From Neckera pumila (lineage: Eukaryota > Streptophyta > Bryopsida > Hypnales > Neckeraceae), in contig OZ018416.1 of NCBI GenBank assembly GCA_963969595.1, positions 15,888,065 through 15,952,064 of the forward strand: a DNA stretch of 64,000 nucleotides. The letters are read 5' to 3'. This document shows, one piece after another, positions 1 to 64,000 of this stretch (the first letter of the stretch is position 1; every line of letters begins with the position of its first letter). Under the pieces are notes generated by a model. It made no database searches and was not told the origin of the DNA. It saw only the letters and a program-made list of their open reading frames with translations. The position numbers and the translations under genes are program-made.

Positions 1-1256
1 TATATTGTCTGGATTGTATGTGGCTGGGTCAAGCTGGAATTAATAGTATTGTTGGCTACGTGAATGTGTTGCGTTTGCATATCCAAATTGATGTGTCAAA
101 GTGAACAAGAAAGTGCTATCAGTTGTGAATGTTGAGGATTGTTCTTCATCTGAGTTGAATGTACTGCTTTGTGAGAGTGGTTGTAAAATTTGGAGTATGA
201 ATTATGAATTGAGAAAAGTAACGTTTTAAACATGTTCTACTATATTGAAACCAAACTGGACAAAGTTTCTGATAGTTATTTGTTGCTACAAGTGTATGAA
301 ACCAAGCTAGTGTGTATTGAAATTTAAGAAAAAAATTGGATGAAGACCGAGTTGCATGTTGTCTGGTCGAGAGTCTACTAATATGTTTGTTTTCAATTTA
401 GGATTCAAGTCCTAAATGGTTGTATGTCTATAGAGCGCCAAATTGGAATAAATTAATGTATGTGTATATGATTGGGTGTCAAACTTATTGAATTGGCTAA
501 GAAACCCAAAGTCATAATTTACAAGAGAGTAATAGAGAAGCCTCAGGAAGTAAAAGTTATGAATACAAAGAAAAAACTTAAAAGAATATAAATTACCAAA
601 CTCAAAGGAATGAAAAATGAGTTTAAATGTTAAATAAGAATTGTATATGTGAGGACATTAAAGTATGCTGAGTTGGAAGTGAGAATTATATTAAGTTGGT
701 GAATGAAAACAAAATGGATGGAATTAAACTTAAGTTGGTGAAGAGAAATTGTAAACTCTGTTCTAAAAGAAACTATAGCAAATTAGATTGCAATGGAGAA
801 TGTGTTCAAGTCAAATTCATGACAAAATAGCCATGTGGTGTTGAAAAGGAGAAAATAATGAAGTCTAGTAGGGATGCATGTTAAAGCTAATTTGGGAACC
901 AACAAGTTGGAGAAAGGTGCAAATTGAAAGATAAATTAGGCATACACTTGTGGCCATCTAGAGAAGAGGGTAGGTTGCAATTAGGATTAGTTGGCAAGAA
1001 TTGTCTTCCTTATCCTTGGGTTGTATTATCTAATTTGGTAATGGATCAATAAGAGCAGCTTTACCCTACTCAATTATCTTCCAGGGTTCAAACCTAGTAT
1101 AATAGACAAGGATTTCCCAATAGATTACTATTTCTCTCTATAAGACATGAATTGATTTTCCAATGAGGTAGGGTTCTTTTTTGCAAAATTGAAAAGGGAC
1201 CTTAGAATGAACGAAATTTTCTTATATGGCATCTCAACCAACCTCAATCCTTTTAA
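1..1256. other. AT-rich intergenic DNA, no gene seen
   Basis: Long AT-rich stretch with stops in all frames and no recognisable protein, RNA gene or repeat array. It ends at the TTAA that begins the first TTAA-flanked element. Confidence 0.6.
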
Positions 1257-1260
1257 TTAA

Positions 1261-2137
1261 CCCGTAAAGCACTAGTGTTTTTTTTCAAAGAGACATTGTC
1301 AAAAACTGCATTTTTTGAGTATAATGTTCAAAAAATGAAAATGGAATTTTTTTTGTTGATTTTAATCGTAAAAAACTGAATAAAAATATTTTACCAAAGT
1401 GTGGAAAATTTTTAGTCCATTTGACCACACAGATTGAAAGATTATAACGTTTGAAATGAGAATTTTCTTTTCCATTCCTACAAAACAGGGTCAACAGACT
1501 TTGGGCCTTCTTGGAGTACAACTTTTGCTCTACAAGAAAATTATCTTTTAACTAAACCACCCTGCAAAGTAAAGAGGTTAAATGAATTGGCAATACATTA
1601 GTCATTTTTTGATGATTTCTTGTGTAATGAATTTTTTTTAAATTGAAATCCAAATGGTGAAAAATTAGAGACAAGCATTAGGAATATGTGGGAAAAATTT
1701 CAAGAGATTTGACTTCATAGATTGCAAGATAATAGGACTTGAAGTTAGAAGAAATTGTTTTTTCTTGAAACCACCTTAATATAGCTAACAAAGTTTGATT
1801 CCTCTTAGAATGTGATTTGAAGACTAAAATTTGTTTTTTTAGACAATTGTATGCCATATTTTTATTAGTTACGTACATGCCAAATTTCAAAAGTTGGTGA
1901 GCTTTTTGCAAAAGATTCATAATAGATTTCCAAATTGCCCAAGCTGTCTAAAAAATTCAGGGTAACGTAACTTTTGATTTAGGCATCCAATTAGGAAAAA
2001 AAATTTAGTTTTTCACCAATAAGGTACAAATTTATACATTGTGTCCAAATTTCATGAGCATCCAACCAAAAATGACTTTATAGAAACCTACTCAAGATTT
2101 CTTGCGTATATTGAATGGACACTGGGTCCTTTAGAGA
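1261..2137. mobile_element. TTAA-flanked non-autonomous element, piggyBac-like, copy 1
   Basis: TTAA at 1257-1260 is followed by CCCGTAAAGCACTAG. The right end reads CTGGGTCCTTTAGAGA and is followed by TTAA at 2138-2141. The ends are imperfect inverted repeats of the consensus CCCCTAAAGG. The interior resembles the element at 31,864-32,790, sharing a stretch around 'gtggaaaa..ttt' followed by 'agattgaaagatta'. A TTAA target with CCC-starting termini is the piggyBac hallmark; that family assignment is inference. No coding capacity is visible. Confidence 0.6.
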
Positions 2138-2600
2138 TTAATTGATAAGTTCATCCAAGGCATCTAGCATAGCATATTACATTCCCAACATGGGGAGGAC
2201 CATTGCCTTATTATATAATGTTATGAATTTGTTTTGCAAGGGGGCAATGGGTATTAAGATAAAACAACCCATTGCTGTCAAAATTAGAAGTTTGTCCTCA
2301 TGCCATTGGTGAAATTTAAAAAAAAATTCCCACATAAAAGACAAGTGTGAGAAATAGCAAAAGCAATTGAAATTTAATAAATCATGATTTCTTTCATTTT
2401 TTAATTATTTTGTCCATCATGACACAAAAGACTCTTTAGTCCTTTAGTAAGTCAACATCCACTTTCTGGATGACGCACAAATTCAAACTCATATTTCTTT
2501 CTCATTATCGCTTGGATGAAAGGCATCATATTTTGTGAAGGTACCATATCAAGTTGTCCTATCTATTACAAATATTTTCAGCCTTCTGGAGGTTGCTCGA

Positions 2601-2649
2601 TCCAGAGTGACAAACCAAGCTATTTCAAAGCTTGGTTTGTCACTCTGGA
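2601..2649. repeat. Perfect 21-bp inverted repeat (hairpin)
   Basis: Arms at 2601-2621 and 2629-2649 are exactly complementary (TCCAGAGTGACAAACCAAGC plus one more pair) around a 7-base loop, ATTTCAA. It could be a foldback remnant or a small-RNA-type hairpin. The sequence cannot tell which. Confidence 0.85.
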
Positions 2650-2660
2650 AAAGTGCAGCA

Positions 2661-2689
2661 GTGAGTAGTTAGATAAGCTGACTACTCAC
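2661..2689. repeat. Second hairpin, 12-bp stem
   Basis: GTGAGTAGTTAG and CTGACTACTCAC pair with one G-T wobble around a 5-base loop. It starts 12 bases after the previous hairpin, so the two could form a double stem-loop. Confidence 0.75.
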
Positions 2690-4661
2690 CAAAACAATTA
2701 GATTTCAGTGATTTTTTTTTTTTTTTTTTCTTATTAAATTTTTAATTTTTAAAACTCGATTCCTATGCCACTACCATTGCAATTTCCACTTAGCTAGAAT
2801 AGGGAAAAATGATTTTTTCAGCCCCCCAAAAACAAATTTTAGGGTATTCCAGAGGACTATGGAATAGCCTTCCGGAGGCCTAAAATTTTCTCTAATGTAA
2901 CGATTGGATTTGGTGGTACTAGAGAACATATTTTTCTAATTTTAGAAATTTGCAAGTATGTTAAGTAGTTGACGAAGCCAAAATTGCATTGACTAACTCA
3001 AAACTGGATCTTCAAAAACAAGGTCATCAATTTTTTTTTTTTTTTTTTTAAATTCAAAAAATTACTATGTCAAGAAATTCCCATTTCAAATCCATTCCAA
3101 CAAATTTTATTCAAAGAATGATAATACTTTGCTTGTATAAAATTTAGAAGAAATTTGGAAATTTTCCTTTCAAAATTTATAAAAGCATATTAGAGATAGC
3201 ATTGGTGAATCTAACCGTACGGATAGAGTCTATAACTCAAAATCTACAACTTGATTGTATCTTTATATCAATTCCAAAATATTCTTCTAAATAATACTTT
3301 ATGATGATTTTTCTCAATTATAATTGTGGAGAACATTCTCTATGTTTAGAGGTTAGACTATTCCAAAATCAATAAAAACTGTATCCATAATGCTCATCTT
3401 ACCTACCTAAAGCAGTCAAAATATTTTCTAACTGGAAAAGGCCTTAAAAAGTCACTTCCTACAATGAATTTACAGTGAAAAGCTGGAAGTTTCTAATGAG
3501 ATCACTAATCACTCTAATACTATTAGCTAAGACAATCATAGATTGTGGCCTAAATCTCATTTATTGGAAAAAAAATCCAACTATATCGGGGGCATTCCCT
3601 AACTGTCCACTATAGATCTTCTAACTACAACAACATTTAATTTTTTTGAGTTCTACAAGCTATTTTCCTTCCATTTCTAAATTGTACATGGTTTTTAACC
3701 AATCTCCCAAGGGAACAATGGAACTATGGATTTGGAGGGACAAATGGAATTTGGGCAGGCTCCTATGGCCTCAATATTCATAATGATTTTTTTGAAACCT
3801 TTTGTGAAGATAGAAAAATACATTAGCTTCCTGGGAATATAATTTTTATTTCAATCGGTGCCCAGGAGTAAAAGTTATGGCACAGAAGGTCCTTTTTTTT
3901 AGTGCAGTAGGTAGAAATCTCTTCATACAATTTTTTTTTTTTTTAAATTTATGAATGTGATTTTCTCTCTCTATATATATATGTTTAAAAAAAGTTGTTC
4001 CTTATAGATTGTAATTTTATCTATATGGGAAGCTTTTATTCATTCCATTTGGATTTGTTATATGAAAGTTATGGACAATCTTATTTTTTGGGCAATTAGA
4101 GCATCTTCTTGAAAAAATAACTTGTGGGATTCATTTTTGAATGCAATTTTCACAATTGTTTTCTTGACAAGGTTAAGTTTGCTTGCTAAAACAATCTCAC
4201 CATTGGGATTATAGTGTTTTAATTCCACCTTAGAGCTATTAATGATTTAATTTTCTTTCAATCTTGGACCTACTTCTACTCAACAATTTTTTAGAGAATG
4301 AAATTAAGTATGTGTCTTGTGAAATAAAATTCTTAAATTTTCATCTCAATTCTTCAATATAAAAAGATTGAAACTCAAAGTCTATAGCGCAATTTTATTT
4401 CACAAATGGCAATCAAAGTCATTTGAAATTATAGGGCAATGTTCAAAAAAATAGTTTTTTCCAGCTTTGAATGCTAATATCATCTAATCTATGTGGTCAA
4501 ACTTTATAAATTTTTATCTTATAATCTAAGCTAAGTTAAATACAAGATCCTATGGTTAGATTCTAAAAAAACATTTTTTCTCTTTTCTTGGATGGATGCA
4601 ACAAAATTGGAAGTTTTGAATTGTTTTTGACAAAAAATGGCCTTGGGATTTTAGGGGTTAA

Positions 4662-5729
4662 CCCCTACAGGACCAAGCTGCGTTTTTTTGGCAACATAGC
4701 AATTTTGGGCAGTTCACTACGAATGGATTTTTATTTTTATTGAAAATTCTACACAATATGTGCATGAGGAGTAGCTTTAAGGCCCAACAATTTTTGTAAC
4801 TTTTGACCACATAGTTAACAAGTTATTGCATGATATGTGATTTTCTTTGAGCTTTGGACAACCCAAACAGCTCAAAAAGATTCTTTAAAAATGGCTTTTT
4901 ACAAAACTTTGAACCATTCAATAAAAAAATTGAAATTGGTTCTTTAGATTTATATATACATAGAAAACTTTGAATTATTCAAATTCAATCAGTGAGTCAA
5001 AACATTACATGAGATTTGGGGGTCTTAGAAGGCTGTGAGTTCCCCTGCTGTCTACTGTGTTCCCGCAGTCTGGGAACGCAGCAACACCTGGCTGACGTGG
5101 TCGAGCAACTGCCATGTCACTTTTTGGAAAAAAAAGAAAAAAAAAAAAAAAAAAATTTTGCTTAAGAATGATATTTTGGTAAGAATCTTTTTTTTTTTTT
5201 TTTTTGAAAAAAAAATTTCTGACACAATCGTACCGGTGTTCACTGGATCTGGGCAGATCAAGGAACAAGTCTGAAACGGCCCTCCAAGACCCCCAAATAT
5301 CATCTAATGGTTAAGAGGACTTTAAGTTTGAGGGTTGATATGAAGTCTTTGAAATCCATAACTACCTGCAAACTAAAGAATATAACTTCTTCCTTATAAC
5401 TTTTGACTCATTCATCAAAATTGAACAATTCAAAGCTTTCCTTGTATATATAAGTCTAAAGAACCAATTTCAAGTTTATGTTTTTGAAAAAAGTCATTAT
5501 AAAGAAAAAATTTGAGCTCCCGAGCTTCCCAAAGTTCAAAGAGAATCACATATCATGCAATAACTTTTTAACTATCTAGTGAAAAGTTACGAAAATTGTT
5601 GAGCCTTAAAGCTAATCCTTGGACATATATTCTGTAAAATTTTCAAAGAAAAAAAAACAAAAACTCCATTTGTAGTGAGTTGCCCAAAATTGCTATGTTA
5701 TCAAAAAACGCAGCTTGGTCCTTTAGGGG
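4662..5729. mobile_element. TTAA-flanked foldback element, piggyBac-like, copy 2
   Basis: TTAA at 4658-4661 and 5730-5733 bound a 1,068-bp element. Its termini are CCCCTACAGGACCAAGCTGCG and the complement of CGCAGCTTGGTCCTTTAGGGG. The terminal similarity continues inward as a long imperfect inverted repeat of roughly 370-400 bp per arm. A second inner pair (ATTTGGGGGTCTT / AAGACCCCCAAAT) lies at about 5013 and 5288. The core holds poly-A and poly-T tracts. The right arm is homologous to 32,400-32,790. It encodes nothing convincing; the short ORFs in the core come from the poly-A/T. Confidence 0.7.
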
Positions 5730-5733
5730 TTAA

Positions 5734-8000
5734 AGTGCAATATCCAATCATTCTCTCAAATTTTCTTCCCCAAAAGAGGAATTTTATAGATTTTTCCACT
5801 GATTTTTTTCCGATGTTTTCAAATTACAACTGGGTTTTTGCCCAATTCCACCGGCTAGCTTTGAACTAGCTATCGGTTCTTCACGATCATAGTCAGTCAC
5901 CACAACTAGAATAAGCCGTGGTCTTCATCTGGCACATCATGATCGCCGTCAGAACGTCAGAACCCAAAGAACATTACTTTGTGTCACAAAAAAGAAAAAA
6001 AAAGAAAAAAAACCATTACTTCGCTGCCAGACAGCTGAAAACGAGGAGAAGTGCACATGCAGAAGCAGAATAATTAGCATCCACTAAGATCTTCCAGTAC
6101 TGTACCAATTTTTCGCTGGAAAGAGATGATTTTTTTCCCCAGGGAATCTTTTGGCAGTATATTTCTGCTTTTGCAATGGGTGAAATCGTAAAATACTACT
6201 CCGTAAAATACTGCCAAATCTTAGGATCACATCGCTCTAGTTTGGATGAATGTTCATTCTTTAGGATGAAAAAACAAAATTTCATCCATAAATTGTAGGG
6301 TTCACCTATCTTGTAGATGTAAGCAACTTTTTTACAGCAATGAAGATTGCTTTTGGCACTACCTGGAATAAATGAAAAAAATATATATTGGTCCACACTT
6401 ATTAACTCTCATTTCAATGACCACCTAAATATCTTCTAAATCGTATGATCAAATAATCTGAATTTTTTTGAGGTGCTAAATCTCAATGCGAAATTTAAGA
6501 TCCTATCGTTACATTCTATTTGATCTCAAGAAAAAATGAGAAAAAAATTGCTCAAGTTCTTGGTAGTTTTGGCCCATTTTGAATGTACACCTACCTTGAG
6601 TCATTAGGGTTAAGCTCTTTAAGATAGATGTACCTAAAAGTAACACTTATTTAAGATGTGCAGATTTTGAGGATAGCTGCAAAATAAAATAATGTGCGCT
6701 TGTTAAGAAATGATTTAGGAAACCAACAAAATTTGCACATATATCTACATCTCTGCACACATATACCTACGTATTCATATCCATGTATTTGTATTTGTAT
6801 GGCAATATTAGTCGGTCTGGTTGGAAATTTTTACTTTTAATATTTTGACCCCCAATCAATCTTTTTGAAATGTTGTGTTTGATGGGATAGTGAGTGAAAT
6901 TATCCCAATTTAGGACCAATATAATCTCTATTTTCTAATCCTTCCTAATCAATTCCAAATTTTGTAATGTTATTTCATACACCGTTATCTTTTCTTCTTA
7001 AATTTATAACCAATTCTAAGCCTCATGATGATAATTTGTACTCAAATAACACTTTTCTACTTCTAGATTCATACATGTCCTCACAAATTACATCAAGTGT
7101 ACTTTGGAGACACTCAATACACCATGTAGCTACTAGAGAGGGAGATCTAGAAGCACCTACCACAATTGGACAGTTTGGTTTCACAATCCCATGATATAGA
7201 ACCTAATTAAGGTAGGAGGCATAAAATCCGCTCATTTAAGGATTAGTCTGCTCTTTTTATGGATTTCTTTGGATGGAAATATTTTTAGCTCATTTTTTCA
7301 AACAAAGAGAAATGTAACACAAGTGGTTTCATATTTTTCAAACCATTATTGAATTATTCATGAATTATTTATGAATATTTATTTATGAATATTTTTTGGT
7401 TTGGACGGAATTGGGTCCAAAGCAGGGTGAATTGGGCTTTGGTCTACCTTATAGGGGGGTTCACTAAAACTCACCCTTGCTACCACAGCCTGGCTCCGTC
7501 TGGCCTTTGTCTACCTGCGATTCAGGCCTTGTTTTTTGTGCTGTCGCTACCGGTTGTTGGAGATGGTCCCCCTGCTGTTAGCCAAGTGTTCCAGTGTATT
7601 TACCGGCCCTGCAAAAAAGTACTGTGGGTAATTCACAGTGTCCCAACGTTAGTGTTTTGGGTTGGAGCATGGTATGCCCACATGCCCATCATGGGGGGAC
7701 CCGGGGAGACATCCACATCATTGTTCATGACCATGCCGCATGGGTGCAGGTCCAGTGTTTTGCCTCCGACTGTAGGGTTTAGGCAGCTTAGGGTTGTGTG
7801 TAAGTTTTTTTTATAGTTTAGGGCTTACGTTTTGATGTGGTTTTTGTAGGCTTATATTCTTGTTCACTTTTCATTGTGGGATTTAGTGGTTTTAGCAAGG
7901 CATTATTATAAAAATGGGTTAAAACCATTTCAAAAAACTTGATGGCATGGAATGCACCTAGAAAATTAATAAAGGAAAGGGGGCACTTACTTTCCAGTTC
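5734..8000. other. AT-rich intergenic DNA, no gene supported
   Basis: Nothing convincing. A 143-codon open frame at 7385-7816 lies in a slightly more GC-rich patch but shows no domain, and its composition does not look selected. Confidence 0.5.
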
Positions 8001-8005
8001 TTCAA

Positions 8006-8770
8006 AAATGGGGCGATTTAGGAAAAGCCTGACTAAGTGATCCCAATTTGCATGATTGGGAGTTGGTAACCTTAAAACCTTATAGGTTGGCCTAGGATGA
8101 AGGGGTCACCCTTTAAATCGTTACCGTGCAACATCATGTACATTAAAAATGGGGAGGGAGTGGAACATGGACTAACGAATCCCCGTTAGGCATTCCTATG
8201 GGAATGCCTAACCTTCATAATAAAAAACATGGGGAGGGAGTGGAACCAGGACTAACTGGTCCCCATTTTTTTCGTTGGAAATGCCTAACCTTCATGACAA
8301 AAAAAAATGGGGAGGGAGTAGAACCTGGACTAACTAATCCCCATTTTTTTCATTGGAAATGCTTAACCTTCATGATAAAAAGAAATGAGGAGGGAGTGGA
8401 ACTAGGACTAACTAGTCCCAATTTTTTGCAGTGGCTGTGCCTAACCTTCAATGAAAAAAAAATGGGGAGGGAATGGAACCTGGACTAATTCATCCCCATT
8501 TTTTTCATTGGGAATGCCTAATGTGCATGATAAAAAAAAATGGGAGGGAGTGGAACCTGGACTAACTGGTCCCCATTTTTTCCATTGGAAATGCCTAATC
8601 TTCATGATAAAAAAAAATGGGGACGGAGTGGACTCGATCCCAAGTTATTCCTGTTTCAAGCAAACGTTGTGTGTTGGGCCTTATCTTCATGTCTAAGAGA
8701 ATGGTGAGGGATTACAACCAGGACTAAGTGGGCGCAATTTCAATCATTGGAAGTGGATAACCTTTTGATA
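8006..8770. repeat. 78-bp tandem repeat, about 8 copies, each with an internal stem-loop
   Basis: The unit starts AATGGGGAGGGAGTGGAACC, passes ACTAACTGGTCCCCATT, and ends with a GGAAATGCCTAACC stretch and an A run. Clear copies start near 8148, 8229, 8306, 8384, 8460, 8538 and 8616, with degenerate copies near 8010 and 8700. Within a unit AATGGGGA pairs with TCCCCATT, so every copy can form a stem. It lies just left of the Mutator-like region; whether it belongs to that element is unknown. Confidence 0.85.
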
Positions 8771-10267
8771 AAATTTACTAAATATTGACAATATTGAAAG
8801 AAAAAAGAAAAGAAACCGGGGAGGGGCAAACGTTTAAAGGAATGTGCCACCCCGTATTGGGTTTAGGAATAAATAAAAAAAAGAGGCTGAAGTGCTGGAC
8901 CGAATGCTTCCAGCTTCGACACCGATTGAGTTTGGTTTACTTTTGCCTTGAAGCCCCGTACCGACATGTTATGCTCACGCACTCTGCTGCTCACTCCACC
9001 AGTCTACCGCGTAGTGTTTCGCCAGTGATTTCTGAAGCAAGCGGATTTTGGTGTGCATGAAGGAGGATTTTGCGTCGCTCTTGCATTAGGGTTCAAGGTG
9101 TGGCGATCGCTCTTGCATTTGAAACATTGCGGTTCAGGGAGCATGATTTTAGGACTAGGATTTGCTTGCACTTGAGTACCTCGCCCAACTTGTCATTTCA
9201 ACTTCAATGTGTGAAGAGAGGCGGCGATAATCATTTGAGAACAGGTGCAGCAGTAATGGAACCCAAGGCGTGGGACGTCAACTCAAGCATGTAGAAAGAA
9301 TAGGTGCACTCGAATTCAAGCCAGCGCGCGACTTCTCACGCTCCGCGTTTAGGTTTGTCACTCATTTCTGGTTGGAATTTTATTTTTTGAATTGCGTGTT
9401 TTGGTGACGGCAGCTCCGCACGGTGGTTCTCCTCCAGTGCTTAGGGTTTGGGGATATGGCAAGGTGCAACTTGTTTTAGTTCGGTTTAGGAAGTGAAGTT
9501 CATTGCAATGTTTCGGCTTCTGGAATTTGGCAAGTGAGAGCGGGGGGAGTACGATTTTAAGTTCAGTAGTGGGTGCTGCAAGTTATGAAGCTGTGCTACC
9601 CCATCCAGCCATTGTCTGCCGCGGCGCAGCTTGGCAGGTGAGGCTGGCAGCTTCATGGTGGCAAGAGCGCCAGTAGGAAAATTAGGAAGTGCGATATCTG
9701 GCTTTAGGGGTGTTGTGGACGGCAGGGTTGTAGTGTTGATTTACTAGCTTCTAAATACTATGTCTTAGGGGGGCTAAGCTGTTAATCTCGCTCGATTCTA
9801 CACAGGCCAGGTGTTAGGTACCTAGACAGGTACTATTGCTACGCGCCAGTGTTTCGCTGGGGGGAGCAAATAGGTTGGAAGAATTGGTTTAGGGCGTTGG
9901 AGGTGGGCGCTCGCATTATCTATTGCTGCACAATGACTGTGGTGAGAAAGGCTGGCCGCAATCTCGGAGTAGAGGGCGCCTTGCACGATGGGTCGGGTGC
10001 TAGAGGGCATGAGACTGCGCAGGGAAATATGGAGGTAAAAAGCTGCGTGCGATTATTGGCTGCGCCAAAAAATGGACTATTGGGCCAAAAAATAGGCTGG
10101 TCTTTCGATTTTTTTTTTAGTAGAGCGAGTAGTGAGCGTATCGTGTTTTGATTTAGGGAGCGGCAGCGGAGGGGGCTCCATCTGCTCGTGGGAGTGAGCG
10201 GCAGGGCGGTTTCTGGAGGAAGGTGACTATTGACAAACACTGTTACGATGTCAACTACGGGAGCTAA
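8771..10267. other. Left part of the Mutator-like region, no firm exon
   Basis: GC content rises here and the motif AGTGTTTCG occurs at about 9013 and 9848, as it does elsewhere in the Mutator-like region. Short open frames exist, but none is recognisable. It probably holds the left end, promoter and leader of the rightward MULE gene. I could not find a terminal inverted repeat. Confidence 0.35.
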
Positions 10268-10987
10268 GAGGAGTACTGGTGGCTGCTGCAGGAGTTCGCA
10301 ACCAAGGCTGCCACGGACATCCCACGTCCTAAACAGCCATCTAGAAAATTCCTCCAGTGCATACATTGCGGCCACAAGAACTTCAGTGGGAAAATGCGAC
10401 TGAACAGCCACAGATTCCATTCGCAGTGTCCCGCAGTGAAGGACGACAGTGGCAACCCGAAAAGGTTGTTTCCCTATCCGGACCAAGGCGTCGGGCAAGG
10501 CAAAACATTGGAGTCATTGCGGAAGGGTAAGGTAGCCGAGGCGGAGGCCAAGGTAGGTAGTGTCAAGGACTTTGTCCCACCAGCAAAGGCGAAAAAACGA
10601 GGCGAACCACCCTGCCCTTTTACGAGTGGGTCGAAACACTCGGTTTCTGGTGATAAAATGGCGGGCAAACCAAGGGGGATGAAGTACGTCACTATGGAGG
10701 TAGAAGGTCCGGGAAACCTTAAGAAGCAGAGCAAGAGTTGGACGTGTGAGGAGAGCCCCGAGGCGGCGGAGGGAGCGACCAAGGGCCAGGATGGAAACAC
10801 CCAAGATAGCGACAATGACTTTGTCGAAGCATTGAAGAGGACTGGGATGCCAAAGAAGCCCACGCCGCCAAAGACCGTGCTACACGTGAAGCCATTGCAG
10901 GCACGAGCGACTCGGGCGTCTGTACAGCTAGAAAAGAAGAAGAGAGGAGAGGCGGAGGACACTGAGACGAATGTGATCCATGGCTGA
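10268..10987 (+). pseudogene. Rightward MULE gene, 5' exon with BED-like zinc finger
   Basis: Open frame from 10,268 to a TGA at 10,985-10,987. Near its start it reads C-x2-C-G-H-K-N-F-S-G...R-L-x2-H-R-x4-C, matching the spacing of BED-type zinc fingers used by plant transposon proteins to bind DNA. A basic, low-complexity region follows. Upstream the same frame continues through a TAA (10,265-10,267) into YDVNYGS, so the true exon is longer. Seven bases after its stop the 8.5-kb insertion begins. The frame beyond the insertion (19,496 on) is offset by one base, so an extra indel is needed to join them. Belonging to the ULP1 gene is inferred from position and from the target duplication. Confidence 0.5.
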
Positions 10988-11581
10988 GGGCGCGTGTTGT
11001 AGCACAGAAAGCACAATTCCTTCTCTAAGGTCCAAATTGGCCCTTAAGTGACTCTTGTATCGTTCCACAGAGATTTGGGTTGTAGTTCTTCTAATTGATC
11101 AGAATGTTACTAATCGGTATGTGGGAACACGCAATATCAATATTTAGAAATCCGGATTAGTTTAGGATCAATTCCGTAAATATTTTCAAAAATTTGTAGT
11201 AGTGAAGTCGGAAACCGGACATTTAGTAGAAACTAGGTAGTCAGGAAGTTCCGGCTTACAAAAACTTGTAGAATAGGTAAGAAACGGACTTTTGCCGGAA
11301 TCCGGAAACCGGAATGGGATCCGGAATCAGGCAACCTACAAACTAGGGGTCCGGCCTATGAAAACTAGGGATCCGTTTGCAATGGCGGCGCATTAAATGG
11401 CCGAACCAACGGGTGTCGGTCACTAGCCGGGTACTTAAGCAGATGGGCCTTTCGTTTTTCTCCTTCTTTCTTCTGCTCGAGGAGGTGTGTGTGCTTGCAG
11501 GTTTTGGAGCGCATTTCTTTTAGAAGGAGGAAAGAGTGGTGAGTTAGGCCGGATAGGGAGAGAAGGAAAGGAGGGTGCCGA

Positions 11582-13651
11582 TTGCACCGGATTGTAGGTC
11601 AAAGAGATGGCGGGATCATCGACGCAGGGGCAGAAGACTATTCCCTCTGTCAAGCTCCTGTAAAAATCATTCCATTGGACTCCGCTGGGCGCTTAGAGTT
11701 AGAGGAAGATCTCTTCAAACTAGGGTGTATTGGGTTCATCCGGCACCCCTGGACAGTTAGGAGTGAAGATTTTCTTCGTGAGCTGGTTATGGGGACGCCA
11801 AACCAGTTCGAGCCGACGCCAAGGGCTCGGTGGGCCTCTTGGACGGAAGGGATGTGGGCAGAAACTTACGGGTTGAAGCAGTCCGGATCCGGAAATGCGA
11901 CCCGGACGGATAAATTTTATGAAGACAAATTTATGAAACTGCCGCACCATAAAGAGGGTTTCACCATTAGTGACTGTATTGATGAACGCCATAGGCGATT
12001 ATTGAATTTCCTGATTCCCATCGTCTATCTGAAAAAGCCAACCAGGGTTACGGTTACAGTGGCAAATACGATTTTCGGAGCACTCGAAGGCCGGGTCGTG
12101 AACTGAGCAACCATAATCCACCAGAAGGTCAAGAAGATGGCAGTAGCTATCGACAAGGCCAAACAGAGTCCGCTCAGCACTTACTTGTTCCACATGTATC
12201 ATCATTTTGATTTCATAACCCCGCAGGAACAAGTTGCCTATGTGACCCGAATGCAGATCCTGAAGTACGGATTCACGGAAGAGTTGAAGCCAACGGGAGA
12301 AGCGGCACTAGAAGAAGAAGAGGAAGAGGAGGATCCAGAACCGAAGCCGCTGGAGAAGAAGAAGCGACAGAAGACCACCAATCCGGACGCACGAAGAACG
12401 AGTCTGGACGTGTCGGAACCGAATCCGTCCCTGACCTAGCCATCACCGATATCTCCCGATGTATCCGACTTCTATGAGGTCGGAACCCAATGGATGGTGC
12501 AGTGCCGGAAAATGCACGCCGAGATGGCAGAGGTAATCACAGGCGTCGCCAAGGAATTAAATGTTGAGACGGATCAGATCTTCAACGAACTCCGGAAGAG
12601 ACCCGATCCGGCACTACTCCAAGAGAAGGACAAGCAGATCGAGCTGCTTAAGGCGGAACGGGATCACTACAAGAACAAGTTCTACTGGACAGAGGGGCAG
12701 TCGATCTCAGCCCGGAAGAAAGAGACGGATGCCCTGAAGCTAGTCAGGGATTTGAAGGTGTTGGTAGAAGAACCGGAACATCAGATCATCCGGTCCGCGC
12801 TTTACATAAAGAAACTCGAGAACGACGGCATTGTTACTGGATCTAGAGTGTTGCAAGTCCTGGTCGATTATGAGGCCAAGATGAAGATCGTTTTGGACGA
12901 TATGCGGCAGCTGATGGCTCATCTAGATGTGGCCAAGGACGACTTTGGGCTACTTCCGGATATCTTCATGGAGTCCCCGGGCAAACACGGAGTCGGAACT
13001 TCCGGGACACAAGAGGATTCAGGCTTGAAGTCTCTGTTTAAGATACCTAAGGTGCCTTCCTTGAGTCATTTCCCAAAGTGAGGCACGGTAAATACTTTTG
13101 TCCCTTCCTCACAGTCTCCGATGGGATTCGGAAAGGCTGGACAGAGGTTGTCGATCTGGAGAGATCTGTTAGAAGGTTTGAGGACGATAAATCCGGCAAG
13201 AGAATACCTGGAGAGATTCCCTCATATGTCGGAACAGTCACCAACACGGGGTACACAATTGATTGACTTAGGAGATCCGGCTCCAGAGGCCAGACCGGAA
13301 CCCAAGTCGAAAACCCGGCTGAACAAGAGGACGGAAATAGTAGAGGCCGAAATCTCGGATCCGGATGAAGAACTCAAGATGGTGGAACCTGAGAGGCAAC
13401 TAAAACTTCGGAAGTCTGAGAAGCGGAAACCGGAAAGCAAGAAGCCGGTGAAGCAACAGATTGAAGACTTCGAGTCTGGTGAGTTTGAGTCAGACTCAGA
13501 ATAGGAGGAAGATACGGAGGAGGAGGAAACGTCTCCTGCGACCTGTCAGAATCCGCCTCGAGCCGCCAAAATGACGCCAGCGAAGAGTTCCGGTAAGCCG
13601 ACAGCTAAACAGGGAGCCGGGAGTTCAAAAAAATCTCGGGTGGCCAAGTAG
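11582..13651 (+). pseudogene. Gag-like protein of the composite retroelement, copy A
   Basis: One reading frame runs about 690 codons with four internal stops: TGA 12,104-12,106, TAG 12,437-12,439, TGA 13,079-13,081 and TAG 13,502-13,504. It ends at TAG 13,649-13,651. Visible parts in order: a segment with LGCIGFIRHPW, a segment with DCIDERHRRLL and ANTIFGAL, an acidic/basic linker, a coiled-coil-prone stretch, and a charged lysine-rich tail. Copy B (15.7-18.8 kb) has the same order and motifs. The 12,104 stop sits where copy B has tryptophan, so it is a TGG to TGA change. A likely ATG at 11,607 lies in another frame and implies one early frameshift. I do not recognise the family; gag-like is inferred from being the only ORF of an LTR-type insertion. 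Confidence 0.5.
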
Positions 13652-15722
13652 TTAGAAGGGGACTACTTGTGGAGGTGGATTAGAATTTAGATAGTTTTAT
13701 CCCGGAACCGGATTCCAAGCGTGGGCTCGGTTTCCGGAAACGTAGGGATAAGGACTTCCTGGTTTTTTCGGAATTTCTTTGGTGTGTGTGAGAGGTTGCC
13801 CCAGTTTGTGGGGAGCCCTTTTTTGCTTTTAGGATGTTGACTTTGGCTTTGTTTTGGGTTTTTAAGGGCGGGCAAGTTAGTTGCCCCTCATTCCCTCCTA
13901 GTTGATATTCAATTGTATTTCATTCCCTTTTCAAAATTTGAGCCCTCGGGTATGCATTTTGGCTTTATCAGTGTATCCGGATTGTGTTGATTTATGGTCT
14001 AGGTGTTGGAAGGAAAGGACGGGTGAGGAGGAATCCGGATTTAGGAGAATATGGTCTGAGTCGAGAGTGTGCTATTGTAATGTTGTTGGATTATTGACTT
14101 AGGAGCTGCGCATAGTGTCTTTAAACTACCAGAAGAGTAGTCCGGATCACAGAGTAGCGGGAAAGCGAGTCCGGTTGTCAAGCTATGCGGAGGTAAGCGC
14201 CCATCCAAGGAAGCCCTCACCTGTCCGGAAGATCTGCCAACCTCAAGATTCATCTAACATCTAGAAAGATCACATCTCCCATATTTATTCCTGATTCTAA
14301 GATCTGTCGCTGTAGTAAGGGAGAGTGAAGTATTCCTGACTAACCTGCTGTCCAGAGTTGCCATCCGAAAGTTGTGAAGATCCGGATCTTCTCATCTTGC
14401 TGCAACCTTTTGAATACTCGGGTGTTGTTATTTGTATTTGTTAGAATTGTAGGAGAACAAAAGTGGTGAAGTAACTGAAGTCCCTACCCCCTCAAAAGAT
14501 CAATTGGTAGATCCTCTGAAGATAAAACAGAGGTATTGAAAACCGGATTGGAAGAAGAGACGTAAACCGGATTCCGGATAGTTTAGGGTTCGGATTGTGA
14601 AAGGATCCGGAAAATGTTGAGTAGGTAGGAAGAAAGAAAGATAGAAAAAATTGGATAGCTAGGATATGCTACATATAATCTGGAAATTCCCTGGGACGAT
14701 ATTTCGTGTTATCTTGGCACATTTTTGTGTTAAGGATACTTATGCCTAGATTGCGCGTACGACACGGTATACAAAACATAACCCCAAGTACTAGTCTCGA
14801 CCGGATCCAATTCCAATAGTCCGGAACCGGAAAATGCTTTCCTGATTATACTGCCAATCTAGGGTAATTACTATATGTATTAAACTCGAGTTTAACCTCT
14901 GGACCAAGAGAGATCCGCAACTTTGGGATCAAGGAAGGAAGCTTAACTCCTACCCTCCGAGTTTAATGTGTCAGGAGTTTCCACAAAATAAACTTTGAAA
15001 AGAAAACTTTGAAAAGAAAACTTTGAAAAGAACATTGAGAACAAGACCTTCCTCACAACTAGATCGGAAGGGCTACGCAGGCTAGCAGGTCACGCAAGAC
15101 GGTCTGAATTTTCCTACCAAAGGCTACAACGACGAACTACCGGACAATCTACGGTCTAGGTAGAGAAGGAGAGTCAGAAAAAGTGGGAGAGCAGTGGGTG
15201 CTTCTTGACAAAAGCCAGCTCTAATCCTCAAAGGAAATCCTACTGTATCTTGTCTGCTATTCAATCTCTCCAGGGACCGAATACTTTCTGCATCCGGGCT
15301 CACTCCCTCCTTATCCAAGTCTGCAATCACACTGCTCAAACAAAAACACGGACAAGTGCAAAAGCGTGCAGCACACAATTGTGAATTGGAATATACCAAT
15401 GGGTTTTGCAGATATTCTATTAGGAAAACAAAGTATGGAAATGAACCCGGATCACATCAATAATCTGAGCTTAGATACTAAACTACCACTCTAATTCAAA
15501 AAGTGTCTATGTCTAATTTCAACCAAGAGAATGACACATTTCATTCCTTCCCGGACTACTAGAGTAGTTGACTTAACTACAGTCCAAAAAGGTGTCCACT
15601 AAAAGTGGATCTTAGATCCTATAATTCCGGAATTAACCCGAATCCTAACTCCTACTTGCCTAAAACTTTCCTACTGCCAAAATTAGGCCTGCAGCCCTAC
15701 CGTCTATGCTACAGTCCTCTAC
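13652..15722. other. Non-coding centre of the composite retroelement
   Basis: Holds the 3' regions of the two convergent gag-like copies, which meet here. The region is rich in CCGGA, as in the flanking copies. Three copies of a 14-bp repeat (ACTTTGAAAAGAAA) lie at about 14,993-15,034. No gene is seen. Confidence 0.5.
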
Positions 15723-18700
15723 CTACTTCTTGTTCTTCTTTGCCGGTGAATCGCCCGTCTTGGCTGGTCCCTTTCGGGCCAGTGGCTTCTTTCCGGTCTG
15801 AAGCTTGGCAGCTCGTTTGGCCCGGAGTTTGGTCTTCTCTCTGGCCACCTTGGCCTTCATCGCTCGAGTGTCTGCCAATGCCTGGTCTGGATCAGAGTAA
15901 GGCTCAGATTCTTGCTCCGACCCGGACTCTTCACTATAAGAAACTGGCCTTTTTTGTGATGTTTGAAAAAACGTCGTATGATGTCCAGTTTGACATGTCT
16001 GAGAGTCAACTTAGATGTCACCTAAAATCGCGTCATAGAAAACAAGCAAAAAACGTCTGGTGTTTTCAAAAAACGTGCCAATTTCTGGCTTGTTTTTTTC
16101 TAACGTCCTACAAAACAGGGTCTTCCAAGCTTACAAAATGAAAGCACATGGAGGCCACATAGGCAAAATTCTCATCCACGCAGGGCCACGTAGGCAACTT
16201 TTTCCTCCAGCCCATTTTTTTCATCTATCTGTTTTTCTTCATCCAATCCATTTTTCATCCAATCTGTTTTTCATCCAACCCATTTTTCATCCAATCTATT
16301 TTTTTTCATCCAATCCATTTTTCAAAAACTAATTAGTCAATAGAAATTAATCAATAAAATTATGCAATAAAAAAAAAGTAGAATCCACCAAGAATTTAAA
16401 AAAAACTTACCATTTATCATCAAATTTATCTTGATGACATAATTACGTGAAAATGAAGATTTTCAGGGTCATATTTGTACCCATTCTTTGTCCATGGTGA
16501 GACAAACAATATGGGATAATTAGCCTACTTTGTCTCAGATGTCAAGTCCGACATCCAACCTGTTGTTCCAAACATTTGGCCCGAGGTTCATCCATCCATT
16601 TTTAATTTTTTTTCCAAAATATGCCACGTAGCTGCCCTTTTCCAAGTCTAGTTGCTGACGTGGCAGCTTCTATTGTATGCGACATTATATAAAATCATGG
16701 CCACGTTGCAGTCGACATCATCACAAACGTAGCCGTCTACAATGACATAGTCGCGTTTTTTGCAAAACACTTACATGTTTCTGCAAAACACGTATATGTA
16801 TTTGCAAAACATGTATATGTTTTTTAGAACATCTAATGTTTGAAAAAACATGATGTGTTTTTGGCTAAACGCCGCCAAAAACAGGCTTTTCTTATAGTGC
16901 TTCTTCCTCCTCATCCGATTTGTCATCTTCTTCTTCCTCCTCCGGAATCCGGGCCGCTTTCTTCTTGGCCGACGGGGGTTCCGAAGCCTTCCTCTTGTGC
17001 ACCATCGGGACAGGTTTCGCCACCTTGCTTTGAGGGGTTGCTTCATCTCCAATTACCTTCCGGATTACTCCCTTCCTGTGCGATCCCGATGACTGCTCGC
17101 GACCGGCTCCCAATTCGGTCTTGACAATGGACTGGATTAAGCTAGTCATCCCTCCTTCTTCTCCAAACTGCACCTTCTTTCTAGGAGTCTTCGGAGAAGA
17201 CTTAGAAGGTGAGAGGGTACTGAGTTGCTTGATCTTGGCACTCTCCTCTGGTACTGACTCGCCTGGACCGGTTGCTAGTTCCGGTCCCTGTACCTTCGTT
17301 GGATCCAGCGCAGCCACTTCCTTTATCTCCACCGTATTGGGTTCCGGTTCGGTGACCTTGGTGTCTCCACCTCGGTTTCCTCTGGTTGGTTGGTCTTGGC
17401 CTCCTGGTGCTCCTCTGAAATAGGTAGGTTAGGTAATACCTGAGGAGTCTTTTCCTCGATCTTGTCTTCCTTGGCTGGCTACGAGGCTGGCTCGGTTTCC
17501 GGTTCCGGTCTCGGTACAGGATCACCTTGCGGTCTAATTTCGCTCATTACCTCTTGCAGCTGCGCCAACGTAGACTCCATCTTCTTGTGGTAAGTCACCA
17601 TCACCAAAACCAACTTCGGGGCGAACTGCTTACTCTCCTCCATCACTTGTTCGTCAAAGAGGTTAGCCTTGTTCACCACTTCTCCCGGATGTTTGATGAA
17701 GTCCCGGATTCGGGATAGGGTATCCCGGGTCTGGGTGGAGAATTTCTTCTCCCTCTCGACTTCTTCATCCTTCTTCCACAGCTCCTGCCTCAGGGCTGCC
17801 AGTTGGCTGGCCTGCTTGGCCAGCTCCGCCTTTCCTTCTTCACTCTCCTTTTCCCAAATAAGCTGGCTTACTCGAGTTAAGGCTTGGCTCGGGTGAGAGA
17901 CTCCTAAAGTGGTGCAGATGGTTTGCACCACTCTCCTTTCCTTCATATACCGGTCCTTGAAGTCACTCAGCTCTCGTGAAATCCTCTCGAGTGGCTCATC
18001 TCTCCAGACCAAATCACTTTTCTTGGTGTGTTCCTCTTCCACTCAATCTTTTCCTCTCGTATCCTTTCCCTCATCGTCGCCTTCCCTTTCCGACTCACTC
18101 AAATCATCCTTACCCTCTTCCTCTTCCTCTTCCTCATCTGAGGACTTGTCCTCCATTCCAGTTTCAGGTTCTAAGTCCGGAAGTTCAAATTGTACAAGGG
18201 CGGATGCGGCTTCATACTCTACCTCCTCATTCTTCGTCAATACTCCCTTAGACTGATAAAGATGATAGAGAAAGGGGTAGATAGGAGACGGCTTAGCCCT
18301 CTTTGCCTTTGCCATCTTATCTACCTGATCTTGAATGATCAATCTCCAATCTACTTTCCGGTCCCCTCCTAACGCACCAAAGATGGTGTTGGCTAGGGTC
18401 CGAGAAACTCGACTCGGCCTCTCTGGACTAAGGATTGCAAGGATATATTGCAACAATCTCTTCTCTCTTGGGTCTATGCAGTCATTGACCCGGAACCCAT
18501 CCTTGCGGCTGAGAGGGTTCCGAAACTTACCTAATGCGGATTGGTCTTTCTGGGATGTGAGTCCTTCACCTTCTTCACTGAAAAGGTAACCTGCCTCTAC
18601 ATCGCCACCGTCCACTTTGCCAGTTGAGCTCGGATTGTCGCCTTGTGTCGGCTCGCCAACTTGCCCGCCAGTTCCTTCACCATCTCCTTGTTCTTGAAGC

Positions 18701-18842
18701 TCCATGGTTGGGTCAGGAATCCGGTGCACCCCATCTGTTCCAGGTCTGCCCGCAACTCCTCTTTCTCCTGCTCATCCTTTGGCAATGGTGGCGTCACAAA
18801 CCATAACGCAACCGTGGATCCTTCTCATTGGGTCGAGGCCAT
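15723..18842 (-). pseudogene. Gag-like protein of the composite retroelement, copy B, split by a CACTA element
   Basis: Starts at ATG 18,840-18,842 and ends at TAG 15,723-15,725. It parallels copy A: GCTGFLTQPW, then NDCIDPREKRLL and ANTIFGALGG, an acidic run, a coiled-coil region around 17.5-18.0 kb, and a lysine-rich tail ending PAKKNKK. Breaks: TGA at codon 6, a frameshift near 18,600, TGA 18,043-18,045, TAG 17,479-17,481, a frameshift near 17,360, and the 968-bp insertion at 15,932-16,899. Removing that insertion and one CTT restores an unbroken acidic-to-basic tail. It probably once encoded the same type of protein as copy A. The family is not recognised. Confidence 0.5.
15932..16899. 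mobile_element. Non-autonomous CACTA-type element
   Basis: Begins CACTATAAGAAACTGG and ends with the complement of CACTATAAGAAAAGCC. It is flanked by the 3-bp duplication CTT (15,929-15,931 and 16,900-16,902). CACTA ends and a 3-bp target duplication define the En/Spm superfamily. It contains AACGTCTGG-like subterminal motifs and a cluster of about six TTTTTCATCCAATC repeats at about 16,206-16,325. It codes for nothing obvious. Its termini resemble those of the 28.6-kb element at 31,541-60,145. Confidence 0.88.
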
Positions 18843-19490
18843 CTCTACCCGCGTCTGGATGCTGCCGGTCTACAATTGACAACCCGGAATAGGAGTATGC
18901 CTCTCTCTCTCTCTGAGTTGCGTAGACTTTACCACAAAACCTCTCTGCTTGCAGATCCTCCCTTCGCACTAAAGCTCTCCACAACTCTCTCTCTCTCTAT
19001 ACTTGTACTCTCTTGCGTTGATACTAGCTGGAGACCGGAAACAGGAAGCGTATACTCTCTCCAAGTTTTCAATATGGGCAAGAAATTTGGATGGCCAATA
19101 TCTGAACAGCTGATCCATTAAGAGGGCCAACCACATTCCTTCCTAATGATTCCCTTAATTCAGGGTTTGCTCGTTAACCTAGCCCGTTAATTATTACCAT
19201 TCGCCCATGATTAGAACGTCTCCCTAGGGTTAGGTAGGTCACCGTCGGGGTTTCAATTCCCGATTCCGGTTTCTTGATCCTATATAGGCTAATCCGGGTT
19301 CCGCTTCTGATTTTCCGGTACCAATGATTAGCTGTTATATCTATTCCTGATCAGCCAACTTCCGGTTTTCGGTCCTAATCACTATACGGTCTATAATTAC
19401 TTTACAAAACAAAAAAAATTACTGCAAAGAGGAATATTATCCTTCTATCTATAATTATATTTATTAAGATAGGAGTTCCAGGTTCCCACA
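18843..19490. other. Leader of gag-like copy B
   Basis: Read on the minus strand this is the 5' leader of copy B, starting TGTGGGAACCTGG at 19,490. It includes CT-rich microsatellites (about 18,900-18,920 and 18,985-19,000). No coding region is seen. Confidence 0.45.
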
Positions 19491-19495
19491 GCGCG

Positions 19496-22400
19496 ATGGG
19501 TGGGGAACCGCCAGGCGGGAGCCCCAACCAGTGTTTCAGGGCAACAGCGGAACAGAGTATCGAGGAAGGGGAGGATGTCCAGGAATGCAGGCAGACAAAG
19601 CAAAAACTGAGAATTGCGATTGGGGCTCAATTGAACGTGGACGCACATGAGAGGGCAAAATGGACAAAGGTGCTTACCGGTCCCGGTCCGAAGAACAGCA
19701 GGAAATGGACAATTGTGGATTTGGGTTCGGACGCCAAAAGCGAGGAGAGGACAATGTCAGAAGCCAAGGAACACAGAAATCCAGCTGACGAGGATGCAAT
19801 GTTGAAGAAAAGCACGATGGACAGATTGTGTGAGGCAGCGTAGATGGACGACGACAAGATGGATGCCAAGCTGCTGGACATGTACAAAACAGTGGATAGG
19901 TTAGTGTCTCCGGACCGGAAACCAGGGCACGGGACTGAGCCCAACATGCCTCCTGACGCAGGTCCCGACCCTGAGCTAGCAAGGGAGACGCAGCCATCGG
20001 TGGAGACGCAAGCAGCGGAAGGGATGCAGCCATCGACGCCTCAAGGCAGTCCCAAGAAGATGCAAGTGGTCTCTTGGAGCGGGAATTTTGAGAACAACTA
20101 CGCATTGCAACGTTATTGGATGTGTGGGTTAGGAACTCCAAAGCCGAGAATGTATCACCCGGGTTTGGCAAACTGGATGTCCGGAAGACTAGAGCGGCTT
20201 GAGTGGGATGAGCGGGAGGTGAGGATGAGAGCGTGCATCAAAGCTGATGAATTTGGAGTATAACGACGCAAACTAAGAGCACCAGTCACAAAAGCCAAGT
20301 CGGACGTGTACCACCTGCTGCGACTGAGGCCGCAACTCCTGCCGTAGGAGTAAGACGGTCTATCCGGGGCGGAGTTCAGGGAGATATTTGCGGCAACATG
20401 GGGGAGCGCTGCATTCAAACATGAGGCTAAAGATGCGAGCATTTGGTGGCTCTATGATGCAAAGGTAAGTTTTCAATGTCTAATTCAGCATATCCTTCGA
20501 CAGCTTGTAGAGGTATAAGTTATACATATGCAAAGTTAGTGTTTTGTTACCATGTTTTGCACTGGAAGTGTGGCTCAATGACACGATAGTACCAAATGTG
20601 TGTAGGAGGAGGATTACCCCAACGTGGCGGCTCTGATCGGACGTGCCGTTGCCTCTCTATGCCACAGCGTGAAGTATGGCAAGGTGCCACCGAACATGGA
20701 CCTCATGGCAAATTACTTGCAATTTGTACAAGAACAGGCATGTTACAAAGATGTATGTTGGACAGTAGAGGAGAGCCTCAAAGCGGAGCAAGAGCGCATC
20801 GTCCAGGAAGCTATTGATTTGTTTTGGCAAGTGTCATTGCTGAAGCGGGAGGCGTACTTGTGGAACTGGTGCCCAATTTGGCTGGTAGTGGCGGAGAACC
20901 CGACTGTCTTGGAGTGCCTACCTCCTATGCCCTGGCGCCATGATGGTAAGTGTTACGCGGTTCATGCAGCTAGTTGTTCAACGTGTCATTGTCAGTTTTC
21001 CAATATTGAACTGAATGACAGTTAGTATTTCAATGTCTTCTTTTGTGTCCATTTCGGGTTAGTGCACTCCTGAATGGTTTGTATTTCAGGACTGTCATGT
21101 AGAGGACAAGGTAGAGGAAGTTTGGCAAAAACCCCTCAGCTTTAGATTTTACAGGTGTCACCCCGCCAACTTTGTTCGTGTGTTGCGGATCGCAATGCAC
21201 CACGCCTTCAGACGCTAGAGGTAAATGAGTTGCCCAATATTCGGACTCACCGAGGAGGCAATTTGTGGCATCCACAAGGGCTATCGTGACATCATACTAG
21301 TGCTAGCGATCTTCACATTCAACGCTCCATTTTGCTTCAGTGGCATGGGGGTGTGGGAGGCTGAAGTCGTCTACACGTCCATTATGAGGGACGCCCAGAT
21401 GGTTTGTATGGGCAAGGACACTCTCGTCTATGACATGGTCCTGAAGTGGGTGCAAATTGTTTGTATACGAGCACTACAGGACCTAGCGCGCGATTTCCCA
21501 GCAGTGTTTTGCCGTTGCTGGACGACTACAATACACAAGCACTGGGGAGACCAGGGAAAATTCTGGTCCAAGTGCCTCTGACTGTGCAAGGACCTAGACA
21601 TTGGTTGGGTTTCGGATGAGGCGCAACCTAAATGGGCAAAGAGGGTAAAAAAGAAACGCGCGGCAATTATGCAGCTGGTGCAAGACATGGACACTGCTGT
21701 AGACGAAGACGAGGACAATGTGTGGGCCAATTACCAGGCTTCGTTGGCGCAGTCTGAGGTAGCCGCCCTGGTTTCAGACCCTGTGCAGGCAGACCATGTA
21801 GTTGAAAAAAGTGCGGAGCCCTTGAATCCTTTAGCTGAACCGGACCAGCCAGCAGCGTCGGCGGTGGACGAAACATTGGGTGCCAACCCACTCATCACAG
21901 AGTGCTAGACAACAGCAGAAGACAGCATTGGCATTACCCAGCTGCAACAATTAGTCCACGTTGAGGACATTTCCACGCAAGATTTGGATTTTGAGGGTTT
22001 GCCCGTGGGTGCGACTCCTTCTACGTTCGTTGGGATTTTTGGCCGTGAATCTGAGTCTGGCCTTGACAATTTGCTGACCGCGAAGTCTCGCAGCAGACTT
22101 CTCCGCACTCACAAGTCCCAAACCCGGTCATAAAAAGCCGGACGACTTGGACAACAAAGACTACACAGGGAAAGATAAGTCCGCCCCACCCCCCGACCAG
22201 AAATTGAGCACCGTGTCCGGCATCGAAAGAGCGTCACATTTGCCCCGCTCCCAGTTATGGATCGGGATTCCTCAAGTTGGTGTAGGGTCTCTATTCCTAA
22301 AACTTACGATAATTTCAAGATAGAAGAGCTCATGGAAGCCTTGTCAAGGTACCATGGCCGAAATTTCATTTTAGTCTACAAAGAACTTATTTTTGACCTT

Positions 22401-23347
22401 GTCTTTTTCTGAAGTTGAAACATTGTTTGTGACACATTGGAGGCAAGTTACCTCTGCTGAAACACTATTGCTATCCGTTGTGCAGGAAGGGCACGGGGGA
22501 TCAAGACCACGGGAACATAAATTTCTTTGGGCAAGACTAGAACTCTCTGCTGGTGCTCTTGAAGCAACTTCGCCAACTGAGGAGGAGTAAAAAGTATCTT
22601 GGTTAGAACATCATGGAGCTACTCGGCCGCAGGTTATGGTGGAGCTTATCACCGGAGGTTTGTGGACGTGTATATATAGTGTCTTCTTTTATGTAGGGCC
22701 CTCTTTTCACCGCTTGGACCAAAGCGACCGACGAGTTGCTGCTGAAGTGGGGGCAAGAATGGCTGGTGCCTACCTGACTATACCACAACTGTCTTTTGGA
22801 TATGGAAGTGGTCATTCCATATGATGGTGGCTCGCACTGGTCGGTCTTTGTTTTCACGAAGTCAGGAGTGGTGCATTTTGACAGCCTAGATTCACACACG
22901 GGTGCAACCGAGAGGGATCACGTGAGCATGTTGTGGAAGGTTTGGTGTCTGTTGCATGACCCCCCACTAGATGTCCCGCTTGTGATAGAGGAGATACCCG
23001 TGTTTACGCAGCGTTGCAATTATGAATGCGGTTTCTGTGCACTCCGGTTTATGGAATTATATGTTCGTTTCTTTCATGGTGATGAACCGCGCATGGATGA
23101 GGAGAAAGCACTTGACATGTTGATGAGGACGGCAATGGTGTCTGAGTCCAGCGCTGCCCTGCAGAAGTATGTCATTGCAGCAGTAGCAGATGAGCTCTCC
23201 GAAACAGCAATCTCGGTCCCGTATGAGCCCCCTTACTGCAGCATCTATGGTGCAGAACCTAGTAGATCGACCGTCTCTACTCGTAGTACCGAGATCCGCG
23301 CAGGTGCTGACGACGGTGACAGTGCAGCAGTGCGGCCAGCAGAGTAG
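19496..23347 (+). pseudogene. Rightward MULE gene, ULP1-like (C48) cysteine protease
   Basis: Exons with plausible GT-AG borders: 19,496-20,464 (donor GTAAGT), 20,606-20,945 (donor GTAAGT), 21,090 to about 22,130, and a last part about 22,690-23,347. The last part shows the ULP1/SENP fold: GGSHWSVFVF (catalytic His), VVHFDSLDSH (Asp), then QRCNYECGFCALRF, where the Gln and the second Cys sit at the oxyanion-hole and nucleophile positions. Such domains cleave SUMO-like conjugates, and plant MULEs carry them. In-frame stops (TAG 19,841; TAA 20,261; TAG and TAA near 20,345; TAG 21,906; TGA in the ULP1 exon) show it is dead. The long region upstream of the protease is not recognised. It converges on the transposase gene. 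Confidence 0.68.
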
Positions 23348-24244
23348 GGTAGTCTTTTTTAGGCTTTTTCATTGTATAGTACACCACTGAAACACTGTGA
23401 TGTTGTAATTTAGGGAGTAGGTTGTTAGTTCAGTCTTGCATGCAAGCAGAAAATTTACAGGTAGTGTTTTAGGCTATTAGGCTTCCAGGACGCACGCTTT
23501 CCTAGAAGGCTTTTTTGCGGGGTCATCTCGGCTGTATATCTCTTTATTACACGCGCTTCCAAAACTGGTTACTGGAACCCCTTCTGTAACGGCTGTCGTC
23601 AATTCATTATTCGTTACCTTTTGCACACATCCATCCTTGCAATTCCGAATCCCTATTTGCAACGTCATTGGAGGCAAGAACCACCCAATCATCACTCCCA
23701 TATGACATGAAGTACGAAATAACCCAATTACTAGGATAAGCTTTCCAATATTTAGAAAGAAACCCCTATCCCTAAACCGGATGTGCAGTTGACCTTCATG
23801 TTACTCAAAATTGTATGCAGTGGACTAAATCACAAAAAAATATATGAAGCCGCTCTCGATAACTAGGAGGCTGTGATGGCTACCTAAAGTGCTGCAAATC
23901 TACCTAAGCATGGTGGTAGCCATTGGGGTTCATGGGTGGAAAACTGTGCAAAGGCAGTCTGGTATTGTTGAGAGTTAACGGATATAGTGGCAGTCTGGAG
24001 CAGTGTTTCGCTTAGTCATTTGTTTATGTTGGAAGGTGGTCTACACCCATAATGTGCGCAGAGCCCGGATTACACACTTTGTGAGCCACTGGCTAAATTG
24101 GCATGGCAATCATACAAGCAAATCAGCCCCCATCCTCAACCTCCTCGAGGTAGAGGGTCTTTTATTCCGCTCTAGCATGTCTTTTAGGCATCCCAAACGC
24201 ATATTTAAACCATCCTGCACCTGATGAAACACTGGAGTGGTTTG
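23348..24244. other. Space between the convergent MULE genes
   Basis: Contains the 3' ends of both genes and GAAACACTG/CAGTGTTTC motifs at 23,389, 24,001 and 24,226. No further coding region is supported. Confidence 0.5.
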
Positions 24245-27200
24245 TCAGGGATGAATGTTGCCCGCCTCCATCTCGGCAGCCAACATCCGCATCTTCCACA
24301 AGCACCAATTGAAGTCCGCATGAAGGTGTTCCATCAGCGTACTGTTGCCCTGCACAAACTCAAGCAATTCCACGGCTTGGACGGGTAACACCAATTGCAA
24401 ATTCACCTTGGCTTTTGTAGACGGACACTGAAATTGTGAAACCCTGGAAGCCGATTGGGGTGTGCCCATGGTGGCCTCGTAGTGTTTTGTGACGTGGTCA
24501 GCAATTGTGGTACTCCTGCTGCTGCTGTGCCCTTCAATGCTGTACAATATCCGGCTACAATTCCCTCGGCCAAGTGTGGATGTAGAATTCGCAACACCTT
24601 CACCTTATGTTTGCACATGTTCCCTTTCTGAGCATGCAAGCAGTTGCAAGTGGCCCAAAGTTCTGCCGGATTGTGTACCGCGTATTGAAGGTGCCTGTGA
24701 GTGGTCGACGTGACGTATGCAGGTCCCCCGTCAAAATCAGGGAGCGTGACATCACTGTTTGGAATTTCTCTGGCTCGTATGAGCGCTGAAACAGTCGTGC
24801 ACCGCTCCTTCTGATTGTTGACGAAGCCAAAGCGCTTACGCACTCCTTGGTACCAGTAATGCGTGAGTACGTCTCTGGAAAGAACATGAATGCACCAATC
24901 ATCTCGTCGACCTGTAAGACGGCTCCTCTTGGCTTTGAGAACAAATTTCATCTAGTTGTGATAGCTCTCAACTGCCGCATTAGTGTCCTGACCGGCATAT
25001 GGCAGATTCCTGTAGCCCACCATCCACATATGAACCCTTGGTAACCACTATTGCCTCACATATTCCCAGAACTCATTTGCAGCTAGGTACCTATTTTGCA
25101 GTTATTGTAGCTTCTGAATTGCCCACCCAGTAGCATCATTACCAGTCGGCCCAGTCCTAAAATCGCAATTATAAGTCCACCGAAGTCCACAGATAGCAGT
25201 GTCTCATATTGTACATACCTTGAGCTGTTTATCTCCCTCTGAGCACAGTCCACGATGAAAGCATTGGGCATCCAATTTGGTGTCTCCTTCTTCATGCTTA
25301 TGTCCAGGGCCCTCATCTAGGGCGTCAGGTCTTCCTGTGTCGACTGTGACGTCACAATGAAGGCGACTGGTATTCCATTATGCCATTCATCAAACACCAT
25401 ACAGTGTACAAGGAGAATTGCATCAGTCTAGAAGGAGAGCACGTTAGTAGTATTGAAATGCCCGGAAGTTACTACGCTTAGCATATACGAGCAAATAGAA
25501 CGACCCAAAACACCCTTGAAAGATTACGACACACTGAAATGCTGCGGTGTACCTTCCTCTTGTTTGTGCCAAATGTAGCGTCAATTAAAACAGCTCCCTC
25601 GAAGCCGAACTGTGCCATCATTTCTTGCTGCCACCCTTGGCTATGGATGCATGTTTTCTGGTAGTGGAAAACACTGTCTGGATTCTCCTGCACCCACAGC
25701 TGAACACTCTTGGCATCCAGACTGTGGAGCATGTATGTCTCCTTCACAATTTTGGTTGCCAAGTTACGTACGTCCCGTTCGTGTAGAAACATATCTCTGC
25801 TTAGCTCCATTCCATCTGCGATTTGGGCCTTCACAATTGCTATGTGTTTTGACATGATTTGCGGAACACTGAAGCCGGTCCTCAACAATGCCATCACGAA
25901 GTCCTTGATGTGTGCTGATAAATGCCAAGAGAATGCGTTGCGGTCCTCGGAATCTTGCTGCCCATGGCATTGAAGTCCGTCCTGATTCACATAATTAGCC
26001 TTGAAGATGCAAATCTCCGTAACTTTTGGTAGGAGGTATAGTGATTTGAATCTGAATGAAGCAAGACATCCCCTTTTTAAAGACCCCCCCCATTGCTTTT
26101 GTGAATCACCCGGCTTTTTTGGAATCCAAATTGTAGCATTTCTGGCAGACATTGTGCCAGTTGTTCCAGGTACTGCGGTGTTTTGGATGTCAGCAATGTC
26201 AATGCCTGCAGGAGAGCGCTGTGCAGGCCTACTGGATAGCTGCACGTTCGGCCTGAAATCGTCCGACAAATGTTCCGCAGCTTTGATTTCATTGACATCG
26301 TTCCGTTGGTTTTTGAAGGCAGTGTTTACAATGTTCGCATTGAATACAAGGTGGATAGTGTTTCGACACTCGGAAGGGATATGTGTCAGTCCCGGAGTGC
26401 CTGCTCTTGCACCGGATGAGAGTGAATCCCCTGAACCCAAAACCGCCACAGCTGCAGAAGTTTCCTCCTCCTTGACGCAATCAGGAGGTGAAACATTCAG
26501 ATCGAATAGGACCACGGTGTTGGAAAGTTTTATGGCTACCTTCTTCTTTGTGGTGTGCTTCTTTTTATCGGCCTCCAATCTTGCAACGTTCTCACGGTTG
26601 GATTTTTTCCTACCTCTTTTTTTCTTTTCCGTATTTGCTTGCGTGTTCACATCGACGGTAGCATCTGCCGGCTTCCGGGAACGGCGGATCTTTGCAATTT
26701 TTTCCACTACCACTTTTGCTTTTGATTTAGGCAGCAGCATCGCAGAAATTGTCTTCACCTTTCCATTGTTATCCTGTGGACCGTACTGACAGTGGTAACT
26801 ACCACATAACCAGAAGAATAGGAATTAATGAAATTCGTCACAATTCCAGGTGAAACACTGAAACAATGAAAGGGCAGTATGCACAAAGAGGGGGGAAGTG
26901 TATACCGGGTGACCTCCTTTGCCGCTGTTGCAATAACTTGGAAGGTGCCCTCTTCCTTTTCTAGCGTTGTGCGGATCTTGATGTACCTACAGCTGACCCC
27001 CGCGTTTGTATTCTCCATCCCCCGTAGGAAGTCCTGCCGTCGATTGGTGGGGATGAAACACTGCTGGGCTACTACGAGTTCATTTCTTTGACTTCCCTGC
27101 ACCCGCCAAATTACGTGAGTCTCGTGCAACTCCCACAATAAATCTCCAGTTTGAATCGGTCCTTCGGATGGACATTGCACCTTTGCTTTGATCTCACAAA

Positions 27201-27340
27201 GCTGAAATTGGAATTGCTCCGTGTACAAATCATCCCTGCAAACATTGCCTCAAAAGTGATTGTGGAGGCTGTCTGGTCGGAAGTAACCGTTGCGCAGCAT
27301 GACCGTCCAGCATTTAAGTCCGGCATTTTCAATGTCTGAA
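24245..27340 (-). pseudogene. Mutator-like (MULE) transposase with SWIM zinc finger
   Basis: Read leftwards. A first exon (about 27,330-26,860) holds LKCWTVML and CRDDLYTEQFQFQLCE. A lysine-rich second exon (about 26,755-25,560) leads into GFEGAVLIDATFGTNK, the first catalytic Asp of the MULE DDE domain. A third exon (about 25,425-25,235) has GIPVAFIVTS and FIVDCAQREI, the second Asp. A last exon (about 25,080-24,245) has NAAVESYH, the catalytic Glu, then CNCLHAQKGNMCKHKVKV, a SWIM finger (CxCx7-8CxH). Order and motifs are those of plant MULE transposases, which cut and paste the element by binding its ends. In-frame stops occur (in the first exon, in LTP-stop-MRAL and in YHN-stop-MK), so it is inactive. 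The introns are inferred. Confidence 0.82.
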
Positions 27341-27479
27341 GGACTACCTCATGGATTTGATGTGAGCCTAAATCCTAAACCGACAGCAACGGTAGCTGGT
27401 CAGGTTGCTTGAAATCGCCGTGTGTGAAAACACTCTCCACCAATTCTGTAAAGTACAAAGTACAGCCCCCTAACCCCCC

Positions 27480-28360
27480 AAAACGCCACACACAACCTAC
27501 TGTGATGCGCCCTAAAACCACAATTCAGCCAATAAGTATGCACACCATGGGAGCCCAATAAACTAAGCCGATTTCAGTCCGCACACATCGCAGCAGCTGC
27601 CTCATACACAGTAGACAATTATCCTATGCCGGTTGAATTACGAAGCTCTATCGTCACCGTCGCTGGAACATTGAGTGCTCTAAATCCTAAATCCACCACA
27701 CACAACTTGCTGTGCTAAATCCTAGAATCGCAACTTAGCCAATAAGTATGCACGCCATGGCAGCCCTACAAACCGCAACAATTTCAGCCCTAAACCCCCT
27801 CAGCAGCTGCCTCATACACAGTAGATAATTATCCTATTACGGTTGCATTACGGAGCTCTACAATCATTGTTGCTGGAATACTGAGCGCTTTGAACCCTAA
27901 ATCCGCTACACACAACCTGCTGTGCTAAACCCTGGAACCGCAATTCAGCCGATAAGTATGCATGCCATGGCAGCCCTAAAATCATAATGATTTCAGCCTT
28001 AAACCTTGCAGCAGTTGGCCCATACACAATCCACAATTACCCTATTACAGTTGCTTTACAGATCTCTACGGTCACCGTCGCTGGAACACTGAGCGCCCTA
28101 AATCCTAAAACCTCCACCTAAAACTGCCACGCCACACAACTTGTTGTGATGCACCCTGAAATCGCAATTCAGACGCTAGGTATGCAGCGGCGTTCTACAT
28201 TCCATTTGATTTTAGACCACCCTAAAACCGCAGCAGCTGGCTCATACGTAGTACACAATCACCCTATTACGGACGCACTCCGGAGCTATATGATCACTGT
28301 TGCTGGAACACTGAACGCCCTAAGCCACCTAAACCCTAAAACTCAAAACCCAATTCAGTG
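27480..28360. repeat. About 210-bp tandem repeat, four copies
   Basis: Units start near 27,488, 27,698, 27,908 and 28,132 with CACACAACCTGCTGTG. They continue with CAATTCAGCCAATAAGTATG, GCCATGGCAGCC, CAGCAGCTGCCTCATACA and TCCTATTACGG, and end GCTGGAACACTGAGCGC. Similarity is high in the first three and lower in the fourth. Its place next to the transposase 5' side suggests a subterminal array of the Mutator-like element. Confidence 0.85.
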
Positions 28361-28900
28361 GAGACAAAACTGAAACAACGGAAGAGGGCGCACGGAATAG
28401 AGGTGAATCCAAACCCCTCAAACCACCCACGGAAGCCAGAACCCTAAAGCGCCCGAAATCCTAACAGTGGCGCAAAATACAACACCATAATAATACCTGG
28501 TGCCTAAATCGAGGTCGAAACACTATGCATTTACACGGCACCTAAATCGACGTCGATACACTGAGTCCATGGGACATGATGCATGCCATGGGTGAAGGAG
28601 CCATGCCATGGTGATGTATCTTGCACCTAAAGCCGTGGCCTAAACCGCCGCAACATTGTGCCCCGGCCCATGCTCTACAGTTACCGGCCAAGTTACCCAC
28701 TTTAAACTACCCGGGATAAAAATGGCAACAGTTGCACACGTTCTGTCAGCCAGGCGGTGGTTTTTAAGCCTCTTGTTAGTCGATGTAACTGACCTATCTT
28801 GAATTAGGATGCTCTTAAAGTTACCATTTTCATTATAGAGTCCATACTGTATCTTGTGTAAATACTAAAATGTCAACTCATAGCAATTTATATGTTGTCA
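28361..28900. other. Right flank of the Mutator-like region, no gene
   Basis: CCTAAA-rich spacer with CACCTAAATCGACGTCGA-type repeats near 28,500-28,560. No coding region. The true right end of the Mutator-like element may lie here. Confidence 0.4.
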
Positions 28901-28903
28901 TAA

Positions 28904-29310
28904 GAGCATCGCCACCCATTTGCTGTCAAGCTCTTGGTCCAGGGTTTGAGCGAGGGTTGGGAGGAAAAAATGAGCCACCCATTCACGGGAAAGCTCCAAA
29001 AAGAGACTGGTCACAGGAAACTTCTCTCTCCAAACGGAAGGAGAGCGTCCCTACCACCTGACCCACCATGCATTGACTTTGCAAGATCTTGTTGGACTTC
29101 TCAATTTTGGGGCTATTTCTTATACTTTTTTAATAAACCCACATGTTGATTGGTTCTTTACAATGACAAAGCATTAATGTTTGTAATTGATTTCCTTTGG
29201 CGTGTCTTCTTTTCCGTGAATGGGTGGCGGATGGAAGCAGCCCGGCTTCTTCCATGCCCGGGCTACCTCATTCCTTGAGCCATTTTGGCCGTGAATGGAT
29301 GGCAATGCTC
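28904..29310. mobile_element. Tourist-like MITE, copy 1 of a tandem pair
   Basis: Termini GAGCATCGCCACCCATT and the complement of GAGCATTGCCATCCATTC. TAA lies on each side (28,901-28,903 and 29,311-29,313). A 3-bp TAA target fits the PIF/Harbinger group. No coding region. Confidence 0.8.
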
Positions 29311-29313
29311 TAA

Positions 29314-29685
29314 GAGCATTGCCACCCATTCATAGCATTTGGACTTTGGGCAGGGCCGGGAAGAAAAAGAGAGCCACCTATTCACGGGAATGGACAAAGA
29401 AGACTGGTCACTCCAAAATGAGCTCTCCAAAAACTAATTTCTCGTCCCTGCTATGCTTTGACCCGGGCTTGATCTTGTCGGCTTTGTTGGTTTGTGGGCC
29501 ATTTCTAACTTTTTTTAATCAATTAGCATTTTGGTTGATGACAAGTCATTAATGCATGTGTTTATCTTCTTTTGACGTGTGTGCTTCTCTGTGAATGGGT
29601 GGTGGACGGAAGCAACCTGGGAGCTACCGAGCATTGGCCAACCCATTTTTCCAACCTTGTTTCCAGGGAATGGGTGGCGATGCTC
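29314..29685. mobile_element. Tourist-like MITE, copy 2 of a tandem pair
   Basis: Termini GAGCATTGCCACCCATTC and the complement of GAGCATCGCCACCCATTC. It starts right after the TAA shared with copy 1 and is followed by TAA at 29,686-29,688. The interior is related to copy 1 (GTGAATGGGTGG followed by GGAAGCA, and CATTAATG blocks). Confidence 0.8.
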
Positions 29686-29826
29686 TAAAATAACCAGTCC
29701 AATCACTATTCAAAACTATCATCTACTACAGTAGTTTTCACTGAAGGATACCGTATTTGCAGTCTTGCAGATTGAAGGATGAGTGACCCTACAAGGCATA
29801 GCTGGGTAGCCACTTGACTAAGTTAA

Positions 29827-30463
29827 CCCCTAAATGCCCAAGGCCTGTTTTGAGCCTCTATGAATTTTCTCTAATTTGAACCAAAAACCAACATTTTGAT
29901 AAGTTGTGCCAATCTCTTTTGAATTGTAACTGTAAAAATTCAAACTAGATATGTTAGAGATCATGTAGGAAAAGAAAACACAACAAAATCACTTAAGAAT
30001 CAAAAGATTATAAAGTTTGACCATGAGGGAGTTAAAACTATGAAAATCTTTTAATTCTCTTTTTGCACATCACATCTAAAAAATTGGTCGCCAAAAAAAA
30101 ATTGGGTTAAAGGGCCTAACATGCATAATCCCACTCAACTTAAGGCTTCTCAAAATCTACTCTACAATTTTTTTAAATGAATTTCTAATGTGATTTTTCC
30201 TCCAAGATGTAGTGTATTTGAGGCTCATTTTCAAGAGCCTATAATACTATGGAAAGTCAAGATTGCAATGGGTACCCTTGCACAAAATCTTGAATAGAAA
30301 AATTGTAATCAATCATTTTCAAAATTGTATTTTTTAAGCTAAAACTAGACTTCAAAAAGAATTTTACAAGAATATGAACTATTAAATATAGCAATTTGGT
30401 TAGGTTTTATTTAACTACAAAGTTTTGCCAACACCAAAATTTGGTGCCTCGGGCATTTAGGGG
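29827..30463. mobile_element. TTAA-flanked non-autonomous element, piggyBac-like, copy 3
   Basis: TTAA 29,823-29,826 and 30,464-30,467 bound termini CCCCTAAATGCCCAAGGC and the complement of CCCCTAAATGCCCGAGGC (17 of 18 match). Length 637 bp. The interior looks different from copies 1, 2 and 4, so it may be a separate subfamily. No coding region. Confidence 0.72.
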
Positions 30464-30467
30464 TTAA

Positions 30468-31537
30468 GCTTAGGGCCAGGAACTCATATGTGTACCATTG
30501 AAAGAAGCTCCACGTCCAACGTGGTGTGCACCAACGCAGCGCTCTCAAATTCAATTTCTGAAAGTACGTTAACCTAATGTAGTCCAAATTTATACTCACC
30601 TGTTTGAGCGGGTCAAATTTATACGACATACTGAATTTTTTCTAAAATGCAGCTGTTTGATGGAGTTTTCAGTTCTGTAGTGAAGAGGCTACATTTTAGA
30701 TTTTCCATACATACGAGAGGCCTAACATGACAAATGATTTGTGAAATGAAAGAATTTTCATTTAAAATTTTGGGTTGACATTTTGCCAATGTCAAAAGTT
30801 CCTTTATCATGGAAGTTGCAACTTCTCTAATTTTTTACTAGTTTCACTTTTGAGAAAAAATGGAAGTGGCATCTAATCCAAGCTGTTTCATATTTTTGGA
30901 ACCTTTATAGAATTAGTTATGGATTTTGAAGTTGGAATCACATACGGCATTAACTGATAAGTTAATTATTGGTGCATTGACAAATACAATTGGTACATTG
31001 AAGAAAGCAATATATAGTTCTATGATGGAGAATGTTTTTAGAGCCTAAGCTATTTTAGGACCTCCTACCTTATTCCAAGATTTAGGGCAACAGAAAGTAG
31101 TGAAGGCAATGCAACAAGATGGAGAAGGAAAGAGAGAGGGTGGGCTACTCTAAGGTAAGGGATCCAAGAGAATGGCTAACCTACAGAGATAGCCCAAATT
31201 AAGCCACTCCAACTCTAGATCCAAGAACCATAGTGAAATCTAACTATTCAATGATCTTGTGGATGGGGATTGGCTTGCTCCTCCACCTCTTTTGCACCTC
31301 ATCTCTATAATGTCAATTCAAATGTGGAATGTAGAAAAATGATGAAATTATAGCCCCTCAATTTCAATGTGCATGTAGCTACAATTTTTTTCAAACAATT
31401 TTTTTCAAAATTTAGAAATATTTGTAGGCACTTGTGTGCACGTGCTTCTCATGTGATTTTGAAACCAACTACTATATCAATCAAATCAAAATTTCTTATT
31501 GTAGCAATTGGTAGCTCCAACAGCAATTTTCATCAAT
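30468..31537. other. AT-rich intergenic DNA, no gene seen
   Basis: No supported gene or repeat between the third TTAA element and the left end of the large CACTA-like element. Confidence 0.55.
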
Positions 31538-31863
31538 TCACACTATAAAAAACCCATTTTTTTTTGTGGTGTCAAGCCTTGGACATGAATGTCCGTAAAA
31601 AACATCAAGTTGTCTATGAGTGGATGGCCAGTAGGGCTGGATTTCCATGGATGTTTGTCAGAGCGCTCAAAGATTTATGTGAAAACAGTATGATATTGTG
31701 ACGAATGATGGTGTTTTATTGGGCACAAATGATGGCATACGTCCATTTTTCAAAGTGTCCGCAAAAACATGGAGTATCATGTCAGTGCCCTTGGCTGTTT
31801 AGATTGTGGATAAGTCAATGAAAGTTATTGTGGTCTGTAGTAAAATGCCTATCCGAGGTTTAA

Positions 31864-32790
31864 TCCCTAAAGTTTTTTGACTGTGTTTTCACCAAAAACG
31901 CACGAAAATTGCCATTTCTAATACAAGTATCAAATTTAGAAAAAGAACATTTTTGGACATATGTAACCATAAGATATTGTAATGCACTAGTTTGAGAAGA
32001 TGTGGAAAAAATTTCAGAATTTTCCACTGTGCAGACTTCAAGATATTAGTGTTTGAATTGAAAAAAATCCTTTTTTTGGCCTTGCGACAAACCGGGCAGT
32101 TGCACTTCACAAGGTTACATTTGTATGAAACAATGTCCAAAATGGTGGTTATTCTTTGAATTCCTTTTTGAAGTCAATTTGGCTATATACTTGAAAAATT
32201 TTAGGTCATTTGAAATTGTACAACATATAGGAAAAAATAAGTAAGTAGAAAGAAGTAGAGAATGATTCAAAACACTAAATTGTTAAGGATCTAATTATAG
32301 AATTGAAAAATGCCAATTTCAATGGTTGCAATGTTGTAATAAACAATCTGCATCCAATGTTTTTAATTTAGAACTTTCAAATATATTGAAAATTGAGTTA
32401 AATAAAAGACTTCAAAGTTTATTTTAGGATAGAGATTCCAGAACTATCCACAAACTAAAACTCCTCATAATTTTCATTTTAATAATAAAAATAGAATGAC
32501 CCCAAATCTTTCCATGTATATATCAATCTAGAGAACCAATTTAAAAATTTTATATTTTTTACAAGTGATTTTTTAAGAATTTTTTGAGCTGCCTGCCAAG
32601 CATTGAAAACCACATGTCATACAATCTTTTTAACCATGCAATCAAAAGTTATGAAAACTGTTGGGCCTTAAAGGTGCTCCTTGAAAAAAGTGTTGTGTGA
32701 AAATTTCAACAAAAAAAATAAAAACTCTGCGCGTAGTGAGTTGCCTCCAAATGCTATGTTCTCAACAAAGTATGTTCGGTGCTTTAGAGG
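31864..32790. mobile_element. TTAA-flanked non-autonomous element, piggyBac-like, copy 4
   Basis: TTAA at 31,860-31,863 and 32,791-32,794. Termini TCCCTAAAG and the complement of CCTCTAAAGCACCGAAC. The right 390 bp match the right arm of copy 2; the left part matches copy 1. It lies about 320 bp inside the left end of the large CACTA-like element. Confidence 0.65.
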
Positions 32791-32794
32791 TTAA

Positions 32795-34560
32795 AAAAAT
32801 GGAGAAAGGCAGCCAAATGGCATACCCGTGGAAAAAAGGGAGCTTACCATCTGTGCTTGGTAAGTGATGCGGCATCAGATTGTGTTGACATGGCATGCCA
32901 CGCCAACATACTAGGATGCCTTAATGCACATTCGACAATGTCCTAGCAGGCATCCTAGCAGACATCCAAACGTTTTTTAAGATGTCAATGGAGACAATGA
33001 TGTTGTCTCTAGCATGTGACTGTCCTCTTTTTACGCATGCTTTTCATTGGAGACATTCCCTTCCATAGAGTGAGTCTTGGACGTTGATGCGAGTGTCTAT
33101 AGACGTCTTTGCAGATATCCATTGAATTTAGATATTACCTTCAGCGATGTCTATAAGAATATGGACATGTATTGTTTTGTGTTCATGTGTGACGCCATAG
33201 AGGAACAAGAAATATATACATATTTACAATAAGTGCGTCTATAACTTTCAATAATCGCAAATTTTTCTTCAATATTTGTTAGTGCACACAGATTGGAAGT
33301 GGGCATGGCAATTATAGGGGTCGAGAAGGTGCAAAGATGTTTGAGACTGCAATGTCTGTTGTGGAAGGGTCCAAACACGGAATTTTGACTATGAATTTTA
33401 AACTTCTTCTTGGGGCATTGTCATAGACAATGACAAATACGACATACACGATTACGTTAAGAGATCTTATACATGGCAATGACGCATGTCGCGCGCAGCA
33501 TGGAAAAGCAATATCACAATCTCTTGATAATTGCTTGTAAATTTGACCTTGTGCTTTGAAAAATATCTACGTGGATATTGTTCCCTCTACACTTTGGACG
33601 TCCTTACTAGTATCTGCTACTTGGGATACAAAATACTAGTTTACTTCCACATGCTACGCTTCATCTTCTGCTAATGCATTGTTATTTGCTACAACAATGT
33701 AGTTCCCATAAATATTGGTAGGAAGCCGAGTGAGACCCAACTCCCGCTTCAATAGTTGTAGTTCAGCAAAGTTAGTGTTGCTGTATAGCTAAACCATGTC
33801 AGGGCTAGTGTATATTACCTGCGTCTCTCTCTAACCTTGGTTTGGCACATAACATTTCAACCAAGTCAGTGTGGGTGGTTGGAGAAGAAAATCCGTTGGT
33901 AGTGTTGAAGAAACTCCTTCTCAAATAGAAATATTGCCATCATCACATTTTCATCAGGTCGTTGTTGTTGACCTCTCTAACTTTGTTTTTGCATAGTCTT
34001 TGAAAGACTTGATTCATTTTCATAATAGCCAAGTGCACATTTCTATCTTAGATGCTTTAAACAAACATTGATAGAAGGCCTTATTCGTTAAATTGAGACA
34101 AGTTGTAGTCTCATTTTAATACATTGTATATTTAGAATAAAACAAGTGTTCATTAATTTGAGAGTCTTCAATAAAATGAGACTTGACAAAGCCAAAATAC
34201 AATATTATACACTTTGCCAGTGCAAAAATACTAAAATAAGGTGCAAAAATCTATAAGGAACATTTAGATTTTTTTTTAGTTTCTTAAAAACATCGAGGTA
34301 CAACAATACAAGAGCTTATATAAAGAAATTGAAGGAAAAAGAAATTGCAATACAAAAAGCGCAATGACAAAGAATTTTTTTACTATTAATAGAAATCAAC
34401 ATTACCGCAAGACAACAACACTATCATCGAATGACATAAAATAAACCTGCAAGCATCTCAAAACATCTGAATGCAGAAGCGCATTCTACTTGAATCTCAA
34501 AAACAAAAATTATCAAACAAAACTACGAACTACTCCCCCGCATCTTCAGAAGATTCATCA
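32795..34560. other. Left subterminal region of the large CACTA-like element
   Basis: No gene. Contains GACATCCAAACGTTTTTTAAG and AGACGTCTTTG motifs at about 32,965-33,110. Their complements resemble the AATGTTTGGACATC and AACGTCTAGATG motifs near the right end. Confidence 0.5.
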
Positions 34561-34564
34561 TCGT

Positions 34565-37507
34565 TCAAATGAGACAAAAGGGTTGCCACCGATAATTTGA
34601 TGATGTTGATTTGTGCTTTGGAATTTTAACCTTTGTAACATCAGGTTCACCGTCAACTCCCATTTTTCCACGCGGCTTGAAAGCCGTCATAATACACCCT
34701 GTTTTTGCCCAGCACGGGTGAATTGGAGTATCCTTATGCCACACTATCCCTACATTTGTGTCCCATCCAGCGTATGTATCCAAATTGATGTGATAATCTG
34801 AAGCAGGCGTCCAATATTGAATTTGGATCAAGTTAACATGCCCCGGATTTGGATTTGGATTCGTGAGCGCCTTCGCAAGCCAAAACGGCTTTGGGTCTTT
34901 ATTAGCGGGACGCACCACGACAAAATAACCAGCAAACACATCACGGTTAACACAAAACGAATCTTGGGGACGATCTTTTCTTCGTCCAACGAAGGGTGGA
35001 TCCTCTGCAAACTCTTCACCCACTCTGCCGTTTTCGTCCATTGTGTCTTCCGGTTCAATAATGATCTCTGAAGCCGGCCAAAATCCATCGTCCAGTGTCT
35101 CGCTAGCCTACAGAGGTACATCTAGAGCAGCTCTCACACCTTTCCAATAACTTAGTATAGGCCCATTCTTCCTCCTGAACTCTCCCGATTGGTCATCGTC
35201 CGCCATACTGCTCCAATGTGCAATGAAACCAGGCAAACCTTTCTTGATATCATCAAGGGATTTCATATTTTGTGGAACCAAAGGTTGTAGACTATCGGCA
35301 GGCACTTTGGGACGGTCATCTACAGTCTCAGACCACAACCGAATTCCTTTGCCATCCTCTGGCAGCCATTTCTTGTCCGTACAAAGATGCTTATACTCCA
35401 TCAATGGCCATCCATTGGAATTCATGTGAAATTTGAACTACTGGGCCTTTGAATGACCTTCTAGAAAGTCCCCGCCTGCACCCAAATACCCTTGCACAAA
35501 ACGCTTGAAATTAGGAACTTCCTCAATGAAGTGAGGAATGACAAGGTGGGTTTCACAGTCCATGAAGGATTTCATAAGCCTTGGAATAGTTTGGTAGCTA
35601 TTCGTCTTCAACATAGTGCTCCATCGACCAAAAAGAGCATCAATATCTTCATGAGTGTGTCCAACAATGAGGAAGTTGATATATATCTCCCAAAAAATTC
35701 CTTTGAAAACAAGGAGAGAGCAGAAAGCAAAAACCCATCAGTTCTTGTTGTCCCTTGATGCATTGTCAAGCTGCAGAGTCAATATAGGTGGCAAAGGTTG
35801 GGTTGGAATCGGTTCTGGTGGAGGAGGAAGGAGGGAGTCCAGGCACATTTCCGAGCCCTGCAGTACCGCCTTTGTTAATGTAGATTGCCCCTCCTTAACA
35901 GCAGGCAATTTACGCGACGAATTCTTCGGCTCTCCTTCAAGATCACGCAATAACCTTGCAATAGATCCTATGGTGTGGTTAGAGTCTGTCGGGAGAATGT
36001 CTAAGCCATAATGCGCATACCGAACATCACCATGACCATGAGCAATGATGCCAGTAACAGCGACAGGCATCTTCATGAAAGAGTCTGTCGCCTTGGTCTT
36101 GTGAGAGATGTGCAGAGAAGCAGTCTTAGAGTGATCCATTTTATCATGAATGATGGTAAGCATCTTCTCAGGGTACTTCTCGGAAACATACCTATTTGAA
36201 TAATACAGTTCCCTATGGGCTTTTTGCCCCGCAAGATGAGCAGTCAATACCCTGCCCCATTTGCCCTGCGCACTAGAAAGAGGCGTACATGCGCTTCTTA
36301 GCTGCCTATACCTGTCACAAAGACCACACCTTGCAAACAAATCTCCACAAGCATTAGTAGCATATTCAGGAAACGAAGCACGCCGGATATTGCTCAAGCC
36401 GCTTGATGAAATAGACGGTAAATTCAACATTGCATTAGCCTCATTGATTTTTGGTAATTGGGCACTCCAAAGAAAAGCGGATGGTAACACCATTGCACGG
36501 ACCTTCTCCCCGGATTGAAGTGTCCTTGATTTGTGTGGCATTTGGTCGGCTTCACTTCCAAGTTCACATCGAAGTATGGCGGTAGCTTGTACAGTATGTG
36601 TACGGGGTTTTTTGGAGCCCAAGTTCCCATGTGCATCTGCTTGCTTCCCGAATTTGGCCATATGCTTATACATATAAAAGGTAGCTTTCAAAATCCCATG
36701 TATAATCCACCAAGCAGCAGGACATACTTCAATCTTCTTCAAAGTCACCCACTCTTTGCACGCATCGTCTTTGTGCATTTGTCTATGCACTTCAAGAAGA
36801 CATTTCTTGCGAGCGTACACACCATCAATTACATGGAGTTGGATACATATGGAACAAATTTCTCCACGTGGAAAAGGCTGGACACAATTCCTTTCGCAAC
36901 ATGTCATTGTAGACACTCGAAGGACAGCTTCAGTTGTAAGAAGGGATTCTTTTTTGGGAGAAACGCCCAATTTAAACCTCTCACGAGTACTTTGATAAGA
37001 ACGCACCCCAGTACAAACGCGGCGGTTTAATGCACTCATGCCCACATTGTATATGTGAGTCTGCTCATGGTCATATAGACTTACATTCTCCAAAAACACT
37101 TGTTTAATGTGCCATGAGTGCGCAGACCACATCCAAGCTGATGGGACTTCTGCCTCGCACAAAGACTCTGCAATTTGAACGGCAATTCGATCATCACCAA
37201 GTGGCTTCCCATCCATGTCAATGACAAGGTCAGCATCAACACTTTGGCAAATTCCTTTTGCAACGTCATCTCCAACTTCATTCCTTAAGGTAACAAAACT
37301 TCTTACCCAAGAGGAACGAGCGATACCGTTGCAAGGTTTGACACCTTCCGGTAAAATTGGTACCGGAATCGCAAACTCGCCCGGCTCATGGATATCCATC
37401 CTACAGATACAAGACACAATTAATGGCAAGTTCCGACAAAAATATTCCGCCTGCTTAAGCAAACTACCATAGACATTATAGTAGACAACAACAATTATTC
37501 TAAACAA
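34565..37507 (-). pseudogene. DDE-transposase-like protein with GHTHEDID signature
   Basis: One frame of 981 codons with only three internal stops: TGA 35,738-35,740, TAG 35,438-35,440 and TAG 35,108-35,110. Motifs in order: MDIHEPGEF (ATG at 37,397-37,399, just after a splice-acceptor-like CTGTAG), a Cys-rich middle part (TCCERNC, CSIC), HDKMDHSK, LQLDNASRDNKN, FLIVGHTHEDIDALFGRW, then a C-terminal part with FAGYFVVVRP and FWLAKALTNP. Large uncharacterised proteins with the block QLDN...NKN...GHTHEDID occur in animals, oomycetes and early plants (possibly Pfam DUF7869). The spaced Asp, Asp and Glu/Asp suit a DDE nuclease. Role as transposase of this element is inferred from its position and content. 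The stops fit CGA to TGA and CAG to TAG. Confidence 0.62.
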
Positions 37508-38320
37508 CCCAGACAGGTGTACAAATATTGCCTCACAGTTCGATATGTGAACTACTAGTACAAAAATAAGAAATCCTATAAATTAGCTTCAACACGAAGG
37601 CAAACCCTAAAAATGACACCCTACATTTTACTAAAAGAATATGGGATTACTGGGACATAATTTTCAGTGATAATACAGTACTGTCCTACCTGAAAAATTT
37701 ATATGTTTAACAACACAAAACACAACGCCCAACACTTTCAATTCCTTAACAAACGTTATAACAAACTTTAACACAATAAAATATTCCACAAGCCTATTAA
37801 ACAATCCAAGAAAGCCAATACCTACCAGATACCCAAAACATGATGACAAAATTACCTTAGACGCAAAGCTAATCCACCACCAAATATATGCAGTAAAGAA
37901 TCATAAAGCCAAAAGGTCAAAAGTCAGAATATATGTGACGAAAGTGCGACATTCACTCAACCCAAACGAAGGAAAAATATTACTCCCAAGCCAAAGGTAA
38001 AGACCCGTTAGATTAATTTTGCATAAGACAAAGTAAATGCTACTAGGAAAACAACATAAAAAAACGATGGCAACTTCTTGGAAAATATCAAACTGTTCTC
38101 AATATAATTAAAATCGAGCCGAGGAAAAAAAAACCCAACAACAGCCCGATCCATTATCCACGTCAAATATCGAAGAGTACAATCGATCTTATCAGAAACA
38201 TGTATAAAAATCCGATTCCAAAATAATCAACGAATATCTTCAAATACATTATTCACACTATTCTTCCTCCAATCACATTGTCTAAGAAAACGTCAAAAAA
38301 AACCCGGCCAGTGTTACAAT
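37508..38320. other. Probable 5' intron of the leftward transposase-like gene
   Basis: AT-rich, no open frame. On the minus strand it lies between a candidate first exon (about 39.3 kb) and the acceptor before the MDIHEPGEF exon. Confidence 0.4.
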
Positions 38321-38324
38321 TTGA

Positions 38325-39040
38325 GCTTTGACATGAATATAAATCCTAAGCACTCTTGCTCACGCCTAATTATCTTTGACTAGAAGATAAACCCAGAAAC
38401 AGTCTTCCTCACGCGGAATTATCATTGACAAGCACATAAATCCAAAAACAGTCCTGGTAAAGCGTAATTACCTTTGACACAAAGATAAATCCAGAAACAG
38501 TCCTGCTAATGTTTGATTAACATCAACACTAACATAAGCCCAGAAACAGTCTGGCTAATGAGTATTTACCTTTGACACGAAGATAAATGAAGAAGAAGTC
38601 TAGATAAGATGTACGTAATTACCTTCGACACGAAGATAATCCCTGAAGTAGACATCCTAATGCACAATTAACTTCGATACAAAGATAATCCTAGAAGTAG
38701 TCTTCCTATTGCTTAATTAGCTTCAACACGAAGATCAATACAGAATCAGTCTCAACAATACGTAATTCTCTTCGACCCTTGGACAAACCCTGAAACAACC
38801 TTCGTAATGCATAGTTCTCTTCGACACGAAGATAAGTAAACAAATTGTGTAGCTAACGCGTAATTATCTTCAGCACGAAGATAAATCCTAAATTTGTCAA
38901 TTCGAATGCAGAACTTTCTAATATACTAGATACAATTTCTGAAGCACTAACATGATTGCCGAATTACCTTCGACTCGAAGATAAATTCTGGAGTACTCCT
39001 TCCAAATTAGGAATTATCTTCGACACGAAGTTCCGGAATT
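38325..39040. repeat. 49-bp tandem repeat carrying the CTTCGACACGAAG palindrome, about 14 copies
   Basis: Units recur at about 38,372, 38,421, 38,470, 38,519, 38,568, 38,621, 38,669, 38,718, 38,768, 38,816, 38,866, 38,915, 38,965 and 39,015. The core reads TTACCTTCGACACGAAGATAA, followed by a CAGAAACAGTC-like spacer. It lies in the inferred leader intron of the leftward gene. The same palindrome forms arrays in the leader of the rightward gene at 43.8-45.4 kb. Confidence 0.88.
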
Positions 39041-39268
39041 TACGGCACCTTTTTAGGGGGGTGTTCCAGGGGTGCACCATCACAATTCAATAAGCAACTA
39101 TGCGGAACAAGACCAGCAAAACAGTTTGCTCATTCAAAGACCGTCCACTTCTCACTGTTCTGCTTACTCGTGGACGCATTGATAAACACAGCAATGAGAA
39201 GGGGAAGTGAGGCAAAGAACACATCGTACGGAAAACAACAAAGCGGAAGAATGCTTAGAGGAAACATA

Positions 39269-39293
39269 CCTTAATGAACAGCCTTCGCTCCAT
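39269..39293 (-). other. Candidate first coding exon and donor site of the leftward gene
   Basis: On the minus strand ATG (39,291-39,293) starts a short MERRLFIK reading that runs directly into GTATGT, a good splice donor. Upstream is a GC-rich leader. Only position and donor support it. Confidence 0.3.
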
Positions 39294-39815
39294 GCAAGTC
39301 TCCGCGCACGCTAGGGATCGCAAGGACGCAAACAAAGTCCTCAGCGAAAAAAAACAAGGCGGAGGAATTCTGTAAAGGATGGCGGGAGCGTGCAAAGCTC
39401 GAGCAACTCCGGAAAAAGGAAACATTCAAGAAGACAATCTCGCGGAGGGTGGGCGGGTGAATGGGCGGGCGGGAGAATGAAGCGACGATTCTCACCTCCA
39501 AAGCTAATGGCCGAACCTGAGGTTCTCGTTGACAAACAAGAAATCTTCCGTCAAAGCGGGGGCGGGAAGAAAATTGGCGCCCAAAGTCAAAAACTAAGAA
39601 TCATTTGAATCGCCAGTCCATGCACGCCATTCCCAACAACTTTTTCTGCCAAAATTGTAATATTCCCTCAAGTTTGGAGGGACTTTTTGTCAGGTGGGGA
39701 CCAAATGTGCTGTCTCCACTAACTAGTCCCCAAATCAAGCTTCTGCTATTCTGGAATATTAACTGTGCTCACAATGTGGAAAATTAAAAAATATAAAAAC
39801 TTCAATAACCCTAGA

Positions 39816-39843
39816 TTTAGGGTTTAGGGTTTAGGGTTTAGGG
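39816..39843 (+). repeat. Interstitial telomere-type repeat (TTTAGGG)4
   Basis: Four perfect copies of TTTAGGG, the Arabidopsis-type plant telomere unit, preceded by a complementary CCCTA. Too short to be a telomere end. It lies in the central intergenic part of the large element. Confidence 0.95.
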
Positions 39844-40179
39844 TCAGCAAAGAGATTGTATAAGTTTGGGGGATGGGAGGTTTGGGGTTTCTTTTGTTTT
39901 TCAAAAGTGGTGAAGTAGTGGAAAACAAAAAAATGATGTTGCAAAAATAATTAGTATTCATTTGTAGAATAAGTAGAACTTTTTTTTTATATACAAACTT
40001 AGACGAATTTCATTTAAAGTTGGTGGGTTCATCCAAATTATTTCAAAAAATGGATCCGCTTTGGCTATATATGGTCTTCTTTCTTTGATTATTTTCTATA
40101 GCCTTGGTGCCGGCCAAAAGAATTTTGGTGCACTTTGGCACCAAATCGGTAGGAAAAAAAAACAAAAAAACCCGATCAG

Positions 40180-41180
40180 ATGGAATGGCTATACTGTGGC
40201 AAACATTCCAAAAAATACGTTGAAATTGGAAGACACCTCACACTTATTGAATGCGAGTGCTTCAAATTTGTGGCCCAATTTCGATCGTGTGCTACTTGAA
40301 CAAAAGTAAACTGAATTAGCCATGACCTGTATGTTATGGAACTCGCATCAGGATTTAGGATTCAATGAAATATGTAGAAGTTGGAAAACAACTAAACATT
40401 TGTGATTTATGAGTGCCTTAAATTTGTGGCTTAAATACCTTTGTGTGCTACGTGAATGAAAAAAAAATTGAATCTGCCATGACCTGTACTGTATGCACTT
40501 TGCATCCCCAAACTCATAGAATTGGGTGGATGCAAACGTCCAAAAAATAGATAGAAGTTGGAAAACAATTGAACATTTGTGATTTACGAGTGCCTTAAAT
40601 TTGTGGCTTAAATAACTTTATGTGCTACGTGACTGAAAAAAAAATTGAATTCACCATGACCTGTACATTATGCACCTCGCCTCCCCAAACTCATAGAATT
40701 GGATGGATGCAAACGTCAAAATAAATACGTAGAAGTTGGATTACAACTAAACATTTGTGATTTATGAGTGCCTTCAATTTGTGACTTAATTACCTTTGTG
40801 TGGTACATGAATGAAAAAAAAAATTGAATTCACCATAACCTGTACTTTATGCACCTCGCATCCCCAAACTCATAGAATTGGATGGATGCAAACGTCAAAA
40901 GAAATACATAGAAGTTGGAAAACAACTAAACATTTGTGATTTACGAGTGCTTTAAATTTGTGGCTTAAATACCTTTATGTGCTACGTGAATGGAAAAAAA
41001 ATTGAATCCGCCATGACCTGTATTTTATGCACCTCGCCTTCACAAACTCATGGAATTGGATGGATGCGAACGTCAAAAGAAGTACATAAAAGTTTTAAAT
41101 ACATCTAATTATTTTGGATTTATGGTCGCCTCAAATTTTTAGCTTAATTTCTTGAGCTTTGTATGCGAATAAGATTTTAT
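40180..41180. repeat. 177-180-bp satellite-like tandem repeat, about 5.5 copies
   Basis: The marker CCATGACCTGTA recurs at 40,320, 40,477, 40,654, 40,833 (CCATAACC) and 41,011, giving steps of 157, 177, 179 and 178 bp. Other shared blocks are AAACTCATAGAATTGGATGG, ACATTTGTGATTTA and GAGTGCC. The period is in the usual range of plant satellites. It sits between the two divergent genes. Confidence 0.88.
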
Positions 41181-42600
41181 TGAAAGTAGCATGAATAGTT
41201 TTGCAGAGATAGTTATTGTTTTGTATTTTTTTAATCATGTGTTTCAATTTGGTGTTCTTTAGTATATAGGCAAATGTATGAGTGTGTGAAGCTATAGATC
41301 AAGTCTGGAACATTGCAATGGCTTGAAAGTATTTGAAATCTGGGTTACTTTGGCTATATGAAGTCTTGATATTTATATTCAGAGAACACCAAAATTATAA
41401 ACAATTACTAATTGTGTGTATAGTTGTCTTAAATAATATGTGTAGGTTTGGTACTAAGAACGGTACTTTGAAAATACGTAATTCACCTCTTTTGGTTGAC
41501 TTTCAATCACTTTTGGATAATTTTAAAAATAAAACCCGTTTTATGTGCCGTGCCGATGGTATATTGTAGGCCCACCCAGCTAATTGGGGGGGTTTCATTG
41601 CAATATGAATTTAGAATTTGCAAAAAAATATAATTACCTAGGAAGACAAAATATTCTTGCGTATTGTCTAGGGTAAGTTTGGCCCACAAAACCCACCTTC
41701 GAGGGCACCCTTTTGCGTCATTATCCTACTAAAATCATAATGCCCTCTGTAATATCACAAATTCCACCATTAATATCACAGATTCCACCATTAATAATAG
41801 GGGCTTGTGCTTGCTATACTACGGATTCACTTTATCACATATTAATAAATAACTGTAATATTTGAATAGAAATCAATGTATGATCATTATTTCAATGAGT
41901 CTTTGAAATATTTAATTTTAGTATTTTCTAATAGTACTAAGTTTTTGATAAATTTGAATAGAATGCATGATAATGATTTCAATGAGTCTTTGAAATAAAT
42001 AATTTCAATATTTTGTATAAATATTGTCAATCCTACATACATAAAAATAGTATTATCACACAATGTCATATTATAGAAATAGAGTCGTAGTTTCCAATCA
42101 CCTCTGTAATATCATTGTTACAGCTTTTATGATTTTAAAATTCTATTGCAACTACCAAATGATTAGAAAAGTTTATTTCGCTTGCAGCGATTTTGGAATT
42201 CACAAAAATAAAGTTGTTCATAAAGTGTTTGAAATTTACAAATTCCTCTTTTCAATTGACCAAGTTTTTGGGTTGCCATTGTTCGTAACAATTGAATCAA
42301 GTTTTGAATGCATTACAATAAATGTATATCTTCTGTAGTATAATTCATTCACCATTGCATATAATTCATGCATCATTCAATAAATTTCTATTGTACAATT
42401 CAATATATGCTTACTTATAAACAAAATTATACAAAGATTGTAATAATTTTTATTTGAAGATTTATTGAAACTTTTATTCTGCATTTTATCTAGTACATAA
42501 AAATTCTAATACAATTCCTATGAAGAATGCATAGCATATCAAGCGCGAAGCGCTATTCAATGTTAAAAAATGTGGATGGGAGCACTTTCAAAATTTTAAA
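41181..42600. other. AT-rich spacer between the divergent genes
   Basis: No gene. A two-copy repeat of about 95 bp (TTGAATAGA followed by TTTCAATGAGTCTTTGAAA) occurs at about 41,860-42,020. Confidence 0.5.
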
Positions 42601-42721
42601 AAAGGACTTTGGTATCAAACCTGAGGTTCGGCACCCTCCAAAGGTTCGGGCCATTAGCTTGTGCACCGTTTTGGGCTGCCGAACTTGTGCTTTTTGCGGC
42701 TTGGCTTTGGTATGGGACGTT

Positions 42722-42838
42722 GTCTCCCTCCCCTCGTTGCGCTGTCTTCCTCCCCTCGTTGCGCTATCTCCCTCCCCTCGTTGCGTTGTCTCACTCCCCT
42801 CGCCGCGTAGTCTCACTCCCTCGCCGCGCAGTCCCTGT
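42722..42838 (+). repeat. 24-bp tandem repeat, about 5 copies
   Basis: The unit is CTCCCTCCCCTCGTTGCGCTG plus three bases, with the last copies diverged to CTCGCCGCG. It lies in the GC-rich leader of the rightward gene and explains the repetitive proline/serine-rich ORFs seen there. Confidence 0.85.
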
Positions 42839-43799
42839 CTTCTTGTTTGTCACTCCAGGCGCTGCATTCACCTCTTTTGGTCGTCTCTCTCCCATTGTTG
42901 CGCTACTTCTTTTCTCTTGTGGAGCGGAGCGGTGAGCGTCCGGTCTTTCTCACCTGTTTTTGAGCGCATTTGAGGGTTTAGTGTCCGCATTCCTTGAGCG
43001 CATTTGAGGTCGACATTGTTGCACAACGGGAGGACGATCAGAACCAGTGCTGCCGCAATAACTAGGTCTCTCAGAAGCCACCGCTCACAAATGTGGATTG
43101 CGGATTTTTTAGCGCATTTGAGGTTTAGGGTTCCTGCATTTGAGGTTTACAGTTCTTGTGGAGCTAGAGCGGTGAGTGCCTTTCAGGTTTAGGCTTCATC
43201 TTTGAAGTGGTGTGCACAAGAGGTGTTCAAGCTGTGCGCAGAAGTTGAGACTCCTTCGAGATTTTGCTATTGCTGGACAGGTATTTGCTTTACTTTGCTT
43301 GTAGTTTTCTTACTTTGCCAATTTGCTTGCTATGCTATTTGGTTTTGCAACTTAAATCTGGTATTGGAAGCTGAGATTGAAAGCTAAGATTTTCCTTTCT
43401 TCTTTGCTGCGTGGAATTGTTATTTCAAGCTGGGATTGGAAGCTGGGACTGAAAGTATGGATGGAAGTTGGGATTAGGGTTTAGGGTTGGAATCTTGAAT
43501 TCTAATTTACTTTGACTATACATATTTGCTTTGTAGTGGATGGTTTGCAGGATTTAGGATTGAAATCTAGTTGTTTTGATTTACATATAGCTTACAATGT
43601 TGTTCCTTATTTTCATGTGTAATCTGCAGTTTAGAATTTATAGTTAGACACAGCGAAACCTATTCAAAGATTCTGTCTGAGGTAAGAAAACCAACCAAAC
43701 TATTTAATTGCATCAGGGTTTCCTCACAGTTTTATTAAACTTATTGAAAGCTAATTTAGGGTTTCTACCCAAAATTTATGAAGCTATAGAAAGGAAGAG

Positions 43800-45410
43800 C
43801 ATTAGCCGCTACTACAATTAGATTAGCTTTGACTCGAAGCTAATGTCCTTAGGGTTTCCACCTTTACTTCATGAAAGTAAGCAAAGCAGCATTAGGGTAT
43901 CTATCCAAAATCTATGAAGCTCCACAAAAAATGAATATGACCTAAGCCTACAGTCGGATTAGCTTCGACTCAAAGATAATTTCTAAAGCTCTAGAAATTC
44001 AGCGCATTAGCTCAGAGAGGAGTTAAATTATCTTTGACTCGAAGATGATATCTAAAGCTCTAGCAATTCAGCAATTTTGCTAGGACTAGCGTTGAATTAC
44101 CTTTGACTCGACGGTAATTTCTAAAGCTTCCAAAATCAAACACATTAGCAAGGATTAAAGATGAATTACCTTCATCTCGAAGATGTTATCTCAAGCTCTA
44201 GAAAATCATCGCATTAGCTAGGTCTCCAGTTCGATTACCCTCGACTCGAAGGTAATTTATGAAGCTCCTGAAACAAAGTTATTAGATAAGATAGGATTTC
44301 GATTAATTTTGACTTCTCCGCGACTTATAAGTATCCTGAATGTATGCGCATAAGCCAAGATTAGAGTCCAACTTCCTACTAGTCGATAGTTGCTAACCTC
44401 GGCAAGAACTCAGCGGCATAATTTGAAATGAATACCTTCGACTCGAAGGTAACTACCCTCGAGTTGAAGATAAGGTTAAGCAATTGAGCAAGTTTGCTAG
44501 GACTAGCATTCGATTACCTTCGACTCGACGGTAATTTCTAAAGCTTCCAAAATTAAATAATTTAGCTAGAATTAGAGATGAATTAGCTTCGTCTCGAAGA
44601 TGTTATCGGAAGCTCTGGAAAATAGTCGCATTAGCTAGGTCTCCAGTTCGATTAACCTCAACTCAAAGGTGATTTACGAAGCTCCTGAAACTAAGTTATT
44701 AGCTAAGATAGGATTTTGATTAACATTGACTTCTACGCGACTCATAAGTATCCGGAATGTATGCGCATTAGCCAGGATTAGAGTTCAACTTCCTACTAGT
44801 TGATAGTTGCTAAACTCGGTAAGAACTTAGCGGTATAATTTGAAATGAATACCTTCGAGTCAAAGGTAACTACCCTCGAGTCGAAGATAAGGTTAAAGGT
44901 GGAATTGCCTCCTAGATTTATACAGCTCGCGAACTTCAGCCCTCAACCAGGAAATGCAATTTGAACTGTCCAGCTTCGAGGCGAAGGTATTCTTTCATAT
45001 AGCTGAAGATATTTATTCATTGAGCCGAAGGCAATTACACCCATAACATCATCAAAAATGTATCACTCTTAAGAAGTATTGCTAATAGAGACGCATAGTC
45101 ATTGGAGTTGATTAGCTTCGGCTCGAAGGTAATTAGCCTAAAGTAGAAGATAGGATTATAAAAGAAATCATCTCATTCCACTCCACGGTAATTGCCCTTC
45201 CATTGAACGGAAGAGTGATGTTGGTACCTTATTGTTGGCTGCAAAATATTTGAACTTATCTGTGACTCGAAGCTAATCTAGAAGTCCGTAGACTTCATTC
45301 TTAGAGAATCTTTGTCCTACACTCTGAATTAGAATCCACCCTATCAAAATAGTTTATTACCTTAACAATTTGTAGAGATAATGATTTATCCTCGTGTCGA
45401 GGATACATGA
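43800..45410 (+). repeat. Palindrome-bearing tandem array with 67-bp and 417-bp periods
   Basis: Copies of ATTAGCTTCGACTCGAAGNTAAT-type units occur at about 43,823, 43,957, 44,028, 44,095, 44,164, 44,231, 44,303, 44,437, 44,511, 44,581, 44,650, 44,719, 44,845, 45,110 and 45,386, typically 67-72 bp apart. A larger block beginning GCTAGGACTAGC at 44,079 is repeated at 44,496 (417-bp step). The array fills the inferred leader intron of the rightward gene, ending about 70 bp before its ATG. Confidence 0.85.
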
Positions 45411-45474
45411 GCCCCGACTACGTGTCAAAGACAAATCTGACCAGCGTAACATCGAATGTAGCCTTGGAAGATAA

Positions 45475-48472
45475 ATGAAGATGGAAGGCAGCGGCGATTA
45501 TGACTACAGCACTACACTGCCGTTTATTGAGCCTTTCAACAACCCCTTTGGTGACGTTCCGTTTATTGAAGAAATGCCGGACTCCTACGGAAAGCTCTGG
45601 CAGTTCAAGAAGCATGTTGCCGCATGGACGTTTGGCATAAATCGATTTCAAGACTATGTACACCTTCGCTACCACATTAAGGATTAGCCTAACTTTCTGC
45701 CGTTGCATCCTCAAGAGAAGGTGTCAGTTATCAAAGCCGTCCGCGTTAACTATGTCGTGATTGTACTACAAGAAGCTCTAGAGGATGGTAGCGACGGTAG
45801 TCACTCTCACTCAATTGTAATGGATGTGAACAATCCACGAGAAAGGTTCGACATGCAAGAACTTCAATCTTCTCTTGAGGTGTCCCAGTTTCAACACCTC
45901 ATCAATACCTTCACGGCTGCCAAGTACCTTCCATGGGTTGACGGCACCGCACAAGTTAATTGCCAAAGGTTGATGAACATCTGGCAGTCACTGGAACGCC
46001 ATGCTCGAAAGGTTGTGAAACCCCAACCTAGAGTAGGACAGCAGAAAAAGAGGAAGCAGAGGGGACCTACTCAGGGAGTACCAAGTGGATCCGCAGCACT
46101 CGTGTCCGGAAGTGGAGCAACCGGACCAAGTCAGGTCCCGTTTGAGACTCAGAGGCGTCAGAGAACCCAGTCAGGAGAGGCCATGGCTTCCAAACCTAAG
46201 CGCCAAAAGAAAGCTCCTGCTGGAAGTTCTGGTTCGGCATTAACGAATGTCGCAACCACACCGGCTTTTGAAACCCCTCTTGACTCAACTGACACATTTG
46301 CTCTAAGGCAGAGGACCTTCTGGGCTGAAAATGGGCCCTGCTACTTGTTTGGACAGGAACCCGTCGTCGTGTCCATCAACAAATGCATACGGGCTAGGGA
46401 TGAGTATGTCATTCGCGGCATCCAACAAAATATATTAGATGGGGCAAAGAACCTCCTGAAAGCAATTGGCCATATCAAAGAGCGCCAGAGACTTTGTCTG
46501 ACTCTAGTGGACTCCCGGGGTAGGTTGCTGCTAAAGAAGCCCAAGAAGTGGGAAGAGATCAAGGACAACGACTTAATGATCATAAATGGGCAACACAGCG
46601 TCCAGGCCTCGAAGGACCTCCAGACGGAGAAATGCGGTCCAGAACGCAGAGTGGAGCTGCAAAACTGGGAAGCCTACATTGTATGGAACCTCGATCCCGC
46701 GAAGTTGTTATCAATCTCGCAATTTTACAACTCGACCAATCACTTTGATCATGCGCAACCCACTTGGGGTAATCAGATTGTCAGTTGTAGGAATATATGG
46801 GTTAACTACCTACGACCCACGATTGTTCCTGAAGATCCTCTTTTGCGAAGGAATGCCTCTGTTCTTAGCAAGGGACAGTATGCGGTAAGTGTCTTGGTCT
46901 TTCCATTATCTTCGATTCGAGGATAATGGTCCTTCTTCTACAGAGGCCTCCATTCTTATTTAAGTCTTGTCCAGTGTTCTGTTATCTTCGACTCGAAGCT
47001 CGTAGTCCTTGTTCTGAATGGCATTATTTCATGTTTCGGTAGTGCATTATTGCGCTCATGCTATTTAGTGTATAGGATACCCTTGAGTCGAAGTTATGAT
47101 AATAATGTATGCTGACAAAGATTGATCCCCGCTTTGCTTGTTTAAGAGGTTTTCTCATGCAGTGGTTAGTCGATTCCAAAACATTAATCCTGAGAAGAAG
47201 GGGAAGAATATCAAATCGTCAGGTGGTTTGAAGAGTGAGATCAAAATCATCACGCTCCGAGACAATGTTTGGAATCTGTGGAAGGACTTCCTTACCAAAT
47301 ATTCTTGCAGCGAGACCATTGACCCGTACTCTGAGAAACTCTTCCGGGACTTGAAGGACTTCAGTCATATGTCGCTTTGCTTTAAGAGAGAATTCTTTAA
47401 GCATTTAGGGCATTTCACGGACAATGATTTGAAGGTGTTTGCACAGCACCTTTTGAATGAGACTCCAGAGCGGGAACTGAGTTATCCAAAGATGTCCGTC
47501 GGGAAAATGAAATCTATAGTGCCGGACAACCAGACTGCACTCGATTGGATAGAGCGTCGGAAGAAGAAAAGAATTGTACATGAGAAGCTGATGGCCGTCA
47601 AGCCCAGTCTGAAGCTGCGGGACGCCCTCAACAACACCAACCTCGATGTGTGGAGGTCTTGGAAGAAAAGGCATAATTTCACTTCCTCGACCTGGGATTT
47701 TCTTATCTCCCATCCGAAACCCTCGTTTTTCAGTAAGCGGCTCACGAATGACGCGAAGTTGAAGCGCGCCAAAGACCTCGGAGAGAAGTTTTCTGAAAAA
47801 GTGGCTCTATTCCAAAGGTTCATGAAGTTCAAGTACCAACCAAAGAAGAGTACAGGCGGTGTGGAGTTCAGAGGGCTGGATGCGAAGGAGAGGGCATTTG
47901 TAACAAGTGTGCACTACAAGTATCAGTGTAGGCCTCTGAACCTCGCTGTCCTCGACGTCCGAGAGTTGGATAGGCCCGCCGTTGCAGAGGGTGTGCCAAG
48001 TCTTCAACCGTTTCTGGACTTTCTCGTCACCCAGCTTGAGCTAGCTGCGACTGAAGCTAGTATTTGGCTTTGGATCCTCGGAGAGGAAGAGGACTACAAT
48101 GTGGCGAGGAAATTTGCCGTAGAATATATGCCAGAGTACAAAATATACAAGTCCTGGTATTATCCGTGTCGGGCGGAGCGTCTCGACAACGTGTCTAGCC
48201 GTCTTAGAGTGGCCCCTGATGTGCGGATGCTGTTCTTCTTCAAGACAGGCGACATTCACGCCGATTCTGTGCGCGACAGATGGAAGTCGACGTATACAGT
48301 TGCAGATGTTCCGTACTACCTGGACTTGAAGTTTAACAATAAGGCAAAGTGGAGGTTGTATGCTACTGAGCTAAGAATGGAATTCTACTTCGAGATCCTC
48401 TAGTGCTTCGCGGTGACTGGAGAAAACGTCCTAGGCATTGAAGCGGGCATGAAGTTCACGCTCGCAGCCAAG
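45475..48472 (+). pseudogene. ParB/DGQHR-like domain joined to a DNA-methylase-like region
   Basis: Exon 1 is 45,475-46,884 (donor GTAAGT) and exon 2 is 47,147-48,472 (donor GTATGT). Both are phase 0, about 910 codons together. Exon 1 has a basic linker (PKRQKKAP), then LMIINGQHSVQASK, resembling the ParB/DndB 'DGQHR' nucleotide-binding loop, and WGNQIVSCRNIW. Exon 2 ends with RVAPDVRMLFFFKTG and GENVLGIEAGMKFTLAAK, which sit like motif VIII and motif I (FxGxG) of beta-class amino-methyltransferases. No clear DPPY motif is seen; LDVRELDRP lies near its expected place. ParB-methylase fusions are known in phages and bacteria. In-frame stops: TAG 45,685-45,687 and TAG 48,401-48,403. The function is inference. 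Confidence 0.45.
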
Positions 48473-48645
48473 GTATGTTTCCTTCGGCTCAAAGATAATT
48501 TGTGTTGGATTAGAGTAGAGTTCAAGTTATCCTTAGATCATTTGTTACTGTCGTCTAATTATCAATTCTCTTGCGTGATTGGACTAGCTCCTGGATCCAT
48601 TATCTTCGATTCGAGTATATCATTCCGTGACATTTGTTTCTGTCT

Positions 48646-50270
48646 CGTATGTTCTCCAAATGTTTGGGGCTTACTTCTATGGACTGGTCCACAAGGATCT
48701 TACGGGGAGGCATCGAGACTTTGCGCTTTTGGCTCATTGTCTGGATATGAATGACTTCTTGCACTCCAGCTCCCCATACTCATTGAAATACTTGAGGCCT
48801 CTGTATATAGAAGCGCCGGTAATGACATCTGTGTCACCGCCTAAGGAGAATGAACTGCGCTCGCCACCTTCTTCCGAAGATGAAGTTACCCCAGTTCGTG
48901 AGCGTAGGGACTCGGGAGAAGGACTCCCTAACATTGACCAATACGGCACGATGTCTGGTGAAATGGACAGATGGGGGGCTGTTCGCCGTGAGACTACACA
49001 GGATGATAACATGCCTAGAGAGGATATTGAGTTAGATCCAGAGTACGAGGAGCTCCAACGTCAGAGGCAGTTGCGGCAAGTTGAATCGCAAGAAACACGC
49101 GATACACCTCAGAGAACCTGTCGTAAATCTCGTCGCAAATCGGCAGCCTCTACTTCCGCCAGTAAGAAGGACAAAGGACCAAAGCATCAAAAGATGAAGT
49201 CGGTCGTCAAGCACGTAGTGACTATTCTGAATGACATCGACATCGATACACTCCCGGCGGAGTTAGATTTTGACAGTGAAACTGGTAGTGAGGACGAGCA
49301 ACCCCCTGGGGACCAAACTGGTACCTCCTCTGTACCCCAGGTTAGCGATGTTGCTCCTGCCACATTGCCGGTTGATCCTGTTGCTCCACCCACATCCGCA
49401 GGTAAAGTCCAGACCGGGTATTGGGTTGCAAAGATGGAACGGAAGGATAGGAAACGAGTCCGGAAGCAGGCATAGCAGGATATTCTTGACAAGAAAGACC
49501 AGCAGATTGCGGAAGCTCTCCATGTGAGCCAAGAGGCGCAGGAGAAGATCGACAAGCTTGAGCGACAGATGAAAGAGTTTTTTGAAAGCCAGTCCCGCAT
49601 GTCCGTATCTCAGTTTGCGCCTCTTCCTAGCCAGGTTCAATCGGAGCATCCAGCAATTCCCTTGGCCTCCGCACCTGGCTTGACGCAAGAGGCTCGCAAT
49701 CTCGTTAGTGGTTTGGCAGATTCACAAGTTCAAGATTCCGGTCCGCCAGTAACCCTTGTCGACGAGGCCGAAGTTCTTCACACCCCTGCACCCCAGATGG
49801 TTGATGTTCAGATTCCCTCCTCTACAACGGCCGATGAATTCGTGCCGGAGACTCAGCTCATCGCTTTGTCTGTGGCACCTAGGCAAGGGTCCAGGAGTTA
49901 TCCTTGAGTCGAGGATAATGATGAGGCTATTGGTTCACAACCAATTCTGCCTCTGGTGCCCCGTGCATCTACTGCGAAGACAGCAGCAGTGGTTCCGGGG
50001 GTTGCTCTACCTCTGACCTCCGAGCACGAGGTCAAAAAGGCGTTTCCTGTCGCTTCCCTTGATGACAAGCAGGTAGATTATAGAGACGACGAAGAGTCCC
50101 TGCGCGACAATGTTCTGAGGAGGTCGACGAAATTCTGCAGGAGGTGGCAGCGGTGGAGGTTGTGGATTTCTAGCCTCACGAGTCAATTGAGGTATACTCT
50201 TCTGACCCGTATGACTTTGTATGAGACCATGGGTGTGTTCTCTTGCTTGTCTGCGTCTCTTTTCCTTTAG
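48646..50270 (+). pseudogene. Charged, low-complexity middle exon of the rightward gene
   Basis: One frame continues from FGAYFYGLVHKDLTG through an acidic and basic linker (RKSRRKSAAS), a DIDIDTLPAELDFDSETGSEDE stretch and a coiled-coil-prone segment (KIDKLERQMKEFFES). Internal stops are TAG 49,473-49,475 and TGA 49,905-49,907. The TGA lies inside a copy of the TCGAG palindrome (49,898-49,918), where CGA would read through. A frameshift near 50,118 probably moves the frame to EEVDEILQEVAAVEVVDF. The acceptor at its start is unclear: CTCCAA just before ATGTTTGGGG may be a mutated CAG. No catalytic domain is recognised. Confidence 0.45.
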
Positions 50271-51279
50271 AGATTATCACTTATACTGTATTTATTTTGC
50301 TTGACAGGAGGATTGTCCTTGATTGTTTGGCGTTTACGGACACTTCTGTGATTGCCGTCCGTGTAAACTAGTGTAGCATAGGATTGGCCTATTTTTGTAG
50401 CCCCGTATGGTGGCTTTAGTTTACGGATGTATTCTGTAATCTTTGTAAATAAAATCTACCGTATTTAAATCCCATACATGGCAATCTAATTGTATTCTCT
50501 TGTCCATGTTTTTTTGCTCAGCACAAAACCACTAAAAGCTTGCTCCGTCCAATGGCAATGAAACCACTTCCTCACGGGAGCAAGCACTTGATTAGTGGAA
50601 TTCAATGCTCCTACCCGTTGTCTGGCTCTCCAAATTCCGCATTCAAACAAGTAACTCTATTTCTTTGTTGTTTTTCTTTGATCAGGTAGAATCGCAGGGC
50701 CGCGGAGAGGTCGTGCCAAGGAATGTGTTGCCAGTAGTGCCTAAACACCAAGGGAGGTGGCTAAACATTGTCTTTGACCTTAATGGCATTCTCTGCCAGT
50801 GCGACCCCAAATCATATGCTAAAAATCTAATGCAAAACCGGATCGAAGACAATGTATTAAGCCACACAAATTCCACCATTGTTGGACCAAAGGTGGTATT
50901 TGCTAGGCAAAATCTGCGCGAATTCTTGCGTGAGGTGTCTCGCGTCGCGGACAGGGTCGTAGTGTGGTCCTCAATGATGCATTCCACGGTGGAATTGATC
51001 ACGGACTTCCTATTCAAGGGAAACAAAGCCCCCTTCGAACTCCTAGGTCAAGAACACTGCATGAAGATAGAGACCCGTAAAGGGAAGTTCTTGTCGCGTG
51101 GCCCTAAAACCGTCTTTCTGAAAGTCTTGTCCGAGCGGGTGTTTACGCTTGCGTGTGAGGGCGCATCCTTCACCGCGGACAACACCATTCTCATCAACAA
51201 CTCCCTAGAGAAGAGTCTCTGCAATGAGAGGTGGAATGCAATTTTCCCCCGTACGTGGAGTCATGCAGAAGGAGAGGAC

Positions 51280-51529
51280 TGTTGAAGTTAGAGAGTGACT
51301 TTAGTTAGGAGTTGTTTGTAGCCAACCAAGGTGTTATTAGAGAGGGACAACGTGATATTAGAGAGGGGCAGCTTTCTATGTTAATATACTCCATAAGGTT
51401 AGTTATGGCACTTGTTAGTAGAGTAGTATAAGAGGGCAACCCCTTGCTTGGGTTTTTTTATCTCTTCCTTGTACTTGTTTGTGTCCTCTTTTCATTGGAA
51501 TACAAAGCCTTTGTGTTTTTCTTACAATA
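51280..51529 (+). repeat. 5' LTR of the copia element (250 bp)
   Basis: Matches 56,207-56,498 almost completely. It has two copies of a 21-bp ATTAGAGAGGG unit where the 3' LTR has four. The following GGTTATGGGGCC is the expected primer-binding position but is not a clean initiator-Met match. Confidence 0.95.
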
Positions 51530-51702
51530 GGTTATGGGGCCCACTCATGTGAGTTGCTATTAGAGGTGAGATCGCTTTGCAAAGGCGTGTTGGAGGCGCA
51601 CTGCTGAAGTTGAGAGCAACTGGAGTTGGAGGTCGTTTTTGGAGTTTTTTAGCAAGATCTTATTCTTTGAAAAGGTATTCTTTTGCATCAAGTGTTATTT
51701 TT

Positions 51703-52215
51703 ATTGTGAATGTTGGTTGTGAGATTTGAGAACCATTGAGGGTTAATTTGAGTTGTTGTGATCATTTGGAGTCACATTGGAGAGATTGCAACCACGTGAG
51801 TGTTGGTTGTGAGATTTGAGAGCCATTGAGGGTTGATTTGAGTTGTTGTGATCATTTGGAGTCACATTGGAGAGATTGCAACCACTTGAGTGTTGGTTGT
51901 GCGATTTGAGAGCCATTAAGGGGCTGATTTGAGTTGTTGTGATCATTTGGAGTCACATTGGAAAGATTGCAACCGCGTGAGTGTTGGTTGTGAGATTTGA
52001 GAGCCATTGAGGGGCTGATTTGAGTTGTTGTGATCATTTGGAGTCACATTGGAGAGATTGCAACCACGTGAGTGTTGATTGTGGGATTTGAGAGCCATTG
52101 AGGGGCTAATTTGAGTTGTTGTGATCATTTGGAGTCACATTGGAGAGATTGCAACCACCTGAGTGTTGGTTGTAAGATTTGAGAGCTATTGAGGGTTCAT
52201 TTGAGTTGTTGAGAA
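51703..52215 (+). repeat. 91-bp tandem repeat in the copia 5' leader, about 5.6 copies
   Basis: GAGTGTTGGTTGTGAGATTTG recurs at about 51,796, 51,887, 51,978, 52,069 and 52,160, with a partial first copy near 51,705. Each unit includes TTGAGTTGTTGTGATCATTTG and CATTGGAGAGATTGCAACC. It gives rise to spurious minus-strand ORFs. Confidence 0.92.
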
Positions 52216-52242
52216 CTTTATTAGAGTAGGAGACGTGGCACT

Positions 52243-55200
52243 ATGGCCACAGGTGAGGGAGAGGGTGTTCGGATCATTGACAAGTTCAATGGAGAGAACT
52301 TTGGCTTGTGGAAGTTCAAGATGGAGATGATCTTGGCAGAAAAGGACTTGTGGGAGATTGTGGAGGACTCCGAGGAGCCTCCTCCTTCCGACGCTGATCC
52401 CAAGGCCAAGAAGTCTTACGAGAAGAGGGTGAAGAAGGCCTTCTCCATGAATGCTTGCAATCTTGTGGATAGGCAACTTGCACACGTTCGATCTTGCAAG
52501 GGACCGGCAGAAGCATGGAAGGTGCTTTGCAACATCCATGAGACTAAGAGTTTGTCCAATATTCTCTTTACTCGCCGCAAGTTTTTCACGTGCAAAATGC
52601 AAGAGGGAGAAGACATGCTTGACCACATCAACAAGGTCAAGGGGCTGGCGGACCAACTTGTTTGCTTAGAGGCACCTTTGACGGATGGAGACATTGTCAT
52701 GACTCTTCTCGAAAGTTTACCCACTTCTTTTTAGTATCTTATTACGGCTTTGGAGACAAGATCCATGAAAGAGCTCACCCTTGAGTATGTGACGGCAAGA
52801 TTCATGCACGAGGTATCCAAGAGGAAAGAGAATGAATCTAATGAAGGAGGGGCAGCTCTTATCTCACGACACGGGAAAGGAGAGGCGTCTCAACCACGCA
52901 AAGAGACACGTACATGCTACAATTGTGGTCAAACCGGCCACCTTGCAAGGAATTGTTGGAAGTCTAAGAAGGAGAGTGCCAACAAAGCGACAGTCACTGA
53001 AGTGGAGGAGGATTTTGCATTTGCGGCAAGTGATGGCTATGATGATTGCAACATGTTCAAATGGATTATTGATTCGGGGGCCACGCAACACATGACACCA
53101 CAGAGACAAGCTTTTCTCACCTACCAACCCATTAGCAACCGCAAGGTGTATTTAGGTGACAATGTCATGGTGGAGGCCATTGGCATGGGATGCATTGTGG
53201 TGGAGGTCAATGTCAAGGGAGTGATGAAGAAGATTCGCATTCAAGATGTATTGCATGTGCTCAAGTTACATGCCAATTTGTTCTCGGTGAGCAAGTTGGT
53301 GTTACAAGGCTTGAAGGTGCAATTCAACAACCAAGGTTGTATTTTGGGGGCACCAAATGGAGAGCCGATTGTCTTGGCACCCAAGCAAGGCAACTTGTAC
53401 CAACTTGAGTTCAAAACGGTGAATGGTTCAAGTTGGGCTTATATAGCTCAAGATGCAATGGTGCAAGACACTGTGGAACTTTGGCATAAGAGATTGGGGC
53501 ATCTAAATGTGAAGAGTGTAAAGGCTCTTTCAAGCATGGTGGGTGGCATGCAAGTGAAGAAAAGCGCTTGCGATTTGACGTGTGAGGCTTGCATTGAAGA
53601 CAAGCAAGCGAGGAAACCATTCCCGACCGAGGGAGCAATGAGGGCAGCCAAGGTATTGGAGATTGTGCACTCCGATGTATGCGGCCCCATGAAGACTACT
53701 TCTATAGATGGTGCAAGATATTTCCTTATCTTCATTGATGACTTTTCGAAGAAAGTGTGGGTGTTCATGCTAAAATGCAAAAGTGAGGTGTTTGAGAGGT
53801 TCAAGGCATGGAAGGCCCTTGTAGAGAATGAGAGTGGTTATAAGCTTAAGGTATTGAGATCGGACAATGGCGGTGAGTATATGTCCAAAGCATTTGAGGC
53901 CTTTATGAGGGAACATAGCATTCAACATCAAACTTCAGCGTCACACACTCCACAATAAAATGGTGTAGCGGAGCGTGCCAATCGTACGCTTGTAGAGATG
54001 GCTCGAGCGATGTTGCATGCACAAAGCTTCAAATATGAGTTTTTGGCAGAGGCTGTATCCAATGCAGCATACATACGCAATCGGTGTCCCACAAGTGTGG
54101 TAGCATCGATGACACCGCAAGAGGCATGGAGTGGAAGAAAGTCTAACATTGGCCACATGCGCATCTTTGGATGTATGGCCTATGCCTTGGATTTGAACCC
54201 TCAGCGATCCAAGCTTGATGCCAAGGGCATTAAGTGCTTGTTTTTGGGCTATTGGGAAGGTTCCAAGGCTTATCGACTCATGAATTTAGAAACTAAGAAG
54301 ATCTTTAAGAGTCGAGATGTGACCTTCATCGAAGATAAGAGGGAGGATAGCAAGTCTTTGGAGATGTGTCCAAGTGGGAGCAATGGAGACTTTGAGGTGG
54401 ACAAATCTCCAAGTTTGCAAGAAGTGGTAACAGAAGACAAAGACGAGCTGATGACAACACTAACACCAAAGAAGAAAGTGAGTGTAGCTCCAAGTGATGA
54501 TGGTGGTGAAGGAAAGACGTCCCAGAAGCCAAGATATCCCACGAGAGAGCGCAGGCCACCTGGAGAATGGTGGATGAATCACATTTTGCCACAACACCAA
54601 GTGGAGCGTGCAAATGTAGCGTTTGTGAGAGATCCAAATACCATGGAGGAAGCCATGAGAAGTGCGGATGCAAGCAAATGGGAGCAAGCCATGCAAGCAG
54701 ATACGTCTCGCTTATGAGTAAAAGTACATGGGAACTTTCTTCCCTTCCTTCCGATCGCAAGAGTATTGGATGCAAATGGGTGTTTTGCACTAAGAGAGAT
54801 GCCTTGGGCAACATTGTGCGCTACAAGGCCAGATTGGTAGCCAAGGGATATTCTCAAGTTGAGGGGGTGGACTTCAATGAGACCTTTGCACCGGTGGCCA
54901 AGTTTTGCACCATTCGATGTATGGGGGCCATAGGGGCAGCCATGGACTTAGAGATGCACCAAATGGATGTCGTCACGGCGTTTCTCAATCCACACCTTGA
55001 GGAAGTCATCTTCATGGACCAACCCAAGTGTTTTGTTCAAGAAGAGCGAGAGCAACTAAAGTGTAAATTCAAGAAGGCCATCTATGGATTGAGACAATCA
55101 GGGAGAGCATGGTACATGGATATAGATGCCTTATTTGCAAAGGCAGGTTACAAAAAGAACCACGCGGACCATTCTCTTTACATCAAGCAAACAAACGAGT

Positions 55201-56225
55201 CCTTGGTGATTATCATCGTTTATGTGGATGATTTGATCATCATGACAAACACCATGAAGATAATGGAGGAGGTCAAAGCTATGTTGAAGAGCGAGTATGA
55301 CATGAGTGACCTCGGTGAGCTACACTATTGCCTTAGCGTGGAGTTTCAAAGGCAAAGGGCGGCGCGCACCATTACCATGAGCCAAAGCAAGTACATTAAG
55401 GAGGTATTGAAGCGCTTCAACATGGAGGAGTGCAAGGCCATTGGCACGCTACTTGATGTGCATTCAAAGTTGGAGAAGCTCACGGATAAGGAATATGAAG
55501 CTGTGAAGGTGGAAATGCAAGATGTGCCATACAAAGCTGCGGTGGGGAGCTTAATGTATGCCGTGGTAGCCACAAGGGCTGATCTTGCATTTTCCATGAG
55601 TGTGGTGAGCCAACATATGGCCAAGAGCGGTCCAAAGCATTGGGCCGCAGTGAAGAGGATCATGCGGTACCTCCAAAGCACATTGGAGGCCAAATTGGTC
55701 CTTGGAGGCAAGAGTCTTGCATTGGTAGGCTTTTGTAATGCAGATTGGGCTGGAGATGCAAGCGATCGCAGGTCTACATCGGGCTATGTGTTTATGCTTG
55801 GAGATGGTGCCATTTCGTGAAATTTGAAGAAGCAATCCACTATTGCATTGTCTACCACCGAGGCGGAATACATGGCCATTAGTCAAGGCACAAGGGAGGC
55901 GATCTGGTTAAGACAGTTGTTGAGTGATGTTGGCCTTGAGCAAGAGAAGAGCACACCTATCATGTGTGACAATCAAGGCGCCATTGCCTTGGTAAAGAAC
56001 CCGACTCACCATTCTTGGAGTAAGCACATTGACATCCAACACCATTTCATTCGAGAGAAGGCTGAAAGCAATGTGATAGAAATGAGGTACATACCTACAG
56101 AGCGCATGGTAGCGGATGTGCTTACCAAGGCTCTTGCAAAGCCTCGCCATGAAGTTCTTCGCGTAGAGATGGGTTTGACATTGTTTGGCAACAAACAAAG
56201 TGGGAGTGTTGAAGTTAGAGAGTGA
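52243..56225 (+). pseudogene. Copia Gag-Pol polyprotein
   Basis: Starts MATGEGEGVR at 52,243. In order: the gag domain, a CCHC zinc knuckle CYNCGQTGHLARNC, protease WIIDSGATQHM, pre-integrase LWHKRLGHLN, integrase catalytic residues in HSDVCGP and SDNGGEY, reverse transcriptase with CKWVF..KARLVAKG and YVDDLII, and RNase H with ADWAGD, STTEAEY and KHIDIQHHFIREK. Breaks: TAG 52,732-52,734, TAA 53,956-53,958 (TPQ-stop-NGVAER, CAA to TAA), a one-base frameshift near 54,705, and TGA 55,818-55,820 where tryptophan is usual. It makes the retrotransposon's structural and replication proteins; this copy cannot do so alone. Confidence 0.95.
56195..56206 (+). other. Polypurine tract of the copia element
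   Basis: Purine-rich AACAAAGTGGGAG directly precedes the 3' LTR, the usual place for plus-strand priming. Confidence 0.65.
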
Positions 56226-56498
56226 CTTTAGTTAGGAGTTGTTTGTAGCCAACTAAGGTGTTATTAGAGAGGGACAGCGTGATATTAGAGAGGGATAGTA
56301 TGATATTAGAGAGGGACAGTGTGATATTAGAGAGGGGCAGCTTTCTATGTTAATATAACCCATAAGGTTAGTTATGGCACTTGTTAGTAGAGTAGTATAA
56401 GAGGGCAACCCCTTGCTTGGGTTTTTTTATCTCTTCCTTGTACTTGTTTGTGTCCTCTTTTCATTGGAATACAAAGCCTTTGTGTTTTTCTTACAATA
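56207..56498 (+). repeat. 3' LTR of the copia element (292 bp)
   Basis: Same as the 5' LTR except for two extra 21-bp units (42 bp) and about four substitutions. Confidence 0.95.
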
Positions 56499-56648
56499 AG
56501 GACGACTTCCTTTTGGGGTCCCTTCTGCGTGGCTCCGACGTCTTCAATCGGATTGCGGGTAGGGTCGTCTGCGGGACTATATGCACAGAAGTCGAATTGG
56601 ATCAAATCCTGCGGGTGCTTCGGACTACGTTGTGCAGCACATCTTGAG

Positions 56649-56966
56649 AGGGATGAGAGAGTCCGCCCGGAACCTCGGGTCCCGTTTCAAACTTTCAGAA
56701 ATAAATGTAGTGATAGAGCCGGGCGGACATAGGACCTAGGTCTCGCTATAGTCTCACGCATTAGGACTTGATGACATTCTCCCCATTGTATGGTGACTAT
56801 GGTACATACATTTGTAAATATATATTATGTATTGGAAGTTAACCATTGAAAATCTGTGTATGCTTTGTGTCAATTCGTGTCATTCACATTTGGACATGCG
56901 TCTCTTGTGGATCCTTGTGTCGAGGATAGTGTATGTGAAACACCTGGATATCTATACTTCATGCAG
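56649..56966. other. Intron or untranslated part of the rightward gene
   Basis: No open frame. Contains a palindrome-related GTGTCGAGGATAG at about 56,918 and ends in an acceptor-like CTTCATGCAG. Confidence 0.4.
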
Positions 56967-57841
56967 GTGGGAGCTCTTTCTGTAATGCTGTCAACCAAAC
57001 GACAAAAGCTATCTAGGAGCCTCATTTCCGGGTCGGAGAAGTCGCTGTCCCTATCATCTGGATCCGCATCTGCATGAGGAAGCACTGGACCGTCTCTTTT
57101 GTCAGGACCTTACATGATGCATACTGCGGAAGACGCTGCATCAACGGCCATTGACTTTTCGAAGGGGGGAGTGGAGGACGGCGTCGTGGATAGTCCCCCG
57201 AGTCGAGGACCAGTGCGGACCCCATTTGCTCCCCGTCCCCTCTAAAACGGGCATCCTCGACTCGAGAGGGCTCTTTCTCACCCACTCCTCGAGCGGAAGC
57301 CGCGACGAATCGAAGACTCAAACTCCACGTCAGCGAAGGTCAGGCACAACCTTGCCTTGAGGATGCGGTCGACGTGAGCGATGTGGAGTCGGTGGGTGTA
57401 CGTGGCGTCGATTCCAGGAGTGCGCAGTACTTGTCTTTCACTGCACCTCGTTTGCCTCAGCTCGAGGATAGTCGACCTCGTCCTTCACAGTCTGTCAAGG
57501 CGCGGCGGTTGCCATCCACAGACAGTGTCTATAGACAAAGGTATCTTCGAGATCATCGACGGTCTTTGGACTTTAGATCAATTGGATTGGGGAGTCCATA
57601 CATAAACAATGTTGGTATGTTGCTACCAGGCCTGCCTCCCAAGGGTTCCAAAGCGCATTCTGCCTCCGAGGTTCAACGAAGCACCCGCAAACTCAAACGG
57701 AAAGTCACTGGATCTCAAAGTGTGGAAGTTGGAGGAGCGATGCACTATCCTTCTCGACGCGAGGATATCTTGAAGGCACTCCGTAAACAAAAAGCGTTAG
57801 AGGCAGCGAAGGGCAATTGTACAACCTATAGTGATGCTTAG
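56967..57841 (+). pseudogene. Basic C-terminal exon of the rightward gene
   Basis: Starts after the acceptor ATGCAG. The first frame has stops TGA (about 57,075) and TAA (about 57,242). After an apparent one-base shift near 57,330 a second frame stays open to TAG-type termination at 57,839-57,841, ending KQKALEAAKGNCTTYSDA. It is serine- and arginine-rich with no recognised domain. TCGAG-type palindromes lie at about 57,252, 57,461 and 57,746, as elsewhere in this gene. Membership in the same gene is inferred from those motifs. Confidence 0.4.
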
Positions 57842-59382
57842 TGAATGAAGAAAATTTTCAGAGCTCTACGCTTCTGACCCATGTTTATTATTAATAGCAT
57901 AGTAAATATCATACAAAGAAAATGATTCAGGAAAGTAGAGAGCTTTATGTACAAAGGGCCTCTTCAATTTCTACATAGTCACATAGACTTTACAAACTCA
58001 AAGGTTTATAATTCATTCAATTCAGATTAAATTCATCTTAAAGAAGCTTATTGAATGTAAATTCACTCGTTTTTCTATTTCCCAAGTACTTGAGCAACAA
58101 AATATTTTTTGATGTTTTGATATATTCCTAAAACTCCGCTGTCTTGTTTTATTTCATTTGCCTTGCTGTCTTTAGTAATTTCTATCATTGTTGTAAGCAA
58201 AGGATTTGTTTATCTTTGGATTCACCAACTAGTACTTCAAAACAACTTCACACCCTCATTTTCAAAGTCTCAAAATAACCATATTGTCTCAATTTAACGA
58301 ATAAGGCCTTGTAGAATCTTCATAAGAACAGGAACTAGTGCATTAGGTAAAATTAAGTGCTGCATTTCTCGCACATTAATGTTTACGGAGTAGGGGACAT
58401 TTCCACAATTTGTTGTAGTGCATAAAGGCTATAATCATGTTGAATATAACTTCACTAGTACAAATGTCTCTGCGTGAATGTTGTAAACAACAATAACATG
58501 TCCGTTAGGACATCATGCATGTCTTGTACAACATCCCTGTGCAACTACTACTTGTAGCACAATTTCTGCGTTTTATATATCCCACATGGTTTGTCTTCCC
58601 TCTTACCACCTCATTTGTATAAAGAACTTGTCTTGTCCTCCTGTATACGTCACAATAAGTAGCTTTTAAAGCCATGTGATATAGTTGTAAAATAGAGTGT
58701 ATTGTGTATGATATGCTGTATTGGACAATATATTTGCATTAACATTATAAATGCATATGTGCATAATGTAAAACACGTGTGAATGTCCATACTAACATTA
58801 TATTGAATAGTGCATTCAATCACATGAACATCAAAGATGACCTCATTTTGTCCAAATGAATCATGCTAAACATTTCAAGAGGTATTGATGATGGAATGGA
58901 GATGTCTAAGATAATGTTGCAAAACATCTAGACGTTTAAGTTGATGTTGCAAGAAATGTCTTAGAAAACGTCTAGATGTCTAAATTGACGCCTCAAAAAA
59001 TGTTTGGACATCAAATTTGACAACTCGTAAAATGTCTCAAAAAATGTCTGGACGGCATAAACTATATTGACTAGGCTTGGTACATCACTTTTCCCACAAA
59101 AATGTCATGTTCTATGTCACCTTCTATGTCTTTGATGGGCCACATGAAAAAAATTTAAGTGGTCTTTGTCGCCAATGTGGCATTAATGTAGCAACCACAT
59201 GGAAGAGTTTCAGAAGCCTCTAAACCCATGTCCCTTCCAATGTGATAAAAAGCTTGAAGACATCTGGCTATGTTATTTGAGATTTTCGCTACTTTTGGCA
59301 TGTAAACCATGACGCAAAAAAAAAAGATCTACGCTGGCGTGAAAAGACACTGCAAACAACAGGCGAATGTCAAAAACTGTCG
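57842..59382. other. Right arm of the large CACTA-like element
   Basis: No gene. AT-rich, with subterminal motif copies at about 58,890-59,060 (AAAATGTCTGGACG, AAACGTCTAGATG, AATGTTTGGACATC). Confidence 0.5.
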
Positions 59383-60110
59383 GGTCATTGCAAGAAACAC
59401 CAACACTTTGAATTGTCACAAAGAATTTGTGGAAGCTTCCTTTTGTGATAACTTTTAAAGCATAATTCGCATGAAGTTGAAATTTTTGTTGAAGGTGGTT
59501 GTCTTGTGGTTAATCATAGCTCATATTTTTCAGAAATTTTAAAAAATCATTTTATATTTCAATTTCAGTTAGTAAATTTGTCACGTTTTGCAATTTAGGG
59601 GTTTTGAGTAAAAAGGAGTCCCCAAATTTAATGATTTAGAGTTGGAATTTCTATGTTTTATTTGCATAGTAGGAATGTATGTTTCTACCAAGGGGAATTG
59701 AAAAATATTTTATTTTGTGTTGTCTACATCCATGCAAAGAGGGCTCTTTTGCGCATGCAATTCTAAACATTTCAGATGGTTTCAAGATCAAATTTTTGGT
59801 CAAATTTCTTTACTATGAAGTCTTCCCAAATGGTCTAATTTTACTTTATTTGAAAATTGTTTTTCTTATTTTTTACAAATTAAAATGTCAAAGTATGTAT
59901 TATCTTCAAAAGTTCAGCTCACTCTTTTTTGTGAATAACTTTTGACCTAGATTTTTTTTAAGATCTAAAATTTGGGGGATATACTAGTTTTAGTCTTATA
60001 TAAATTATACTTATTTTATTTTGTTTTTAAAAATTCATATGCAAAAGCTCATGAATATTAGAGTACTAGTTGAAAACAGGCCAAAGTGGTTGGTATTTCT
60101 TGCAACGACC
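59383..60110. mobile_element. 728-bp MITE with 28-bp imperfect terminal inverted repeats
   Basis: Left end GGTCATTGCAAGAAACACCA, continuing ACACTTTG; the right end complement is GGTCGTTGCAAGAAATACCA, continuing ACCACTTTGG. No clear target duplication and no coding region, so the superfamily is unassigned. It sits 35 bp inside the right end of the large CACTA-like element. Confidence 0.65.
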
Positions 60111-60148
60111 TTGTGCACCTGGGAAAATACAGGTTTTTTATAGTGTCA

Positions 60149-61553
60149 ATAGTTCAAGTCCTTAGAAATACACTCAGATAAACTTGCTTAGCAAGTTTTT
60201 CACTAGTAAGGTAGAAACATCTATTACCAAAAATTTAAGCTAGTGGATATAGATGGAGAAAAAATCACAATTAGGTATTATTTTTTCCCTCTACACAAAT
60301 GGAAACCATGAATATTCAAAAATAAACAAAATTATTTGGAGAAACTATTTTGGATTTCTATAAATTTTCAATGTCAAGATTGGAAAAAATAAAATAGCTG
60401 CATATTTGAAGCGCCTTGAGAAAAATTCAAAACCACTTATTAAAACCTTGTTACTTTACAACCATGAGGTGTCATTTGTGAAATAGGAGCCATTCCTAGG
60501 AAACACTTGAAGTCATATTGGTGAAACTTCATTAGTCTCAAATAGGTGATTAGGTGGCTAATGAAATCACAGAGCTCTACCTTATTTCAATTTGGAACAC
60601 AATTAATTGGGGCAATAGTTTAGTGATTGAATAAAAAACAGCAGCCGTTTGCCACTAGCTACTATAGACCATCTAAAACCTCTCATGGATCCAAATATGA
60701 CAAAGCATTGACTCAAATTCAACACTAGTTACCATAAAGAACCAATGGAAGTTGAAGAGTTATTTGAAGCTAAAGATGAGAGTCGAAGCATCTTATATTT
60801 TCATGATGTGTAATTGAAAGTAGTTTACTAGTGTCAATAGTAGATGTTCCTATGACCAGTTGTTTTTTTTGGAACTGTACCGTGCCAGAAGCCTTTAGAG
60901 CACTAGTACAATTGGTACAAACCCTCCCACAAGTGCAAAATTTTGCCCAAAAGAAAAACGCCTATGACTACAACTTTGAAAATTCGTAGTATATTCACCT
61001 ACAAACTAACAAATGGAAATTTACTTTTGTTTTCATTTGCCAACATTGTGATATGATATTCTTCCTGAATGGTGTTCAAAATTGCTAGTTTTAAAAAATT
61101 GTGTCAGTTTGAGGTGCGAGCATCTTAGTGACAGTGGTGAACTCTAAACCTGTCAAACTGATGATCTCCAGGTACCAGGTCGACAGTCGACACTGCCCAG
61201 ATGATCCTCAAGAACTCCCACCTTCTTCTCGCCGCGACGCCTGATCAGACTGTCTCTTTTGCGCGTGCTCTTCCTCGTCCCTGACACACAAGGCAATATT
61301 AGTCTCCGCTTCCGCCATCGTCACAGTGCCCGAGAATAGTTGGACTCCATTTCAAAGAAACCAATTTTGGTATCAATCCAGCGCACAGACAAAAAAACGT
61401 GGAAGCCGTTGGCGGAGATTGGTCCTGTACAGCTTAGTGTGGCTTCCGAGATATGTAGATATTTTACTCAGTCAGACTCTCAAGAGTGCGAGAAACGCCG
61501 CTTCCAGTTTCCGTGGCAATCGAGATTGTTTCGCCTTGAGTCGGTCTCGGAAC
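60149..61553. other. Upstream region of the lipoxygenase gene
   Basis: AT-rich up to about 61,150, then more GC-rich. It presumably holds the promoter and 5' untranslated region. An open frame without ATG runs in from 61,326 upstream of and in frame with the chosen start. It could encode more of a transit peptide if an upstream exon supplies the ATG. Confidence 0.5.
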
Positions 61554-64000
61554 ATGAAGAAGTCGATGGAGGTTCGCGCTTCGCAGAAAGAAGGGTGGCT
61601 GGAGACGGCCTCCTCGAAGTTGGAGGCTGTGGGTGGCTTTCTGGAGAAGAAGCTGCATGCGAGTACTGTGGACACAACTGCCCCAGCGGGGGACCAGGTG
61701 GTGTACAAGGGCACCGCCACTATTATGAAGAAACTGAAGTTTTTGGATGTGATTGATCGTGGGGCGGATCTTCACGACGACGCCAGCGAGCTGCTCGGCA
61801 AACGCGTGATGATTCAGCTCATCAGCTCCGACATTGACCCAAGTATGTCTGAGAATCGAAGCTCGGAAGTGCTTTGCATTGATGTGTGGATTCCTGAGAA
61901 TCCCGGAAATGGCCGAGATCAGACGCGCGTCATGAGTTTCCAGTGTTTGGAGAATTGAGAACATTTGGGATCGAAGTGATACGGAAGTTGTGAAACTTTG
62001 GGCTGTGGTGCATGTATGGTTGCAGGCACTGGTAAGGCGTTCGTGAGCAAGGAGTCGCCGATCGAGAAGTGGGTCGCTACGCTGGAGACCTTGGCGGCGC
62101 AGGACCTTAAGTATAAGACTGAATTCGCCGTACCGAAGAATTTCGGCGTTCCCGGAGCCATCATCGTGAAAAATCAGCACCCGAACGAGTTTCTGCTGAA
62201 GGAGTTCAGTCTCGCCCTTCCCGACCAGAGCGTAGCGCATTACATTACGAACTCGTGGGTGTACAAAACGGGCACCGAGGGCCGCATCTTCTTCCTCAAC
62301 AAGGTATGCACAGTCCAAACCAATGCCAAGGGAACGAGTTCGACGTGCTGTCGAAATTTCCATCAAGTCTTTCCAGTAGCAAGTATTGGTGTTAGAGAAA
62401 GAAGGCATTTTGAGATTAGAGCTTTGAAAGATACGGTTCCAATGCTTCGTAAGTGATTTTGGCTTGGAGCATCCGTTGTAATCGAAGCTTATGTTAACAG
62501 ATAAGCTTTGTTCATTTGGCGATGCTTGCAGGCTTACTTGCCGGATGCCACACCGGCATCGCTGAAGGAGCTTCGCGCGAAAGAGCTTGCGAATCTGCGA
62601 GGTGACGGAACGGGTGAGCGCAAACCCAGCGACCGCATCTACGACTACGACATTTACAACGACTTGGGTGACCCCGACAAGAAGCCCGAGAAGGGCGAGA
62701 ATTTACGTCGCCCTGCGTTGGGTGGCAATGCGAAGCTCCCCTACCCTCGCCGAATGCGAACTGGGCGAGCACCCACGAAGACGGGTAAGCCGCTACTCTT
62801 GTAACCAAGTTTGCAACCTGTTGCTCCAGTTTGCTCCAATTTGTTTGGAATTGCACAGTACTGATGCTGTGTATTCTCGACGCAGATCCTTTGGCCGAGA
62901 GTCAAAGTAACGCCGACTTCTATATCCCGCGGGATGAGGCCTTCGACCGCTCCAAGATGTCGGACTTCAAGGCGGACGCCGTGCGCTCCGTTGGCCATAG
63001 TCTGCAATCGAAGTTGTCGATGACACTGTTTGGGAAAAGAGAATTTTCCTCCGAAGCGGAGATTAAGAAGTTGTTCGTGAAGAGCGGTCAGAATCCCGGC
63101 GGGATCAACAATGTCTTGCCGGATTCCGCGGATGTCGAGACACATGACCAGTTCCCGCTGGTGTTCCTGCGGGAACTCTTAAAGCCGGATGGGCAGTTGA
63201 ACACTCCGACCTTGTACCCCGTGCCGCGAGTCTTACAACGTAAGTTCCGGTTCGGATTTCATTTCTTTCGGTCCTTGTTTTTGCAGTTTTGGTTGTAGGG
63301 TTTGGGTCTGTCGCCGTGTCTCACATTCAGGCTGTTTTGGAGGGAGTTTTTGTGTGTAGCTCCCTGACTGATCAGCTGCGCTGTTTGGGTTGTCTATGTG
63401 ATCAGACGATGACAATGCGTGGCGGAACAACGACGAGTTCGCTCGCGAGTTTTTGGCGGGTCTTAACCCTGTGGTCATTTCGCTTGTCAAGGTCCGTATT
63501 TCGACAACTTGTTTCCCTTGTAAGTCACAATGCAGATTCAAATTTCGGCACCGGAGTGCAAATTGAGCAAGTGGGCTTCTGATGTTCAGGAATTTCCGAT
63601 TGAAAGTTCATTGAAGGATTTTGGATATCCCGTTTCGGCAATCACCGCAAAGCACATCGAAGACAAATTAGATGGTCTCAGCGTAGAAGAGGTAAATCCC
63701 ATTCGCACTGATTGCGAACCCTAAACAAAATGTAATCTGGTTTCAGGGTTCAGCGATCCGGAGTCTGACTTCATCTGCGTGTGTACAGGCTGTGGAAAAC
63801 AAGAAATTGTTCGTGGCCGATTACCACGATTCGTTTCTTCCGTATGTGGACAGAATCAACAAACAGGATAACGCGAGATCCTATGCCACCCGGGCTCTCT
63901 TTTTCTTGACCAAGGACCAGACGTTGAAGGTGCTTGCACTGGAGTTGGCTCTCCCCCCCAAGACCGCCGGCGGACCCCTGAATGCACGCGTGTTTTTGCC
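61554..64000 (+). CDS. LOX: Lipoxygenase (PLAT domain and start of catalytic domain), 3' end beyond window
   Basis: Lipoxygenases add oxygen to polyunsaturated fatty acids as the first step to oxylipins such as jasmonate precursors. Exons: 61,554-61,842, 62,026-62,303, 62,532-62,784, 62,886-63,239, 63,406-63,491, 63,590-63,691 and 63,789 to the window end. All junctions are GT-AG and in phase, giving 524 residues of about 900. Residues about 50-180 form the PLAT/LH2 lipid-binding domain. Family signatures follow: [25 protein letters not shown] (from about 223), [23 protein letters not shown] and [10 protein letters not shown]. The iron ligands lie beyond the window. ATG 61,554 is the first in-frame ATG; the preceding Ser/Arg-rich reading and VRAS hint at a plastid transit peptide. 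No breaks are seen, so it is probably functional. Confidence 0.92.

Follow-up and report, generated by a model that had tools for sequence, protein, structure and literature searches.

A giant, probably Sola1-like transposon with a ParB-like accessory gene, nested in an old CACTA-like element of a moss genome

The DNA analyzed here, a 64,000-nucleotide stretch of the moss Neckera pumila (hereafter, the window), contains an old non-autonomous CACTA-like element that was later struck by a different giant DNA transposon. The anatomy of this inner element marks it as a probable Sola1-like giant. We hold with good confidence that the best overall explanation is this nested pair, the inner member being a Sola1-type giant with an accessory protein that would bind a palindrome repeated along the element.

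One might easily take the interval for a single transposon, as did the initial annotation, which proposed a CACTA element of 28.6 kb carrying captured genes. The 14-bp inverted pair CACTATAAAAAACC is exact at 31,541–31,554 and 60,132–60,145 with TCA outside each end, and such a pair (14-mers starting with CACTA, equal 3-bp flanks, within 40 kb) occurs once in the real window and in 0 of 60 Markov (dinucleotide) shuffles. These are real transposon ends, as had been proposed, and genome-wide the 14-mer is not enriched (175 matches vs. 287 for the reversed control). They are not the boundary of the cargo. A sister copy (C4:12262430–12281066; 18,637 bp, target duplication ATAC) ends at positions corresponding to 34,075 and 58,310, has 27-bp terminal inverted repeats (TIRs) and no CACTA ends, and aligns in register only over 34,071–58,310 of the window; further copies share ends of this type with 4-bp duplications. 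When the flanks of 34,075–58,310 are joined, they match paralogous sites, with 8 of 44 rows crossing the joint, and these empty sites lack only 34,075–58,310 and one 4-bp duplication, not the whole of 31,541–60,148. The sister copy and the empty sites thus refute a single CACTA element, to which we give next to no chance. The earlier view that the cargo genes move as one large DNA transposon holds; the full sister copy carries this cargo.

The outer element comprises a left part (31,541–34,074) and a right part (58,315–60,145), both on the plus strand, with a joined length of 4,365 bp (∼4.4 kb). At the paralogous locus L075, the alignment starts at window position 31,542, that is, at the CACTA terminus, and ends at about 58,709, so that support for the far right of the outer element comes from its terminus and flank. 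No transposase gene was found in the outer element, and its superfamily is therefore read from its ends: it shares with CACTA/EnSpm elements the CACTA termini and equal 3-bp flanks (one insertion, TCA/TCA). The gene-bearing element differs on each count, with ends of the form AAGGCC...GGCCTT instead of CACTA...TAGTG, 4-bp instead of 3-bp duplications, and a DUF7869 transposase. Subterminal motifs inverted at both ends had also been claimed, but comparison of the outer 2.5-kb ends gave nothing better than E 0.047, which is the 14-bp TIR itself. Farther in, a single strong inverted repeat was found (30 bp, E 3.7e-7), and this is the TIR of the inner element.

The inner transposon spans 34,075–58,310, that is, 24,236 bp including a nested copia retrotransposon of 5,219 bp, or about 19.0 kb without it; the earlier figure of ∼21.7 kb without nested insertions was too large. 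Its 27-bp TIRs (34,075–34,101, plus strand; 58,284–58,310, minus strand) are perfect complements, and they are bordered by the target-site copies ATAG (34,071–34,074) and GTAG (58,311–58,314), an imperfect duplication in which three of four bases are equal. With up to three mismatches, the TIR has 327 matches genome-wide and 0 for the reversed control. Among the first 100 matches listed, there are 14 face-to-face pairs spaced 15–35 kb, 13 of which enclose a ParB-like match. Of the 13 copies examined for 4-bp target duplications (mostly NWWN), 9 have exact ones, three agree at three of four bases, and one agrees at two of four. Full copies without copia measure 18.6 and 19.9 kb (n = 2). The same gene order, 27-bp TIR type, and 4-bp duplication are found again in a diverged family that shares 35% identity with the window in the ParB-like part.

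The transposase gene lies on the minus strand at 34,754–37,399; these borders are approximate, as they were read off an alignment to the 889-aa open copy. It matches Pfam DUF7869 and is the DDE-like gene that the initial annotation had placed inside; the window copy has three in-frame stops. The open relative (L079:1551–4217; 889 aa) matches the same family at E 1.6e-45, and the gene is present in all six copies inspected (window, C4, C9, C2, C11 and, in part, C3). Its dN/dS between families is 0.13, and by eye the candidate acidic residues lie in HDKMD, LQLDN, and HTHEDID. At the sensitivity used, no relatives of the transposase were detected in viral or prokaryotic contigs.

The published counterpart brought up by our literature search is in the Ectocarpus paper (PMC12477816), which itself cites reports from green and red algae (Iyer et al. 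2011; Petroll et al. 2025). The Ectocarpus element Sola1-1_Ec32 is described as 21.5 kb long, with a gene of 1104 aa on the opposite strand that has ParB-like and DNA methyltransferase parts (PMC12477816). As described there, it resembles the moss element in its giant size, and the gene opposite the transposase in the moss fits its ParB-like plus methyltransferase plan in orientation and motifs; it differs in that the present host is a plant, and in the moss element a phosphatase is added, the methylase motifs are degenerate, and a 21-bp palindrome has been mapped. Sola elements make 4-bp target duplications (PMC10741241), as does the inner element. The Sola1 label is an anatomical one. Alternatively, the inner element might be a DUF7869 transposon belonging to a different superfamily, such as Sola2, or to one without a name; the ParB/methylase plan would then be shared by convergence or cargo exchange. 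Pfam knows the transposase solely as DUF7869, the term was not found in the literature searched, and Sola2 too makes AT-rich 4-bp duplications, its transposase measuring 888 aa in one amoeba (PMC3627910). Sola2 elements of amoebozoa further resemble the moss element in having a long transposase and an accessory gene, but that gene is Fanzor, and no ParB-like gene is reported in the portion of the paper drawn on here (PMC3627910). We consider such an assignment unlikely: the length, the ParB-methylase-like gene on the opposite strand, and the fact that Sola1 is listed for Physcomitrella favor Sola1.

In the putative Sola1-like element, the accessory unit occupies the plus strand, opposite the transposase. 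Exon 1 (45,475–46,884) carries the ParB-like motif NGQHS and one in-frame stop; exon 2 (47,147–48,472) has a methylase-like motif at its 3′ end and also one in-frame stop; exon 3 (48,660–49,880; 3′ border uncertain, 5′ acceptor AA in the window copy) contains the PY motif followed by a low-complexity charged part. The phosphatase exon (50,686–51,279, with the rest at 56,504–56,735) is split by the copia retrotransposon (51,280–56,498, plus strand; 5-bp duplication AGGAC), which is nested as had been claimed, is absent from the C4 copy, and is no part of the element. The last open frame of the unit (57,194–57,841) is conserved in the diverged family. The accessory genes are under purifying selection, with dN/dS of 0.16–0.58 for the ParB-like part (8 pairs) and 0.26 for the phosphatase.

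The initial annotation had named ParB-like, methylase-like, and FCP1-like parts. The last is confirmed by Pfam PF03031 (35.7 and 47.7 bits, cut-off 21.8), which identifies a NIF/FCP1-type phosphatase; the NCBIfam dullard-like model scored 33.1 bits, under its cut-off of 139. For the other two, there was no significant match in Pfam, NCBIfam, PHROGs, PDB, or profile-profile tests. The profile-profile comparison used phage ParB-methylase fusions (6 of 370 records). Its best ParB stretch paired IINGQHS with IIAGHGR, as expected, at a probability of 0.6–1.0% vs. 0.3% in reversed controls, and the methylase part reached 0.3% vs. 0.1%. Given AlphaFold as a single sequence alone, the ParB-like part had a pLDDT of 30, and no relatives of it were detected in viral contigs at the sensitivity used. 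On the homology tests, ParB-like and methylase-like remain motif-level labels.

Both motifs depart from their catalytic forms. The pocket arginine of ParB lies in GxxRxxA. NGQHS, with serine at the position that should hold arginine, is the consensus and is read in 17 of the 24 family sequences; an arginine in the active-site pocket is important in the ParB/Srx superfamily (PMC5512222). The unit could be a catalytically active DNA methylase, placing its marks on the DNA of the element itself, a role suggested for the algal proteins; the unit's plan is that described for Sola1-1_Ec32 (PMC12477816), and the C9 family retains NPPY. N4/N6 DNA methylases have DxFxGxG as motif I and an NPPY-like motif IV. 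Against an active enzyme, motif I reads GIY, GIE, or GLY in all three families aligned, with the Asp missing, and the other two families have SSPY or NLPY as their PY motif, which makes this reading quite improbable.

The element is also dotted with a 21-bp palindrome, TTATCYTCGANTCGARGATAA, present about 30 times per element. The window element has 32 (mean 0.2 in 10 shuffles), the C4 copy 27 (0.1 in shuffles), and 10 kb of the diverged family 15 (0 in shuffles). It is mainly non-coding, with arrays upstream of the transposase gene (37,583–39,034) and of the ParB-like gene (43,823–45,406), two sites in intron 1 (46,906–47,002) and two in intron 2 (48,478–48,620); a further site near the end of exon 3 (49,898–49,918) falls within a reading frame that the C4 copy keeps open. 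The palindrome is kept in families that are only 36–43% alike in their ParB-like parts and that mostly cannot be aligned in the rest of their non-coding DNA; it was absent from the 4 kb examined of L078, a 23%-identical relative. Odd palindromes in general number 8 outside the element vs. 1.55 in shuffles, but these lack the core. A TTTAGGG repeat (39,816–39,844, plus strand) likewise persists between families, sitting on the matching side of the element in the diverged one, so a non-coding motif may be conserved without being bound by a protein of the element's system.

The palindrome is probably the site at which a regulator encoded by the element would bind, following a VANC-like logic, and one of the element's own proteins may recognize it. 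Possibly, though we lean against it, the transposase (in a TnpA-like or repressor-like role) or a host factor binds the palindrome while the ParB-like protein acts elsewhere. One array does lie directly upstream of the transposase gene; a transposase must act at the TIRs, however, and these are not where the sites lie: they also cluster upstream of the accessory gene and within it.

In the proposed mechanism, the DUF7869 protein would cut and paste the inner element by a DDD/DDE mechanism, and the opposite-strand unit would make a protein that binds the palindromes before both genes and in the introns as a symmetric dimer. Binding might then regulate the genes of the element or relieve their silencing, in the manner of VANC in VANDAL, with the phosphatase acting on the transcription machinery at the bound sites. 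More tentatively, a ParB/methylase-derived protein of bacterial ancestry may have lost both catalytic sites, now only bind 21-bp palindromes across the element's promoters and introns, and recruit the phosphatase so that the element stays transcribed, which would be an independent VANC-like anti-silencing system in a land-plant transposon. VANDALs are MULEs, and VANC is not known to be ParB-like. In the case of Arabidopsis VANDAL21/VANC, a short motif is tandemly repeated upstream of genes and in introns, and motifs vary among related families; that motif is the 9-bp YAGTATTAY (PMC5735166), whereas the moss motif is a 21-bp palindrome. The likeness to a VANC-type system demonstrated here is one of motif layout; protein binding and methylation removal are drawn by analogy.

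According to a proposal by the Ectocarpus authors, the ParB-methylase proteins encoded by giant transposons attach to the DNA of their own elements and modify it, the target site being unnamed in the passages cited (PMC12477816). The moss element offers a candidate target in a single palindrome, and self-binding is therefore directly testable by a binding assay. New relative to Ectocarpus are the moss host, which places a giant ParB-methylase-type transposon in a plant, the phosphatase, the degenerate catalytic motifs, and the palindrome itself. DNA-modifying enzymes also travel as cargo in fungal DNA transposons that carry TET/JBP genes, with other superfamilies and other enzymes involved (PMC12730594).

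The window copy itself looks dead: its transposase gene has three stops, exons 1 and 2 have one apiece, and the phosphatase is interrupted by copia.

A search with the ParB-like frame of the gene-bearing element (window 45,688-46,926) across the 18 contigs (339.5 Mb) of the window's genome, with 101 of 256 candidates scored, returned at least 105 matching rows. Apart from the window itself, about ten copies among the candidates scored are 81-92% alike, the others mostly 23-57%. The 35 kb around one match, a sister copy at C4:12262430-12281066, was fetched and aligned to the window; it stays in register with window 34,071-58,310, at 91-96% across the large pieces and 83-95% in some shorter ones, and carries no copia element. 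Both copies are bordered by a 27-bp inverted repeat, AAGGCCTTATT[C/T]GTTAAATTGAGACAA, the C4 copy (18,637 bp) with flanks ATAC/ATAC and the window copy (34,075-58,310; 24,236 bp) with ATAG/GTAG.

Genome-wide, this terminal inverted repeat (TIR) pattern has 327 matches at up to three mismatches, and its reversed control has none. By script count, the first 100 of the 327 places include at least 14 face-to-face pairs spaced 15-35 kb, and all but one of these 14 (C10:12909646-12934860) contain a ParB-like row. Both junctions were fetched for 10 of these pairs: 4-bp duplications are exact in seven (AATC, AATT, TTAA, GTAT, TTAT, ATAT, and AAAT), equal at 3/4 bases in two, and at 2/4 in one. Together with the C4 copy and a copy of a diverged family (C9:12699529-12719435; CAAA/CAAA), exact duplications number 9/13, and the window copy is 3/4 equal. 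Single TIR-like ends of the variant GTTAAAATGAGACAA are also numerous and partnerless among the first 100 places listed; these may mark the termini of related families or of short derivatives.

The initial annotation had treated 31,541-60,145 as a single CACTA element with an unusual cargo. The CACTA ends are real: CACTATAAAAAACC lies at 31,541, its exact complement ends at 60,145, and TCA stands outside both. In 60 shuffles no such CACTA pair flanked by matching 3-bp sequences arose. When the sequence is left free, inverted 14-mer pairs are frequent (169 real versus a shuffle mean of 11). The 14-mer showed no genome-wide enrichment (175 matches versus 287 for the reversed control), and in a comparison of the two outer 2.5-kb ends no other match outscored the 14-bp TIR (E 0.047). 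In seven of eight further loci fetched with the exact 14-mer, YRYRTTTT follows, as at the right end of the window.

These ends belong to an older host element of about 4,365 bp without a transposase (31,541-34,074 and 58,315-60,145), struck by the giant transposon, as the sister-copy borders also indicate. We assign them so because paralogous copies of the host repeat run uninterrupted across the insertion point and because the alignment of one such locus on C5 starts at window 31,542, where the locus has the terminus TACTATAAAAAACT. That alignment ends at about window 58,709; the rightmost 1.4 kb is assigned to the host element by its terminus and flank. For the joint, the flanks of the inner element were joined with one target copy dropped, and 350+350 bases served as a genome query (40 of 720 candidates scored, 44 rows). 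Among the matches scored, 8/44 rows cross the joint: C5:26794239 (query 15-696, 74%); C1:17935219, C1:19590348, C7:13055952, C11:4307470, and C4:31026586 (76-83%); and the shorter C3:35038128 and C10:19280850 (76-78%). Two of the remaining rows are the window halves and 34 are one-sided. Empty sites had been expected to lack 31,541-60,148; what was found instead were these paralogous copies running through the insertion point of the inner element.

A repeat of about 0.94 kb and very high copy number (31856-32800) lies within the host element's left portion; an 870-bp query gave 7,996 first-look candidates (40 scored), with 43/44 rows matching only this segment, most about 87% alike.

The minus strand of the inner element encodes a DUF7869 protein, present in 6/6 copies inspected (only partially in the C3 copy). 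The window gene has three internal stops; the 19,907-bp C9 family copy has an uninterrupted 889-aa frame for it (E = 1.6e-45) but a stop in accessory-gene exon 2. The dN/dS of the transposase is 0.13 between families (dS about 2) and 0.22 for window versus C4. For the ParB-like part it is 0.16-0.58 (8 pairs; 0.31 for window versus C4) and for the phosphatase 0.26; dS is saturated in two between-family estimates of the set.

The accessory gene, on the plus strand, comprises at least four exons. Their borders, placed by eye, are GT-AG except for the exon 3 acceptor, which is AA in the window. The exon 1 consensus of 24 family sequences is iiNGQHSi...W...iVW..D...IS..YN.tNH...QPTW..qI, with NGQHS exact in 17/24. 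The 3' end of exon 2, ELxMEFYxxILQxF...NVLGxxxGxKFxxAAK, resembles a decayed methylase motif I. A low-complexity part follows, then a NIF/FCP1-type phosphatase (Pfam score above the cut-off in two families) and a final conserved frame. The window's phosphatase is interrupted by a copia element (51,280-56,498) that has the duplication AGGAC and LTR pieces matching at about 97%. Neither the ParB-like nor the methylase-like part had a matching model in the model libraries, and a PDB profile search was negative. When profiles were compared with those of six phage ParB-methylase fusions, the match probability was 0.3% for methylase (reversed controls 0.1%) and 0.6-1.0% for ParB (0.3%), although the best ParB stretch was the expected segment. 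The position of the pocket Arg described for ParB domains (PMC5512222) is Ser in the family consensus. By sequence, both labels stand at the level of motifs, and they gain weight because of the published gene plan of Sola1-1_Ec32 from Ectocarpus, a 21.5-kb element described as encoding, opposite the transposase, a 1104-aa protein that combines a ParB-like and a DNA methyltransferase domain (PMC12477816).

A 21-bp palindrome, TTATCYTCGANTCGARGATAA, recurs in these elements. A search with TTATCTTCGANTCGAAGATAA allowing 5 mismatches (bracketed values are averages over 10 shuffles) finds 32 sites in the window element (0.2) and 27 in the C4 copy (0.1), against 2 in the remaining 39.8 kb of the window (0.4) and 0 in the C4 flanks (0.2). 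The C9 family has 15 in 10 kb (0), a 43% family 6 in 5 kb (0), and a 23% relative 0 in 4 kb. Consensus-free counts of odd palindromes agree more weakly: 9 (0.65), 12 (1.0), and 9 (0.9) in three full elements and 4 (0.3) in the 43% family, with 8 (1.55) outside the element and 2 (0.25) in the 23% relative, both without the TCGNNNCGA core. At some of the few sites in the 43% family the half-site is altered on both arms (GTATTGTCGACTCGACAATAA), as would be predicted for a symmetric dimer co-evolving with its target.

The sites form arrays upstream of the transposase gene and of exon 1 and also lie in introns 1 and 2. When 4 mismatches to the degenerate consensus are allowed, 0/29 (window) and 0/24 (C9) fall in coding DNA (8.2 kb each) by the eye-read borders. 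Up to 1/29 and 2/24 may be coding, because the palindromes at window 49,898 and at 6,876 and 7,086 of L076, a sequence with C9-family sites, fall within frames open in C4 or L076. Nucleotide alignment between C4 and the C9 family survives in the TIR, coding DNA, one palindrome pair, and a TTTAGGG repeat, so the palindrome is not the sole conserved non-coding feature. Repeats of this telomere-like unit (window 39816-39844; C9 element 5520-5547 and 5672-5717) lie between the transposase gene and the element middle. The non-coding middle also holds a tandem repeat of about 179 bp (40367-41147, 4.4 copies), apparently with more copies in C4.

Ends, duplications, nesting, conserved gene order, and purifying selection are established for the inner element. 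The DUF7869 protein would move it, the accessory protein would bind the palindromes and control or un-silence the element, and the phosphatase would act on transcription there. The Ectocarpus authors suggest that ParB-methyltransferase proteins bind the transposon encoding them and modify it (PMC12477816). VANC21 of Arabidopsis VANDAL21 is described with the same layout, motif arrays upstream and in introns that differ between families (PMC5735166), a likeness we draw in logic, without claiming homology. Sola elements are reported to have DDD transposases, 4-bp duplications, and sizes that can exceed 15 kb, and to be present in Physcomitrella (PMC10741241, PMC9033089); the 4-bp duplication also fits Sola2 as described (PMC3627910). 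The palindrome gives this giant-transposon plan a candidate target motif open to testing.

Contig C11 (12.3 Mb, 3.6% of the genome) holds 39 of the at least 105 ParB-like rows, many with stops, and may be a non-recombining or sex chromosome. The kinds of element present, a TTTAGGG repeat and the set of contigs suggest a moss-like genome. Elsewhere in the window, 22778-26824 contains MULE-like ORFs with a SWIM finger just below the cut-off (E 0.0011) and, by eye, an Ulp1-like protease without a Pfam match.
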